Source: a virus
IMG/VR virus record: IMGVR_UViG_3300027721_000029
Location: 1 to 42,224 of that record
Direction: 5' to 3' (one strand)
Length of the DNA: 42,224 bases
In this document: positions 1 to 42,224 of the stretch, one piece after another
How positions within the stretch are numbered: position 1 is the stretch's first letter
Layout of the letters: every line of letters begins with the position of its first letter
Notes under the pieces: model-generated
Seen by the model: only the letters and a program-made list of their open reading frames with translations
Databases searched by the model: none
What the model was told of the DNA's origin: nothing
Program-made: the position numbers and the translations under genes

Positions 1-2
1 AT

Positions 3-980
3 GAAGTGGTGGGGCCGGAGCGAATCGGCAGTCATGCCGGGATCATTAGCACAATGGCGGAACAGTGGCTGACGCTGTTTCAATTGGATGAAATTGGCCA
101 CCTTGTGATGGCCATGCAGGACCGGGGCAGTCCGCATCTGGTGCAGATTTCGGCGGTCCTGATGCAGTTGTTTTCGAGTGCCGATAGCGAATGGATTTCG
201 GATGCGTATGGCGACAGGAACAAAGTCAAGCGGCTGTTGTATCCACACGCTGTGGTGTACGGCACGTCCGTCCCTGAGGGCTTCTGGGAAAGTCTGACAG
301 AGGACAATTTGAAAGGCGGGTTGATAGGAAGGTGTTTAGTTTTCGAGTCTCGAAAATACGTGGATTATCAAGAGCCGTCGGAAGATGAGATTCCCGAAGC
401 GATTATTGAACGGGCACGGTGGTGGCTGGATCTCAAAACGCACGCAGGTAATCTGGCAGGTGCAACTGGGGGAGCACATCCCCGCAGGGTGGACAGGGAT
501 GAGGCGGCCCACAAGCGGCTGCATCAGCACACAATCGACATCAGTAAACGGCGGATGAGCGAGTCACCAATCCGATCGGCGATCTGGAGTAGAGCAGCTG
601 AAAAAACAAACAAGCTGGCCCTGCTGTTTGCCTGTTCGCGGGCAGAGGGCGAGGATTGGCCGACGATTCAGATCGAGGATGCGGACCGGGCGATCCGCCT
701 CAACAACTGGCTGACGCGCAGGATGCTTCAGGCGGCCGATAGGCACGTCAGCGGCAGCGAATTCGAGCGACAGGTCAACCAGGTGCGTTCGCTGCTTCTG
801 GAGCGGCCTGGGGGCTGGTGGACGATGACAGAGATAACCAGACGTACCCGCAAGCTCACGCCCAAACAGCGGCAAGAGGTACTTCAAACGCTTCTGGCAA
901 GTGAGTTGGTGACATCTCAGGTCAGTGAGGCAGCCACAAAGCCGGTCACTTTGTGGATGAGTTTGGAAAATTCTGAGTGA
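3..980 (+). CDS. DUF3987-type primase/helicase-like protein, C-terminal part
   Basis: The frame is open from the first bases, so this is the C-terminal ~325 residues of a gene starting left of the window. The segment LFQLDEIGHLVMAM, followed by a predicted helical LMQLFSSAD stretch and VVYGTSVPEGFWESL, matches the pattern of DUF3987/YfjI-like proteins, which in phages and plasmids usually carry an N-terminal primase-polymerase domain and a helicase-like C-terminal domain. The LDEIG segment would be the Walker B strand; the Walker A part lies outside the window. The last ~70 residues look like a small winged-helix tail. Expected role: priming or unwinding during phage DNA replication. It would join the replication genes at the right end of the window if the genome is circular. 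Family call fairly sure, exact activity not. Confidence 0.75.
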   Translation, partial: EVVGPERIGSHAGIISTMAEQWLTLFQLDEIGHLVMAMQDRGSPHLVQISAVLMQLFSSADSEWISDAYGDRNKVKRLLYPHAVVYGTSVPEGFWESLTEDNLKGGLIGRCLVFESRKYVDYQEPSEDEIPEAIIERARWWLDLKTHAGNLAGATGGAHPRRVDRDEAAHKRLHQHTIDISKRRMSESPIRSAIWSRAAEKTNKLALLFACSRAEGEDWPTIQIEDADRAIRLNNWLTRRMLQAADRHVSGSEFERQVNQVRSLLLERPGGWWTMTEITRRTRKLTPKQRQEVLQTLLASELVTSQVSEAATKPVTLWMSLENSE

Positions 981-1066
981 TTTTCGGGCCGGAATTATCG
1001 GGGAATCGGCCTGGAAATTTCCCGGAGCTATTTCGGGGGTCCGAGAGATAATTCCGCACGATTCCA

Positions 1067-1099
1067 GATAATTCCCAAGGGGCAGGGAATTATCTTTTT
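1067..1099 (+). terminator. Intrinsic terminator after the DUF3987 gene
   Basis: GATAATTCCC (1067-1076) and GGGAATTATC (1085-1094) form a perfect 10 bp stem with an 8-base loop, followed by TTTTT. It probably ends the replication transcript. The stem arms are copies of the GATAATTCC repeat found twice more just upstream, so the element may also be bound by protein. Confidence 0.8.
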
Positions 1100-1271
1100 G
1101 AGTAAAAAGACTGGTAATATATATGAAAAAGAGAGATTTTTCCCTATTTCCATATACCCCCCCTGCTTTGCTTCCTTTTGGGCTGTTTTGGGCATGATTC
1201 TCTTTCGTGCGTGCGTGCGGGAAGTATCTTTTTCGGCGGTCAGGATCTGAGGTGGCCGGAAAAAAAAAGCG

Positions 1272-1280
1272 TGGTATGAT
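1272..1280 (+). promoter_or_regulatory. Extended -10 promoter
   Basis: TGGTATGAT is a perfect extended -10 (TGN-TATGAT). No good -35 lies 16-18 bases upstream, as is usual for extended -10 promoters. Transcription from about 1287 would run through the hairpin at 1335-1385 before reaching the small gene at 1419. Confidence 0.55.
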
Positions 1281-1334
1281 TGCGACGACAGGGAGCCTGG
1301 TTCCCCCATGCGGTCCCTCGTGAGGGTCGAGCTT

Positions 1335-1385
1335 GGCAGGGAGCTTTTCGGGGTTGTGTCCGAAAAACCCTGCCCCCTGTTTTTT
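1335..1385 (+). terminator. Two-part hairpin with U tract ahead of the DUF1508 gene
   Basis: GGCAGGG (1335-1341) pairs with CCCTGCC (1368-1374), and inside it TTTTCGG (1345-1351) pairs with CCGAAAA (1360-1366). The structure is followed by a run of T. It begins ~50 bases after a predicted start site and ends ~35 bases before the next ATG, so it may be a leader attenuator, or the 3' end of a ~100 nt small RNA. Confidence 0.6.
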
Positions 1386-1418
1386 GACACACACAAACAC
1401 AATCGAAAGGCGACGACG

Positions 1419-1634
1419 ATGAAGTACCGATTTGAGTACAACAAAGGCGAAGACGGGCAGTGGTACACGTCGATTCGCCATATCAACGGCGAGAGGCTCT
1501 ACACAAGCGAGGGCTACAAGCGGCGGGAGTCGGCGGTTGAGACACTTGAGAATTTCGTTGCGGGGATGATTGAGGATTTCCTCAAAAGACAGATCGAAAG
1601 GCTGTACGCAGAATCTAAGTGGGACAGCCAGTAA
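1419..1634 (+). CDS. DUF1508 (YegP-like) small protein
   Basis: A 71-residue protein. Its centre, with an aromatic strand, a short turn, then ERLYTSEGYKRRESAVETL, follows the pattern of the DUF1508/YegP repeat (strand, strand, SEGYxxxxxAxxxI helix). One repeat is present, where YegP has two. Function of the family is unknown. The ATG was chosen over upstream starts because GAAAGG lies at a proper distance and the leader (GACACA...GAAAGG...CGACGATG) resembles that of the early gene at 32047. Its stop overlaps the next ATG (TAATG), so it is translationally coupled to the DUF1353 gene. Confidence 0.7.
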   Translation: MKYRFEYNKGEDGQWYTSIRHINGERLYTSEGYKRRESAVETLENFVAGMIEDFLKRQIERLYAESKWDSQ

Positions 1635-2026
1635 TGAACACAATCACCAACGGCAACGACCTGCCAGTATGCAGCGACGGCCAGCGATTGACGCTGCTGG
1701 AGCCGATCGAAATCATTATGTGGTGCGGTGGCACCCATGCTAAGCGATACCTTCGGGCCGATTTTGCATGGGACGGCGCTAGCATCCCGTGGTGGTCACA
1801 GTGGATTTTTGGGCATCCTCTTTCGCCTGAATATCGCTGGGCGTCCCTGTGGCATGACATCGGCTGCAGTGAGGCTCAGTGTATCGAGGACAGGACAATC
1901 GCAGACGCGGTTTTTTTGCGGCTGCTGAAAGAGGCTGGCGTAGGCAAGTATCGACGGCTGGCCATGTGGTCGGCGGTCCGGGTTTATGGGATTTGGGTTT
2001 GGAGGTGCAGGCGTGGCACAAGCTGA
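1634..2026 (+). CDS. DUF1353 family protein
   Basis: 130 residues. FAWDGASIP (residues 44-52), LWHD (72-75) and a later basic R-x-x-A-D-x-x-F followed by GVGKYRRLAMWSAVR are the recognisable DUF1353 core. The family is common in phages, often near lysis genes, and has no established function; conserved Asp and His residues suggest a metal or hydrolase site, which is inference. The last ~25 codons lie in a 70 bp segment duplicated 382 bp downstream, where an in-frame remnant of this C-terminus is kept (see direct repeat). Confidence 0.8.
   Translation: MNTITNGNDLPVCSDGQRLTLLEPIEIIMWCGGTHAKRYLRADFAWDGASIPWWSQWIFGHPLSPEYRWASLWHDIGCSEAQCIEDRTIADAVFLRLLKEAGVGKYRRLAMWSAVRVYGIWVWRCRRGTS
1949..2018 (+). 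repeat. 70 bp direct repeat, copy 1
   Basis: Matches 2331-2400 at 68 of 70 bases (mismatches at 1952 and 2010). It contains the 3' coding end of the DUF1353 gene and the ribosome site (GGAGG) and GTG start of the following gene. Confidence 0.95.
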
Positions 2027-2336
2027 GAGTGTGATTTGCACGCTGGTTCTGACTGGGGCGCACTCGTGCGACATTAGCCCAGTGTTACGGGCAACAAAGT
2101 GGGCTGAGTGGTACCAAGACGCATCGCAAATGCACGATGATTGGGACGGCGAACTGATCATAAGCCTGCCGATTGCGTCGTTACAAGAGGCACAAGAGGC
2201 GCTGCAGTTGACCAGTGGCGTGAAGTGCAGTCTCGGCAGGCAGTTGTGTTTTGTTTCACGCGGCGAAAAAATAGCGCACGTGTGTTTAGCTGACAGCGGC
2301 CAAGGGTGGCAGGAATTATCGGGTTCATTTTATTGA
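2013..2336 (+). CDS. Hypothetical protein, apparent inserted gene
   Basis: 107 residues from GTG at 2013, chosen because TTGGAGGTG gives a ribosome site seven bases upstream; an in-frame ATG at 1986 would also be possible. No family recognised. The start signals lie in the first copy of the 70 bp repeat, and the stop codon (2334-2336) falls at the beginning of the second copy. The gene therefore looks like an insertion between the DUF1353 gene and the gene at 2395. Confidence 0.65.
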   Translation: MAQAESVICTLVLTGAHSCDISPVLRATKWAEWYQDASQMHDDWDGELIISLPIASLQEAQEALQLTSGVKCSLGRQLCFVSRGEKIAHVCLADSGQGWQELSGSFY

Positions 2337-2400
2337 CGGCTGGCCATGTGGTCGGCGGTCCGGGTTTATGGGATTTGGGTTTGGAGGTGCAAGCGTGGCA
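2331..2400 (+). repeat. 70 bp direct repeat, copy 2, with gene remnant
   Basis: Second copy of the element at 1949-2018. In the DUF1353 reading frame it still encodes the tail RLAMWSAVRVYGIWVW and then CKRGK, with a stop at 2403-2405. This looks like the ancestral DUF1353 end overlapping the GTG at 2395. Confidence 0.95.
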
Positions 2401-2850
2401 AGTAAACTGGTGGATGATTTTTTCAAGGTCGTGGCGAACAAAACCGGGGCGATGGTCTGCGAAGGTGACGAGGGTCAGACGGTCCAATTCGATCCGGTAA
2501 CTATCCTTTCGTTGATTAGTACGATTGGTCCAATACTGATCAATTTTGTGAAAAAATGTCGCAGAATTGACAACGACCAAGAAGTGCAGCGGTCAGTGTC
2601 TGAGCACAACTCAGACGCGAAGTTGTCATCAAAACAGCGGAACGCCGGTGCGTCGAAGATCTTGGCAGAATGTCGAAGGCTACGCGGCGAGGAACGCCGG
2701 AAAGCGAAGAAGACCGGACTGCCTGCAGACGTCGGTCGATACCAAATTGACACGCCAGCGGCTCTAAGAATCGTTGACCATGGCATCGGTACGTTCACGA
2801 CGCTTCCGGCGGCCAAAGCGACAGCAATCGTGGCAGCCTGTAAGGAGTGA
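2395..2850 (+). CDS. Hypothetical protein with hydrophobic segment
   Basis: 151 residues from GTG at 2395, set by the GGAGG site inside the duplicated segment. Residues ~33-50 (VTILSLISTIGPILINFV) could be a membrane helix; the C-terminal half is basic and then ends in a compact hydrophobic part. A small phage membrane protein near DUF1353 and a peptidase could belong to lysis, but no holin family is recognised. Confidence 0.6.
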   Translation: MASKLVDDFFKVVANKTGAMVCEGDEGQTVQFDPVTILSLISTIGPILINFVKKCRRIDNDQEVQRSVSEHNSDAKLSSKQRNAGASKILAECRRLRGEERRKAKKTGLPADVGRYQIDTPAALRIVDHGIGTFTTLPAAKATAIVAACKE

Positions 2851-2855
2851 TTGCG

Positions 2856-3551
2856 ATGCAGATTCTGCTGCTGTTGTGCTGTCTGTTTCAGCCACCGACT
2901 ATCGACTTCCCTGAAGGCATGCGACCGCCGAAACAGGAGATCGAGGAGGCTCCTCAACCGCCTGAGGTCGATGAGTTTGCGACTGATGAACTCTACCTGA
3001 TTCAATCGGACAGTGGCCTGCATGTGATACCGTCACCTCCCGGAGTCGTGCAGGTCACTGCCGTTAAATCGGGGTCAGTTATCTTCAGCAAATTCGCTGG
3101 CGGTCGTGGGTTGGAAGAACGGCAGGTCACACGGTCAAACGGCTATGTCTTGCGAGGACTGGCAGCAGGGTCTGTGGAATTGATAATCTTACCTGCGGGA
3201 AGTCAGGATCTGTCAGACATGCGGCGGCGAGTTCTGACAGTCAAGTCGATTCAGCATGTCGATCCGATCACGCCAAAGCCTGACATTCCAGCCGATGACG
3301 TGGCAGCGGCTTTCCGGGCGTATGAGAGAGCGTGGAGAGCGGCACAGGGAGACTTGGCGGACAGGTTAGAACGCGGCGAAATCACGTCCGAAGCGATGGC
3401 GGCTGAATGGTTCAGTGCGGCGAATCTGCAGGCACGGAAAGACTCTTTTCTGCCATTGCTTCGGGCTGAGTCTATTGAGTTCGGCGGCGATAGTTGGACC
3501 GCGCAAAAACATGCTGCATGGATCAGGAGGTATGCCAATGCCAGGAAGTAA
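2856..3551 (+). CDS. Hypothetical exported protein
   Basis: 231 residues. The N-terminus MQILLLLCCLFQPP is a short signal-like hydrophobic stretch (possible lipoprotein, with Cys at 8-9), followed by a proline/glutamate-rich linker, a middle part of predicted beta strands, and a helical C-terminus rich in Ala, Arg and Glu. ATG 2856 is preferred to GTG 2847 because AAGGAG (2842-2847) is then spaced correctly. Family not recognised. It precedes the papain-like peptidase gene by an overlap. Confidence 0.65.
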   Translation: MQILLLLCCLFQPPTIDFPEGMRPPKQEIEEAPQPPEVDEFATDELYLIQSDSGLHVIPSPPGVVQVTAVKSGSVIFSKFAGGRGLEERQVTRSNGYVLRGLAAGSVELIILPAGSQDLSDMRRRVLTVKSIQHVDPITPKPDIPADDVAAAFRAYERAWRAAQGDLADRLERGEITSEAMAAEWFSAANLQARKDSFLPLLRAESIEFGGDSWTAQKHAAWIRRYANARK

Positions 3552-4413
3552 TGGGATTTTAGTTCCGCAATTGCATGAAGTGATTGCAGTGAATGAACTG
3601 CAGTTGCTCTGTGGCTCACCACGAGTTGGCGCAGGAGATCTTCCGGGTTGGGAAGAGATCCTGATGGACAGTGGCAAGAGTCCTCTGTTGGTGATGCAAA
3701 CTGAGAGGCAGCAGCGGAACGACTGCCAAGGGAACGCAGCAGCGAACAGCAGAGAGTGCCAGAGTTGGTATCTGTCTGGCCGGAAGACAATGCCGCAGCT
3801 CTCTGAAATGTTTGCTTACCAGGCATCAGAATTTTTGATGTCTGAACGCCAAGTTGGCCGCGATCAAGGCACGTCAATTCACAGCGGAGTCAGGCTGTTG
3901 ACCGGCGGCATCCCAGCTCTCGGGCTTGGCATTGGCCTGCCTGCTGAGTCAGACTGGCCATATGCGAGGTGGTGCCGAAACTCGACGGAGCTCCGGAGGC
4001 ACTGCAGCAATTTGAGCCTTGAAAGTTCGTTCAGTGTTGAGGTTCGCGAGCCGCCCCCATTCAGGGATATGTTGGCGCTGACAGCAGCCGGAGCAACGCT
4101 TCATCAGGGTACCTACTGGACTCCTTCCTATTCTAGCGAGCTGTTCGACGGGAAGAAACTGGTCAGGCGCTTTCCCGGGCCGGGAAATGGTGGCCATGCG
4201 ACTGAGGGAATCTGGGGCAAAAAGTTTAATCGTGTTGGTTGGCTGCTGGCTGTCTGGAATTCGCACGGCGATGGCTGGTACTGGGTTGATGAAAACGAGT
4301 ACGAGCGACTGCGACAGAGTGACTGGGCTCCATTTGGTGCGTATGTACTGCAGCCTGATCATGTGGTGGAACGATATGACAGAATCACGAGTGGGGGAGG
4401 CTATTTCGCATGA
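3538..4413 (+). CDS. Papain-like (C1-type) cysteine peptidase
   Basis: 291 residues. The triad pattern of clan CA C1 peptidases is visible: QQRNDCQGNAAAN with candidate nucleophile Cys63, GGHATEGIWG with His220, and WNSHGDGWYWVD with Asn241, which mirrors the N-S-W-G-x-G-W signature of papain. ESDWPY before the histidine is also typical. There is no obvious signal peptide. ATG 3538 was chosen over ATG 3532 because AGGAGG (3525-3530) would otherwise be too close. A role in lysis, virion entry or cleavage of host proteins is possible. It overlaps a secreted thioredoxin gene, which might keep the active cysteine reduced; that link is inference. Confidence 0.7.
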   Translation: MPGSNGILVPQLHEVIAVNELQLLCGSPRVGAGDLPGWEEILMDSGKSPLLVMQTERQQRNDCQGNAAANSRECQSWYLSGRKTMPQLSEMFAYQASEFLMSERQVGRDQGTSIHSGVRLLTGGIPALGLGIGLPAESDWPYARWCRNSTELRRHCSNLSLESSFSVEVREPPPFRDMLALTAAGATLHQGTYWTPSYSSELFDGKKLVRRFPGPGNGGHATEGIWGKKFNRVGWLLAVWNSHGDGWYWVDENEYERLRQSDWAPFGAYVLQPDHVVERYDRITSGGGYFA

Positions 4414-4823
4414 GAATCATTCTCGGGTTGGCGGTGTGTTGCATGGTGTTGCCGTGGGTTCAATCTGCGGACGAGTCGCCCTCAGCGATTGCGGACGCGG
4501 TCACGTTGGCAAGCCGTGTGGCAGCGTTGGAAGCTCGTGTCACGGAGCTGGAGGCAAAAGCTGCCCCAAAGGCAGCAGCAGCAAAGCCGGTACTTGAGAT
4601 TCACACTGAAGATTGGTGCGCACCATGCAAGGTGCTGAAAGCGGATCTGGCGACGGCGGGAGAGCTGCCAGTGGAGATTCGGTTCGTGAAATTCTCGGGG
4701 CAGGTTCCGGCCTTTCGGTGGGTCGATTCGAGCGGGAAGCAGGTCACGCGGACAGGGTATTCACGGGGAACGCTGAGCGGCATTGTGTCGGCTTGTCTTG
4801 CGTCTGCGTCAGTCCGCGACTAG
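4410..4823 (+). CDS. Exported thioredoxin-fold protein
   Basis: 137 residues. Residues 1-20 form a signal peptide ending in VQSA-DE. Residues ~30-58 are an Ala/Glu-rich coiled coil. The thioredoxin fold starts at ~60 with strand VLEIHT and the redox motif WCAPC (69-73), followed by a helix, a strand (EIRFVKF) and a VPAF cis-proline-like element. It is shorter than a full thioredoxin. Expected to act in the periplasm as a disulfide reductase or isomerase, or in a modified envelope. Its last 31 bases, including the stop, are repeated perfectly at 5138-5168. Confidence 0.75.
   Translation: MRIILGLAVCCMVLPWVQSADESPSAIADAVTLASRVAALEARVTELEAKAAPKAAAAKPVLEIHTEDWCAPCKVLKADLATAGELPVEIRFVKFSGQVPAFRWVDSSGKQVTRTGYSRGTLSGIVSACLASASVRD
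4793..4823 (+). repeat. 31 bp direct repeat, copy 1
   Basis: Covers the final codons of the thioredoxin gene (LASASVRD and stop). Identical over 31 bases to 5138-5168. Confidence 0.95.
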
Positions 4824-4836
4824 GGGAGTTTCTGTG

Positions 4837-5130
4837 ATGATAACATTCAAAGAATTAAACGTGGCAGACGTGATGACGGAATCATCATCATCTGAGAGTC
4901 ATACGCTGGGAAATATCTCTGTAAAATGTCCGGTGTGCGGTAGCGAGTATGTAAGCGTTGCGAACATGCGGGAAGTGAGCGGGGAAGACAACTACAAAGC
5001 AGGCTGGTGGGGCCGTGGGGACCTGAATGTGATTGGGTTTGTGGGTGAATGTGGCCATGAATTCGATTTGTGTTTTGGGTTTCACAAAGGCAATACGGCG
5101 GCCTTTTGCCGGATTGCAGTGGACGAATGA
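4837..5130 (+). CDS. Zinc-ribbon-like hypothetical protein, apparent inserted gene
   Basis: 97 residues. KCPVCG (Cys31, Cys34) and ECGHEFDLCFGFHKG (Cys72, His74, later His) look like a small metal-binding ribbon followed by a beta hairpin. The same C-terminal pattern (GH-x-F/W...FHKG) occurs in uncharacterised phage and bacterial proteins. GGGGAG at 4823-4828 supports ATG 4837. The gene sits exactly between two copies of a 31 bp repeat of the thioredoxin gene end, so it looks recently inserted. Confidence 0.7.
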   Translation: MITFKELNVADVMTESSSSESHTLGNISVKCPVCGSEYVSVANMREVSGEDNYKAGWWGRGDLNVIGFVGECGHEFDLCFGFHKGNTAAFCRIAVDE

Positions 5131-5137
5131 AATGCGA

Positions 5138-5168
5138 TTGTCTTGCGTCTGCGTCAGTCCGCGACTAG
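5138..5168 (+). repeat. 31 bp direct repeat, copy 2
   Basis: Perfect copy of 4793-4823, including the in-frame LASASVRD codons and TAG stop, now without the rest of the thioredoxin gene. Confidence 0.95.
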
Positions 5169-5213
5169 CATAGTGGTGCAAACAAGTAAAGGACTCCAGC
5201 CGGACGGGTGGCG

Positions 5214-5408
5214 ATGGGTGACGAGCAACAAAAAAAAGATGACGGAATCGACATCAATCTGCCAGGCTTTGAGGGGTCGGTTGACAAAGAAACCGCGCAG
5301 ACGTTGCTGAGTCACATTGGACCGGACTTGCGTTGGTTGGTGTATTCGGCATCAGCAGGACTGTTAGTTGTGGCAGTATGCTACGGAGTGTCATTGGTAT
5401 GGAACTGA
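5214..5408 (+). CDS. Small single-span membrane protein
   Basis: 64 residues: a charged N-terminus (GDEQQKKDDGIDIN) and one membrane helix near the C-terminus (WLVYSASAGLLVVAVCYGVSL). The start is uncertain: GTG 5208 and GTG 5218 are alternatives and the ribosome site is weak. It overlaps the next membrane gene by 10 bases. Its size, topology and position suggest a lysis-related protein (holin or antiholin), but no family is recognised. Confidence 0.55.
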   Translation: MGDEQQKKDDGIDINLPGFEGSVDKETAQTLLSHIGPDLRWLVYSASAGLLVVAVCYGVSLVWN

Positions 5409-5875
5409 GCACAGAATTTTACCGGGCGTTTGCAGTTTCGTGGCTATGCTTTGGAGCAGGGGCCTATATATTTCATGCGTATCGGTGGTGCCAATACGGC
5501 AAGGTGCTGTGCGGATTATTGCTGGCGTTATCGCCGGGCATTTTGTCAGCGTATGGCTATCACTCGGTTCAAGTTTGTAACACAATTTTAGCGGCGAAAA
5601 GCCAACGGGAGAATGTCAGTGGAAGAGTCTATCTTACAAGCATCGAACGAGCCGATTGCGGCGACGGATACGAAGTCACAGTTGAGCGCTACAGCAATGG
5701 AACCGCCAACTATTCCGGACAAATGCCAGATGCAGAAGGACGCACTGCGGGGAGCAATGCACGACTGCAAGATGGCGATGAAAAGACTCGGGGAATGTCA
5801 GGACGCATACTTTCGGTGCCAGTATGGCGTGAATTTGCAGGGCATCGGGACCGACACAAAGAACGCGACCTATGA
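5399..5875 (+). CDS. Putative membrane protein overlapping the next gene
   Basis: 158 residues from ATG 5399. Two hydrophobic segments (AFAVSWLCFGAGAYIFHAY and, after QYGK, VLCGLLLALSPGILSAYGY) suggest two membrane spans. After residue ~72 the frame runs for another 260 bases inside the gene at 5613, and this half is low-complexity and polar. Either the real product is short and something in the sequence truncates or shifts it, or the two frames are both translated. The N-terminal half is believable, the C-terminal half doubtful. Confidence 0.45.
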   Translation: MELSTEFYRAFAVSWLCFGAGAYIFHAYRWCQYGKVLCGLLLALSPGILSAYGYHSVQVCNTILAAKSQRENVSGRVYLTSIERADCGDGYEVTVERYSNGTANYSGQMPDAEGRTAGSNARLQDGDEKTRGMSGRILSVPVWREFAGHRDRHKERDL

Positions 5876-5981
5876 TGCCGCAATCCGGTGGCGAGCGATC
5901 GGGGCCAGTTCAGCGATTAACACAATGGGCATCGGTCTTGAGCAGATCAGCATTAATTCTGGCGTGAGGGTTGATGACTGA
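5613..5981 (+). CDS. Hypothetical protein
   Basis: 122 residues. CGGGAGA-type ribosome site just upstream of ATG 5613 (ACGGGAGAATG). It has a polar N-terminus, then a helical segment with spaced cysteines (KCQMQKDALRGAMHDCK, ECQDAYFRCQ). No family recognised. It ends in GVRVDD, and the 19 bases coding for RVDD, the stop and the next ATG are repeated at the end of the following gene. Confidence 0.6.
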   Translation: MSVEESILQASNEPIAATDTKSQLSATAMEPPTIPDKCQMQKDALRGAMHDCKMAMKRLGECQDAYFRCQYGVNLQGIGTDTKNATYDAAIRWRAIGASSAINTMGIGLEQISINSGVRVDD

Positions 5982-5983
5982 TG
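5965..5983 (+). repeat. 19 bp direct repeat, copy 1
   Basis: TGAGGGTTGATGACTGATG, identical to 6231-6249. It encodes RVDD, the stop and the overlapping ATG of the next gene. Confidence 0.9.
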
Positions 5984-6247
5984 GACGCATACGAAAAGGA
6001 ACGCAGCCAGTTAAGGGCGCACTCACTTGCCCTTCGCAAAATGCTCAAACGCCAGGCGGAACTGGAGGATCAGTTATTCGCCTGCGAGGCTGGCGAGCCG
6101 ATGGCAGCGATCCTTTCGCGACCTTCGCCGCTGATGGGGGAGCCAGACTGGGCGAACCGTTTTAAGGCGGAAAATTTGCGGAATTCGCGCGACGTGATTG
6201 ATGCGATGATGACGAATATCGCTAAGGCTTTGAGGGTTGATGACTGA
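5981..6247 (+). CDS. Hypothetical helical protein, apparent inserted gene
   Basis: 88 residues, starting in an ATG that overlaps the upstream stop (CTGATGG). The first ~35 residues are a charged helix (ERSQLRAHSLALRKMLKRQ). No family recognised. It ends in ALRVDD, mirroring the GVRVDD end of the gene before it because both ends are encoded by copies of the same 19 bp repeat. This bracketing suggests insertion or duplication of a gene-sized unit. Confidence 0.65.
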   Translation: MDAYEKERSQLRAHSLALRKMLKRQAELEDQLFACEAGEPMAAILSRPSPLMGEPDWANRFKAENLRNSRDVIDAMMTNIAKALRVDD

Positions 6248-6249
6248 TG
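6231..6249 (+). repeat. 19 bp direct repeat, copy 2
   Basis: Second perfect copy of the element at 5965-5983, carrying the end of the gene at 5981 and the start of the gene at 6247. Confidence 0.9.
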
Positions 6250-6690
6250 AATGAGCAGGCACTGGACACAGAATTGCGGCTACCGCAATACGCCACCATG
6301 AGCGATCAGCAGGCGGCTGATGCCGTGATGGCAAAGACAATCGCGGTCAGGTCGGAAGTCGACTCCGGCACACTGATGGATGCGGCGATGGCTCTCGGTG
6401 TTTGGGAGCGACTTGAGGCGGCAGCCCCTCCACAATCGACGGACCCTCCAGCACGATATGCACGCACCATGATGACGCGACTAAAGGAGACTCGGCCAGT
6501 CAATTTGGATCACCCGAGTGTGATCGCACTGGTGACAAACTGCGTGCAATATCAACTGATGACGCAGACCGAAGCAGGCACTCTAAACGCCTTGGGTGAT
6601 ACAGTCGTCCGGTGGGTTGATTACAGCGGGATCGGTGAAGTTGGTGTTGGTGCCGTAATCAATTCGCGCCGCAGAATTGCAGGTGGATAA
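6247..6690 (+). CDS. Hypothetical phage protein
   Basis: 147 residues, start overlapping the previous stop (CTGATGAATG). Mixed helical composition without signal or membrane segment; the centre (LDHPSVIALVTNCVQYQLMTQ) is predicted helical. Its stop overlaps the ATG of the next, tail-like gene. I do not recognise the family. Position suggests a virion-related or chaperone role, without direct evidence. Confidence 0.65.
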   Translation: MNEQALDTELRLPQYATMSDQQAADAVMAKTIAVRSEVDSGTLMDAAMALGVWERLEAAAPPQSTDPPARYARTMMTRLKETRPVNLDHPSVIALVTNCVQYQLMTQTEAGTLNALGDTVVRWVDYSGIGEVGVGAVINSRRRIAGG

Positions 6691-7190
6691 TGCCAAATAA
6701 CATCCTGATAAAATACGGCAGCAAAACCACAATCACGGCGGCAGTGGCGAGCCTTGCAAGCGACACGAATCTGCTGGCCGGTATCGAGTCGAGCATTATC
6801 GACAACAGTACAGACGGCTTTTCAGACATCCTGGTCAGCGGCAAGGCGACAGCAGGCACAAGCCCGACTGCATCACGGCAGATTGAGGTCTGGGCTGTGG
6901 CTTGGGACGGGGCTAACTGGCCGGACGTGTTTGATGGAACAACGAGCGGCGAGACGATCACCAGCAGCGACATCAAAAACGCGATCTGTAAAGCGGTTGC
7001 GGTTATGTCAACGAGCGCCACATCAGACAGAGCATACCATTTTACGGGGGCCAGTTTGCGACAGGCTTTTGGTGGGGAACTGCCTTCAAAAATGGTTTTA
7101 TTCGTCGCGCATAACACAGGCGTCGCTCTTAACGCAACGGCGGGAAATCATGAGTTTTCGTATGTCGGCGTTTATCCGCAGGTGCAATGA
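6690..7190 (+). CDS. Putative virion/tail-associated protein
   Basis: 166 residues, rich in Ser, Thr, Ala and Gly, with alternating strand-like segments (VLFVAHNTG, HEFSYVGVYP near the end). This composition is typical of phage tail or fibre-associated proteins. The neighbours on the right are LamG-like and BppU-like proteins. No family recognised. Confidence 0.6.
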   Translation: MPNNILIKYGSKTTITAAVASLASDTNLLAGIESSIIDNSTDGFSDILVSGKATAGTSPTASRQIEVWAVAWDGANWPDVFDGTTSGETITSSDIKNAICKAVAVMSTSATSDRAYHFTGASLRQAFGGELPSKMVLFVAHNTGVALNATAGNHEFSYVGVYPQVQ

Positions 7191-7951
7191 TGGCGTTAGG
7201 TGATAACGTGATTGGCTGCTGGAACCCAACTGCGAAAGCGACTGGGCTTGCGTTGCTGGATTATTCAGTACGTCGTAATCACGGCACGTTCAATGGCATG
7301 GATGTATCCGACTGGCGAGCGGCATCACCTCCGGGTCAAAGCGGCTTTGTGGTAAATGGCGATGCGACAAATAACAGGATTAGTACGGCACTACGGTTGC
7401 CCACGTCAAACATGACTTATGGCGGTTGGGTGCTTGGTCGTAATTTGACGGGTAGTCTTGGCGGCAACCGCCCATTTGGTGAGGCGGATTTGGCAGTCGG
7501 GCTATCTGGCAGTAGCCTTTTGCTTCGCACTGGGGGCCCGTATGTTGTGTTTCGCGGCGGAAGCGCAGGTGACATAAACGCCAGTAGTACAGTCAGCAAT
7601 AATGTGTGGTATTTATTTGTCGTGGTGCTGGGGTCGCGGCCAGAGGTATACCAGAACGGCGTACTGGTTGGATCTGGCACAGGCACGACGATTGCCAGCC
7701 GTAATATCGGGTTTCAGATTCTGAGTGACGATATAGTCGGTTTAGCAAGCGGCATAAACGGGCTGGTAGGTGAGGTTACTGTGTGGAATAGAGCACTGAA
7801 AGCGGCTGAGATTCGCCAGTGGTATGTGGGCGGAAACGGGGCCGTGTATAGGGCACTGACGACACGGCGGCGGACGTATGGATTTGTTGCGGCTGGCTTC
7901 CGGCCGTACTGGTCACAACAGCGAACACAATTGATCGGCGGAGGATTGTAA
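7187..7951 (+). CDS. LamG/concanavalin-like jellyroll protein, putative receptor-binding
   Basis: 254 residues. The N-terminus VIGCWNPTAKATG...LLDYSVRRNHGTFNGM is the classic opening of LamG-like jellyroll (laminin G/concanavalin A lectin) domains, and EVTVWNRALKAAEI near residue 200 is the classic closing segment. Such domains bind carbohydrates. In phages they are found in tail tips and fibres and attach to cell-surface glycans. The arginine-rich tail (TTRRRTYGFVAAGFRPYW) is outside the fold. Likely part of the host-recognition apparatus. Confidence 0.75.
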   Translation: MMALGDNVIGCWNPTAKATGLALLDYSVRRNHGTFNGMDVSDWRAASPPGQSGFVVNGDATNNRISTALRLPTSNMTYGGWVLGRNLTGSLGGNRPFGEADLAVGLSGSSLLLRTGGPYVVFRGGSAGDINASSTVSNNVWYLFVVVLGSRPEVYQNGVLVGSGTGTTIASRNIGFQILSDDIVGLASGINGLVGEVTVWNRALKAAEIRQWYVGGNGAVYRALTTRRRTYGFVAAGFRPYWSQQRTQLIGGGL

Positions 7952-8859
7952 TGTACCCGAGAAACGCAGCGAGTCCGCCACGAATCAGTATCGGTGCAGT
8001 CGTGCAGATTTCCGATGGTGCTGTGCAGACGGCTGGCGTGGCCGTGAAGGTCATTCCGCAGGGCGGCAGCGAAGCCAGTGGATCGGGGACCGTGGCGTAC
8101 TCAGCCGACGGCGTGGTTCTGTATACGCCAACGCAGGGCGAAACCAATTACACGGCGATGGTGTTTGTGGCCAGTAAGACAGGCTGCATTCCGGCGACGG
8201 TCACAGTGGTCACATCAGCAAGCGAGACTCCAGGTTATGCCGGGCTGGACTGGGCCAAGGTTGGCAATCCGACAACGGCAGTGGCATTGAGTAGCACGAC
8301 GATCAGCACGAGCCAGGCGGTGGGGAGCGTGAGCGGTGCGGTGGGATCAGTGGTTGCACGAGTCACTGCGAACACAGATCAATGGGGCGGAGTGTCGGTG
8401 ACTGGTATGCCGTTGCCTACCAGCAGTTACACGACACCACCAACAGTAGCACAGGTCGTCACTGGGGTCTACGCAGCATTGCCAGCCGATCACACGGTAA
8501 GTGGGTCGTATGGCGTGCGATTTATTCTGGCGTTGAACAGTAACCGGACTGTGCAGGTCACAGGCAGTCACCACATTGCAGCAGACGTGCATGAGTTTCA
8601 GCCGAACGTGATTACGGCCGCAGCGCTGGCCGCAGACGCGGTCACTGAGATTCAGAGCGGACTGGCGACATCAGCCAATCAGACACTGATTCTCGACCGT
8701 CAGGGGTTTGCGCTGGCCGTACTTGCCGGCACGATATCGGATGCGCAAACAGCGGCAGAAACCTACTCGATCACAATCAGCGGCAGTACTTACACGGTTG
8801 ATTTTGCAGGGCTGGACGCAAGCGGTAATCGCAGCGGGCAGACGCTGGTGAAGACATGA
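7951..8859 (+). CDS. Putative tail fibre or baseplate-associated protein
   Basis: 302 residues, beta-rich, with an Ig-like N-terminal part (residues ~10-90, VAVKVIP...ATVTVVTSA), a low-complexity Ser/Thr/Val stretch (ISTSQAVGSVSGAVGSVV) and a segment ALAADAVTEIQSGLAT of a kind often seen in phage tail proteins. No enzymatic motif. It overlaps the LamG-like gene by one base (TAATG) and the next gene by four. Confidence 0.6.
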   Translation: MYPRNAASPPRISIGAVVQISDGAVQTAGVAVKVIPQGGSEASGSGTVAYSADGVVLYTPTQGETNYTAMVFVASKTGCIPATVTVVTSASETPGYAGLDWAKVGNPTTAVALSSTTISTSQAVGSVSGAVGSVVARVTANTDQWGGVSVTGMPLPTSSYTTPPTVAQVVTGVYAALPADHTVSGSYGVRFILALNSNRTVQVTGSHHIAADVHEFQPNVITAAALAADAVTEIQSGLATSANQTLILDRQGFALAVLAGTISDAQTAAETYSITISGSTYTVDFAGLDASGNRSGQTLVKT

Positions 8860-9086
8860 GCAGCGGCCGGTATGTGATGCGGGGCAGGGTGTTTCAAGGG
8901 CGGGCGTTTGCTGGGTGGGCGCTGGCGAATAGTGGCGTTACTGTGGTAGTTGCCAATCCCACAACGCGGCTAAAGATTGTGGGTACAAGTCGGCAACGGT
9001 TGACGATGGAAGGCACTTCGAGAGAACGCCTGCAGACCGTTGGCGTGAGCAAACAGAGACTATCATTGACAGGTGCAAGCGAATGA
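8856..9086 (+). CDS. Small protein with four 10-residue repeats
   Basis: 76 residues. The C-terminal half is four consecutive decapeptides with pattern R-L-x-x-x-G-x-S-[RK]-[QE]: RLKIVGTSRQ, RLTMEGTSRE, RLQTVGVSKQ, RLSLTGASE. This suggests a short beta-solenoid or beta-spiral, as in fibre shafts. It lies in the tail-fibre cluster, overlapping both neighbours by four bases. Confidence 0.6.
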   Translation: MSSGRYVMRGRVFQGRAFAGWALANSGVTVVVANPTTRLKIVGTSRQRLTMEGTSRERLQTVGVSKQRLSLTGASE

Positions 9087-9469
9087 CACAGCAGACACAC
9101 AGACGGCGGGTTGGCGATACGAGAACTGTCCTTCCGGTGACATTACAGCAGCCGAACGAGTCAGGCGTTTTGGCTGCTGTGGATCTGGCAGGCAAAACAG
9201 TGCAATTTAAGATGGTGAACGCCGCAACTAATGCTGTCGAGATTGCGTTGACGTCAACAGGCGTGAGCGTGGTGACTGCTGCGAGTGGCACGGTGAACTA
9301 TGATTTCAGCGGGGCCGGGGTTGACACGGCGGGGGTGTATTGGGGGACGTTTGTGGTCACGGAAAGCGGGGAGACTGATTCGTTTCCAGTGATACAAAAG
9401 GACCTGAAAATCATAATCGACAGCGACACAATCACGGGGCAGGAGGCGTATGAATTGGCCCTGAGATGA
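9083..9469 (+). CDS. BppU-like baseplate upper protein
   Basis: 128 residues. RRVGDTRTVLPVTL, then DLAGKTVQFKMVNA, GTVNYDFSGAGVDTAGVYWGTFVVTESGETDSFP follows the layout of the N-terminal domain of BppU-like baseplate proteins (VGDT...DLTGatVxFxm...Y.w...dtG.Y...f.vt...etfP). These domains attach receptor-binding modules to the baseplate. It is the last gene before the structured gap at 9470, so it may be the last late gene of the packaged genome. Confidence 0.65.
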   Translation: MTQQTHRRRVGDTRTVLPVTLQQPNESGVLAAVDLAGKTVQFKMVNAATNAVEIALTSTGVSVVTAASGTVNYDFSGAGVDTAGVYWGTFVVTESGETDSFPVIQKDLKIIIDSDTITGQEAYELALR

Positions 9470-9726
9470 CATGCAAAAACGATGCGAAAACCAGTCCCCC
9501 TAGGGGGGACAAAAACGCATCAAAAAACGATGATTTTCGTTTCAAAAACCTAGTGTTTTCATTGGTAGAAATGTGGCAAAAGTGACTGAAAACGATCAAA
9601 AAGACTGGGTTTTGAGGGGGTCTAGGGTCCTCCCAGGGGGCCGGTAGGGGGTCGCGGGTTCTCAACTGATGACATTTTTTGCGCATAAGGAAATTTTTGA
9701 CAGGGATACTACACAAGGTGAAAACA
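9470..9726 (+). other. Structured non-coding gap, candidate packaging site
   Basis: About 257 bp without a convincing gene. GTCCCCC/GGGGGAC (9494-9500, 9504-9510) forms a tight hairpin enclosed by a second dyad GATGCG/CGCATC (9481-9486, 9516-9521). AAACGA/TCGTTT (9525-9530, 9537-9542) forms another. AAACGAT-type words recur at 9477, 9525 and 9592. Four G runs (9616-9620, 9625-9627, 9636-9640, 9647-9651) could form a quadruplex. It lies between the end of the tail genes and the terminase operon, the usual place of cos or pac sites and of a late promoter. Confidence 0.5.
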
Positions 9727-10302
9727 ATGGAAAAAACGGGGAAGGGGCAAGCCGGGAAACTGGAGCATATCGCAACGGCGGAACTGATTCCCTACGCACG
9801 CAACGCACGCAAACACAGTGACCAGCAGGTGGCACAGATTGCCGGGAGCATTCAGGAGTTTGGCTTCAATGCTCCGGTTCTAATTGACGGACAGAACGGC
9901 ATCATTGCAGGCCACGGGCGAGTCATGGCGGCCAACCTACTGAAACTGGAGTCAGTCCCTTGCGTTCGATTGTCGCATCTCAGCGACGCACAGAAACGAG
10001 CGTATATCCTGGCAGATAACAGGATCGCCCTGAACAGCGGCTGGGATGAGGCAATGCTGGCGAATGAACTGCAGGACCTGCACGCTGATGACGTGGATCT
10101 GGGGTTGACGGGGTTTGATGCGGATGAGTTGTCGAAGATGCTGGAACTTGAGGCGGGGGAAGACGAAAAAGCAGACGAAGGGCTGACGGTTGGCGCCGTT
10201 GAATATCGCGTGGTGACGATCACATCCGGCGAACACGATCAGTCCCAACTGATCACAGAACTGGAAGGGCGAGGGTACAAATGCCAACCGTTAATGTCGT
10301 AG
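9727..10302 (+). CDS. ParB N-terminal domain (ParB/Srx-like) protein
   Basis: 191 residues. LIPYARNARKH (20-30), QVAQIAGSIQEFGFNAPVLID (34-54), GIIAGHGRVMAANLL (58-72), VPCVRL and the following helix carry the whole ParB N-terminal domain, including the GxxR nucleotide/phosphate-binding motif as GHGR (62-65). There is no helix-turn-helix DNA-binding domain behind it; the C-terminal part is acidic. Phages use stand-alone ParB domains as nucleases, CTPase-like switches or companions of DNA-modifying enzymes. AAGGTG supports ATG 9727. It overlaps the ABC-GNAT fusion gene by 22 bases, so the two are probably one functional unit. Confidence 0.8.
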   Translation: MEKTGKGQAGKLEHIATAELIPYARNARKHSDQQVAQIAGSIQEFGFNAPVLIDGQNGIIAGHGRVMAANLLKLESVPCVRLSHLSDAQKRAYILADNRIALNSGWDEAMLANELQDLHADDVDLGLTGFDADELSKMLELEAGEDEKADEGLTVGAVEYRVVTITSGEHDQSQLITELEGRGYKCQPLMS

Positions 10303-11390
10303 TGGGGGGCGATCTGGATTTAAGTATTCGGACGCGTCAAGTGTGCGGAATGTTTGACTGTCCACCGGAAACAAAACAGACTCGCCAATGGCTAGCAAAT
10401 TTTCCGATTGAAGAAAAGAAGTGGAGCGTCGGACTAATTGTCGGGCCGTCCGGATGCGGAAAATCAACCTGTGCAAAAGCTCTGTGGCCGAACGAATACG
10501 AGCACGTTTTGCAATGGGGCAAACGGTCGATTATCGACGGCTTTCCTGCGGCACGAACGGTCGAAGAAATTGCGTCCGCGTTAAACAGCGTAGGATTCTC
10601 GACCGTCCCAGCTTGGCTTCGACCGTATCACGTTTTGAGTAATGGCGAGAAGTTTAGGGCAGACATAGCACGAAGAATGCTGGAGCAAGACGGGATCATC
10701 GTTATCGACGAGTTCACAAGTGTAGTTGATCGGCAAGTGGCGAGCGTGGCTTGTCACAGCGTTCAGAAATTCATTCGGAAGAATGAGCGGCAATTAGTCG
10801 CTGTGACGTGCCACCATGACGTGATTGATTGGCTGCAACCTGACTGGGTGTTTGAGCCTGCGACACTGCAGTTTGAATGGAGGTGCCTTCGGCGACGCCC
10901 AGAAATCACAATTGAGGTGGCACGACTCCCCTACAAGGCGTGGGAGCTATTCGCACCGTACCACTATCTAACAGCGGAGTTGAATCGGTCGGCAACGTGT
11001 TTCGGGTTGTGGGCAAATGGAACGCTGGCCGCATTTGTCGGCGTTCTTCATCGTCCGCATCCGACAGCAACAAACATCAAATCTGTTTCCCGTGTTGTCA
11101 CTCTTCCGGATTGGCAGGGAATGGGGCTCGCGTTTGTGTTAATGGAAACAATTGCATCTGCGTACAAGGCGACAGAATTCAGATTTTGCAATTACCCTTC
11201 TCATCCGCAGTTCGTAAGGGCGCACGGTAAGGCGTGGAGATGCAACAAAAGGCCAGGTAAGGCGACGTCCAAATATTGCCCAAAGACGGCGAAGTTGTCG
11301 AAAGGCACAGCGAAACAAAGACCATGTGCAGTGTTCGAATACATTGGACCAGCAATGAGTTTGAAGGAAGCGAGGAGGCTACTCACATGA
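10281..11390 (+). CDS. ABC-type ATPase fused to GNAT acetyltransferase-like domain
   Basis: 369 residues. The N-terminal half is a single ABC ATPase: Walker A GPSGCGKST (55-63), signature LSNGEKF (119-125), Walker B IIVIDEF (139-145) and H-loop in VTCHHD (~178). The C-terminal half (~215-310) looks like a GNAT fold: AFVGVLHRP strand, then RVVTLPDWQGMGLAFVL (271-287), the acyl-CoA-binding motif A. This architecture matches COG2401-type proteins. No membrane domain, so it is not a transporter. Partnership with a ParB-domain protein beside the terminase suggests work on phage DNA, perhaps base acylation as by the GNAT-fold Mom protein of Mu; that is inference. Confidence 0.75.
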   Translation: MPTVNVVVGGDLDLSIRTRQVCGMFDCPPETKQTRQWLANFPIEEKKWSVGLIVGPSGCGKSTCAKALWPNEYEHVLQWGKRSIIDGFPAARTVEEIASALNSVGFSTVPAWLRPYHVLSNGEKFRADIARRMLEQDGIIVIDEFTSVVDRQVASVACHSVQKFIRKNERQLVAVTCHHDVIDWLQPDWVFEPATLQFEWRCLRRRPEITIEVARLPYKAWELFAPYHYLTAELNRSATCFGLWANGTLAAFVGVLHRPHPTATNIKSVSRVVTLPDWQGMGLAFVLMETIASAYKATEFRFCNYPSHPQFVRAHGKAWRCNKRPGKATSKYCPKTAKLSKGTAKQRPCAVFEYIGPAMSLKEARRLLT

Positions 11391-11710
11391 CTGAAACCGA
11401 ACTCCTTACCGACCCAAAGCACACCCGCGGCGACCTTCGGCAAGTGGAGACCGCAATCCGCAAAGGCTGGCAGATACCTGACCAGTTATTCGAAAAAGCC
11501 GCAATCGTAGCACAGACGATTCTGGTCAAGGGCAGCAACAGGGAAAAGGTGGCTGCGCTGCGGGTATTGTTGGCGATGAACGAGCAGAATAACCCGACGC
11601 CGGTACTGGTTGCGCATCAGCATTTACACATGACAGGCGGCACAAATTCGGAGCCAGCAATTGACCAGAAGCGACGCGAATTATCTGACCGAATTGCTCG
11701 CCTCGGCTGA
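11387..11710 (+). CDS. Hypothetical small protein next to terminase
   Basis: 107 residues, ATG at 11387 with AGGAGG upstream, overlapping the end of the ABC-GNAT gene. Mostly helical; residues ~40-65 (VAQTILVKGSNREKVAALRVLLAMNEQ) look like a small helical repeat. Its last 50 bases overlap the terminase small subunit frame. No family recognised. Confidence 0.6.
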   Translation: MTETELLTDPKHTRGDLRQVETAIRKGWQIPDQLFEKAAIVAQTILVKGSNREKVAALRVLLAMNEQNNPTPVLVAHQHLHMTGGTNSEPAIDQKRRELSDRIARLG

Positions 11711-12230
11711 GTCTCCGGAAGATCTGCAGGCCGTTGAAGAGTTGCTGGCAGAACAAGAGCGAGCCGAACGAACGCGGGATAAGTGGGTATGCCGGACGCT
11801 GGCAGAAGTGGCTGAGTTCTTTGGGCTGGCAGTCCAGACCGTGAAGCAATGGCGAATTGAATCGCCTCCCATGCCGGGGGCGGATGGCAAATATCCACTT
11901 CGGGAGATTGTTCAGTGGCGACTGAACAAGCTGGCAGGCAGTTCGGTGCTGGACGCAAAGCGTCAAGCGGATCTGGAATCAATCAAGTTGGTCAACGAGA
12001 AGCGGGCGATGGAAAACGCCCAGAAGCGAGGACTGCTAATTGAACGGGAAGAGGTCGAAAGGGATATGGCTTTGCTGTGGAGTCGTCTGGCCGCACGACT
12101 GACGGGCGTTGCCGATCGGGTTACAACGCTGGTTCCTGCGGATCTGAAGGCGACAACAAAAGACAGAGTCGAACAGGAAATCAGAATCATCCAAAAAGAG
12201 TTCGTCGATTCACTGGGAGACCTAATTTGA
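11661..12230 (+). CDS. terS: Terminase small subunit
   Basis: 189 residues from a TTG start, chosen because GGAG (11650-11653) is seven bases upstream and no suitable ATG exists. CRTLAEVAEFFGLAVQTVKQWRIESPPMPG (~44-73) is a winged-helix/HTH segment like the Nu1-type DNA-binding domain, PLREIVQWRLNKL completes it, and the rest is a long coiled-coil helix for oligomerisation, ending in a region expected to bind TerL. Recognises the packaging site in the viral DNA. Stop overlaps the TTG of the large subunit gene. Confidence 0.75.
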   Translation: MTRSDANYLTELLASAESPEDLQAVEELLAEQERAERTRDKWVCRTLAEVAEFFGLAVQTVKQWRIESPPMPGADGKYPLREIVQWRLNKLAGSSVLDAKRQADLESIKLVNEKRAMENAQKRGLLIEREEVERDMALLWSRLAARLTGVADRVTTLVPADLKATTKDRVEQEIRIIQKEFVDSLGDLI

Positions 12231-14140
12231 GCCGGCTGGTGGTCGAAGTCTGTCGGGAAATGATGCGACCGCGGATACAGGAATCCGCGGCGGATTGGTT
12301 ACGCACGTCATTCTACGACATCACGGGCCGGGCGTTTGATGAATCAATGGTTCCATGGGTTACGGCTCCACAAGGGCCATGCTGGGCATACGACAGCCAA
12401 CAATTCAGAACGATCTGGCTGCAATGGGCGGCGAGAATGTTCAAGACTAACTTCGGATTGGCAATGCTAATGCGCGGCATGGACCAGCGACCTGAGGAGA
12501 CTATGTTCGCGACGCCTGACGAGACGAACTGTAAGAGCGTATTCGGGCGGCTCTGGAAGATGATTGAGAACTGCCCACGGCTACGCGATCAGGCACCGAT
12601 CCTGCAAAGACAATCGAAGACCAGAATCCAGTTGCGGCGGTCTGTGTGTCACGGTGCCTGGCCACGGGGCAAAAGCAGACTGGCTGACAAGTCGATCAGG
12701 ACCGGACACGGCAACGAAATCGACAAGTGGGTGCAGGAAATGACGTCAACGGAAGGCGATCCGCTGGAGCGATTCCGCAAGCGCGGGGCGGAATACCCTG
12801 ACCGAAAATTTGTGCTGGAGTCGACGCCGAGCGTGAGAGGCAAAAGCAGCGTTGAAACAGGGCTGCTGCAGTCTACTCATCATCGGTATTGGGTTCCGTG
12901 TCCGTCGTGTCACAAGTTTCAGACGATTGAGTTTGGCGATGGCCAGCGGCCGGGCGGGATATTCTTCGAAAAGTTGCCGAGCGGCCAATCGGATAAGGAG
13001 CTGGCCAGGCGGACGGCGTATTATGTTTGCAGGCACTGTGAAGGCCACATTTCGGACATGCACAGACCGCAAATGATGATGAATGGGGTCTGGATTCCGG
13101 CAGGATGCGAGCCGAATCATGATAAGGCCATGACAGCGAGGGATTTTGCCCCCGATGATCTGTCATGGATGACGGGCGAGCCGACGCGATGGGGGCTGGA
13201 ATATGGGTGCCAAATCAGCGTTTTTTACGCTCTTTTTCACGGTTGGGGGCAAATTGCGGCCGATTTCGTCGGAAAGTGCAAAAATCCGGCAAAATTGCGG
13301 CAATGGATTAACGAAGACAAAGGCGAAACATGGGAGCCGCGGCGGTCAAAATCGACGCCCGAAAGGGTCGGGGAACGGCTAAAAACGTCGATTCCGCGGG
13401 GTGTTTGCCCGGATTGGGGGCGTTTGCTGACTGTTACAATCGACCAGCAGGCGGCAGACGGTGGTTTTCGGCTGTGGGTGGTGCTGGCCCATGGTACTGA
13501 TTGGCGTTCGCACGTCGTTGACTACGGGCTAAGTCTGACGCTGGAAGAAATCTGGAACGACATCGTAATCAAGGGGTATGTTCATGCTGACGGCGGTAAT
13601 CATATCATGCCGCGGGCTGTGTCTGCTGACTCAGGATGGAACACGAAGGCCACCTACGACTTTTGCAACTCACATCAGGGCATGGTCCCTTGCAAGGGAG
13701 CTAACACGGACCTGCAGGGCAAGCCGTACAAGTTGAGTGCGGTGATGGATGGCGATCACAAGGGCCAGTTGCTGTTCACGGTGGCAACAGACTACTGGGA
13801 AACAGACCTGCAGGCGAGACTTGAGGACCGCGCGCCTGGCGAGGCAGAAAGTCTGTCACTGTGTGCAGGTGCCGAACGCGATGGCGAGTTCCTTGAGCAG
13901 CTTTGTAATGCGACAATCGACGACAGAATAGACAGCCGCGGAAACGCAAAACTGTTGTGGGTGAAAAAAGACGAAAATGCAGGGAATGACTTTCGTGATG
14001 CGGTGCGGTATGGCTTAGCGTTGGCTGTTTGTTATGCTGATGAAAATGGCGGGTTCCCTGCCAGGTCAGAAATCAAAACGAAGCGGAGTGTAATCAATGC
14101 AGGCGAGGGACGGCCGGACGGCAGGAATTGGCATGAATAA
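12227..14140 (+). CDS. terL: Terminase large subunit (GpA-like)
   Basis: 637 residues, the usual length for lambda GpA-type terminases. ATPase: a degenerate Walker A (ARMFKTN, 69-75), Walker B with NEIDKW (163-168) and coupling motif LESTPS (198-203). A zinc ribbon follows (CPSC 225-228, CRHC 268-271), characteristic of GpA. The nuclease domain begins with VTIDQQ (~403-408). Packages DNA into procapsids and cuts it. TTG 12227 was chosen because GGGAG is seven bases upstream and it overlaps the TerS stop (TTGA). The longer upstream reading frame lies wholly inside terS and is not needed. Confidence 0.9.
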   Translation: MSRLVVEVCREMMRPRIQESAADWLRTSFYDITGRAFDESMVPWVTAPQGPCWAYDSQQFRTIWLQWAARMFKTNFGLAMLMRGMDQRPEETMFATPDETNCKSVFGRLWKMIENCPRLRDQAPILQRQSKTRIQLRRSVCHGAWPRGKSRLADKSIRTGHGNEIDKWVQEMTSTEGDPLERFRKRGAEYPDRKFVLESTPSVRGKSSVETGLLQSTHHRYWVPCPSCHKFQTIEFGDGQRPGGIFFEKLPSGQSDKELARRTAYYVCRHCEGHISDMHRPQMMMNGVWIPAGCEPNHDKAMTARDFAPDDLSWMTGEPTRWGLEYGCQISVFYALFHGWGQIAADFVGKCKNPAKLRQWINEDKGETWEPRRSKSTPERVGERLKTSIPRGVCPDWGRLLTVTIDQQAADGGFRLWVVLAHGTDWRSHVVDYGLSLTLEEIWNDIVIKGYVHADGGNHIMPRAVSADSGWNTKATYDFCNSHQGMVPCKGANTDLQGKPYKLSAVMDGDHKGQLLFTVATDYWETDLQARLEDRAPGEAESLSLCAGAERDGEFLEQLCNATIDDRIDSRGNAKLLWVKKDENAGNDFRDAVRYGLALAVCYADENGGFPARSEIKTKRSVINAGEGRPDGRNWHE

Positions 14141-14417
14141 ATCACACGGAAGCGGCAAGCGGCCCGAAAACAAAACGACATCGCAACCATCGGAACCGAG
14201 TCGGCAAATTGAGGACTATCGCAAGTGTCCAGTCTGTCACGAAGGCCGCGGAGGATATGGCGTAGCATATTCGACGCAGGGACAGACGCGGTACTATCGG
14301 TGCTGCAAATCGAACAAGCCTAATGGCTTTCCCTGCGGTCATACGTGGAGCGTGCGTGTTGTCCTGTCGTCTGTTGTTGTTGAGCATAAGCAGGTGTTTC
14401 TTGACGGCCAACGCTGA
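14133..14417 (+). CDS. Zinc-ribbon protein, possibly Ogr/Delta- or Com-like
   Basis: 94 residues. KCPVCHEGRGG...TRYYRCCKS...FPCGHTW shows two metal-binding pairs with an aromatic-basic strand between them. The order and spacing recall the Ogr/Delta late-gene activators of P2/P4 (CPLC...RYHQC..nC..tf) as well as small zinc ribbons such as Mu Com. The N-terminus is polar and lysine-rich. It overlaps the end of terL by eight bases. A role in late gene activation or translation control is possible but not shown. Confidence 0.55.
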   Translation: MNKSHGSGKRPENKTTSQPSEPSRQIEDYRKCPVCHEGRGGYGVAYSTQGQTRYYRCCKSNKPNGFPCGHTWSVRVVLSSVVVEHKQVFLDGQR

Positions 14418-14434
14418 TTGGTATTGTTGGTAAT

Positions 14435-14463
14435 GCAATTGATGCGAGTTGTCGCACAATTGC
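14435..14463 (+). promoter_or_regulatory. Hairpin directly before the gpW-like start codon
   Basis: GCAATTG/CAATTGC (14435-14441, 14457-14463) enclose GCGA/TCGC (14444-14447, 14452-14455) with a GTTG loop. The helix ends five bases before ATG 14468, where no Shine-Dalgarno sequence is visible. It could shape translation initiation or mark an RNA processing site. Confidence 0.5.
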
Positions 14464-14467
14464 AAAC

Positions 14468-14680
14468 ATGACAAGCCCGAATGATTTACTACTTGCAACA
14501 AACGCGGCAATCCTAGCCTGTTTAACGGCACAGGATTACACAATCGCGGGCCGCCGAAAGACGATGGCGCAGCTGACGCAGTTGCAGGAATTCCGCAAAT
14601 CACTGATGGATGAAATCAGCAACGGTGGATCTGGTGGCGGCATGGCAACCCTTCTCAGCATGGGGGAGCCAGCCGTATGA
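14468..14680 (+). CDS. gpW-like head-tail joining protein
   Basis: 70 residues. Two helices around a short hairpin (LLLATNAAILACL, then QDYTIAGRRKTMAQLTQLQEFRKSLMDEI) with the pattern typical of lambda gpW and relatives (aLxa...G.....y.i.gr.vtraqLaeL...l..l). Its place between terminase and portal is the same as in lambda. A Gly/Ser-rich C-terminus follows. It occupies the portal side of the connector. Overlaps the portal gene by four bases. Confidence 0.7.
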   Translation: MTSPNDLLLATNAAILACLTAQDYTIAGRRKTMAQLTQLQEFRKSLMDEISNGGSGGGMATLLSMGEPAV

Positions 14681-16329
14681 ACGTTCTCGACAAAGTCATT
14701 GCATACTTTGCGCCTGAGACCGGAACGCGACGCATGGCCGCGCGTGCGACGTTGCAGCAGATTGCACAATTGACAGGGGCGGCAACCGGACCTTATCAGG
14801 CTGCAAAGATCAATCGTCTGAATTCTCAGCGGCGAATTGTTAGCAAGGAAAACGAGGTCAGCGGGGCAACGATTGACTCGCTTCGGGCTGACTCGTGGCA
14901 GTTGTACCGAAACAACCCGTCTGCCAGAAAGATTGTGCGAAGTATCACGGCGAAAGTCGTGGGCAAACGAGGCATGAATCCCGAATCGCTGGCGATGAAC
15001 GAAGACGGTTCGCCTGCGGTGGAGTTCCGACAAAAAGCACAAGAGCTGTGGGCGAGAATTCAGAGCGGCTTTGACGCGCGAGGACTGCCGGGAAAAGGCG
15101 GCTCGACTTTTGCAGACCTGCAAAAGCTGGCGTTGAAAAGCACGATTCTTTCGGGTGATTGCGCTTACCGATTGCGAGCAATTGACGCCACGAAACAGCG
15201 ACAACATGACCTGCCAATTGCAATGGCATTGCAGTTGATTGACACATGCCGATTTGCTGATGAAAACGAACTGGTATCTCAGCAGGTACCTGACGGAAAT
15301 ACGATATTCCGCGGCGTTGAAATCAATCCGGACGGCGAACGAGTCGCCTATTGGATCAGGGTTCAGCCTGCATATGCGGCAGCAAATCAAGTCGGCAATG
15401 TTAAGCGTTTTCTAATTGCCGAGATCGGGCATCTGTACGTCGAAGAAGATATCGACCAGCTGAGAGGAACGCCGTGGTTTGCGAGTGCGATAACAAACAT
15501 CCGCGACACGGGCGATCTGAACTACAACGTGCTCAAAGCAACCGCAATGGCGGCGTGTATTGTCGGCACATACGCGAAGCCAACTGGGGCAAGTCGAGTT
15601 GGGCTGAATGCTGGACTGTCACCAGTGCAGACATCCGCAGACGGAACCGACCTGACAGATAGTGACGGAAACACGGTGACAAAACTTCAGCCTGCTATGC
15701 TGCTGAATGTCGGCAAAGATGGCAAGTTTGAGCTGCATTCACCGAGTCAGCCTAACATGAATCCGGAAGGGTTTGTGCAGCATCTCCAGCGAATGACAGC
15801 GGGAGCATTTCCGGGCGTGAAGTCTAGTACGATCACAGGCGACTATCGCAACAGTTCATTTAGTAGCGAGCGGTCAGCGGATAACGACGCATGGCCAGAA
15901 TTGCATGACATTCAGCAGTGGTTTTCGTCTTCGTTCTGTCAGCCGATTTATGAGAGTGTCATTCGTGCTGGGGTAATGTCTGGGTTCTTTGACGGCATTA
16001 TTTCGGCAGAGGAATTCTCGGCGAATCCTGGGCGGTTTTCGGTGGCCAACTGGCAAGGGCCAGTGGCTCTTTCGATCAATCCGAGAGACGACGCAGAAGC
16101 GGCGGCTGCAAGAATTAAGACGGGACTGAGTTCGCCACAGATGGAATGCGGCAAGGTTAACACGAACTGGCGAGACGTGCTGAACGACGTGGCTGAAATC
16201 TACGCCGTTGCACAGCAGAAGGGCATTCCGCAAGAGGTCGTCAATAACATTATGGGAGTCGATAGCAGCGACCAATTGAAGGCACAGCAGGCCGTACAAG
16301 AAGCAGCAGGAGCGACTGTCAATGCGTAA
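14677..16329 (+). CDS. Portal protein (lambda GpB family)
   Basis: 550 residues, normal for the family. RADSWQLYRNNPSARKIVRSITAKVVGKRGM (~70-100) is the hallmark N-terminal segment of GpB-type portals; the stem and clip region follows, and the C-terminal part contains SFSSERSADNDAWPELHD, also typical. Forms the dodecameric ring at the packaging vertex. Its last eight bases overlap the start of the protease-capsid gene. Confidence 0.88.
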   Translation: MNVLDKVIAYFAPETGTRRMAARATLQQIAQLTGAATGPYQAAKINRLNSQRRIVSKENEVSGATIDSLRADSWQLYRNNPSARKIVRSITAKVVGKRGMNPESLAMNEDGSPAVEFRQKAQELWARIQSGFDARGLPGKGGSTFADLQKLALKSTILSGDCAYRLRAIDATKQRQHDLPIAMALQLIDTCRFADENELVSQQVPDGNTIFRGVEINPDGERVAYWIRVQPAYAAANQVGNVKRFLIAEIGHLYVEEDIDQLRGTPWFASAITNIRDTGDLNYNVLKATAMAACIVGTYAKPTGASRVGLNAGLSPVQTSADGTDLTDSDGNTVTKLQPAMLLNVGKDGKFELHSPSQPNMNPEGFVQHLQRMTAGAFPGVKSSTITGDYRNSSFSSERSADNDAWPELHDIQQWFSSSFCQPIYESVIRAGVMSGFFDGIISAEEFSANPGRFSVANWQGPVALSINPRDDAEAAAARIKTGLSSPQMECGKVNTNWRDVLNDVAEIYAVAQQKGIPQEVVNNIMGVDSSDQLKAQQAVQEAAGATVNA

Positions 16330-18511
16330 GCGATCACTGGCAACAATGGCAACCGATCCGGGGTTCCGGTCACTGGAAGTCAGGGCCGCAAGTTTTGACG
16401 AAGCGGCAAGAAGCGTTGAAGCAATCATCAGCACAGAAACGCCGGTACTGATGGCCGACTGGGGCCGGATGGAAATGGTTCCGGAGGTGTTGCTGTCGAA
16501 GGGTGCAGAGTTTCCGAAATCACGTCAGGTTCCGTTTTTGGATTCACACAATCGGTATTCTGTCAAGGATCAGTTGGGCAGCGTTCGGGGCATCACGGTC
16601 AACAATGACAACTTGAGCGCCACACTGGTGTTTAGCCGAGCAATGCACGCGGAAGAGGCTTTCGCAGGCGTGCGTGATGGGCATATTACCGATGTGTCTG
16701 TGGGCTATGACGTGCTGAAACGCCAGTACGTTCCGGAAGGACAAAAGAAGACAATAGGGGGCCGGGAGTTTTCCGGTCCCGTGAATGTGGTGACTAAGTG
16801 GCGTGTGCGGGAAGTCTCGTTGACTCCCATTGGTGCAGACGCGCAAGCAAAGCTGCGGGGATTCGATCCGGCAGCGGTTCGGTTCCTCGATGAAAGGGTG
16901 TTTGAGATGAATGACGAATTGAGAGCGTTGCTTGTGGCGAAGGGCATGCCCGCAAGCTACACCGACGAACAGGCACAGCGATGGCTAATTGACAACAGCA
17001 GTAAGCTGGCAGACAAGCCAGCAGGAGCCACGACCGCAGAACCGGCAAGGACTGATTCCGGTATCACTGCTGAGTCACTTGCCACCATGATTGAGGCTGC
17101 AACCCGCAAGGCTGTTGCCGATCAGGCTGCACGCCGTGACGCTGCTGACCGCGAGATCCGGAGTCTGTGCGATCTGGCGGAACTTCCGAACGAATTCGAC
17201 GCTTGTCGCAATCTGACAGACGTGGCGGCTGTTCGCGAGCACTTGACGAAGAAGAAAGCCGAATTGGCATCGACTATTCCCTATGGGGCTTCTGTGCGTT
17301 TTGGCACAACTGGTGCTGAACGGCTGACGACCGACCTGCGGGCGGTGATGGTCGAAAAAGCTGTGCGATCTGCCACCAACGGCGACCGAAAGTTGATGGA
17401 ACGGCATCTATCAGAATCTGAGCGAAAAGCACCCGAACAGTTCCGCCACGCAACCCTGATGGACATGGCGACCGAATTTGTGCGGGCGCAGGGCATTCAG
17501 ACTCTCGGACTGACTCGCGAACAGATTGCTATTGCCGCAATGTTTGGGCCTGAAAAGGCTGGCATCCGCGCAGCACGATCAGACAGCGCCTACCATGGCA
17601 CTGGTAGCTTTGCCAACCTGACTTTGGACGCGATCAATAAGAGCATGATGGTCGGCTATCAGGAAGCTCCGCAGACTTGGCGGGGGCCGATGCGACAAGG
17701 CGATTCAGTTCCAGACTTTAAGCAGATTAACCGCATGCGGTTGGGCGGAATTCCGAATCTGCCGGTATGGAATGACCAGGACGAGCCGAACATAGCAAGC
17801 ATGGCAGACGCCAAGGAAACCTATGCTGTCGAAGCTCGTTCGCTTGGAATTGATTTCAGTTACAAACTGCTGGTCAATGACGACATGAGCGCTCTGACTC
17901 GCATTCCGCAGAGTCTTGGTGATGCGGCTGCAAGAACCGTTAACGCTGTGGCGTGGGCACAGGTCACAAGCAACCCACTGATGAGCGATGGCGTGGCGTT
18001 GTTCTCTGCTGCAAGCGGTGTACGCAAACGGCAGAATCGAAGCACTGGCGGAAGCAACAACCCGTCTGTGACATCGGTTGGGGCGCTCACGAACCTGATG
18101 CGACAAATGCGAGGCGAGAACACTCCAGAGGGCGATGAAGGTCCAGACATTCTGAACCTGACCCCGTCCTATTTGGTGGTTCCTTCCGCGTTGGAAGTTA
18201 TCGCCAATCAGTTGGTGAATTCGGCCTATGATCCATCGAGTTCCGTAAACAACATGGTCTACAATCCAGCACGAACGCTGACACCAGTTATCGAGCCGTT
18301 GCTGGACGCAGCCAGCACGACAGGATGGTATCTATTCGCGGCACCCACGCGAATTGACACCATTGAGGTGACGTTCCTGCAGGGGCAGGAAACGCCGGTT
18401 GTGCGAAGCGAACTGGATTTCGGAACGCTGGCAATGCGGTACTTTGTGCTGCAGAGCGTTGCAGCGAAGGCGATGAATCATCGTGGTGTGCAGCAGCATA
18501 CCAACGCCTGA
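16322..18511 (+). CDS. Prohead protease-major capsid protein fusion
   Basis: 729 residues. Residues ~15-185 form a herpesvirus/HK97-type prohead serine protease: FLDSHNRYSVKDQLGSV with candidate His76 and TDVSVGYDVLK with candidate Ser126, followed by REVSLTPIGADAQAKLR, the typical domain end. A linker rich in Ala, Asp and Glu (~195-320) looks like a scaffold or delta domain. From ~330 on, the protein matches an HK97-fold capsid protein (LTLDAINKSMMVGYQEAP, SLGIDFSYKLLVNDDMSALTRIP). The maturation protease, scaffold and shell protein are thus made as one chain that presumably cuts itself. A strong terminator follows. Confidence 0.82.
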   Translation: MRKRSLATMATDPGFRSLEVRAASFDEAARSVEAIISTETPVLMADWGRMEMVPEVLLSKGAEFPKSRQVPFLDSHNRYSVKDQLGSVRGITVNNDNLSATLVFSRAMHAEEAFAGVRDGHITDVSVGYDVLKRQYVPEGQKKTIGGREFSGPVNVVTKWRVREVSLTPIGADAQAKLRGFDPAAVRFLDERVFEMNDELRALLVAKGMPASYTDEQAQRWLIDNSSKLADKPAGATTAEPARTDSGITAESLATMIEAATRKAVADQAARRDAADREIRSLCDLAELPNEFDACRNLTDVAAVREHLTKKKAELASTIPYGASVRFGTTGAERLTTDLRAVMVEKAVRSATNGDRKLMERHLSESERKAPEQFRHATLMDMATEFVRAQGIQTLGLTREQIAIAAMFGPEKAGIRAARSDSAYHGTGSFANLTLDAINKSMMVGYQEAPQTWRGPMRQGDSVPDFKQINRMRLGGIPNLPVWNDQDEPNIASMADAKETYAVEARSLGIDFSYKLLVNDDMSALTRIPQSLGDAAARTVNAVAWAQVTSNPLMSDGVALFSAASGVRKRQNRSTGGSNNPSVTSVGALTNLMRQMRGENTPEGDEGPDILNLTPSYLVVPSALEVIANQLVNSAYDPSSSVNNMVYNPARTLTPVIEPLLDAASTTGWYLFAAPTRIDTIEVTFLQGQETPVVRSELDFGTLAMRYFVLQSVAAKAMNHRGVQQHTNA

Positions 18512-18524
18512 TTTTAAGAAAGAT

Positions 18525-18553
18525 CCGGGGGCAGGTGTTCTGCCCCCGGTTTT
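18525..18553 (+). terminator. Intrinsic terminator after the capsid gene
   Basis: CCGGGGGCAG (18525-18534) and CTGCCCCCGG (18540-18549) form a perfect 10 bp stem with a GTGTT loop, followed by TTTT. It may reduce transcription of downstream genes relative to capsid, setting protein ratios. Confidence 0.85.
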
Positions 18554-18607
18554 GGCAGTTGTGAATAGCATGGTCCGCCAATAGCGGGGCTGCGAAAGGG
18601 TGATGAA

Positions 18608-19285
18608 ATGATTAGTCGAGGAACTGCAGAATTCTGCGAAATGTTTGACCGGGCACAGTCGTTTACGACAACGCCAGGAATGAACGGATGGACTGTTGCT
18701 GACACGTCTTCGTCCGGTACTCCGACCTATCTTTGCGTGACCGAAAACGGTGGCGCTGCACAGTTGACACTGGCGGCAACCAGCGAAGCAGAAAACGTTT
18801 GTCTGTTTTTCAACGACGTGCTTCCATGGGACCTGCGTCAGTTGCAGTACGTCAAATTCATTGCCAAGGTTTCCGGCATTGATTCTGTCACTACTCTGGC
18901 GTTTGGCGTGGGTTCTGCCCGCAACGATACACTGGACAGCGTCGGGCATCTGGCATGGTTTCGCGTCGAAGGAAGTGCGTCCACCTCCGCGGTAGTTGTT
19001 GAGACTGACGACACGGTCAACGACAACGACGACAAGGCAACAGGGCAGACATTGGGCAGCGTTTATAAGACGTTCCTAATTGACTTCAGTCAGGGCCTGT
19101 CTGACGTTCGATTCTACATCGAGGGCGAGCGAGTGGCGGCGGCCACCACATTCACCATGGCAAGCGCAACCGCCGATCAGAATGTTCAGCCGATCATTCA
19201 GATCCAGAAGGCATCAGGCACGGGCGTTCCGTCGATTACGATTGCCGCAATTGAGGCATCTTACCGGTACGCTTACGGAGCCTGA
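18608..19285 (+). CDS. Putative capsid decoration or head-associated protein
   Basis: 225 residues, beta-rich throughout: a jellyroll-like alternation of strands (TYLCVTENGGAAQLTL, CLFFNDVLPWDL, LQYVKFIAKV, TLAFGVGSA) and a final PSITIAAIEASYRYAYG strand. This pattern (ligand-shielding jellyroll with a C-terminal beta strand) resembles phage decoration or structural proteins encoded just after the capsid gene. GAAAGGGTGATGAAATG provides the ribosome site. Family not firmly recognised. Confidence 0.6.
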   Translation: MISRGTAEFCEMFDRAQSFTTTPGMNGWTVADTSSSGTPTYLCVTENGGAAQLTLAATSEAENVCLFFNDVLPWDLRQLQYVKFIAKVSGIDSVTTLAFGVGSARNDTLDSVGHLAWFRVEGSASTSAVVVETDDTVNDNDDKATGQTLGSVYKTFLIDFSQGLSDVRFYIEGERVAAATTFTMASATADQNVQPIIQIQKASGTGVPSITIAAIEASYRYAYGA

Positions 19286-19287
19286 TA

Positions 19288-19650
19288 ATGTCGCTTAATG
19301 ACATGATTGCCAGCGATGTGAACGACGTGTTTTTCTCGATGAGCGACTTTGCCATTCAGGTGCGTCGATACGTCAACGGAGACACGGCAAAACAGGTGCT
19401 GGCGACGGTCATTGTGACATGGTACCCAACGGCAGTTGATGAGTCTCGGGGCAGGGCGACGAAGCGACGTGGTGACATGCTGCTTCCGTCCTCTGTCCCG
19501 GTGACGATCAAAGATCAATTCAGGGTCGGGGCTGACGTTGTGCAAGTCGAATCAATCGGAGCAGATGAAGACGGGATGCGATCCGTGATAATTGTCCAGG
19601 TGATTCCGGAAAGCCAGGGAGCAAAGCCAGTTAGAACGGGGTCATTTTGA
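19288..19650 (+). CDS. Putative head closure/adaptor protein
   Basis: 120 residues with an N-terminal helix and a mostly beta body (AIQVRRYVNGDTAKQVLATVIVTWYP; VTIKDQFRVGADVVQVESIG). Size, position right after the capsid genes and overlap with the next neck gene suit a head-tail connector or head-closure protein. The stop overlaps the next start (TGATG). Confidence 0.55.
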   Translation: MSLNDMIASDVNDVFFSMSDFAIQVRRYVNGDTAKQVLATVIVTWYPTAVDESRGRATKRRGDMLLPSSVPVTIKDQFRVGADVVQVESIGADEDGMRSVIIVQVIPESQGAKPVRTGSF

Positions 19651-20126
19651 TGGCACGACTGGACCTGATGGGCGCAGTGAACAATGTTCGCACGATGCTG
19701 GCGGCGTGTTCGTCATGGCAGTCGATCTGCGGCGTTTCATCTTCTGTTGATGCTGCAAAACGAATCTATCGGGGCGGCGTTGAAGACGATGGCACAGAAT
19801 CACTGTGTCCAATGATTTTGTTGCGGATTGATCCGTTACAGACTGACTTCACGGGCGACACGTCGCGAGGCAAATTGACAGTTGAATGTCGGATAGAATT
19901 GGCGATCCCAGAAGACAAGGCAGACTCATACGAAGCCCAATATGTGTGGGTGTGGGAAAAGCTGTCAGCGATTCTTGCGGATATCAATGCGAATGTGAAT
20001 GGGTCTGGCGGATTGATGATGCGAAGTCTGAACATGCCACTTGAGCCGGGGCCAATTGATCCGAACGACAATCACGGCAAACTAGAATGGGCAATGGTAC
20101 TGGGCATCGTAATTGAGATGTTGTGA
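19650..20126 (+). CDS. Putative tail completion/neck protein
   Basis: 158 residues. A first helix with WQSICG, followed by strands including CPMILLRID and KLTVECRIELAIPE, resembles the fold of tail-completion proteins (gpU or HK97 gp10/11-like). Located between the connector and the basic protein at 20126. ATG 19650 overlaps the previous stop; an in-frame TTG three bases before is not needed. Confidence 0.55.
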   Translation: MARLDLMGAVNNVRTMLAACSSWQSICGVSSSVDAAKRIYRGGVEDDGTESLCPMILLRIDPLQTDFTGDTSRGKLTVECRIELAIPEDKADSYEAQYVWVWEKLSAILADINANVNGSGGLMMRSLNMPLEPGPIDPNDNHGKLEWAMVLGIVIEML

Positions 20127-20647
20127 TGTTGAGTATTGAACTGCAGATTCAGCGGTTCCAATTAACCGCACGAGCACATGCAAGATTGATGAGAGAAATC
20201 AATCGACGAATCATGGAGCGACAGGTTGCCGAACGTCTGCCAAAACACTTCACAGATGAAGCATATTCAGAGTACGGAGCGAGACGCCGCGGGGCTGAAT
20301 ACGACAAGTACAAGAAACGAAAATTTGGGCACACATGGCCGAACGTCAGAACGGGAAGCCTAAAGAAAAACCTGAGACACAAAATCACGGCGACGCAATA
20401 TGGTTCGAAGTTGGTGCTGCGGTCCCGATTGATTAAACTGGATGAGAAGAAGTGGGCGAACATGACGCCCGAAGAAAAGCGAAAATACAGCAGAAAACAA
20501 AGACGATTGGCAGGTTGGCAGAAGCGGGAAATTGCGAAGCTGTCAAAGAATGAAATCAGGCAAGAGCGAAAACGCCAGGCGAAAGAATACCGTAAAGGTG
20601 CGTTGTCTTTGGAATACAAGCGAGTCAGAAAAAGAAGGGTGAAGTGA
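20126..20647 (+). CDS. Very basic neck or minor tail protein
   Basis: 173 residues, strikingly rich in Arg and Lys, especially after residue 95 (EEKRKYSRKQRRLAGWQKREIAKL). The N-terminal helix and the YGARRRGAEYDKYKKRKFGHTWPNVRTGSLK segment suit proteins that contact DNA in the head-tail channel or are minor tail components, as in HK97 gp10-like proteins. No firm family match. Confidence 0.55.
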   Translation: MLSIELQIQRFQLTARAHARLMREINRRIMERQVAERLPKHFTDEAYSEYGARRRGAEYDKYKKRKFGHTWPNVRTGSLKKNLRHKITATQYGSKLVLRSRLIKLDEKKWANMTPEEKRKYSRKQRRLAGWQKREIAKLSKNEIRQERKRQAKEYRKGALSLEYKRVRKRRVK

Positions 20648-20648
20648 A

Positions 20649-21542
20649 ATGGCTATTGTCGCACTGGCTGATGTGATTTTTGGGGCCGCAACGATCCGAC
20701 AAGTGACAAACACGAATCATCAGACCGGCATGACGCTCCGTAAGGGAATGACTTCGGGCGGTGCTGTGATTGCACAGGTATCTGGCAAGAGCGCTGCAGA
20801 AGTCACGCAGATAACGTCGTCCGACCTCGCAACGCTTCTCGGGCTGAATACAGGGGCTTTCATTTCGGCAGGTGCGTTGGTATCTGCTGGCACAATTACA
20901 GTTCCGCTAAAGGTCCGTGCGAATGGTGGCACGTTCGCATCAGGATCAGTAAACAAGTCGATCACTGGAGCTAACGGGTTTTTAGTGCCAACGTCCATTG
21001 AATGCACGCAGGACGGAGACAACGACGCAACTTGTCAGGCTGACCTGCACTGGCTGAGCGCTGACGGCGTAACAAAAGGAGCTGATGACGCGAGTGGATT
21101 GGCGTTGGGGGCACAATCATTCAACGCCGATTTTGCCCTCGGCCCGGTCTATATCAACGCGACGCTGATTGTTGGTGTTCAGTCCGTCAGGATCACGCCG
21201 GGGTTGGAAATCGAAAAGCCTCCACTCGGGTCAGGTGCCGTATGGCCGACCATGGCCATGATTAAGAACATCGTGCCAACAATCGAAATCACGGTTAACG
21301 ATTTTGACGCTGTCGCAAATACGATTGGCGACTTTACGGCGATGACATCAGCCAACTGCTATTTGCGAAGGCGAGTGGATTCCGGATTGTATTCAGCAAG
21401 TACCGACAACATCCGATTTACTTTTGCGGCTGGATTGGCAGACACGAACTCAGTGACAGTCGCGAATATGGACGACGGCTCCGCAACCATTACACTACAC
21501 GGCAAAACTCTCACGACATCAACTGCCGTCGCAATCCCATAG
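20649..21542 (+). CDS. Putative major tail (tube) protein
   Basis: 297 residues, beta-rich and low in charge. It lies at the place of the tail tube gene (after neck proteins, before the tape measure). Features such as GPVYINATLIVGVQSVRITPGLEIEKPP and NIVPTIEITVNDFD resemble strand pairs of tube subunits. Abundant capsid-like amino-acid composition (Ala, Thr, Gly). No catalytic motif. Start ATG at 20649 with AAGGGTGAAG as ribosome site. Confidence 0.6.
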   Translation: MAIVALADVIFGAATIRQVTNTNHQTGMTLRKGMTSGGAVIAQVSGKSAAEVTQITSSDLATLLGLNTGAFISAGALVSAGTITVPLKVRANGGTFASGSVNKSITGANGFLVPTSIECTQDGDNDATCQADLHWLSADGVTKGADDASGLALGAQSFNADFALGPVYINATLIVGVQSVRITPGLEIEKPPLGSGAVWPTMAMIKNIVPTIEITVNDFDAVANTIGDFTAMTSANCYLRRRVDSGLYSASTDNIRFTFAAGLADTNSVTVANMDDGSATITLHGKTLTTSTAVAIP

Positions 21543-21549
21543 GATCATC

Positions 21550-22218
21550 ATGCATTTTCTAGTCTTCATCCCCAACTGCAAACCAGCAGACTTGGAATCT
21601 GTGGCAAAGATCACCGGGCTTTCGTCTGTGTTGGGCGGGCACGACATTCTTCCAGCACATCCTGGGCCGGCAGACGGATTCGGACTGATGATTGGATGGC
21701 TATCGCCTGAAGCTCCGCGGATGAATTACGACGCGGGAAAACAGGACTGGACGCCGTCAATCTGCAAGGATGAAAACGGACGCCCGAGGTACTGGGTTGG
21801 GATCTGGAAAGATTCTCCGCCAAAAGAAAACGAACTGCGAAGACATTACACGCAGGCAGGACCGCTTACGCGATTTGGTGAACAGTCGTGGAAGTTGCCA
21901 ACACCCGACACAGTCGACAGCCGGGCAGTGTATTCCGATGATGGTTCAATGCGGTGGGAGGTCATTCGTAAGTTTTCTTGGGTGTGCGATGAGGCGGAGA
22001 ATTTGCGGGGCCAATACCTTCAGGAATTTGGTTTGCGTCAAATGGTGTTTCACGCTGAGCCGTCTGCCCAAATTGGCTGGCTACTGAAGCTGCTGCAAAT
22101 CAATTACAGGATGCTGCCTGAGGTGGCTGTTGCGTTGGATCTGTGGGTTGGGCGTGAACACATCCTTGACGTGTTTCTGACGACACTGGGACTGACACGA
22201 AAGCAGAACAATGTCTGA
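21550..22218 (+). CDS. Hypothetical protein at the tail-chaperone position
   Basis: 222 residues between the tube and tape measure genes. Rich in Trp (for example IGWLSPEAPRMNY, WVGIWKDSPPKENEL). Siphophages usually carry two tail assembly chaperone frames here joined by a programmed frameshift. Only one frame is open here and I see no clear slippery heptamer, so this may be an unusual chaperone or something else. It overlaps the tape measure gene by eight bases. Confidence 0.5.
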   Translation: MHFLVFIPNCKPADLESVAKITGLSSVLGGHDILPAHPGPADGFGLMIGWLSPEAPRMNYDAGKQDWTPSICKDENGRPRYWVGIWKDSPPKENELRRHYTQAGPLTRFGEQSWKLPTPDTVDSRAVYSDDGSMRWEVIRKFSWVCDEAENLRGQYLQEFGLRQMVFHAEPSAQIGWLLKLLQINYRMLPEVAVALDLWVGREHILDVFLTTLGLTRKQNNV

Positions 22219-23959
22219 CGAACAAATTGTGGTTGAATGGATTGCGACCGCTGACAAAATGGTGGGCATTCTTGACCGTTTGGAAAAGAAGTTGGGAGAT
22301 CAGGAAAAGCAACTGGAGAAGATTGGAAAGACCAGCCAGAAGGCAGCAGATGCGGCAGCCGGTTCCTTTAACGCGATGGAGCAGGAGCTGCGAGAAGCTG
22401 AAGCCGCGTTGAAAAAAATGGAAGTCGGTACGGCAGCATTTGCCGCACAAAAAAAGCGAGTCGATGAACTGCGCCAAAGCCTGAAAGGCGTGAAGGACGA
22501 TCTGAACGTAACGGCGTCAGGTGTCGGCACGGCATTGTCTGGAGGCATCGCCAAGGTCACGCAGTTGGTGGCGGGAATGATGACTTTCCAAAAGGCTGTT
22601 GAGGCTATTGTTGGCGAATTGAAAAAGGCAGAAGAAATCAAGATTCAGGCTGCGCTCACGACGCGGGACTTTGAGCAAGCCATAGCGGACATGACGGTTA
22701 ACATCGGGGCGAAAAATGTCCCGGAAGCGAGGCGGATGATTCTGGAGGAATCTCCTAAAATTGGAGCGACGCCTTCAGCGATGGCGAACCTTGTTGGGCT
22801 GGCAATTTCCGGCGGTGCCGAAAACATCAAAGAAGCCATGAAGCTTTCAGCCGCGACGCTACAGCTGACAGCGGGCAATGTTCAGAAAGCAATCCCCATT
22901 CTTGACGGGATGCTGACGTTGGCAAAGACAACAGGCACGAAGGACTATCAAGCGGCGTTGGGTCAGTTGTCGCAATTCCAAGAGGCTGCACGTGGCACGG
23001 ATTTGGCTCTGTCTATTCGCAACATCGCCCCCGCGTTGGCGGCTGCAAACACAAGGGGCGAAAGGATTCAGGCATTGGGCGGTGAGCGAAGCCTGGAACT
23101 GGCGTCCGTTATGTCGCAAGCGTTGCAAGATCCGCTGATGAGCATTTCAGGAACGGGGATGCGGCAACTGTTTAACAAGATGGATGCGTTCGTGGCAGAG
23201 CGGCAAGTGACCCTGGCTGATGGCACTGTCAGCAAATTGACACAGCCGCAAATTGATTCATTCAACGCTTTAGACACACTCGACGAACGAATTGCTGCAG
23301 TGCGGGTTAATCCAGAAATCGGCAGACAGTTCCTGAATACAATTGATAGGAGTTCTGAGTCTCTGGTTGGCATCCGAAAAATCATTCTTGGGGACAAAGA
23401 TATCCGGGATGAAGAGGCACGAGCGAGGAACATTGTGACAGGTCTTCCGGGCGGACAATTGGCATTTGACGAAGCCGTCAGAACAATTGTGGCTTCGACG
23501 CCTTTGATGCAAGCCGCAAACCGCGGCGAGGCAGCGCGGCAAGTCGCACGAATTGAAGATCCTGTGGCGGCATTTGAAGGTCAGATAATTGAAGAGTTCA
23601 ATAAGACAATCAAAGACGTTAATCTGACAGGCCTTGACGTTTTCAGACAAACAGAAGCATCTGCTGCACTGTCCATGGCTGAAGTGAAAAAAATACCTGT
23701 CGGTCCTGTTGCTGTTGATTTCCTGAAGCAACTACAGTCGCAGGCGAAAGCGTTCGGCGTGCCAGTCGGGGCATCGCCAACAATGGCCGAACGAGACAAA
23801 CTACAGCAGGCCATTGACAGAATAGGCGTGTTGATAGAATTGCAGCAGGCGATACTACAGCAGCAACAGCAGCGACCGCCTATGCCGGTTCGTGTTCAAG
23901 TGCAACAACCGGCAGCCAGACCGCGAGAAGCCCCATTGCCTGCGGAGACAGTGCCATGA
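22211..23959 (+). CDS. Tape measure protein
   Basis: 582 residues. N-terminal ~100 residues form a long coiled coil (DRLEKKLGDQEKQLEKIGKT...ELREAEAALKKMEV), followed by a hydrophobic stretch around GTALSGGIAKVTQLVAGMM and long helices, then a C-terminal Gln/Pro-rich tail. This is the normal look of a tape measure protein. As tape length sets tail length (~1.5 A per residue in known phages), the tail would be of the order of 85-90 nm, rather short for a siphovirus. Confidence 0.75.
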   Translation: MSDEQIVVEWIATADKMVGILDRLEKKLGDQEKQLEKIGKTSQKAADAAAGSFNAMEQELREAEAALKKMEVGTAAFAAQKKRVDELRQSLKGVKDDLNVTASGVGTALSGGIAKVTQLVAGMMTFQKAVEAIVGELKKAEEIKIQAALTTRDFEQAIADMTVNIGAKNVPEARRMILEESPKIGATPSAMANLVGLAISGGAENIKEAMKLSAATLQLTAGNVQKAIPILDGMLTLAKTTGTKDYQAALGQLSQFQEAARGTDLALSIRNIAPALAAANTRGERIQALGGERSLELASVMSQALQDPLMSISGTGMRQLFNKMDAFVAERQVTLADGTVSKLTQPQIDSFNALDTLDERIAAVRVNPEIGRQFLNTIDRSSESLVGIRKIILGDKDIRDEEARARNIVTGLPGGQLAFDEAVRTIVASTPLMQAANRGEAARQVARIEDPVAAFEGQIIEEFNKTIKDVNLTGLDVFRQTEASAALSMAEVKKIPVGPVAVDFLKQLQSQAKAFGVPVGASPTMAERDKLQQAIDRIGVLIELQQAILQQQQQRPPMPVRVQVQQPAARPREAPLPAETVP

Positions 23960-24348
23960 CGATCAGCATGACAGGCATGACAACAGGCAGCAATCTGCAC
24001 GGCACAATCAAGCCCGCATCGTGGGACTTTGCTCGCGCGGTACAATCATTCTTCGGCGTGACCGGTGAATTTCATTTGCAGGGAAAATTGCGAGGTCGTG
24101 AACTTGTGGCGTGGATGCAGTTCACTGGCTACAATTCCCACTCCTCGTTACAGGCGGCAATTGAAACGCTAAACGCTTACATGGGCGAAAGCGGCACCGT
24201 GACGTGGGCAGTCGGGACAGACTCAAAAACGTTTTCGAATTCTGTGTTTGATGGATTTACAGCCGACGAAGATCCGTGGATCGACGCATCTGGCGTATTC
24301 GGCTGGCAATGCAAGGGAGTTCTCAAGTGGCGACAAATCAAAACATAA
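23956..24348 (+). CDS. Hypothetical tail protein after the tape measure
   Basis: 130 residues. The region WDFARAVQSFFGVTGEFHLQGKLRGRELVAWMQFTGY looks like a compact beta-sandwich as in distal tail proteins. ATG overlaps the tape measure stop (CCATGACG). Family not recognised. Confidence 0.55.
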   Translation: MTISMTGMTTGSNLHGTIKPASWDFARAVQSFFGVTGEFHLQGKLRGRELVAWMQFTGYNSHSSLQAAIETLNAYMGESGTVTWAVGTDSKTFSNSVFDGFTADEDPWIDASGVFGWQCKGVLKWRQIKT

Positions 24349-24479
24349 TCGACGTCGATGCTGGGTATGATCCGGCATCAGGAATCAGTCTTGACGAATA
24401 TCGGCAGCAGGCGTTTTCAGCAATCGAACAAAAGCCATTCGGGGCGGCTGATAACGTACCGAAAGCGGATGCAGTCTAA
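24327..24479 (+). CDS. Small hypothetical protein
   Basis: 50 residues from GTG 24327 (AAGGGA eight bases upstream), embedded between two tail genes and overlapping both. Acidic, with a middle segment PASGISLDEYRQQAFSAI. It is tightly coupled, which argues for a real gene. Function unknown. Confidence 0.6.
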   Translation: MATNQNIIDVDAGYDPASGISLDEYRQQAFSAIEQKPFGAADNVPKADAV

Positions 24480-26368
24480 TGGCCTACACGGACGCACTGA
24501 ACACAACCGGAGCGAAGTTCTTCATCTATCCGGAACTGAGTGTTTACCTTGGCAATTCATCTGGAGACCCACCTCCGGACACGTCGCCGAGTGTGTTCAC
24601 GAACGTCTATTGTTCGCGCGTTGTGCAGTCTGCGAGCGGCTCCCGAATGGACTACGCTGAGCTGAGTTGGAAACTGACATCGAGCCTAATCAATCGCACG
24701 CAGCCAGCAAACTTTGCCCGCATGGTTGACGTGCGAATCCCAACAGTCGGAACTGAAACGAAGATTCATCGAGGCGATTATGTGCGGGAGTCGTTTCGGA
24801 TTCAGAACGATGAAGAAACGCTGACCGCGCAAAGTCAGTGGCGGCCGTATCATTACGGGGATGCTCTGGCGTATTATTGGGTTTTGGTTCCGGGCACAAC
24901 AACGGTAACGAGGATATTCGATGACGTCGTTTTTAATCCAATCGTCGACGGCAAAATCCGGGGAAACCGCAGTAGTGTATTACGATCTGTGGCCGGAGGC
25001 AGCGAAGTCAGTTACCTATGGTGCCACCCCGAATGTGCAGACACAGCAACCGGACAAACATCAGTCGGGCAAACGCGATCATCGTGGACGCTGATTGAGG
25101 CAGTCAAGGCAATTTGCGAGCTACTAAACGTTGAAACGTTTTGCGTTGATCCAGACTGGACAGCAGCCGCGGCAGTTTTGTCCGGTGCTCCAACATTACA
25201 AAATGTTACGATTCCAATTGGCACGCGATTGCATGAAGCGCTAGACCTACTTTTGGTTCCTCTGGGTTACAATTGGTTTTTGAATTACACAAACGCAACG
25301 AAGCCGCAAATCAAACTGTTTAAGATTGGGTCTGGCACACAGAAGGAACTAAAATTTCAGGCCCCAAATTCAACGCTGAATCTGGAGCTGTCAAACGTCA
25401 ATCAGTTTGCCGTTGACAGTGCGATCGGGGACGCATTTAATCAGGTTACGATTCTGGGGGATTTTGAACGCGCCGAAGTGACGCTGCCGCTTTACGCTGC
25501 ATGGGCTGCGGCTGGAGATGCGTTAACGGCCTTTGACCTGCGAAAAGACGGCAACGATTACGAAGATCATCAGACGACGTGGCGACTATTTATTGCCAAC
25601 GAAGCAGGCGACATCAGCACAACCACGAGCCGATTCGGACAAACGCCAGCAATGCCAACGCTGTCTTCTGTGTTTGCTAATTACACGCCGCACAGGCGAG
25701 TGCTGGAAGAGCCTTTGACGCTGGCAAGTGGAACCACACAACCGCAACGATATCCGCACTGGCTGGAATACTCAGTGGATACCGGAACGACATGGAAACC
25801 CGCTGAGGAATCGTGGAGTTTCAAGTTGTGTCCGGATCAGATTGGTGTTTACTTTGACGGCATGGACATACCTCAGGAGCTTTACGATGCTGGCAACAAT
25901 TGGAGACTTCGTATCACGGGCACTGTGGCTGGCGACAGTCGACTAACAACGACAGCAAATAAGACGGCAAACGCAGTCAATGGGCGAGTGTACGAGCAAA
26001 CGTTTGTCATGCCAACGAAGTTTGTGAAACGATGGCGACAAACAACCGGAACATATCAGAGTAAGCTAAACGCAGTCGGCAGCGTGGCCGATGAACAGAA
26101 TGACCAGTACACACTTGACGCCTTCGCAGTCGCTCTCAGGGATCAAAATCATTTTGCTGAAATTGATTGCGAGTTCCGCCTACCAGGCTGGACAGTGTAC
26201 TACGAGATTGGCGACATCATCACGAAGATTGCAGGCCGAGAAATTAGCCTGAACGCTGCGCCGGTTGGATCAACAGTTCAGCGGTATGTGCAGATTGTCG
26301 AGCGACGTTTTGAGATGGGCAAGGATGGGCCGTTCACGGTTCTGATTGTGGATCGGGGGACAGCATGA
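24479..26368 (+). CDS. Putative tail tip/baseplate hub protein
   Basis: 629 residues, beta-rich, with an N-terminal region (ARMVDVRIPTVGTETKIHRGDYVRESFRI) suggesting a gp27-like hub fold, a middle region (SWTLIEAVKAICELLNVET; IGTRLHEALDLLLVPLGYNWFLN) common in tail hub proteins that load an active-site or tip domain, and a C-terminal strand-rich part. It follows the tape measure, as the tail-associated hub normally does. No lysozyme or peptidase motif recognised. Confidence 0.65.
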   Translation: MAYTDALNTTGAKFFIYPELSVYLGNSSGDPPPDTSPSVFTNVYCSRVVQSASGSRMDYAELSWKLTSSLINRTQPANFARMVDVRIPTVGTETKIHRGDYVRESFRIQNDEETLTAQSQWRPYHYGDALAYYWVLVPGTTTVTRIFDDVVFNPIVDGKIRGNRSSVLRSVAGGSEVSYLWCHPECADTATGQTSVGQTRSSWTLIEAVKAICELLNVETFCVDPDWTAAAAVLSGAPTLQNVTIPIGTRLHEALDLLLVPLGYNWFLNYTNATKPQIKLFKIGSGTQKELKFQAPNSTLNLELSNVNQFAVDSAIGDAFNQVTILGDFERAEVTLPLYAAWAAAGDALTAFDLRKDGNDYEDHQTTWRLFIANEAGDISTTTSRFGQTPAMPTLSSVFANYTPHRRVLEEPLTLASGTTQPQRYPHWLEYSVDTGTTWKPAEESWSFKLCPDQIGVYFDGMDIPQELYDAGNNWRLRITGTVAGDSRLTTTANKTANAVNGRVYEQTFVMPTKFVKRWRQTTGTYQSKLNAVGSVADEQNDQYTLDAFAVALRDQNHFAEIDCEFRLPGWTVYYEIGDIITKIAGREISLNAAPVGSTVQRYVQIVERRFEMGKDGPFTVLIVDRGTA

Positions 26369-26739
26369 GGCAGCCGACACAGCAGCCGAAACGGCGGGAG
26401 TTCAAGCCGCTTCAAGATGGCAGAATCCAGCGCGTTCAAGTATTCCTCATGGAAGACCTGTTGGCAGCAGTCGACACCCTCACCGACCCCAGCACAGCGA
26501 AGGCCAGAGTCCTCGCAAAGAAGCTAAACGGCGATCTGGAAATCACGACGCGCGAAATCACGATTGTCAATCGGTTCGAAAATATCAGCATTGATTCCGA
26601 CACCTACGCAAAGGCCGAATGGATCGACGGCGAGTGGCAACTGTACGCAGCGGACTGTGCGCCGGGATCAACGTCGATGAGTATCGGCAGCGGTGGCGGT
26701 GGCGGGCCAACGCCGTCGGAAAGCATAGGGGGGCCATGA
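26365..26739 (+). CDS. Small hypothetical tail-region protein
   Basis: 124 residues: basic N-terminus, a central segment with helix and strands (VQVFLMEDLLAAVDTL; WIDGEWQLYAADCAPG) and a Gly/Ser/Pro-rich flexible end (SIGSGGGGGPTPSES). Overlaps the hub gene by four bases. Position suggests a tail tip or adaptor role. Confidence 0.55.
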   Translation: MRQPTQQPKRREFKPLQDGRIQRVQVFLMEDLLAAVDTLTDPSTAKARVLAKKLNGDLEITTREITIVNRFENISIDSDTYAKAEWIDGEWQLYAADCAPGSTSMSIGSGGGGGPTPSESIGGP

Positions 26740-26740
26740 G

Positions 26741-27562
26741 ATGCTGCTTGGTTGCGGTTGTCATTGCCTTGAAGATAGCGTCAGCAGTGCGGGTAGTCGG
26801 CCTGCGTCGTCAGTCAATTCGTCGCTACTGTTCCCGTCTCAATCGCAATGGCCAAACTCTACAGATTACCCGGATGGGTATGGCACGCCGTGCCTTGCGT
26901 GTATCGGTGGCGTCAGGGCAACGTCGTACAAAGTCGATTTGGGAAACATGACGCAGCAGCAGCCAACAATCTTCGGCGATTGGGGTTGCGTTGAAATGCT
27001 GCAGACTCCTTTTCGCGTGTGGGACAACAAATGGAACGGCACAATTTCAATCCTGAAGATCAATGAATACAACTGCGCGTACGGAACGGATGAGCCTAGC
27101 GGTAACGTCGCTCCTCCCGTGCCTGGTGAGGTAGACTGCAGTGCTGTTTACGCAGGACAGTTTAAGCCAAACGCTCCCGGAATTTATTTACCTTGTGGCC
27201 CGTGGCCCGTTTGCGATCTGTTGCTTACAACCAGAACCACACCGCCCCCGCAGTCAATAACATCATATGAGATTTTGCTACGGCTGACGTTTCGAGGGTC
27301 TGGCGAATGCAGTCCAGTGTTTATTCCGCCACTGGTTCACTATCTTTCAGTGGACTACGCATCAAGCGTGCAGGTTGAAAAGTTTGCGTGCCTGAACGAG
27401 ATTGCGCTAACATGGAAAACGGCATTTGGTAATCACGAGCGACAAAACCCGGATGGCCCTGGTTTCGAGTCTTACGGAATTGGTCCAGGGAACAATCGTT
27501 CGTACGAGTTTCACCGAGGGACATTTCCAGAACAAATAACGATCAGGCCGTGGGGCACGTGA
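26741..27562 (+). CDS. Cysteine-rich hypothetical tail-region protein
   Basis: 273 residues with about ten cysteines, many in the first 60 and around residues 115-160 (CGPWPVCDLL). Beta-rich with surface-type composition (many Asn, Pro, Gly). The cysteines may form disulfides outside the cell or bind metal. Last gene before the glycosyltransferase pair, so possibly a tail-tip protein. No family recognised. Confidence 0.55.
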   Translation: MLLGCGCHCLEDSVSSAGSRPASSVNSSLLFPSQSQWPNSTDYPDGYGTPCLACIGGVRATSYKVDLGNMTQQQPTIFGDWGCVEMLQTPFRVWDNKWNGTISILKINEYNCAYGTDEPSGNVAPPVPGEVDCSAVYAGQFKPNAPGIYLPCGPWPVCDLLLTTRTTPPPQSITSYEILLRLTFRGSGECSPVFIPPLVHYLSVDYASSVQVEKFACLNEIALTWKTAFGNHERQNPDGPGFESYGIGPGNNRSYEFHRGTFPEQITIRPWGT

Positions 27563-27563
27563 G

Positions 27564-28598
27564 ATGAAATGTAGATACAAAAAAGAAAAATCGCAGGGCG
27601 AAGTCTTCTGCGAAAATCCGATTGTGTCGACATCGTTTGCGTTTCCTGAATCTGTCTGCGATACGTGCCTGCTTCGCAAGGAACCAGATTTTTTTTCGCA
27701 AACAGAGCGGCTGGCCGCACAGGTATCGAGTCGGCCCTATCGCCCTTCCCCTGCATCCTGTGGCGGATGCGGCACGGTCAAACGGCGCGAATCTGCTACT
27801 CAGTTTGTTTGGCCCTATTGGCATGGCGGCGCAAACGGTGACGAGATCCGTTTTTCTGTGCGGTCAGTCGAGACGTTTTTTCAGGGGCCGGTGAAATGCA
27901 CAATCGTTGGCGATCGTCCGCCGTGGTACACAGGCCACGTCATACCGCAAGCACGCATTCCAATGACGAGCAATCACGGGTTTCGCGACATGCTCGCTAA
28001 AATGTGGACGATGGCTACGCACGCCGAAATCGACAGCGATTTTGTCTGGATGATGGACGACATCTATCTATTGAAGCCGGTCACGTGGGACGATTTGGAG
28101 ATGGCCAGAGCATACCCGTGGCGTGAAGATCAGTCGAACAGTTGGCAGCGCCGAAAATCGAACACCATGCGAGCACTGCGCGACCGTGGACGGTCGAATC
28201 ATGACTACGCGACACACCTTCCACACACCGTGGAAAAAGCAAAGCTGCGGCAAGTCTATGAGGACTTCGATTTGCACCAGAATTGTATGCTGTGGGAAGT
28301 CGTTTACGGGAACACCTATCGAGGGCGGCCGTATTCGGTGCACCCGTTTTTCGCGCGTATTATGGAGCCGATGACAGTCGAGCAATTGCAGCACGTGACA
28401 GCCAAGGCCAGTGTTCTGAATCACCTTGCAACCGGCTGGACGCCAGCGATGAGGGCGTTTCTCGAAAGCCTGTTGCCAGCGCCTACGCAGTCAGAGATAA
28501 TCGAGGCGGGCTATCAGCCTGCATTTAAGCGAGTCGCACGGGCAGGCGCTCGAGTGGTGAAGCGAAGACATCCCAGCACACACAAGGTCAGACAATGA
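27564..28598 (+). CDS. Glycosyltransferase-like protein
   Basis: 344 residues. The N-terminal ~75 residues carry six cysteines (Cys3, 16, 32, 35, 66, 69), perhaps a zinc-binding unit. A transferase core follows: CTIVGDRPPWYTG, then HAEIDSDFVWMMDDIYLLKPV with a DD pair at 165-166, the metal and nucleotide-sugar signature of GT-A folds, and a late HxNC-type region. The pattern recalls capsule/Stealth-like or phage polysaccharide transferases more than DNA glucosyltransferases. It would modify virion proteins or a host glycan. Overlaps the next gene, another GT, by four bases. Confidence 0.6.
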   Translation: MKCRYKKEKSQGEVFCENPIVSTSFAFPESVCDTCLLRKEPDFFSQTERLAAQVSSRPYRPSPASCGGCGTVKRRESATQFVWPYWHGGANGDEIRFSVRSVETFFQGPVKCTIVGDRPPWYTGHVIPQARIPMTSNHGFRDMLAKMWTMATHAEIDSDFVWMMDDIYLLKPVTWDDLEMARAYPWREDQSNSWQRRKSNTMRALRDRGRSNHDYATHLPHTVEKAKLRQVYEDFDLHQNCMLWEVVYGNTYRGRPYSVHPFFARIMEPMTVEQLQHVTAKASVLNHLATGWTPAMRAFLESLLPAPTQSEIIEAGYQPAFKRVARAGARVVKRRHPSTHKVRQ

Positions 28599-29809
28599 TA
28601 CCGCATTGCATCGTGATTCAGAGCGTTTTCGCGGACACTGATTTGAGCCGTCGAAGACTTGCAATCACAGAGCACACAAGTTTCCCGGCATTGCGATATC
28701 AGACGCGAAAGCCGATCATCCATTTGGCACAGTCACCGAAAGACCCGCACGCACAAACGCGGCTAAGCATGTACCAGGCAACAGGCTGCGAAGTGGTCCC
28801 GGTCTGGCACGACACTTGGCAACTCTACGGCGCAGACTACGCACTGCCGGAGGGCCGGAAAGTCGTGTCACGAATTGACGATGATGACGTGCTGTCTGCT
28901 GACTTTTGCGAGCGGGTTTACGGGGCGGCTCCTGCATCCGGCGAAGTCGCATTGATCTGGCCGACCGGATACACATGGTGGCGCAGTACCGCCCATTTAC
29001 TGACGCATCCGGGCAATCAGTTTGTCAGCATTGTCACCGACGGTAATCGGTCCCCGCATGACATGGGACACTGGATGTATCACAAGCAATGGCCGTTTAG
29101 GATCGTCTCAAATGACGTCGGCTGGATCTGGGTACGACACGGGGACGCGGCGAGTTCAACCCTTCGAAGATATCGAACAGTTCGCCGGGGCGGGATTGAT
29201 GCGACGCGAATCCCGATCAATCTGAGGGCGATTGACAGGGCTATTGCGGAATCTGGACAGGCTTCCGGCGATTACACGACGCACAAGCTACAGAAACAAT
29301 CAGGGCCAGTCAGCGAAGCCCTGAGGCGGCACGGGAGCGATAAGGTTACAGTCCACACATACGGGGCGTTCTATGACAAGCTGTGGCGAGACGTACAGCC
29401 GAAAACGGTGGTCGAAATCGGCGTGCTGAACGGGGCGAGTCTTCGAGCCTGGCAGGAGGTCACACCCGGCGGCAGAATCATTGGGGCCGACCGGAATCCG
29501 CCTGCGGGGCTGGATTGCGTCCGGATGACGTCGCCAGACTTCGGGCCGTTGCGGGACAGGCTGCGGCAGGAATCCCCCGTGGATCTGATAATCGACGACG
29601 GTAGTCACACTCTACCCGATCAGGCTGCGGGCGTGCGGGCGTTGTGGTGGTCGCTGCGTCCGGGCGGTGTTTATGTCGTCGAGGACCTTCAAGACGAGCG
29701 GGCCGTAGAGTGGTTTCGCGCTGAAGGCTGGACGATCGAGGATTTCAGGGGCATTGCAGGCCGGTATGACGATTTGATTGCTTGGCGGGTAAAGGGATAC
29801 GGTGAGTGA
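28595..29809 (+). CDS. Glycosyltransferase-methyltransferase fusion
   Basis: 404 residues, two enzyme domains. Residues 1-235 resemble the putative rhamnosyltransferase family, with the metal motif SRIDDDDVLSADF (DDDD at 95-98). Residues ~240-400 are a class I SAM methyltransferase: motif I VVEIGVLNGASLRAW (~272-286), an acidic end of strand 2 (GADRNP), VDLIIDDGSHTLPDQ (329-343) and PGGVYVVEDL. The IDDGSH form is typical of sugar O-methyltransferases. One chain could thus add and cap a methylated deoxysugar. It ends the late region; a hairpin overlaps its stop codon. Confidence 0.72.
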   Translation: MIPHCIVIQSVFADTDLSRRRLAITEHTSFPALRYQTRKPIIHLAQSPKDPHAQTRLSMYQATGCEVVPVWHDTWQLYGADYALPEGRKVVSRIDDDDVLSADFCERVYGAAPASGEVALIWPTGYTWWRSTAHLLTHPGNQFVSIVTDGNRSPHDMGHWMYHKQWPFRIVSNDVGWIWVRHGDAASSTLRRYRTVRRGGIDATRIPINLRAIDRAIAESGQASGDYTTHKLQKQSGPVSEALRRHGSDKVTVHTYGAFYDKLWRDVQPKTVVEIGVLNGASLRAWQEVTPGGRIIGADRNPPAGLDCVRMTSPDFGPLRDRLRQESPVDLIIDDGSHTLPDQAAGVRALWWSLRPGGVYVVEDLQDERAVEWFRAEGWTIEDFRGIAGRYDDLIAWRVKGYGE

Positions 29810-29825
29810 AAACACTGGGTTTTCA
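29807..29825 (+). terminator. Hairpin overlapping the stop codon, twin of 37574-37592
   Basis: TGAAAAC, ACTGG loop, GTTTTCA: a 7 bp stem beginning on the stop codon and followed by a T-rich stretch. An identical 19-base element sits at 37574-37592. In both places it ends a gene just before a promoter cassette. AT-rich for a terminator, so possibly an RNA end-processing or boundary element. Confidence 0.55.
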
Positions 29826-29865
29826 TCAATCTGGATTTTTGTTACAAAAATTATCGAGAACGGCC

Positions 29866-29893
29866 TTGCAATTTCCGATAATGAAATTATGAT
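29866..29893 (+). promoter_or_regulatory. Cassette promoter P1 (TTGCAA-16-TATGAT)
   Basis: -35 TTGCAA (29866-29871) and -10 TATGAT (29888-29893), spacer 16. The spacer holds a dyad AATTTC-7-GAAATT. GTCAG/CTGAC (29900-29904, 29915-29919) forms a weaker leader hairpin near the expected start. Confidence 0.75.
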
Positions 29894-29951
29894 TCACCTG
29901 TCAGACACACAACGCTGACGAGGCTAAACACAACACACAAGGGGACGAGCG

Positions 29952-30188
29952 ATGAGTAAGCCGATTCGGATCAGTCAAACAAAACACGCAAACGGAATTT
30001 TGGGGTACGATTTTGGCTGTCGCACGCATTTTGAAACGATTTGCCTTGGCTCAAAAGGAATTGGCGTGCGATTGCAAAAAGTAAAGGGCCCATCGCGGTA
30101 CATGGTTGTAACTGGATGCAGCACACACGAGGGGGCATACGAAATAGCGAGAGTTCTTGCTCCAGCCTGTGAATGCGAATGCCAATAA
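29952..30188 (+). CDS. Small hypothetical early protein 1
   Basis: 78 residues, own promoter P1 and A/C-rich leader (ACACAAGGGGACGAGCGATG). Begins with basic and polar residues, then RYMVVTGCSTHEGAYEIARVL, ending with a Cys-rich tail (CECECQ). Not recognised. The terminator at 30215 follows, making a one-gene cassette. Confidence 0.65.
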   Translation: MSKPIRISQTKHANGILGYDFGCRTHFETICLGSKGIGVRLQKVKGPSRYMVVTGCSTHEGAYEIARVLAPACECECQ

Positions 30189-30214
30189 CGCTACGTGGCA
30201 TCGCAGTCTTTGTT

Positions 30215-30244
30215 CCCCCGGGAAACCGGGGGAATTTTATTTTC
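30215..30244 (+). terminator. Intrinsic terminator with GAAA tetraloop
   Basis: CCCCCGG-GAAA-CCGGGGG (30215-30232) followed by AATTTTATTTT. Nearly identical to the terminator at 30513. Together with the next promoter it separates two cassettes. Confidence 0.9.
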
Positions 30245-30265
30245 TAAAATTGTTCAGATTCAGCC

Positions 30266-30293
30266 TTGCAATTTCCGATACAGATATTATGAT
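30266..30293 (+). promoter_or_regulatory. Cassette promoter P2 (TTGCAA-16-TATGAT)
   Basis: TTGCAA (30266-30271) and TATGAT (30288-30293), spacer starting TTTCCGATA as in all copies. Leader hairpin GTCAGAC-ACGA-GTCTGAC lies at 30300-30317, starting at about +1. Confidence 0.85.
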
Positions 30294-30299
30294 TCACCT

Positions 30300-30317
30300 G
30301 TCAGACACGAGTCTGAC
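30300..30317 (+). promoter_or_regulatory. 5' leader stem-loop
   Basis: GTCAGAC-ACGA-GTCTGAC, a perfect 7 bp stem at the predicted 5' end of the transcript. The same loop recurs at 30961-30976, and variants lie at 29900 and 37664. 5' stem-loops protect mRNAs from 5'-dependent decay, a plausible role here. Confidence 0.75.
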
Positions 30318-30346
30318 ACACACAACACACACAAGGGGGCAGGACG

Positions 30347-30502
30347 ATGCGAACAATCAGCTTAGGCAATAACGAGGTGGTAAGCTCTGGAATCACTGCA
30401 AACAGTGACGGGACATTCACTGCAATGACATTCACGGCGAGCAAGACTTTCAAGACGCTGAAAAGTGCTCAAAGGTGGCTGGCAATTCGACTGAGCAAAT
30501 AG
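30347..30502 (+). CDS. Small hypothetical early protein 2
   Basis: 51 residues, starting MRTISLGNNEVV and ending LKSAQRWLAIRLSK. Clear start context: A/C-rich leader, AAGGGGGCAGGACGATG, promoter P2 upstream and terminator 30513 directly downstream. Polar and Thr/Ser-rich centre. Function unknown; the complete cassette argues strongly that it is expressed. Confidence 0.65.
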   Translation: MRTISLGNNEVVSSGITANSDGTFTAMTFTASKTFKTLKSAQRWLAIRLSK

Positions 30503-30512
30503 ACAACACTTT

Positions 30513-30541
30513 CCCCCGGGAAACCGGGGGAATTTTATTTT
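30513..30541 (+). terminator. Intrinsic terminator with GAAA tetraloop
   Basis: CCCCCGG-GAAA-CCGGGGG (30513-30530) followed by AATTTTATTTT, a near copy of 30215-30243. Confidence 0.9.
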
Positions 30542-30563
30542 CAGAAATTATTCAGATTCAGCC

Positions 30564-30591
30564 TTGTAATTTCCGATACAGAAACTACACT
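30564..30591 (+). promoter_or_regulatory. Cassette promoter P3 (TTGTAA-16-TACACT)
   Basis: TTGTAA (30564-30569) and TACACT (30586-30591) with the conserved TTTCCGATA spacer. The most divergent copy; the usual leader hairpin is absent and replaced by other sequence. Confidence 0.75.
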
Positions 30592-30634
30592 TCGGGAGTC
30601 GAGGTCACAAACAACACACACAAAGGGAATCACA

Positions 30635-30856
30635 ATGCTCAACACAATCAACCCAGTCGCAATCGTCGCAACCGACCTGAACGCCGTCAGTTTGGTTCAC
30701 ACCTACAGCAACCTGGGCGAACGCACAAAGTATCACGCCGAAGACTTCCAGCTTTGGCTGGCAACCGAGAAGGGTTACAGCAGTAAGCTCAAGGCAACCC
30801 GCAAGGGGTGGCGAGTGATTGCATCAGACGGGCAGGCTGTGGATTTCGTGAAGTAA
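30635..30856 (+). CDS. Small hypothetical early protein 3
   Basis: 73 residues with promoter P3 and its own terminator at 30871. Two strand segments and a basic centre (KLKATRKGWRVIASDGQAVDFV). No family recognised. Leader ACACAAAGGGAATCACAATG. Confidence 0.65.
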   Translation: MLNTINPVAIVATDLNAVSLVHTYSNLGERTKYHAEDFQLWLATEKGYSSKLKATRKGWRVIASDGQAVDFVK

Positions 30857-30870
30857 CAACCTGACACTTT

Positions 30871-30902
30871 CCCCCTCCCAAAAAGAGGGGGAATTTTATT
30901 TT
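30871..30902 (+). terminator. Intrinsic terminator
   Basis: CCCCCTC-CCAAAAA-GAGGGGG (30871-30891) followed by AATTTTATTTT. Differs from its neighbours in stem bases on both arms yet keeps pairing. Confidence 0.88.
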
Positions 30903-30925
30903 CTAAAATTCTTCAGATTCAGCCC

Positions 30926-30953
30926 TTGCAATTTCCGATAATGAAATTATACT
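30926..30953 (+). promoter_or_regulatory. Cassette promoter P4 (TTGCAA-16-TATACT)
   Basis: TTGCAA (30926-30931) and TATACT (30948-30953), spacer with dyad AATTTC-7-GAAATT as in P1. Leader stem-loop TCAGAC-ACGA-GTCTGA at 30961-30976. Confidence 0.85.
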
Positions 30954-31003
30954 TCACTCATCAGACACGAGTCTGACACACAACACACACAGGGGGCAGG
31001 ACG

Positions 31004-31363
31004 ATGGTAACTCTCACACACCGCAGGCACAACAGCAGTCTGACAATCAATGTCATTTTGTTTGCTGAGTCTGGCAATGAGCAGTACGGCAACAACGTCT
31101 GGACACTTGCAACCGAACTGCCATACGCTGGTGATGATGCTAGTCTTATTGCATTTGCTGCTGAGTTTTACGGGGTTGATACTGACGAGGCGGCGAGCCT
31201 TGTAAACCCATCTGATATTGTTGACTCTGCTGGAGCGTGGGACGATCAGCAGTTTGTGTCAGAGTGCTGGCAGCGATTTGAGCGAGTTGGGTATCGCACG
31301 TACGACGGGGCTGTCGTGCTGGACAAAGACGGCGTCGAATTGACGTTTTCTGTTGCAGAGTAG
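31004..31363 (+). CDS. Small hypothetical early protein 4
   Basis: 119 residues with promoter P4 and GGGGGCAGGACGATG start region. A strand (LTINVILFAES), then helices with acidic residues (DDASLIAFAAEFYGVDTDEAASLV), and WDDQQFVSECWQRFERVGY. Acidic overall, in line with phage early inhibitors or DNA mimics, though nothing shows this directly. Confidence 0.65.
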   Translation: MVTLTHRRHNSSLTINVILFAESGNEQYGNNVWTLATELPYAGDDASLIAFAAEFYGVDTDEAASLVNPSDIVDSAGAWDDQQFVSECWQRFERVGYRTYDGAVVLDKDGVELTFSVAE

Positions 31364-31374
31364 TTTCACACTTC

Positions 31375-31402
31375 CCCCCGTCAATCGGCGGGGGTTCATT
31401 TT
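31375..31402 (+). terminator. Intrinsic terminator, no promoter behind it
   Basis: CCCCCGTC-AATC-GGCGGGGG (31375-31394) with one G-U pair, followed by a T-rich stretch. The next start codon (31430) is only 35 bases away and no promoter fits between. Confidence 0.8.
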
Positions 31403-31429
31403 CAATCTTTTAGACAGGGGAAACACACA

Positions 31430-31711
31430 GTGCAAGCAACAAAAGTAAAGACATCAATCCTGACGGCAACCGGGCTGATTTCGCACACAACGGAGTTTTA
31501 CCGCTCCGAGGATTGCGGCTATTCTGCTGGGCGATTAGTGGCTGATCTGCCCGGCGGCGAAACTGTCTCTGTCAGCAAAGATGGCAAGGCATGGATCGTC
31601 TCAACAATTCGCGGCGGTATCGGGGTGCGGTCTGAGTCATTTCCCACCAAAGCTGTCGCGCTGAATACTGTGGCATCGCGTGCGATGCAGTTGGCGATGT
31701 GTACAGACTGA
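31430..31711 (+). CDS. Small hypothetical early protein 5
   Basis: 93 residues from GTG (AGGGGAAACACACAGTG). Beta-strand pattern (SILTATGLISHTTEFYRS; ETVSVSKDGKAWIVSTIRGGIGV) then a helix with ALNTVASRAMQLA. No family recognised. Reached only by read-through of the preceding terminator. Confidence 0.6.
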   Translation: MQATKVKTSILTATGLISHTTEFYRSEDCGYSAGRLVADLPGGETVSVSKDGKAWIVSTIRGGIGVRSESFPTKAVALNTVASRAMQLAMCTD

Positions 31712-31754
31712 CGGACAATTTTCACAACACACACACATAATCAGGATGATTTCG

Positions 31755-31913
31755 ATGAGTTCTCAAAAGGTCGGAAGACCGCGCAAACACAAGCCGGATG
31801 CGGTGACCTGCTTGGTCCGCATTCCGAAGCCGCTGATGGATCGGCTCGACAAGATCGGGCCAACGCGGCAGGCCGCGATTCTGGCAGCGGTCGAACGGGG
31901 CATGGCACGGTAA
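31755..31913 (+). CDS. Tiny ribbon-helix-helix protein with AT-hook-like N-terminus
   Basis: 52 residues. GRPRKHKP (7-14) resembles an AT-hook, which binds the minor groove of AT-rich DNA. The rest (VTCLVRIPKPLMDRLDKI, then TRQAAILAAVERGMA) has the strand-helix-helix layout of ribbon-helix-helix repressors such as Arc/CopG. ATG 31755 is preceded by CAGGATGATTTCG. A dimer would bind short dyads; the conserved AT-rich dyad inside the cassette promoters is an obvious candidate target, by inference. Confidence 0.65.
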   Translation: MSSQKVGRPRKHKPDAVTCLVRIPKPLMDRLDKIGPTRQAAILAAVERGMAR

Positions 31914-31924
31914 GGTACAACACT

Positions 31925-32024
31925 CCCCGCACACAGCACATGGATAGCGTGCAAAGTCAGCAAGGTGCTGACTGGTGAGCTGATCCCTTACGCCGTATTA
32001 TGCGGCTGTGCGGGGTGTTTTTTT
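31925..32024 (+). ncRNA. Cloverleaf-like structured RNA ending in a U tract
   Basis: CCCCGCACA (31925-31933) pairs with TGTGCGGGG (32007-32015), closing three inner hairpins: GCAC/GTGC (31936-31939, 31949-31952), AGTCAGC/GCTGACT (31955-31961, 31967-31973) and GCCG/CGGC (31992-31995, 32003-32006). The last abuts the closing stem as in tRNA, and TGTTTTTTT follows. It lacks tRNA-defining bases (no U33, no TTCRA loop, 9 bp closing stem). It may be a small RNA, a leader switch, or an elaborate terminator before the gene at 32047. Confidence 0.5.
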
Positions 32025-32046
32025 GACACAACAGAAAGGGGCGACG

Positions 32047-32496
32047 ATGAACGACACGAAACTAGGTGACTATGTCTTGGCATCAGCCGAAAAGGACGGC
32101 AGGCCTGAAGCTGCGTGGGCTTGCGGCTATGTGGTTGGCATTCGACACGATGGCAAAACGCGGCTGACAGTGCTGGCAGAAACGCCAAACGGCAAGCCGG
32201 TGAGTGAGTGGCGTTGGGCAAGGCCGATCACGCCGCAACAGGGCGAGGACATCGCCCTGATGGTTGAGGACAATCTGACAGGCCGGAGCGTCTGGCAGAT
32301 GCGACGGGAATTGGTTTCACTTCGCATTACTGATCCCACACCTGCTGAGATTGCGGAACGGGCTGCAGATATTCGGCGGGAATGGACACTCGATGAGCAC
32401 TTGCGGCGTGGTGGTTGGATGACACCAGCATACGAAATGCCGACATGCAATATGGAAGCGCTGACGGGTGTTGGCGGTCATGGGGTGAGTCTGTGA
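32047..32496 (+). CDS. Hypothetical early protein upstream of csrA
   Basis: 149 residues. An N-terminal beta part (GDYVLASAEKDGRPEAAWACGYVVGI) looks SH3-like; the C-terminal part has helices (TLDEHLRRGGWMTPAYE). Leader GAAAGGGGCGACGATG directly follows the U tract of the structured RNA. Its stop overlaps the GTG of the CsrA gene, giving translational coupling. Confidence 0.6.
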   Translation: MNDTKLGDYVLASAEKDGRPEAAWACGYVVGIRHDGKTRLTVLAETPNGKPVSEWRWARPITPQQGEDIALMVEDNLTGRSVWQMRRELVSLRITDPTPAEIAERAADIRREWTLDEHLRRGGWMTPAYEMPTCNMEALTGVGGHGVSL

Positions 32497-32690
32497 AGTC
32501 TGAAAAAAACTGGTTAGTTTTGGGCCGAAAGGCTGGAGAAGAAATCTGCATTGGTGACGACATCCGGGTAAAGGTCGTGTCGAAAGACGGCTCGACTTTT
32601 CGGATTGCGATACACGCCCCTGGTGGCGTGAAAGTGTTGCGTGGTGAATTGTTTGAACGTTCAAAAACACAAAAGGGGACAGAGCAGTGA
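32493..32690 (+). CDS. csrA: CsrA/RsmA-family RNA-binding regulator
   Basis: 65 residues. LVLGRKAGEEICIGDDIRVKVV (8-29) and FRIAIHAPGGVKVLRGELFE (36-55) follow the whole CsrA fold (E. coli LILTRRVGE..MIGDEV...VRIGVNAP..V.VHREEI). The RNA-contact arginines appear as Arg12 and Arg50; the residue before the second one is Leu in place of His. A six-residue extension precedes strand 1. CsrA dimers bind GGA motifs near ribosome sites and change translation or stability. The leaders of the phage's small genes contain GGA beside the start codon, so they are candidate targets. GTG start overlaps the previous stop. Confidence 0.85.
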   Translation: MKSEKNWLVLGRKAGEEICIGDDIRVKVVSKDGSTFRIAIHAPGGVKVLRGELFERSKTQKGTEQ

Positions 32691-33628
32691 ACGACATTGA
32701 AGACGCATTCGGATACACGGAACAGGTGGAGCAGCCACCAGCGGAAACAAGTCGCGAGACTCAGTTAACAGAACTGTATCAAGTCAAGGCTGATGCACTG
32801 GCAACGGTGCGACCGTTGAAGGAATTGACGGTCGAAGTGCACGGGCTGAAGAAGGTCGTCGAGGGTCGGAAAGCCGTGGTCAAGTTGCGGACGTCGATCG
32901 ACAAGCGGCGAAAGCTGTTGAATGAGGAAGCCAAGAAATGGATTGACACCGTCAACGGAGTGGCGAAGGAAATCGGGGCGATCATTGAGCCAGTTGAGAT
33001 TCACCTAAAGCATCAAGAGGCACTACACGAGGAACAGCAACGTCAGGCAGCAGAGGCCGAGCGAGTCGAGCGGGTGGCCGTTCGACGAATGTCATGGCCG
33101 GAGAATGCAGGGGCGTTTCCCGAGTCTGAAGCGGGGTCACTGACAGCACTGGAATGGACCTCGTTCACGTTCGAGAAAGTAAAGGCGGAGAACGCCAGAC
33201 GACAGGAGGAAGCACAGCGAGCGGCGGAACGTGCGGAGCTTGAAGAACTGCGACGGGCGAAAGCTGAAAGTGACCGCCGAGAGGCTGAGGCATTGGCGGA
33301 GAAACATGTAGCAGAAGAGACTGCAAGACAGGCCGAACTAGTCCGACAACAATCAGCAGAAGCCGAACAGAGTCGCATCGCACGCATAGCCAAAATGTGG
33401 GACGATCACGAACAGGAGCTGGCAGTCACAGAGGCGGCAATCGAGGCCGATATTCTGCCGTTGAATCTCCCCGTAGTAGAACAACGAAAGCCCGTCATTT
33501 ACTCCGTCAGTGACAGGCTAACGAAGTTTGAGGAACTCAAGTCCGCACTGCGTGAGCTGCTGCAAATGCAGGGCGATGTTGATTGGCGTGGAATGGTCAG
33601 GGAAGCACTGGAGGATGCAACCGTATGA
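32687..33628 (+). CDS. Long coiled-coil protein (DUF1351-like)
   Basis: 313 residues. Residues ~30-120 (KELTVEVHGLKKVV; RKLLNEEAKKWIDTVNGVAKEI; EPVEIHLKHQEALHEE) match the helical pattern of phage DUF1351-type proteins, found beside recombination genes. Then comes a very long Ala/Glu/Arg coiled coil (~165-245) and a C-terminal helical domain. Starts at GTG overlapping the csrA stop. Probably an accessory to the recombination set (RusA, Sak4-like, DUF669) that follows. Confidence 0.65.
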   Translation: MNDIEDAFGYTEQVEQPPAETSRETQLTELYQVKADALATVRPLKELTVEVHGLKKVVEGRKAVVKLRTSIDKRRKLLNEEAKKWIDTVNGVAKEIGAIIEPVEIHLKHQEALHEEQQRQAAEAERVERVAVRRMSWPENAGAFPESEAGSLTALEWTSFTFEKVKAENARRQEEAQRAAERAELEELRRAKAESDRREAEALAEKHVAEETARQAELVRQQSAEAEQSRIARIAKMWDDHEQELAVTEAAIEADILPLNLPVVEQRKPVIYSVSDRLTKFEELKSALRELLQMQGDVDWRGMVREALEDATV

Positions 33629-34053
33629 CGACGTGGAACATCACAATCTTCGGGCAGCCTGCGGGTATGCCGAGGGCACGTAGCGTTCGGACAAAATGGG
33701 GCGGCATTCGGCATTACATTCCGCAAAAGTCGCCTGGCGTTGTTTACCGCAGTATTGCGGCAAAGCTATCGGCAAGAAAGCCAAAACTGGAAGGGCCGGT
33801 CCGGGTCACAATTGGGTGCGTTTTTGAAATGCCGAAAAGCTGGACGAAAGCGAAAAAGTTGAAGCACGACGGGCAACCGCACACACAGAAGCCGGACGCC
33901 GACAACATCGCAAAAGCGATACTCGACGGGCTTAGCGAGTGCTGGCCTGACGATGCAGTGGTGTGGGAATTGATTGTTCGAAAAGTGTGGGGCCAACATG
34001 GCTCGACAGTGGTTTTTGTCACCGACACATTAACAGGGGAATACACACCGTGA
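33625..34053 (+). CDS. rusA: RusA-family Holliday junction resolvase
   Basis: 142 residues. ITIFGQPAGMPRAR (6-19), PVRVTIGCVFEMPKSW (58-73), then KPDADNIAKAILDGLSECWPDDAVV (89-113) with Asp91, Asp93 and Asp109/110: the metal-binding PDxDN...D-D signature of RusA. Resolves branched recombination or replication intermediates, probably before packaging. GGAGG supports ATG 33625. Overlaps the Sak4-like gene by four bases. Confidence 0.88.
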   Translation: MTTWNITIFGQPAGMPRARSVRTKWGGIRHYIPQKSPGVVYRSIAAKLSARKPKLEGPVRVTIGCVFEMPKSWTKAKKLKHDGQPHTQKPDADNIAKAILDGLSECWPDDAVVWELIVRKVWGQHGSTVVFVTDTLTGEYTP

Positions 34054-34853
34054 AGATTACAAGAGGCAAAAAGATCGTACCGCGAAGGGTGCTGTTGTAC
34101 GGCACGCATGGGATAGGGAAAAGCAGTTGGGCTGCACAGGCTCCGGACGTGCTGTTTCTGAATCTGGAAGACGGCTTGAACGACATCGACGTCGCGAAGA
34201 CGGAACATCTGATTCGTCTGGAACAAGTGATGGAAGCGTTGACGTTTTTGGCCACGCAGAAGCACGATTTCAAATGGGTTGCAATTGATTCGGTCGACTG
34301 GCTGGAAGCCCTGATTCACGCCGAGGTGGCACGAGAGGCCGGGAAACCGACAATCGGCGATATCGGCTACGGTGCCGGATACAAATCAGCAATGGCATAC
34401 TGGGACAAGATCCTGACAATGCTGGACTGGTTGCGCACAGAATCCGAGCGGAAACTGGGTGTGATTTTGCTGGCCCACACAGCGGTCAAGAAGTACACCG
34501 ATCCGATGACGGATTCATACGACAGGTATCAACCTGCACTGCACGAGACAGCAGCGGCAACGCTTCAGGAATGGTGCGATGAAGTACTGTTTGCGTCCTA
34601 TCGCGTTCACACTCGCAAGCAGGATGAGGGCTTCGGCAAGGAACGGATAATTGCCGGAGGATCTGGCGAACGGCTGATCCGTTGCACGGAAACGCCTGGA
34701 GCGCTGGCGAAAAACAGGCTGACGATGCCAGAGACGATCGACTTTTCGTGGGCGGCTTACGCTCAGTATTTCACACAGGCTGCTCCGGCGGCAAATATTG
34801 GTGGCATTGTGGTTGATGGTAGTTCAAAAAAATTGGAGGTGACCAATGGCTGA
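34050..34853 (+). CDS. Sak4-like RecA-fold ATPase (AAA_24)
   Basis: 267 residues. Walker A GTHGIGKSSW (18-27), a Walker B-like strand WVAIDSVDWLE (76-86) and GVILLAHTAVKKYTDP later, the pattern of the phage nucleotide-binding AAA_24/Sak4 family. Such proteins are single-strand annealing recombinases working with an SSB. The DUF669 gene immediately after, an SSB-like family, supports this. GTG start overlaps the rusA stop. Confidence 0.82.
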   Translation: MKITRGKKIVPRRVLLYGTHGIGKSSWAAQAPDVLFLNLEDGLNDIDVAKTEHLIRLEQVMEALTFLATQKHDFKWVAIDSVDWLEALIHAEVAREAGKPTIGDIGYGAGYKSAMAYWDKILTMLDWLRTESERKLGVILLAHTAVKKYTDPMTDSYDRYQPALHETAAATLQEWCDEVLFASYRVHTRKQDEGFGKERIIAGGSGERLIRCTETPGALAKNRLTMPETIDFSWAAYAQYFTQAAPAANIGGIVVDGSSKKLEVTNG

Positions 34854-35319
34854 TTTGATGGGATTTGATGCGGCAAAAGTGGAACCGAACGAGCCAGCAT
34901 CGGCAGTGCCGAAAGGCGAGTATCAAGTGATTATCGTGGAAAGCGAAAAGAAGCCAACAAGCAAGGGCGATGGATCTTTGCTGAACATGGTGCTGCAGAT
35001 TGTTGAAGGCCAGTTCAAGGGCAGGAAACTGTACGACAGGCTGAATCTGTGGAACAAAAACGAACAGGCGGCGAAGATTGCACAGGGCACGCTGTCGGCT
35101 ATTTGTCGGGCGGTGAATGTGTTGACACCACACACGAGCGAGCAGCTCCACAATCGAACGCTGACGGCTGTGGTGGACGTGTCAGAGTACCAGGGCAAGT
35201 TGAGGAATGAGGTGAAGGGCTACAAGTTAAAACAGACTGGCGTTGTGCCACCTGTCACGGTGACAGCGACCGGCGAACCGGTGGCGACAAGCGGCAAGCC
35301 AAACCCGTTTGGCATGTAG
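34846..35319 (+). CDS. DUF669 (SSB-like) protein
   Basis: 157 residues. PKGEYQVIIVESEKKPTSKGDGSLLNMVLQIVEGQFKGRKLYDRLNLWNKNEQAAKIAQGTLSAIC covers residues ~22-87 and is the DUF669 core. Such proteins are thought to act as single-strand DNA-binding partners of Sak4-like recombinases. The short C-terminus NPFGM is reminiscent of SSB tips. Overlaps the ATPase gene by eight bases; a strong terminator follows. Confidence 0.8.
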   Translation: MADLMGFDAAKVEPNEPASAVPKGEYQVIIVESEKKPTSKGDGSLLNMVLQIVEGQFKGRKLYDRLNLWNKNEQAAKIAQGTLSAICRAVNVLTPHTSEQLHNRTLTAVVDVSEYQGKLRNEVKGYKLKQTGVVPPVTVTATGEPVATSGKPNPFGM

Positions 35320-35352
35320 TTGCTCCGGTTGTGTGTCAGACTTCGACATCAT

Positions 35353-35387
35353 GCCCGGCAGTGGTCACACACTGCCGGGCTGTTTTT
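35353..35387 (+). terminator. Strong intrinsic terminator between DUF669 and helicase genes
   Basis: GCCCGGCAGTG (35353-35363) and CACTGCCGGGC (35370-35380) form an 11 bp stem, loop GTCACA, then TGTTTTTT. Only 17 bases separate the U tract from the helicase GTG start, so the helicase must rely on read-through or on a promoter inside the upstream gene. Confidence 0.9.
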
Positions 35388-35404
35388 TGCGGAAAGGGAT
35401 ACAG

Positions 35405-37111
35405 GTGCAGGCGAGATATTATCAGGACGCGGCGAATCATGCGGCGTGGGAATGGATGGCGTCAGGCCGAGGGAATCCGCTAATTGTACTGCCGACAGCG
35501 GCTGGGAAATCGGTGGTGATTGGCATGCTGATTCGCCAAGCGTTGGAATTTAATCAGCAGGTGCTCTGTCTTGCCCATCGCAAAGAACTGCTCGTTCAAA
35601 ACGCCGAGAAGATAGCGGAGATGGCAGGCGTGCAGGTCGGACTGAATTCGGCTGGCCTTGGTCGGCATGATTTCGATTCTGCGGTCATTTGTGCCGGGAT
35701 TCAATCCGTCTATCGAAAGGCCTTAGACTTCGGGGCACGTGGCTTGATCCTGATTGACGAGGCCCACCTGATTTCGGGCGATGCGGAAAGCATGTACGGC
35801 CAGTTCTTGGCAGACCTGCGGCGAGTCAATCAACGGCTTTTTGCTGTTGGCCTGACAGCTACTCCGTTCCGGACTGGGGAGGGGTTGATTGCTGGGAAGG
35901 ATAAACTGTTCAGCGGCATCTGCTACGAGTCGATGACGGGCACGCTGATTTCAGAAGGGTATCTGTCCGCGCTGACCAACAAACCTGCTGATAGCACAGT
36001 CGACACGAGTCGGGTTTCGATTCGTGACGGCGAGTTTGTTGTGGCTGAAATGGAGCGGGTTTTTTCTGGTGATTCGAACGTAACTTTAGCCTGCAGTGAG
36101 ATTGTAAACGCATGTGCTGGGCGTCGGTCGATTTTGGTTTTTTGTGCTGGCATTGCTCATGCCGAGCAAGTTCAGGCTACACTGCAGGTGATGACGGGCG
36201 AAGTCGTCGAAGTCGTTACCGGCGAAACAGACAACATGACACGCAGCCGGATTCTCAGTGACTTTCGGAACGGGGCACTTCGGTGGTGCGTAAACGTCGA
36301 TGTACTGACGACTGGTTTTGATGCTCCTCGGATTGATGCGCTGGCTGTCTTGCGTGCGACAATGTCCCCAGGGCTGTTCGCGCAGATTGTCGGGCGAGGA
36401 CTGCGCAAGGCAGACGGCAAAGAAGATTGTTTGGTGTTGGATTTCGGGGGGAACATCGCACGGCATGGAAGTCTTGATTCTCCGGACTATGGACGCTACA
36501 CGGGCGGCAAAGGTTGGACCAAAGGCGAGCCGGTCGAACGTGAGGGAGCAGGTGGAACGAAGGTCTGTGACAAATGCCGCATTGAGTGTGCGGCACGGTC
36601 TGCTTTCTGTCCTGAGTGCGGCTGGGCGTTTCCTGTCAATCATGAGGGGACAGCAGACACCGAAAGCAAGATCACTGGCAAGCCGGAACCGGAGTTGTAT
36701 GTGGTCACTTCGGTTGATTGGCATCGCCACGAGAAGAAGCGAGATCCTGACGCGGTGCCCAGTCTTTGCATCACCTACAACTGCTATCCGGAGAGTCGTG
36801 GCGAGGGCAATTTGACGGGAACCGTGGTGCGTGAGTGGGTGTGTATTGAGCATGAAGGTTTTGCGCGGCAAAAGGCTGTCGGCTGGTGGCAATGTCGCAG
36901 CATTCAGGAAGTTCCTTCGACAGTCGTCGAAGCGGTGGATATGCTGCACCGGGGAGCCTGTAGGCAAGCGACTCGCCTGTGGGTAGTGCCTGAGGGCAAG
37001 TGGCCGAAAATCGTGCGGGTTGAATTTGATGACGAGATTCCCGAGACTATGGCCGAGCCTGTCGAGGTGACAGGACCGGCGGAAGTGGATGAAGACTGGG
37101 TGCCGTTTTAA
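35405..37111 (+). CDS. SF2 DEAH helicase with C-terminal zinc ribbon
   Basis: 568 residues. Motif I LPTAAGKSVV (29-38), motif Ia LCLAHRKELLVQN, motif II LIDEAHL (116-122), motif III LTATPFR (150-156), motif V TTGFDAPRIDAL and motif VI QIVGRGLRK. Then a zinc ribbon CDKC...CPECGWAF and a C-terminal extension. This matches RadD/YejH-like or type III restriction-type helicases, here without a nuclease domain. Probable replication or repair helicase. GTG 35405 was chosen (AAAGGGATACAG upstream); the longer frame starting at 35309 would contain the terminator and overlap the DUF669 gene. Confidence 0.85.
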   Translation: MQARYYQDAANHAAWEWMASGRGNPLIVLPTAAGKSVVIGMLIRQALEFNQQVLCLAHRKELLVQNAEKIAEMAGVQVGLNSAGLGRHDFDSAVICAGIQSVYRKALDFGARGLILIDEAHLISGDAESMYGQFLADLRRVNQRLFAVGLTATPFRTGEGLIAGKDKLFSGICYESMTGTLISEGYLSALTNKPADSTVDTSRVSIRDGEFVVAEMERVFSGDSNVTLACSEIVNACAGRRSILVFCAGIAHAEQVQATLQVMTGEVVEVVTGETDNMTRSRILSDFRNGALRWCVNVDVLTTGFDAPRIDALAVLRATMSPGLFAQIVGRGLRKADGKEDCLVLDFGGNIARHGSLDSPDYGRYTGGKGWTKGEPVEREGAGGTKVCDKCRIECAARSAFCPECGWAFPVNHEGTADTESKITGKPEPELYVVTSVDWHRHEKKRDPDAVPSLCITYNCYPESRGEGNLTGTVVREWVCIEHEGFARQKAVGWWQCRSIQEVPSTVVEAVDMLHRGACRQATRLWVVPEGKWPKIVRVEFDDEIPETMAEPVEVTGPAEVDEDWVPF

Positions 37112-37123
37112 GGAGGGGTTTTA

Positions 37124-37351
37124 GTGGGTGATAGTAAACAAGTTGGTGGCGATCATTATAGCAAAATGGCTGTGCAACCGTGGGATGTTATGCGGTCATG
37201 TTTTACGCCTGCTGCGTTCGCTGGGTTCCTCACTGGGAACGTGATTAAGTATGTGATGCGAGCGAACGCAAAAGGTGGCATTGAAGACTTGAAGAAAGCA
37301 CAGCACTATCTGGACGAGTTGATAAGGTATCTGGAGGAGCCAAAACAATGA
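37124..37351 (+). CDS. DUF3310 (SaV-like) protein
   Basis: 75 residues. VGGDHYSKMAVQPWDVM, then FLTGNVIKYVMRANAKGGIEDLKKAQHYLDELI is the DUF3310 signature, found in many phages as part of, or next to, nucleotide-metabolism genes. Function unsettled. GTG start with AAGGAGGGG upstream; overlaps the next small gene by four bases. Confidence 0.85.
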   Translation: MGDSKQVGGDHYSKMAVQPWDVMRSCFTPAAFAGFLTGNVIKYVMRANAKGGIEDLKKAQHYLDELIRYLEEPKQ

Positions 37352-37491
37352 GCGGTGACATCGCGGAGTATTGTCTGGATCTGATGTGGTTGATCGGATG
37401 CCCGGTAGTGGTGTGGTCAGCTTGGCAATGTGTGCGGCTGTGGTGGTCGGTGAATGAATTTTGCAGGGAGTGCGGCGATGGGCTGGATTGA
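37348..37491 (+). CDS. Tiny membrane-like protein
   Basis: 47 residues, ATG overlapping the DUF3310 stop (AATGAGC), GGAGG a little upstream. Central hydrophobic stretch LMWLIGCPVVVWSAW, then a CREC motif near the end. Overlaps the following tiny gene by 14 bases. Function unknown. Confidence 0.5.
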   Translation: MSGDIAEYCLDLMWLIGCPVVVWSAWQCVRLWWSVNEFCRECGDGLD

Positions 37492-37576
37492 AATTCTGAA
37501 ATTGGTCGGATTTGTGGCTGCGGCTATCGTTTTCGCCGAGGCTATTGTCAGGCTGTTAATTGATCCGGAGATGTGA
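37478..37576 (+). CDS. Tiny single-span membrane protein
   Basis: 32 residues, mostly one hydrophobic helix (LVGFVAAAIVFAEAIVRLLI). GGGAG lies eight bases upstream of ATG 37478. The stop codon starts the TGAAAAC hairpin shared with 29807. Probably a small inner-membrane peptide; role unknown. Confidence 0.5.
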   Translation: MGWIEILKLVGFVAAAIVFAEAIVRLLIDPEM

Positions 37577-37592
37577 AAACACTGGGTTTTCA
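37574..37592 (+). terminator. Hairpin overlapping the stop codon, twin of 29807-29825
   Basis: TGAAAAC-ACTGG-GTTTTCA, base for base identical to 29807-29825 and likewise starting on a stop codon ahead of a promoter cassette. Confidence 0.55.
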
Positions 37593-37633
37593 GCAATTTG
37601 AATTATTCTTACGGAAATTCTTTGGAATCGGGC

Positions 37634-37661
37634 TTGCAATTTCCGATACAGATATTACACT
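37634..37661 (+). promoter_or_regulatory. Cassette promoter P5 (TTGCAA-16-TACACT)
   Basis: TTGCAA (37634-37639) and TACACT (37656-37661), same TTTCCGATACAGATAT spacer as P2. The leader stem-loop is longer here: CCCC-A-TCAGAC (37664-37674) pairs with GTCTGA-C-GGGG (37682-37692), one mismatch. Confidence 0.8.
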
Positions 37662-37726
37662 TCCCCCATCAGACAACACAAGTCTGACGGGGACAACACA
37701 ACACAACAACACAAGGGATCAGGACA

Positions 37727-37939
37727 ATGAGCACAACCTACACGACAATCGGCAGCGTACGCGGATGCTGTGGTCACAAGCACAGGACAATTGAAGCGGC
37801 AGTGGACTGTATCAAGCGGGATCAGTCTGGCTGCAGAAGTCAGGGTGGATATTCAGACCGTAACGTTCGGTATTCCGGCGGCGAAGAATTGAGTGCGAAC
37901 GAGCAGGAATATGTGCATCACCTGCACTACAGTCGATAG
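37727..37939 (+). CDS. Small hypothetical early protein 6
   Basis: 70 residues. RGCCGHKHRTIEAAVDCIKRDQSGCRSQGGYSDRNV has Cys and His spaced as in a small metal-binding protein and resembles hypothetical proteins from other phages (CGHxHRT...AxxC...GC...GGYSDR). Promoter P5 and leader ACACAAGGGATCAGGACAATG. Terminator at 37955 follows. Confidence 0.65.
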   Translation: MSTTYTTIGSVRGCCGHKHRTIEAAVDCIKRDQSGCRSQGGYSDRNVRYSGGEELSANEQEYVHHLHYSR

Positions 37940-37954
37940 TCTTCAAGTCTTTTC

Positions 37955-37981
37955 CCCCGCTGGATCGTCCGGCGGGGTTTT
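37955..37981 (+). terminator. Intrinsic terminator, start codon close behind
   Basis: CCCCGCTGGA-TCG-TCCGGCGGGG (37955-37977, one T-G pair) followed by TTTTTC. ATG 38012 comes 31 bases later with no promoter between. Confidence 0.85.
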
Positions 37982-38011
37982 TCTGGCACACAACACACAA
38001 GGGACACAACA

Positions 38012-38212
38012 ATGCTCAAAGCAACCGTAGTACACGGCAGCATCAGCCAGCACCACAGCATCGAGGTGAGTGACGATTTGCGAACGGCAAAGCGGCAGGC
38101 AGTACTGCAATTTGGAATGGGTTTTGTCGACCACACAATCCGGATTTACGACGCTGAAACTCGGGAGACGATCAGCGAGCGGCGAATCGGTGGCATCAAG
38201 TGGAGTCGGTAG
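38012..38212 (+). CDS. Small hypothetical early protein 7
   Basis: 66 residues. Strand-helix-strand pattern: LKATVVHGSISQHHSIEVS, LRTAKRQAVLQFG, DHTIRIYDAETRETISERRI. Leader ACACAAGGGACACAACAATG. No family recognised. Another terminator follows at 38227. Confidence 0.6.
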   Translation: MLKATVVHGSISQHHSIEVSDDLRTAKRQAVLQFGMGFVDHTIRIYDAETRETISERRIGGIKWSR

Positions 38213-38226
38213 GTTTCCGGGTTCAT

Positions 38227-38253
38227 CCCCTCCTGCGTGGAGGGGTTTGTTTT
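38227..38253 (+). terminator. Intrinsic terminator, start codon close behind
   Basis: CCCCTCC-TGCGT-GGAGGGG (38227-38245) followed by TTTGTTTT. ATG 38279 is 26 bases downstream. Confidence 0.85.
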
Positions 38254-38286
38254 CAACACTATTTCAAGGGGTAGGGCGATGAGCGA
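38251..38286 (+). repeat. ~36 bp direct repeat, copy 1
   Basis: Begins TTTCAACACTAT and ends ATGAGCGA. About 29 of 36 bases match 38520-38555. Carries the leader and start of the gene at 38279. Confidence 0.7.
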
Positions 38287-38536
38287 GATACACACAATTG
38301 ACGTAGATGACACCCGATATCTTCCAGGCGACAGCCGCAGGGCAGGCGGGCTAACTGTGTCAGCGGTCGTCACGGTTGACTGCCAGGGCATTGCATGGGG
38401 TACGCTTGTCGAGGCCCGAAATACACAGGAGCGGGAAGGCGATGAGCCTCCACGGCAGTGTGATGTTGATTACGGTTTGCGCCTGCTGGAACAGCTGCTT
38501 TCGACTTGCGATTTTTACAATTTCAACACTATCTGA
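38279..38536 (+). CDS. Small hypothetical early protein 8, bracketed by repeats
   Basis: 85 residues. Beta-rich first half (GGLTVSAVVTVDCQGIAWGTLVEA) and helical second half (DYGLRLLEQLLSTCDFYNFNTI). Its final codons (FNTI, stop) are encoded by the second copy of the repeat that also surrounds its start, the same arrangement seen for three genes in the left arm. No family recognised. Confidence 0.6.
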   Translation: MSEIHTIDVDDTRYLPGDSRRAGGLTVSAVVTVDCQGIAWGTLVEARNTQEREGDEPPRQCDVDYGLRLLEQLLSTCDFYNFNTI

Positions 38537-38555
38537 GAGGGCAGGACAATGAGCG
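38520..38555 (+). repeat. ~36 bp direct repeat, copy 2
   Basis: Imperfect copy of 38251-38286, holding the last codons of the gene at 38279 and the leader and MSE start of the gene at 38549. Confidence 0.7.
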
Positions 38556-38890
38556 AATCAGAACAAGCAATAAACGTCAGCGAGTGGAAGGAGCTACACG
38601 CAGAGATTGAGGAGGTTCGCGCAAAACGTGACAGGCTGCAGACCGAGAATAATCGGCTTAAAGCCTTGATGCAATTGACGCAAAAGGAGTGCGATGAGGC
38701 CAAAGAGCAGCTATCGCAAGCCAAAGATGTGGCGGATATGTTCGAGCAGGAGAATGCCGAACTGCAGGACACGGTGCGCCATTTGCGAGAACAGCGGAAA
38801 GCGATTCTGGCGAAGCAGATTCACGACGATTTGCCCGGCATCCTGATGGTGATACAGCGAGCGGCAGAGCAGGCACGGGAATTGATTTGA
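38549..38890 (+). CDS. Coiled-coil hypothetical protein
   Basis: 113 residues, almost entirely a heptad-type coiled coil (ELHAEIEEVRAKRDRLQTEN; LKALMQLTQKECDEAKEQLS) with a short helical C-terminus. Starts with MSESEQ and GAGGGCAGGACAATG. Probably a structural or adaptor protein. The C-terminus precedes the helicase-methyltransferase gene by 32 bases. Confidence 0.65.
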   Translation: MSESEQAINVSEWKELHAEIEEVRAKRDRLQTENNRLKALMQLTQKECDEAKEQLSQAKDVADMFEQENAELQDTVRHLREQRKAILAKQIHDDLPGILMVIQRAAEQARELI

Positions 38891-38922
38891 GGAGCACACA
38901 CACACATTGAAAGGGGGACGCT

Positions 38923-41445
38923 GTGGATTATCAGGATTTTTTGCGGTCTAAAATGCCGCCTGTGGTAATGGATGGATTTGTTCCGGAGTCAGATTGTCCT
39001 GACTGGTTTTTGCCGCATCAGGTCGATTGTGTGCAATGGGCGATCCGGAAAGGTCGGGCGGCATTGTTTGAGTCGTTTGGCTTGGGCAAGACAGTTCAGC
39101 AGTTGCAGATTTGCAAGTGGATTCACGAGCACACTAACGGGAAGGTGCTAATCATCGCACCGCTGGGAGTTCGCCAGGAGTTCACTCGCAACGACGGGCC
39201 ACGAATGGGAATGGTGGTCAAATACTGCCGGACAGATGCGGAGGTTGCGGAGGCTGACACACCGTTCATAATCACAAATTACGAACGTGTAAGAGATGGC
39301 GACATCGACCCAAAACAGTTCGCCGGGGCGACGTTGGACGAAGCGAGCTGTCTTCGATCATACGGGACAAAGACTACTCAGCAGTTTGCTATGCTGTTTC
39401 GGAAAGTGCCGTTTCGCTTCGTTGCGACAGCCACACCTTCGCCGAATGAGTTCATCGAACTCATTAACTATGCTGACTTTCTTGGCGTGATGGATCGTGG
39501 TCAGGCGATGACGCGATTCTTTCAGAGGGACAGTAAGAAAGCCGGGAACCTGCAACTGTACCCGCATGAAGAGCAGCGGTTCTGGCTGTGGGTTGCATCG
39601 TGGGCAGTCTTCGTCAATTCTCCGAGCGATCTGGGGTACGATGATGCTGGCTATGATATGCCGGAAATGCAGGTCCACTGGCACGAGGTCGAAGGCGATC
39701 AGGGAAAGCCGGGAGCGTTTGTTGATAGCTTTGGTCAGCCTCTTCTGTTTGAGAAGCCTGGCGGCGGGATTAAGCACGTATCAAAGCAGCGACGAAAGAC
39801 GGCTGACACACGCATTGCTAAAGCTGTTCAGATTGTCGAACAATCCCCAGACGATCATTGGATTATCTGGCACTATCTGGAATCCGAACGTCACGAAATT
39901 CAGAAAGCGTTCCCCGATTCACGGGCTGTTTTCGGAACGCAAGAACTTGAAGTGCGTGAAGAGATTGTCGGAGATTTTGCCGATGGCCGATTGCAGATTC
40001 TGAGCAGTAAACCGCAGTTGTTGGGCAGCGGTTGCAATTTCCAGCGACATTGCAACAAGGCTATTTTTATCGGGCCAACGGACAAGTTTAACGACTTCAT
40101 CCAGGCCGTTCACCGCATTCATAGGTTCATGCAAAAGCAGACGGTGGAAATCCATATTGTGTACGCTGATACACAGTATGACACGAAGATGATTATGGAA
40201 CAGAAGTGGCGACGACATGACGAGCTGGCCACGCAGATGCGTGCGATTATCCGAGAACATGGACTTTCAGGCGAGGCGTTGAAAATGAAATTCGAACGAG
40301 GTATGGGAGTGCCGCGACACGAGGTCAGCGGTCAGACTTACAGAGCGATAAACAATGATTGTGTTTCGGAACTGACATCATGGCCTGATGATTGCGTCGA
40401 TGAGATCGTCACCAGTATTCCGTTTTCCGATCATTATGAGTATTCACCGAACTACAACGACTTCGGTCACAATCAGGGCGATGACGGATTCTTTAAGCAG
40501 TTTGATTTTCTGGTGCCGCAGTTGTATCGAGTGCTGAAACCTGGGCGAGTCGCCTGTATTCACACAAAGGACCGCATCCAGTACGGCACGATGACAGGTC
40601 ACGCGATGTACAGCGTGAATGAGTTTTCAGATAAAACTGTCGCAGCATTCAAGCGTGGTGGGTTTGTCTTCATGGGCCGCATCGTGATTGACACCGATGT
40701 GGTCCGGGAGAACGCACAGACCTATCGGCTGGGACATACGGAGAACGGCAAGGACAGTACGAAGATGGGCTGTGGTTCAACTGAGTTCGTTTTGTTGTTC
40801 AGGAAGTGGGAACCGAGCATGTCACCGAATCAGACCGCTTCTGGTCCTGATCCTGTGACCAAAGACAAAGCGGAGTACAGCCGGAGCCGGTGGCAGATTC
40901 ACGCGAGCGGGATCTGGCGTAGCGATGGCAATGAGTTGGTTCAGCCGAAGATTCTGGCCGGAATGGGCACGTCGGATATCTATCACTGGTGGCGGCGGTA
41001 CGCAAAAGAAAACAACTACAACTACCACGACCACGTTGCGTTTACTGAAGCTGTAGAACAGCACGGGCATCTTCCAGCGTCGATGATGTTGTTCGCCCCT
41101 GTCAGCAACAATCCGGACATCTGGACTGACATCGTGCGAATTAAAACGCTGAACACAGAACTCAGTCGGAAAACAACGGAGAACCACGTCTGCCCATTGC
41201 AGCTTGACGTGATTGAAAGACTGATCGAGCGATACAGCAATCCCGGAGACGTGATTCTTGATCCGTTCGGTGGCGTTCACTCAACGCCGTATGTTGCGAT
41301 CAAAATGAAGCGTAAAGGCTGGGGAATTGAACTGAATCCGGACTACTGGAAATTCGGCGTGTCATTCTGCGAGCGTGCAGAACGTGAGTTGACGGCACCG
41401 ACTTTATTTGACCTGATGGCTGATGATGAAGTATCTTTTGAATAA
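38923..41445 (+). CDS. SF2/SNF2-like helicase fused to DNA methyltransferase
   Basis: 840 residues. N-terminal ~460: translocase with Walker A SFGLGKTVQQ (51-60), ITNYERV motif Ia-like, motif II LDEAS (138-142), ATATPSPNE (168-176), motif VI QAVHRIHR (~393-400). C-terminal ~370: SAM-dependent DNA amino-methyltransferase with motif IV TSIPFSD (~496-502) preceding motif I ILDPFGG (~778-784) and the final GIELNPDYW, the order of beta-class N6A/N4C enzymes. Motif IV is SIPF rather than [DNS]PP[YFW]. No nuclease domain or restriction partner is visible. Expected to modify phage DNA, perhaps processively while moving along it, protecting it from host restriction. GTG start with AAAGGGGGACGCT upstream. 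Confidence 0.85.
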   Translation: MDYQDFLRSKMPPVVMDGFVPESDCPDWFLPHQVDCVQWAIRKGRAALFESFGLGKTVQQLQICKWIHEHTNGKVLIIAPLGVRQEFTRNDGPRMGMVVKYCRTDAEVAEADTPFIITNYERVRDGDIDPKQFAGATLDEASCLRSYGTKTTQQFAMLFRKVPFRFVATATPSPNEFIELINYADFLGVMDRGQAMTRFFQRDSKKAGNLQLYPHEEQRFWLWVASWAVFVNSPSDLGYDDAGYDMPEMQVHWHEVEGDQGKPGAFVDSFGQPLLFEKPGGGIKHVSKQRRKTADTRIAKAVQIVEQSPDDHWIIWHYLESERHEIQKAFPDSRAVFGTQELEVREEIVGDFADGRLQILSSKPQLLGSGCNFQRHCNKAIFIGPTDKFNDFIQAVHRIHRFMQKQTVEIHIVYADTQYDTKMIMEQKWRRHDELATQMRAIIREHGLSGEALKMKFERGMGVPRHEVSGQTYRAINNDCVSELTSWPDDCVDEIVTSIPFSDHYEYSPNYNDFGHNQGDDGFFKQFDFLVPQLYRVLKPGRVACIHTKDRIQYGTMTGHAMYSVNEFSDKTVAAFKRGGFVFMGRIVIDTDVVRENAQTYRLGHTENGKDSTKMGCGSTEFVLLFRKWEPSMSPNQTASGPDPVTKDKAEYSRSRWQIHASGIWRSDGNELVQPKILAGMGTSDIYHWWRRYAKENNYNYHDHVAFTEAVEQHGHLPASMMLFAPVSNNPDIWTDIVRIKTLNTELSRKTTENHVCPLQLDVIERLIERYSNPGDVILDPFGGVHSTPYVAIKMKRKGWGIELNPDYWKFGVSFCERAERELTAPTLFDLMADDEVSFE

Positions 41446-41465
41446 CACAACACAAGGGGACACAC

Positions 41466-41747
41466 ATGAAAACAAACAACTGGCAAGAGATTTATCTTAC
41501 AATGCGAGTCGGTGAGACTCGCTACATTATCACGAGTTCCCGGAAGTACGCTTCCGAGCAATTACACCACTGGCGGAAGCGACATCCGGATAACGCAAGG
41601 TGGTTCCGAATTGAACGGGCGTACTGCGGGCGTGAGGGCATGGAAGGCATGATAATTACACGGCTGCGGGAGCCGTCAAGAGAACAACGAGCGGCACAGA
41701 GGGCACACGAGACACGCAAGCAAAACAGAGAGGCGGTGGCGGTATGA
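41466..41747 (+). CDS. Basic hypothetical protein
   Basis: 93 residues. First half strand-rich (WQEIYLTMRVGETRYIITSS), second half a very basic helix rich in Arg, Gln and Ala (REQRAAQRAHETRKQNREAV), which suggests nucleic-acid binding. Leader ACACAAGGGGACACACATG. Overlaps thyX by four bases. Confidence 0.6.
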   Translation: MKTNNWQEIYLTMRVGETRYIITSSRKYASEQLHHWRKRHPDNARWFRIERAYCGREGMEGMIITRLREPSREQRAAQRAHETRKQNREAVAV

Positions 41748-42224
41748 ACAGCGTTAAAATCACAGCGTACACGGTTCCGGTCGGCGAACAAACGGACAAT
41801 TGTACCAGCCCTGAGCAGTACATGGCTTGGGCGGCACGGGTGAGCAATCCCGGAAATCAGAGTAATCATGACACGGGCGAAAAACTGCTGCGGTACTGTA
41901 TTCGAAAAAAGCACTGGTCAGTGTTTGAGCAGGTGAGCATTTCGATGGAGATCAAGGCACCGAGAGACATCAGCCGGCAGATTTTGAGGCATCAATCTTT
42001 TCGGTTTCAGGAGTTTTCGCAGCGGTACGCTGAGCCGTCTGGTGAAATCTGGCTGCGCGAAACACGGCTACAAGATTCAAAAAATCGACAGGCGTCTATT
42101 GAGTGTACTCACGAAGATCTAAGACATAGGTGGAATATACTGCAAGGCGAAATTGCACAGGCGGCACTAAAATCTTATGAATGGGCGATTCAGAACGGCA
42201 TCGCGAAAGAGGTGGCTCGTGCAG
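41744..42224 (+). CDS. thyX: FAD-dependent thymidylate synthase ThyX, N-terminal part
   Basis: 160 complete codons, cut by the window end. HWSVFEQVSISMEI (57-70) and ISRQILRHQSFRFQEFSQRYAE (76-97) contain the ThyX motif (RHRx7S) as RHQ-x7-S (Arg82, His83, Gln84, Ser92), so the third motif residue is Gln where Arg is usual. ThyX makes dTMP from dUMP using methylene-tetrahydrofolate, FAD and NADPH. Supplies thymidine for phage DNA. ATG overlaps the previous stop. Confidence 0.88.
   Translation, partial: MNSVKITAYTVPVGEQTDNCTSPEQYMAWAARVSNPGNQSNHDTGEKLLRYCIRKKHWSVFEQVSISMEIKAPRDISRQILRHQSFRFQEFSQRYAEPSGEIWLRETRLQDSKNRQASIECTHEDLRHRWNILQGEIAQAALKSYEWAIQNGIAKEVARA

Follow-up and report, generated by a model that had tools for sequence, protein, structure and literature searches.

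Gene insertions flanked by direct duplications of gene boundaries in a phage genome

The gain of a single gene between tightly packed phage neighbours has so far been largely inferred from old, blurred boundaries. The 42,224-base virus record analysed here, which we refer to as the window and in which open frames serve as gene calls, raises the question of how such a gain proceeds when the boundaries can still be read. A first-pass annotation had claimed that at four junctions of this record, J1 to J4, one gene (X1 to X4) is bracketed by direct repeats, and had proposed a single process behind all four events. When direct repeats were recomputed on the window, all four pairs were recovered at the claimed sites, and a frame search found one open frame in each of the four inserts, so this description of the locus holds. 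Chance was rejected as the source of the repeats because 20 shuffled windows yielded none at a score of at least 19 and a spacing of 120-1500. At J1, J2 and J3 the repeats that flank the inserted gene contain gene ends. The idea of one process stands in part: the same outcome is reached with different sequences at several junctions, but the four junctions fall into different classes: recent self-duplication at J1 and J2, a gene-end duplication within a mosaic of several phages at J3, and an older case at a leader for J4. The repeat copies and inserted frames at J1 to J4 all lie on the + strand.

The relatives used to read these junctions came from scans of IMG/VR and comprise three full records, G001 (L002), G002 (L004) and G003 (L007), together with shorter ones. 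Window positions of about 1-2018 are 89% identical to G001 and 85% identical to G002. A search of the phage collection with the first 20 kb of the window found no near match, and a search for relatives with A2, the gene upstream of J2, returned only records already known.

At J1, the first repeat copy (1949-2018) holds the end of a DUF1353-like gene, A1, together with a Shine-Dalgarno sequence and a GTG start used by X1 (2013-2336, 107 aa). The second copy (2331-2400) carries the Shine-Dalgarno sequence and GTG start of the next gene, B1 (2395-2850). The start codon of X1 is thus the GTG that in copy 2 serves B1, and the left edge of copy 2 supplies the TGA stop of X1, indicating that X1 borrows its start region; these start and stop positions also suggest that X1 may be a piece of a longer gene. 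The two 70-nt copies agree at 68 of 70 positions (97%). Both G001 and G002 lack X1 and possess one repeat copy each, and window segments 1-2018 and 2331-3550 align to the same 70 bases of G001 (65 in G002). A further relative, G005, has a single copy followed by a different gene. The window copies, which are 2 bases apart and differ from G001 at 2 and 4 positions, share one haplotype that is found in no relative. Tandem duplication of the downstream gene was considered and rejected, since X1 and B1 show no likeness by eye. No usable relative of X1 was recovered by IMG/VR pattern scans, tblastn against INPHARED and plasmids, or comparison with PDB sequences.

J2 presents the same arrangement with a different sequence. 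Copy 1 (4793-4823) is the last 31 nt of A2, a thioredoxin-like gene, and ends exactly at its TAG stop; X2 (4837-5130, 97 aa) follows with its own GGGAG ribosome site, and copy 2 (5138-5168) no longer lies within any evident gene. The copies are identical at all 31 positions (100%), and differ from the single copies in G001, G002 and G003, all of which lack X2, at 11, 10 and 10 of these positions, respectively. Their haplotype is absent from every relative. Copies that are identical to each other yet diverged from relatives are to be expected only after recent copying of one from the other, in the window lineage or a very close one. The gene downstream of J2 begins some 40 bases past copy 2, and the duplication was therefore not needed to save it; since neither neighbour required the duplication, selection alone does not explain J2. 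X2 shows weak zinc-ribbon similarity, and its only match among PDB sequences was of the zinc-finger type; IMG/VR pattern scans, INPHARED tblastn and PDB sequences provided no usable relative.

The prediction that relatives without the middle gene should have a single repeat copy was borne out at J1 and J2 by all relatives covering each site, which identifies both as gene gains. Judged by comparison of these sequences, the duplicated stretch at J1 and J2 is the recipient's own gene boundary, and both gains are recent.

J3 is a composite. The upstream gene, Y (5613-5981, +), is a distant homologue of the N-terminal part of the gene that occupies the Y locus in G002 and G003, with about 36% identity over 77 aa to that part of the G003 allele, which we call donor-type. 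The first repeat copy (5965-5983) contains the end of Y (VDD stop) and the ATG of X3 (5981-6247). X3 opens with six codons like those of the gene after Y in G001 and continues with 82 codons of the G002/G003-type Y-locus allele, corresponding to the C-terminal 82 residues of the gene at Y's place in G002 (67% aa identity) and G003 (84%). The second copy (6231-6249), a Y-type end that carries the ATG of the next gene, B3, is 100% identical to the first over 19 nt. Although the end of the donor-type allele is similar to the repeat, the two can be distinguished, and copy 2 is Y-type rather than donor-type at both diagnostic positions. A single-copy site was found only in the diverged, more distant record L011, where a Y-like gene is followed directly by B3. 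As read from these alleles, J3 joins at least two related phages out of register, and is probably a mosaic drawn from three. Recombination with related phages, as the first-pass annotation suggested, is the likely route, J3 having a recognisable donor-type allele; for X1 and X2 donors were not found. At the same locus, frames 5333-5875 and 5613-5981 overlap by about 260 nt in different reading frames. G001 retains both, a comparable overlap of frames is present at the corresponding place in G002 and G003, and the two are possibly a spanin-like pair.

The J4 repeat, in turn, lies in a start leader. Copy 1 (38251-38286) contains the leader, ribosome site and start of X4 (38279-38536, 85 aa), and copy 2 (38521-38556) contains the leader and start of the next gene as well as the stop codon of X4; over about 36 bp the copies are 81% alike. 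G002 has no X4 and one leader copy, L010 has X4 with both copies, and X4 is partly present in L007. Leaders of this type (AGGGATCAGGACAATGAGC) also occur elsewhere in G002 and L010, indicating that the J4 repeat is in part a conserved start signal. The J4 insertion is older, is shared with L010 and sits in a start leader that recurs.

Window 38923-41445 encodes an 840-aa helicase-N6/N4-methylase fusion. L010 lacks this gene around position 5259; the two sequences there differ cleanly by 2.5 kb and have only 8 nt in common at the junction. A search of genome contigs found no relative of the fusion gene. The truncated frame with which the window ends (41744-42224) looks by eye like a ThyX-type thymidylate synthase. 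The window record lacks a stretch of about 3 kb which G001 has between the sequences matching the two ends of the window. The ends of the G002 record (L037-L039) share an exact 127-bp direct repeat, which suggests that the G002 genome is complete, and circular or terminally redundant.

Independent insertions of the same form occur in other phages. In L033, a 37-nt repeat containing GGAGG (6483-6519 and 6895-6931) flanks a 129-aa frame and is single at the empty sites in L014 and L023. L019 carries two inserts (4189/4582 and 10681/10884) with repeats of 20 and 17 nt over the ribosome site and start, and these repeats are single in L017 and L016. In L010, successive small genes at 6983-9370 share a C-terminal tail, GNSPTNLE, and a start, while zinc-ribbon and other modules are swapped; here modules are apparently shuffled at gene ends. 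Most of these repeats cover the Shine-Dalgarno sequence and start of the next gene.

In a uniform indel scan, 8 of the 13 window-group rows that are not leaders had flanking duplications of at least 14 nt, as against 1 of 13 (a leader) in a T7-like group (Fisher p 0.011), a comparison of few and not fully independent rows, two of the window-group rows being probably one event, between groups that differ in divergence. About 4 of 14 rows had such a duplication in the L033 group. In the T7-like controls, closely spaced repeats are almost without exception promoters or leaders, and in mycobacteriophages flanking duplication is a minority outcome. The scan recovered gene 68 of mycobacteriophage Island3 as a positive control (duplication of 58); the close-repeat finder missed this gene, probably through its complexity filter. 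Boundary-duplicating insertion is real and recurrent.

What produces this outcome? We consider it likely, with a probability of roughly 0.6, that the genes were gained by out-of-register recombination of the template-switch type between co-infecting related phages, filtered by selection. A growing strand of the recipient, or an annealed fragment, would leave the recipient template close to the border of a gene, copy some coding DNA of another phage and re-enter the recipient template upstream of the exit point, so that the approximately 20-70 nt between return and exit would be duplicated. The order A-R-X-R-B with a recipient-type repeat R fits such upstream re-entry. Selection would then keep those products in which the end of gene A and the ribosome site and start of gene B are intact, since it is by preserving these that a product would survive, and the duplication would often equip the incoming gene with a duplicate ribosome site and start codon. 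The window encodes a Sak4-like single-strand annealing protein (AAA_24 / phrog_124; 33963-34853, +), a candidate recombinase, adjoined by a DUF669 / single-strand-binding-like protein (34846-35319, +), and the presence of these two genes makes their products plausible agents. Sak4 is described as annealing single strands (PMC5928155), and annealing proteins of this type as able to recombine diverged DNA (PMC5499656).

The same R-X-R order would also arise if an unseen close relative already carried both repeat and gene, and the window lineage acquired them by exchange, or if a circle integrated by a single crossover, the repeat being the recombination site in either case. The authors of the closest precedent favour recombination within the repeat (PMC3029335), and the successive L010 genes with one tail fit repeated exchange at a shared end. 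A pre-existing donor repeat, however, transfers the question of how R-X-R first arose to another source, the IMG/VR scans recovered no viral contig that contains X1 or X2, and both J2 copies are of the recipient haplotype; we regard this reading as rather unlikely. More doubtful still is the view of the repeats as conserved start signals, or as mobile leader cassettes, between which genes shuffle. That description is true of an array of small frames at about 29806-31500, where a recurring leader some 70-120 nt long (CCTTGCAATTTCCGATA...) precedes each frame; the copy number of this leader varies among relatives, and the array looks like a set of mobile promoter/leader cassettes. The description is also true in part of J4, whose AGGGATCAGGACAATGAGC-type leader recurs in relatives. 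The J1 and J2 repeats, on the other hand, contain coding ends, are single in relatives and have only two copies each in the window rather than one at many starts. The start-signal reading is thus contradicted for J1 and J2, whereas J4, whose repeat is a recurrent start leader, goes part of the way towards the refutation that the first-pass annotation had named for itself.

Fill-in of long staggered breaks, known in plant genomes, leaves variable-length duplications around an insert, and a dedicated system of this kind, with paired opposite-strand nicks, or a homing-type nuclease as the first-pass annotation proposed, could in principle account for the repeats. At the thresholds used, X1 to X4 matched no nuclease family and revealed no nuclease domain; nor was anything else found that the inserts share. 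The duplications range in length from about 17 to 70 nt and have different sequences, which is not what a fixed recognition site and cut stagger would leave. We therefore rejected a homing nuclease, and consider any dedicated system very improbable. Least credible is an origin of the repeats in metagenome misassembly. J1 to J3 do depend on a single assembly, an identical contig (L009) spanning only 30785-42224, and the J2 repeat is exactly identical; against this, the J1 copies differ at 2 bases, the boundaries fall at gene junctions, the inserts form complete frames whose codon use is phage-like and J4 is also present in the separate record L009.

Several of the window insertions are fresh enough for their polarity to be read and for the copied recipient boundary to be seen, making the recombination route testable. 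They suggest a rule, that the viable insertions at tight junctions are those which duplicate the junction, and such a rule could aid the annotation of new genes and chimeric frames in phages. We would put forward only tentatively, as a doubtful extension, that this is an unusually active route of gene birth in which annealing machinery repeatedly splices foreign fragments behind a fresh ribosome site and start; if so, even gene fragments such as X3, and perhaps X1, would become expressed frames with their neighbours unharmed.

Several known systems resemble parts of this picture. In T4-type phages, promoter cassettes are repeated start/leader elements near small genes. Start-Associated Sequences, described in Cluster K mycobacteriophages (PMC3203893), are, like these cassettes, repeated elements beside small genes and recall the leader array and J4 of the window, but they are multi-copy regulatory elements and not duplications of one gene boundary as at J1 and J2. 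The window also shares its Sak4-like and single-strand-binding-like genes with mosaic-making phages in which phage annealing proteins relax recombination, although those studies (PMC3945230, PMC5499656, PMC5928155) concern exchange of partly homologous DNA, whereas in the window the recipient boundary is duplicated.

The closest precedents overturn the first-pass statement that no such outcome had been described: Pope et al. (2011, PMC3029335) report gene 68 of Island3, with a gene-end repeat of about 60 bp that is single in Brujita, and genes 43-46 of LRRHood, with 29-bp repeats that are single in Cali, and read both insertions as recombination at repeats. A literature search for a systematic account found nothing beyond that paper. 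As in the window, Island3 has one small inserted gene and a relative with a single copy. Its repeat occupies the 3' end of the upstream gene and that of the inserted gene, inside both gene ends; several positions distinguish the copies, and gain and loss could not be told apart by the authors, whereas J1 and J2 have recipient-type repeats. The LRRHood insert likewise lies between direct repeats at a gene end, with relatives carrying one copy, but comprises four genes, including a repressor, over 1.35 kb, whereas the window inserts are mostly single small genes. The insertions at J1, J2 and J3 are of the same kind as those of Pope et al., to which the window adds clearer polarity, repeats of the recipient type, several cases in one lineage and, at J3, a donor-type allele.

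Follow-up and report, generated by a model that had tools for sequence, protein, structure and literature searches.

A ParB-domain protein and an ABC ATPase-GNAT fusion beside a phage terminase as a probable DNA-base modification cassette

ParB proteins can act as CTP-dependent DNA clamps, ABC cassettes of the type considered here dimerise on ATP, and GNAT domains with a QGxG-type motif use acyl-CoA, with proteins, small molecules and RNA also among the molecules that GNATs acylate. The fusion of an ABC ATPase to an acetyltransferase is known as COG2401, and an ATPase and a GNAT are also combined in one protein in TmcA/NAT10, the tRNA/rRNA N4-cytidine acetyltransferases; unlike the ABC-GNAT protein discussed below, these have a RecA/helicase-type ATPase and an RNA substrate. 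For phages, Iyer et al. predicted in 2013 that a GNAT coupled to an ABC ATPase would place an uncharacterised acyl group on a base of DNA, and pT24 is given as an example (according to the accessible part of PMC7824862). The Tenacibaculum phage pT24 locus has the same domain pair as the protein studied here and matches it with 33.0% identity over 86% (E 9e-47). Since the prediction is given with pT24 and our protein matches pT24, the present pair belongs to a kind already predicted, and the idea of acylation is not new.

By the window we mean the whole stretch of DNA that was analysed, a virus record of 42,224 bases. The features of interest are the following.

9727..10302, + strand: ParB-domain protein, 191 aa (ORF list, profile searches, model, alignment)
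10204..10302, + strand: C-terminal tail of the ParB protein, ca 32 aa, proposed docking element for ABC-GNAT (profiles, alignment, model)
10281..10302, + strand: 22-nt overlap of the ParB and ABC-GNAT genes (ORF coordinates; presumed translational coupling)
10281..11390, + strand: ABC ATPase-GNAT fusion, 369 aa, phrog_11143 (profiles, tblastn, alignments, model)
10281..10892, + strand: ABC ATPase domain (alignments, structure match)
10899..11351, + strand: GNAT domain (Pfam, alignment, structure match)
10145..11385, + strand: ParB tail plus ABC-GNAT, the stretch exchanged for a Mom-family cassette in the relative L106 (comparison with L106)
11387..11710, + strand: conserved 107-aa protein between the pair and terS, where the right-hand flank of the swapped cassette starts (ORF list, Pfam scan, relatives)
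11661..12230, + strand: terminase small subunit terS, phrog_57 (PHROGs, 7.5e-15)
12077..14140, + strand: terminase large subunit terL, gpA type (Pfam, PHROGs)

The ParB ORF starts with the ATG at 9727, which has an AAGGTG upstream, and there is an in-frame TTG at 9679. A reading of this DNA made from the sequence only had stated that the two genes overlap by 22 bases and precede terS. The overlap is exact (9727–10302 against 10281–11390) and it presumably couples the translation of ParB and ABC-GNAT; the gene order is also right, although the 107-aa gene at 11387–11710 intervenes. A ribosomal frameshift yielding one fusion protein was rejected, as there is an internal ATG in the overlap and, by eye, no canonical slippery heptamer.

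The pair is widespread, as the same reading had asked to be checked. By tblastn, 77 INPHARED records match ABC-GNAT, 35 of them over at least 80% of the query, and relatives are encoded in 253 IMG/VR stretches and 439 genome stretches (one scan each). A second IMG/VR scan, with the protein of the Mu-like phage Komp_PAO1_1, gave 359 relatives, called Komp-type below. From each scan 80 loci were analysed (80 of 253, of 439 and of 359, respectively), and the non-redundant set consists of 151 representatives at 80% identity, 149 of which have upstream sequence. The 22-nt overlap recurs at 42 of the 133 non-redundant loci that bear the tail, and since the pair itself is found in hundreds of loci, chance can be excluded. 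In the firmicute phages P335, Javan523, MismyG and Vinitor-27 the ABC and GNAT parts are separate ORFs with the same 22-nt overlap between ParB and ABC, and in Pmp13 and LE4 the overlap is 19 nt.

We now consider the enzyme. That an ABC-ATPase/GNAT fusion lies beside the ParB-domain gene is borne out by Pfam and the AlphaFold model, each of which finds both domains. The 369-aa protein matches ABC_tran (1.5e-8) and Acetyltransf_1 (2e-6) in Pfam, and over its full length phrog_11143 (6.7e-98), a PHROG of unknown function; when control genomes were searched with this PHROG, ABC genes matched everywhere, so that the search is non-discriminating. In the model (pLDDT 88.9), residues 1–204 are structurally similar to ABC cassettes (1l2t, Z 15.0, rmsd 2.9, 177 aligned), as are residues 207–357 to a GNAT (1y9k, Z 14.1, rmsd 3.5, 131 aligned). 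The ABC domain has a Walker A motif at 55–63, the signature LSNGE at 119–123, Walker B with D143-E144, the D-loop Asp and the H-loop residue H178, and the GNAT domain has HY at 228–229 and the acyl-CoA motif QGMGLA at 279–284. In two alignments, of 30 and 47 sequences, little or no variation is seen at the key positions of these ABC motifs and of the GNAT Q-G-x-G; the larger alignment, from which the ABC-GNAT profile was made, comprises the window and 46 of the 80 loci from the IMG/VR scan. With intact Walker A/B, signature and H-loop fused to a GNAT, the protein is a member of the ABC ATPase-GNAT family. An ABC transporter was rejected, there being no permease match in the protein or in the neighbouring genes scanned.

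The sequence-only reading had pointed to Mom of phage Mu as a GNAT-fold protein that modifies DNA bases. The GNAT of the window is not recognisable as a member of the Mom family: 10281–11390 gives no match to the Mom family PF25680 at E ≤ 0.1, whereas the Mom genes of relatives do match, and the comparison of the GNAT domain with the Mom profile by hhalign is weak (probability 17%, 53 columns, HY aligned). A placing in the Mom family was rejected on this basis.

The partner of the enzyme is a ParB-fold protein. Its match to ParB_N in Pfam is weak (E 2.6e-4, under the curated cut-off), and the match to phrog_620 in PHROGs is strong (E 2.2e-55). The AlphaFold model has a pLDDT of 88.3 and its top PDB match is ParB-CDP 6sdk (E 1.5e-8); the globular fold spans approximately residues 12–149, with a GHGR nucleotide motif at 62–65. 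Set against ParB partition proteins, it thus has the ParB fold by both PHROGs and structure, and no ParA was found by Pfam among the eight neighbouring proteins scanned. The globular part is followed by a flexible linker (pLDDT below 60 at about 141–160) and then by a tail, modelled as one helix flanked by unpaired strand-like edges.

It is important to point out that the tail follows the enzyme. Among the 65 loci found with the ParB of the window, it is present in both ParBs that adjoin an ABC-GNAT and in none of the 63 others. At the Komp-type loci, the tail is encoded directly upstream of ABC-GNAT in 75 of 80 cases, against 6 matches among 6077 other ORFs, and the ORF in question is 47–118 aa long, mostly below 70, with no room for a ParB domain. 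Over the 149 non-redundant ABC-GNAT loci with upstream sequence, ParB plus tail is found at 95, the tail alone at 38 and neither at 16. LE4 is among these 16 by the profiles used, although its neighbour is annotated as ParB-like. The tail, formyltransferase, ASCH and ParB profiles were built from the very loci that are counted, the negative controls being the 0 of 63 and the 6 of 6077. In the alignment of paired ParBs (the window and 44 loci), three of the eight invariant or nearly invariant columns fall in the short tail, namely E169, Q172 and G183. Because the tail is partner-specific, occurs without ParB and holds conserved columns, we infer that it may be a docking element that belongs with the enzyme and not with ParB.

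In close relatives, the place of ABC-GNAT is taken by other genes. An intact ABC-GNAT is missing from all nine loci that rank next after L101 by ParB similarity to the window (L102–L110, 69–93% identity over the domain). The locus L106 is collinear with the window over 8964–10144 (76% nucleotide identity) and 11386–14126 (82%), and its TerS and TerL are 95% and 89% identical in amino acids to those of the window. Between these two stretches L106 has a Mom gene (PF25680, 3.3e-44), which falls into phrog_1384, as does Mom of Mu itself. The junction falls at ParB residue ca 139, near the end of the globular domain, and the tail and the enzyme have therefore been exchanged together.

A second relative, L102, has a ParB that is 91% identical in nucleotides to that of the window over 404 nt, and carries a Mom gene (PF25680, 5.4e-21) plus an ASCH gene. 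It also contains a 48-nt stretch that is 96% identical to 11310–11357 of the window, that is, to the end of the ABC-GNAT gene, and the frame of this relic is interrupted by a stop; after this, identity to the window from 11387 onwards is 93%. The relic (in L102:1532-1678) lies behind the Mom-family gene (L102:618-1280). It is what a gene replacement has left behind in this near relative of the phage.

In the other members of the group the slot holds a C5-cytosine methylase (L103 and L105 by PF00145, L104 by 83% identity to L103), part of a C5-methylase (L109) or Mom (L108), and L107 has the ParB fused to an N6/N4-methylase (PF01555). Eight of the nine nearest ParBs thus sit with a DNA-base-modifying enzyme; in L110 (818-1441), the slot behind ParB is occupied by a protein of 207 aa that matches nothing in Pfam or PHROGs. 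The pattern extends beyond these nine, as among 47 related tail-less ParBs (non-redundant) a DNA-modification enzyme is fused to, or encoded after, 37: 17 are long methyltransferase fusions, 13 have a Mom-like gene next and 7 a C5-methyltransferase, the remaining 10 being other cases. Further away, at L121 (4105-4914; ParB 64% identity), the next gene is a Tet_JBP oxygenase by PF12851, which PHROGs label queuine transferase. Sharing a slot is an association, not an activity.

What has been observed is that both catalytic folds are intact, that the gene overlap is conserved, that the tail is specific to its partner and that enzymes are exchanged in one slot. These results make it probable that the pair is a DNA-base modification cassette, in which ABC-GNAT would acylate the base and ParB would provide the targeting. 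In the mechanism that we propose, ParB would load on DNA as a targeting subunit that can serve different enzymes, and its C-terminal tail would recruit and hold ABC-GNAT. The ABC cassette would dimerise on ATP, and ATP binding and hydrolysis would open, remodel or scan the DNA such that bases become exposed. The GNAT would then take an acyl group from acyl-CoA and pass it to a base of the phage DNA, and this mark would shield the DNA from host nucleases. Here we infer the substrate, the acyl group, the role of ATP, the docking and the protective purpose. Points against this reading are the 16 of 149 loci with neither ParB nor tail, the other kinds of molecule that GNATs acylate, and a GNAT that is not recognisably Mom.

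The suggestion that the pair could acylate or otherwise mark phage DNA is partly supported, with a difference between its two parts. For a marking role the support from context is strong, because enzymes of established DNA-modifying classes take this position in near relatives (Mom, C5-methyltransferase and the ParB-fused N6/N4-methyltransferase, and the 37 of 47 tail-less ParBs). We are a little less sure of acylation as such, which would follow from the intact acyl-CoA motif.

The genomic position of the pair bears on the alternatives. Its presence in a packaging operon had been called unusual, a view that we cannot uphold, as proximity to the terminase recurs: a terminase gene is annotated within 5 kb downstream in nine of 18 named phages (Jace, SL25, Javan523, P335, P12024S, Pmp13, Axumite, LE4 and MismyG), the other nine being without one in the stretch viewed. 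At 34 IMG/VR loci, the largest ORF that starts within 3.5 kb downstream was classified by Pfam, and without double counting it is a large terminase or a portal in at least 16; another 15 loci had too little sequence for this tally and 5 had no such ORF. In the Mu-like Komp_PAO1_1 the ABC-GNAT gene comes after a tail-fibre assembly gene, away from the terminase, and this is the place of com and mom in Mu, which follow the tail-fibre genes and the invertase; this shared place counts in favour of DNA-base modification. Mu Gam is over the cut-off in 11 of 50 Komp-type records, and therefore only a minority of these is shown to be Mu-like. ABC-GNATs without ParB or tail were also seen among replication genes: L072 (4962-9524) has a PolA-type polymerase and a UvrD-like helicase, and L098 and L097 have annotated DNA polymerases.

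One alternative is that ABC-GNAT acylates a protein, such as the host RNA polymerase, the terminase or another packaging factor, and that ParB only delivers it to DNA that stays unmodified. The usual targets of GNATs are indeed amines, in proteins and in small molecules, and the genes adjoin terS/terL in many phages. A precedent is the phage GNAT Rac, which acetylates host RNA polymerase (accessible part of PMC7824862). However, the enzymes swapped into the same slot act on DNA bases, the Mu-like member lies behind tail genes, and a gene without ParB and tail can sit among replication genes (DNA polymerase, helicase), all of which make this option improbable.

Another option considered was that the pair aids packaging or segregation, with an SMC/Rad50-like ABC ATPase and ParB presenting the DNA to the terminase, and the GNAT serving as a DNA- or nucleotide-binding module. 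We regard this as highly improbable. The ParB fold with its CTP-type matches, the single ABC ATPase without a permease and the terminase neighbourhood would all fit, but the acyl-CoA motif of the GNAT is nearly invariant, the ABC-GNAT model has no SMC coiled coil, the position is untied from the terminase in Mu-like and T4-like members, and Mom replaces ABC-GNAT in situ. Finally, an anti-phage or superinfection defence module, restriction-like and not self-marking, is very improbable and was rejected on PADLOC. In its favour, defence genes are common in prophages, some ParB/Srx proteins may act as nucleases (accessible part of PMC12839542) and the ABC part weakly matches mad3/mad8. However, these PADLOC matches are to a partial ABC only, the match of the ParB protein to a model for type II methyltransferases comes from the ParB portion, and no nuclease is seen between the pair and terL.

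Returning to the base-modification cassette, we now turn to genes that recur next to ABC-GNAT in relatives. In a search of 50 of the 98 ABC-GNAT loci L002–L099 and 50 of the 65 ParB loci, ASCH (PF04266) was found in 16 of 50 ABC-GNAT records against 1 of 50 ParB-only records (L102, beside Mom), the control records being mostly shorter. In 14 of these 16 records, ABC-GNAT is directly followed by the ASCH gene at a distance of no more than 1.5 kb, where uniform placement would give 0.68 (P about 1e-18; distances measured from domain coordinates), and this clustering counts in favour of the cassette. In L016 the ASCH gene is instead 2.5 kb upstream, and in L009 it is 3.3 kb downstream. These genes sit right behind ABC-GNAT, often on the opposite strand (L012:6079-6540, L008:6073-6453, L011:1696-2136 and others), and one follows Mom (L102:1136-1549). 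The window itself has no ASCH match.

The E. coli ASCH protein YqfB hydrolyses N4-acyl-cytosines, including N4-acetyl-2′-deoxycytidine, with Lys21, Thr24, Arg26 and Glu74 as the residues named in the accessible part of PMC6972931 (for analogues of YqfB, see the accessible part of PMC9599836). Because of this activity, the ASCH neighbours of relatives suggest, by analogy, N4-acyl-cytosine as a candidate product of ABC-GNAT. In the octapeptide of the phage proteins, Lys and Arg are mostly kept, and the position of Thr24 is mostly Glu (K-x-x-E-x-R). With the nucleophilic Thr mostly replaced by Glu, the catalytic YqfB type was rejected for these neighbours, and for the same reason the phage ASCH proteins are as likely to be readers of the mark as erasers.

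A formyltransferase-like gene (PF00551) follows ABC-GNAT in Komp_PAO1_1, Porphyromonas phage 007a and Gordonia phage Axumite. It was found in 3 of the 68 records searched, always adjoining ABC-GNAT, and in 56 of the 61 Komp-type loci whose downstream sequence extends for 300 nt or more. Of the loci with enough sequence after ABC-GNAT, neither the 79 window-like ones from IMG/VR nor the 76 from genomes gave such a gene there. Examples are L093:7074-7691, L090:7092-7565, L095:1805-2452 and most of L246–L325. The Asn of the N-x-H motif is catalytic in PurN/Fmt-type formyltransferases. In these neighbours of relatives, which are absent from the window, it is missing in 60 of 60 matches (Gly in 58, Ala in 1, Ile in 1), so that they do not have the catalytic Asn of that type. 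In Jace, a PanD-like aspartate decarboxylase comes directly after ABC-GNAT (L082:7101-7526; PF02261, 2e-33).

One can speculate about a joint reading of all these elements, doubtful as it is as a whole, in which the phages share a plug-in platform made of a ParB clamp with enzyme-specifying tails. A beta-alpha-beta-like tail would serve ABC-GNAT, and Zn-ribbon-like or other tails would serve Mom and the C5-methylases. ABC-GNAT would generate a new N-acyl base in an ATP-dependent manner, with N4-acyl-cytosine as one candidate on account of the ASCH neighbours; ASCH would read or remove it, and the formyltransferase-like enzyme without the Asn would tailor it in Komp-type phages.

The presence of Mom and methylases in the same place of close relatives makes the published idea of DNA acylation much more believable, and the exchange of ABC-GNAT and Mom in very similar phages makes this old prediction directly testable, sharply and cheaply. 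If it is true, a base modification yet to be measured is encoded at several hundred loci of phages and prophages. New acylated bases would bear on restriction resistance, sequencing artefacts and enzyme tools, and the tail offers a way into the question of how DNA-modifying enzymes are attached to clamps of the ParB type.

In the literature searched, no measured DNA modification was found for phages that carry the pair. Phage eta has a ParB, and its DNA is without a modified base by HPLC; the words acetyltransferase and ABC are absent from the accessible text of that paper (PMC3918226). For LE3/LE4, the ParB and ABC genes are placed under replication, with no function stated in the accessible part of PMC6078989. 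The accessible text of PMC11780129 contains neither GNAT nor ABC as a word, and the corresponding parts of PMC10853773 and PMC7641849 do not describe the pair. In the CC-licensed PMC texts, which do not include Iyer et al. 2013, neither the tail nor the slot swap is described, and the same holds for the ASCH and formyltransferase partners. Among the texts consulted, the ABC-GNAT prediction is described only in PMC7824862, and in its accessible part the predicted family appears without mention of a ParB partner, the tail, the enzyme swap or the ASCH and formyltransferase neighbours.

Two known systems share the slot or the ParB domain. Mom of phage Mu (PF25680, phrog_1384) is a DNA modifier of the GNAT superfamily that occupies the identical slot in L102, L106 and L108, but it has no ABC domain, which the protein of the window does. 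The phage ParB-methyltransferase fusions (phrog_498) have the same ParB domain as their N-terminus, with 79% identity in L107; there the enzyme is a fused N6/N4-methyltransferase, whereas in the window it is a separate ABC-GNAT.
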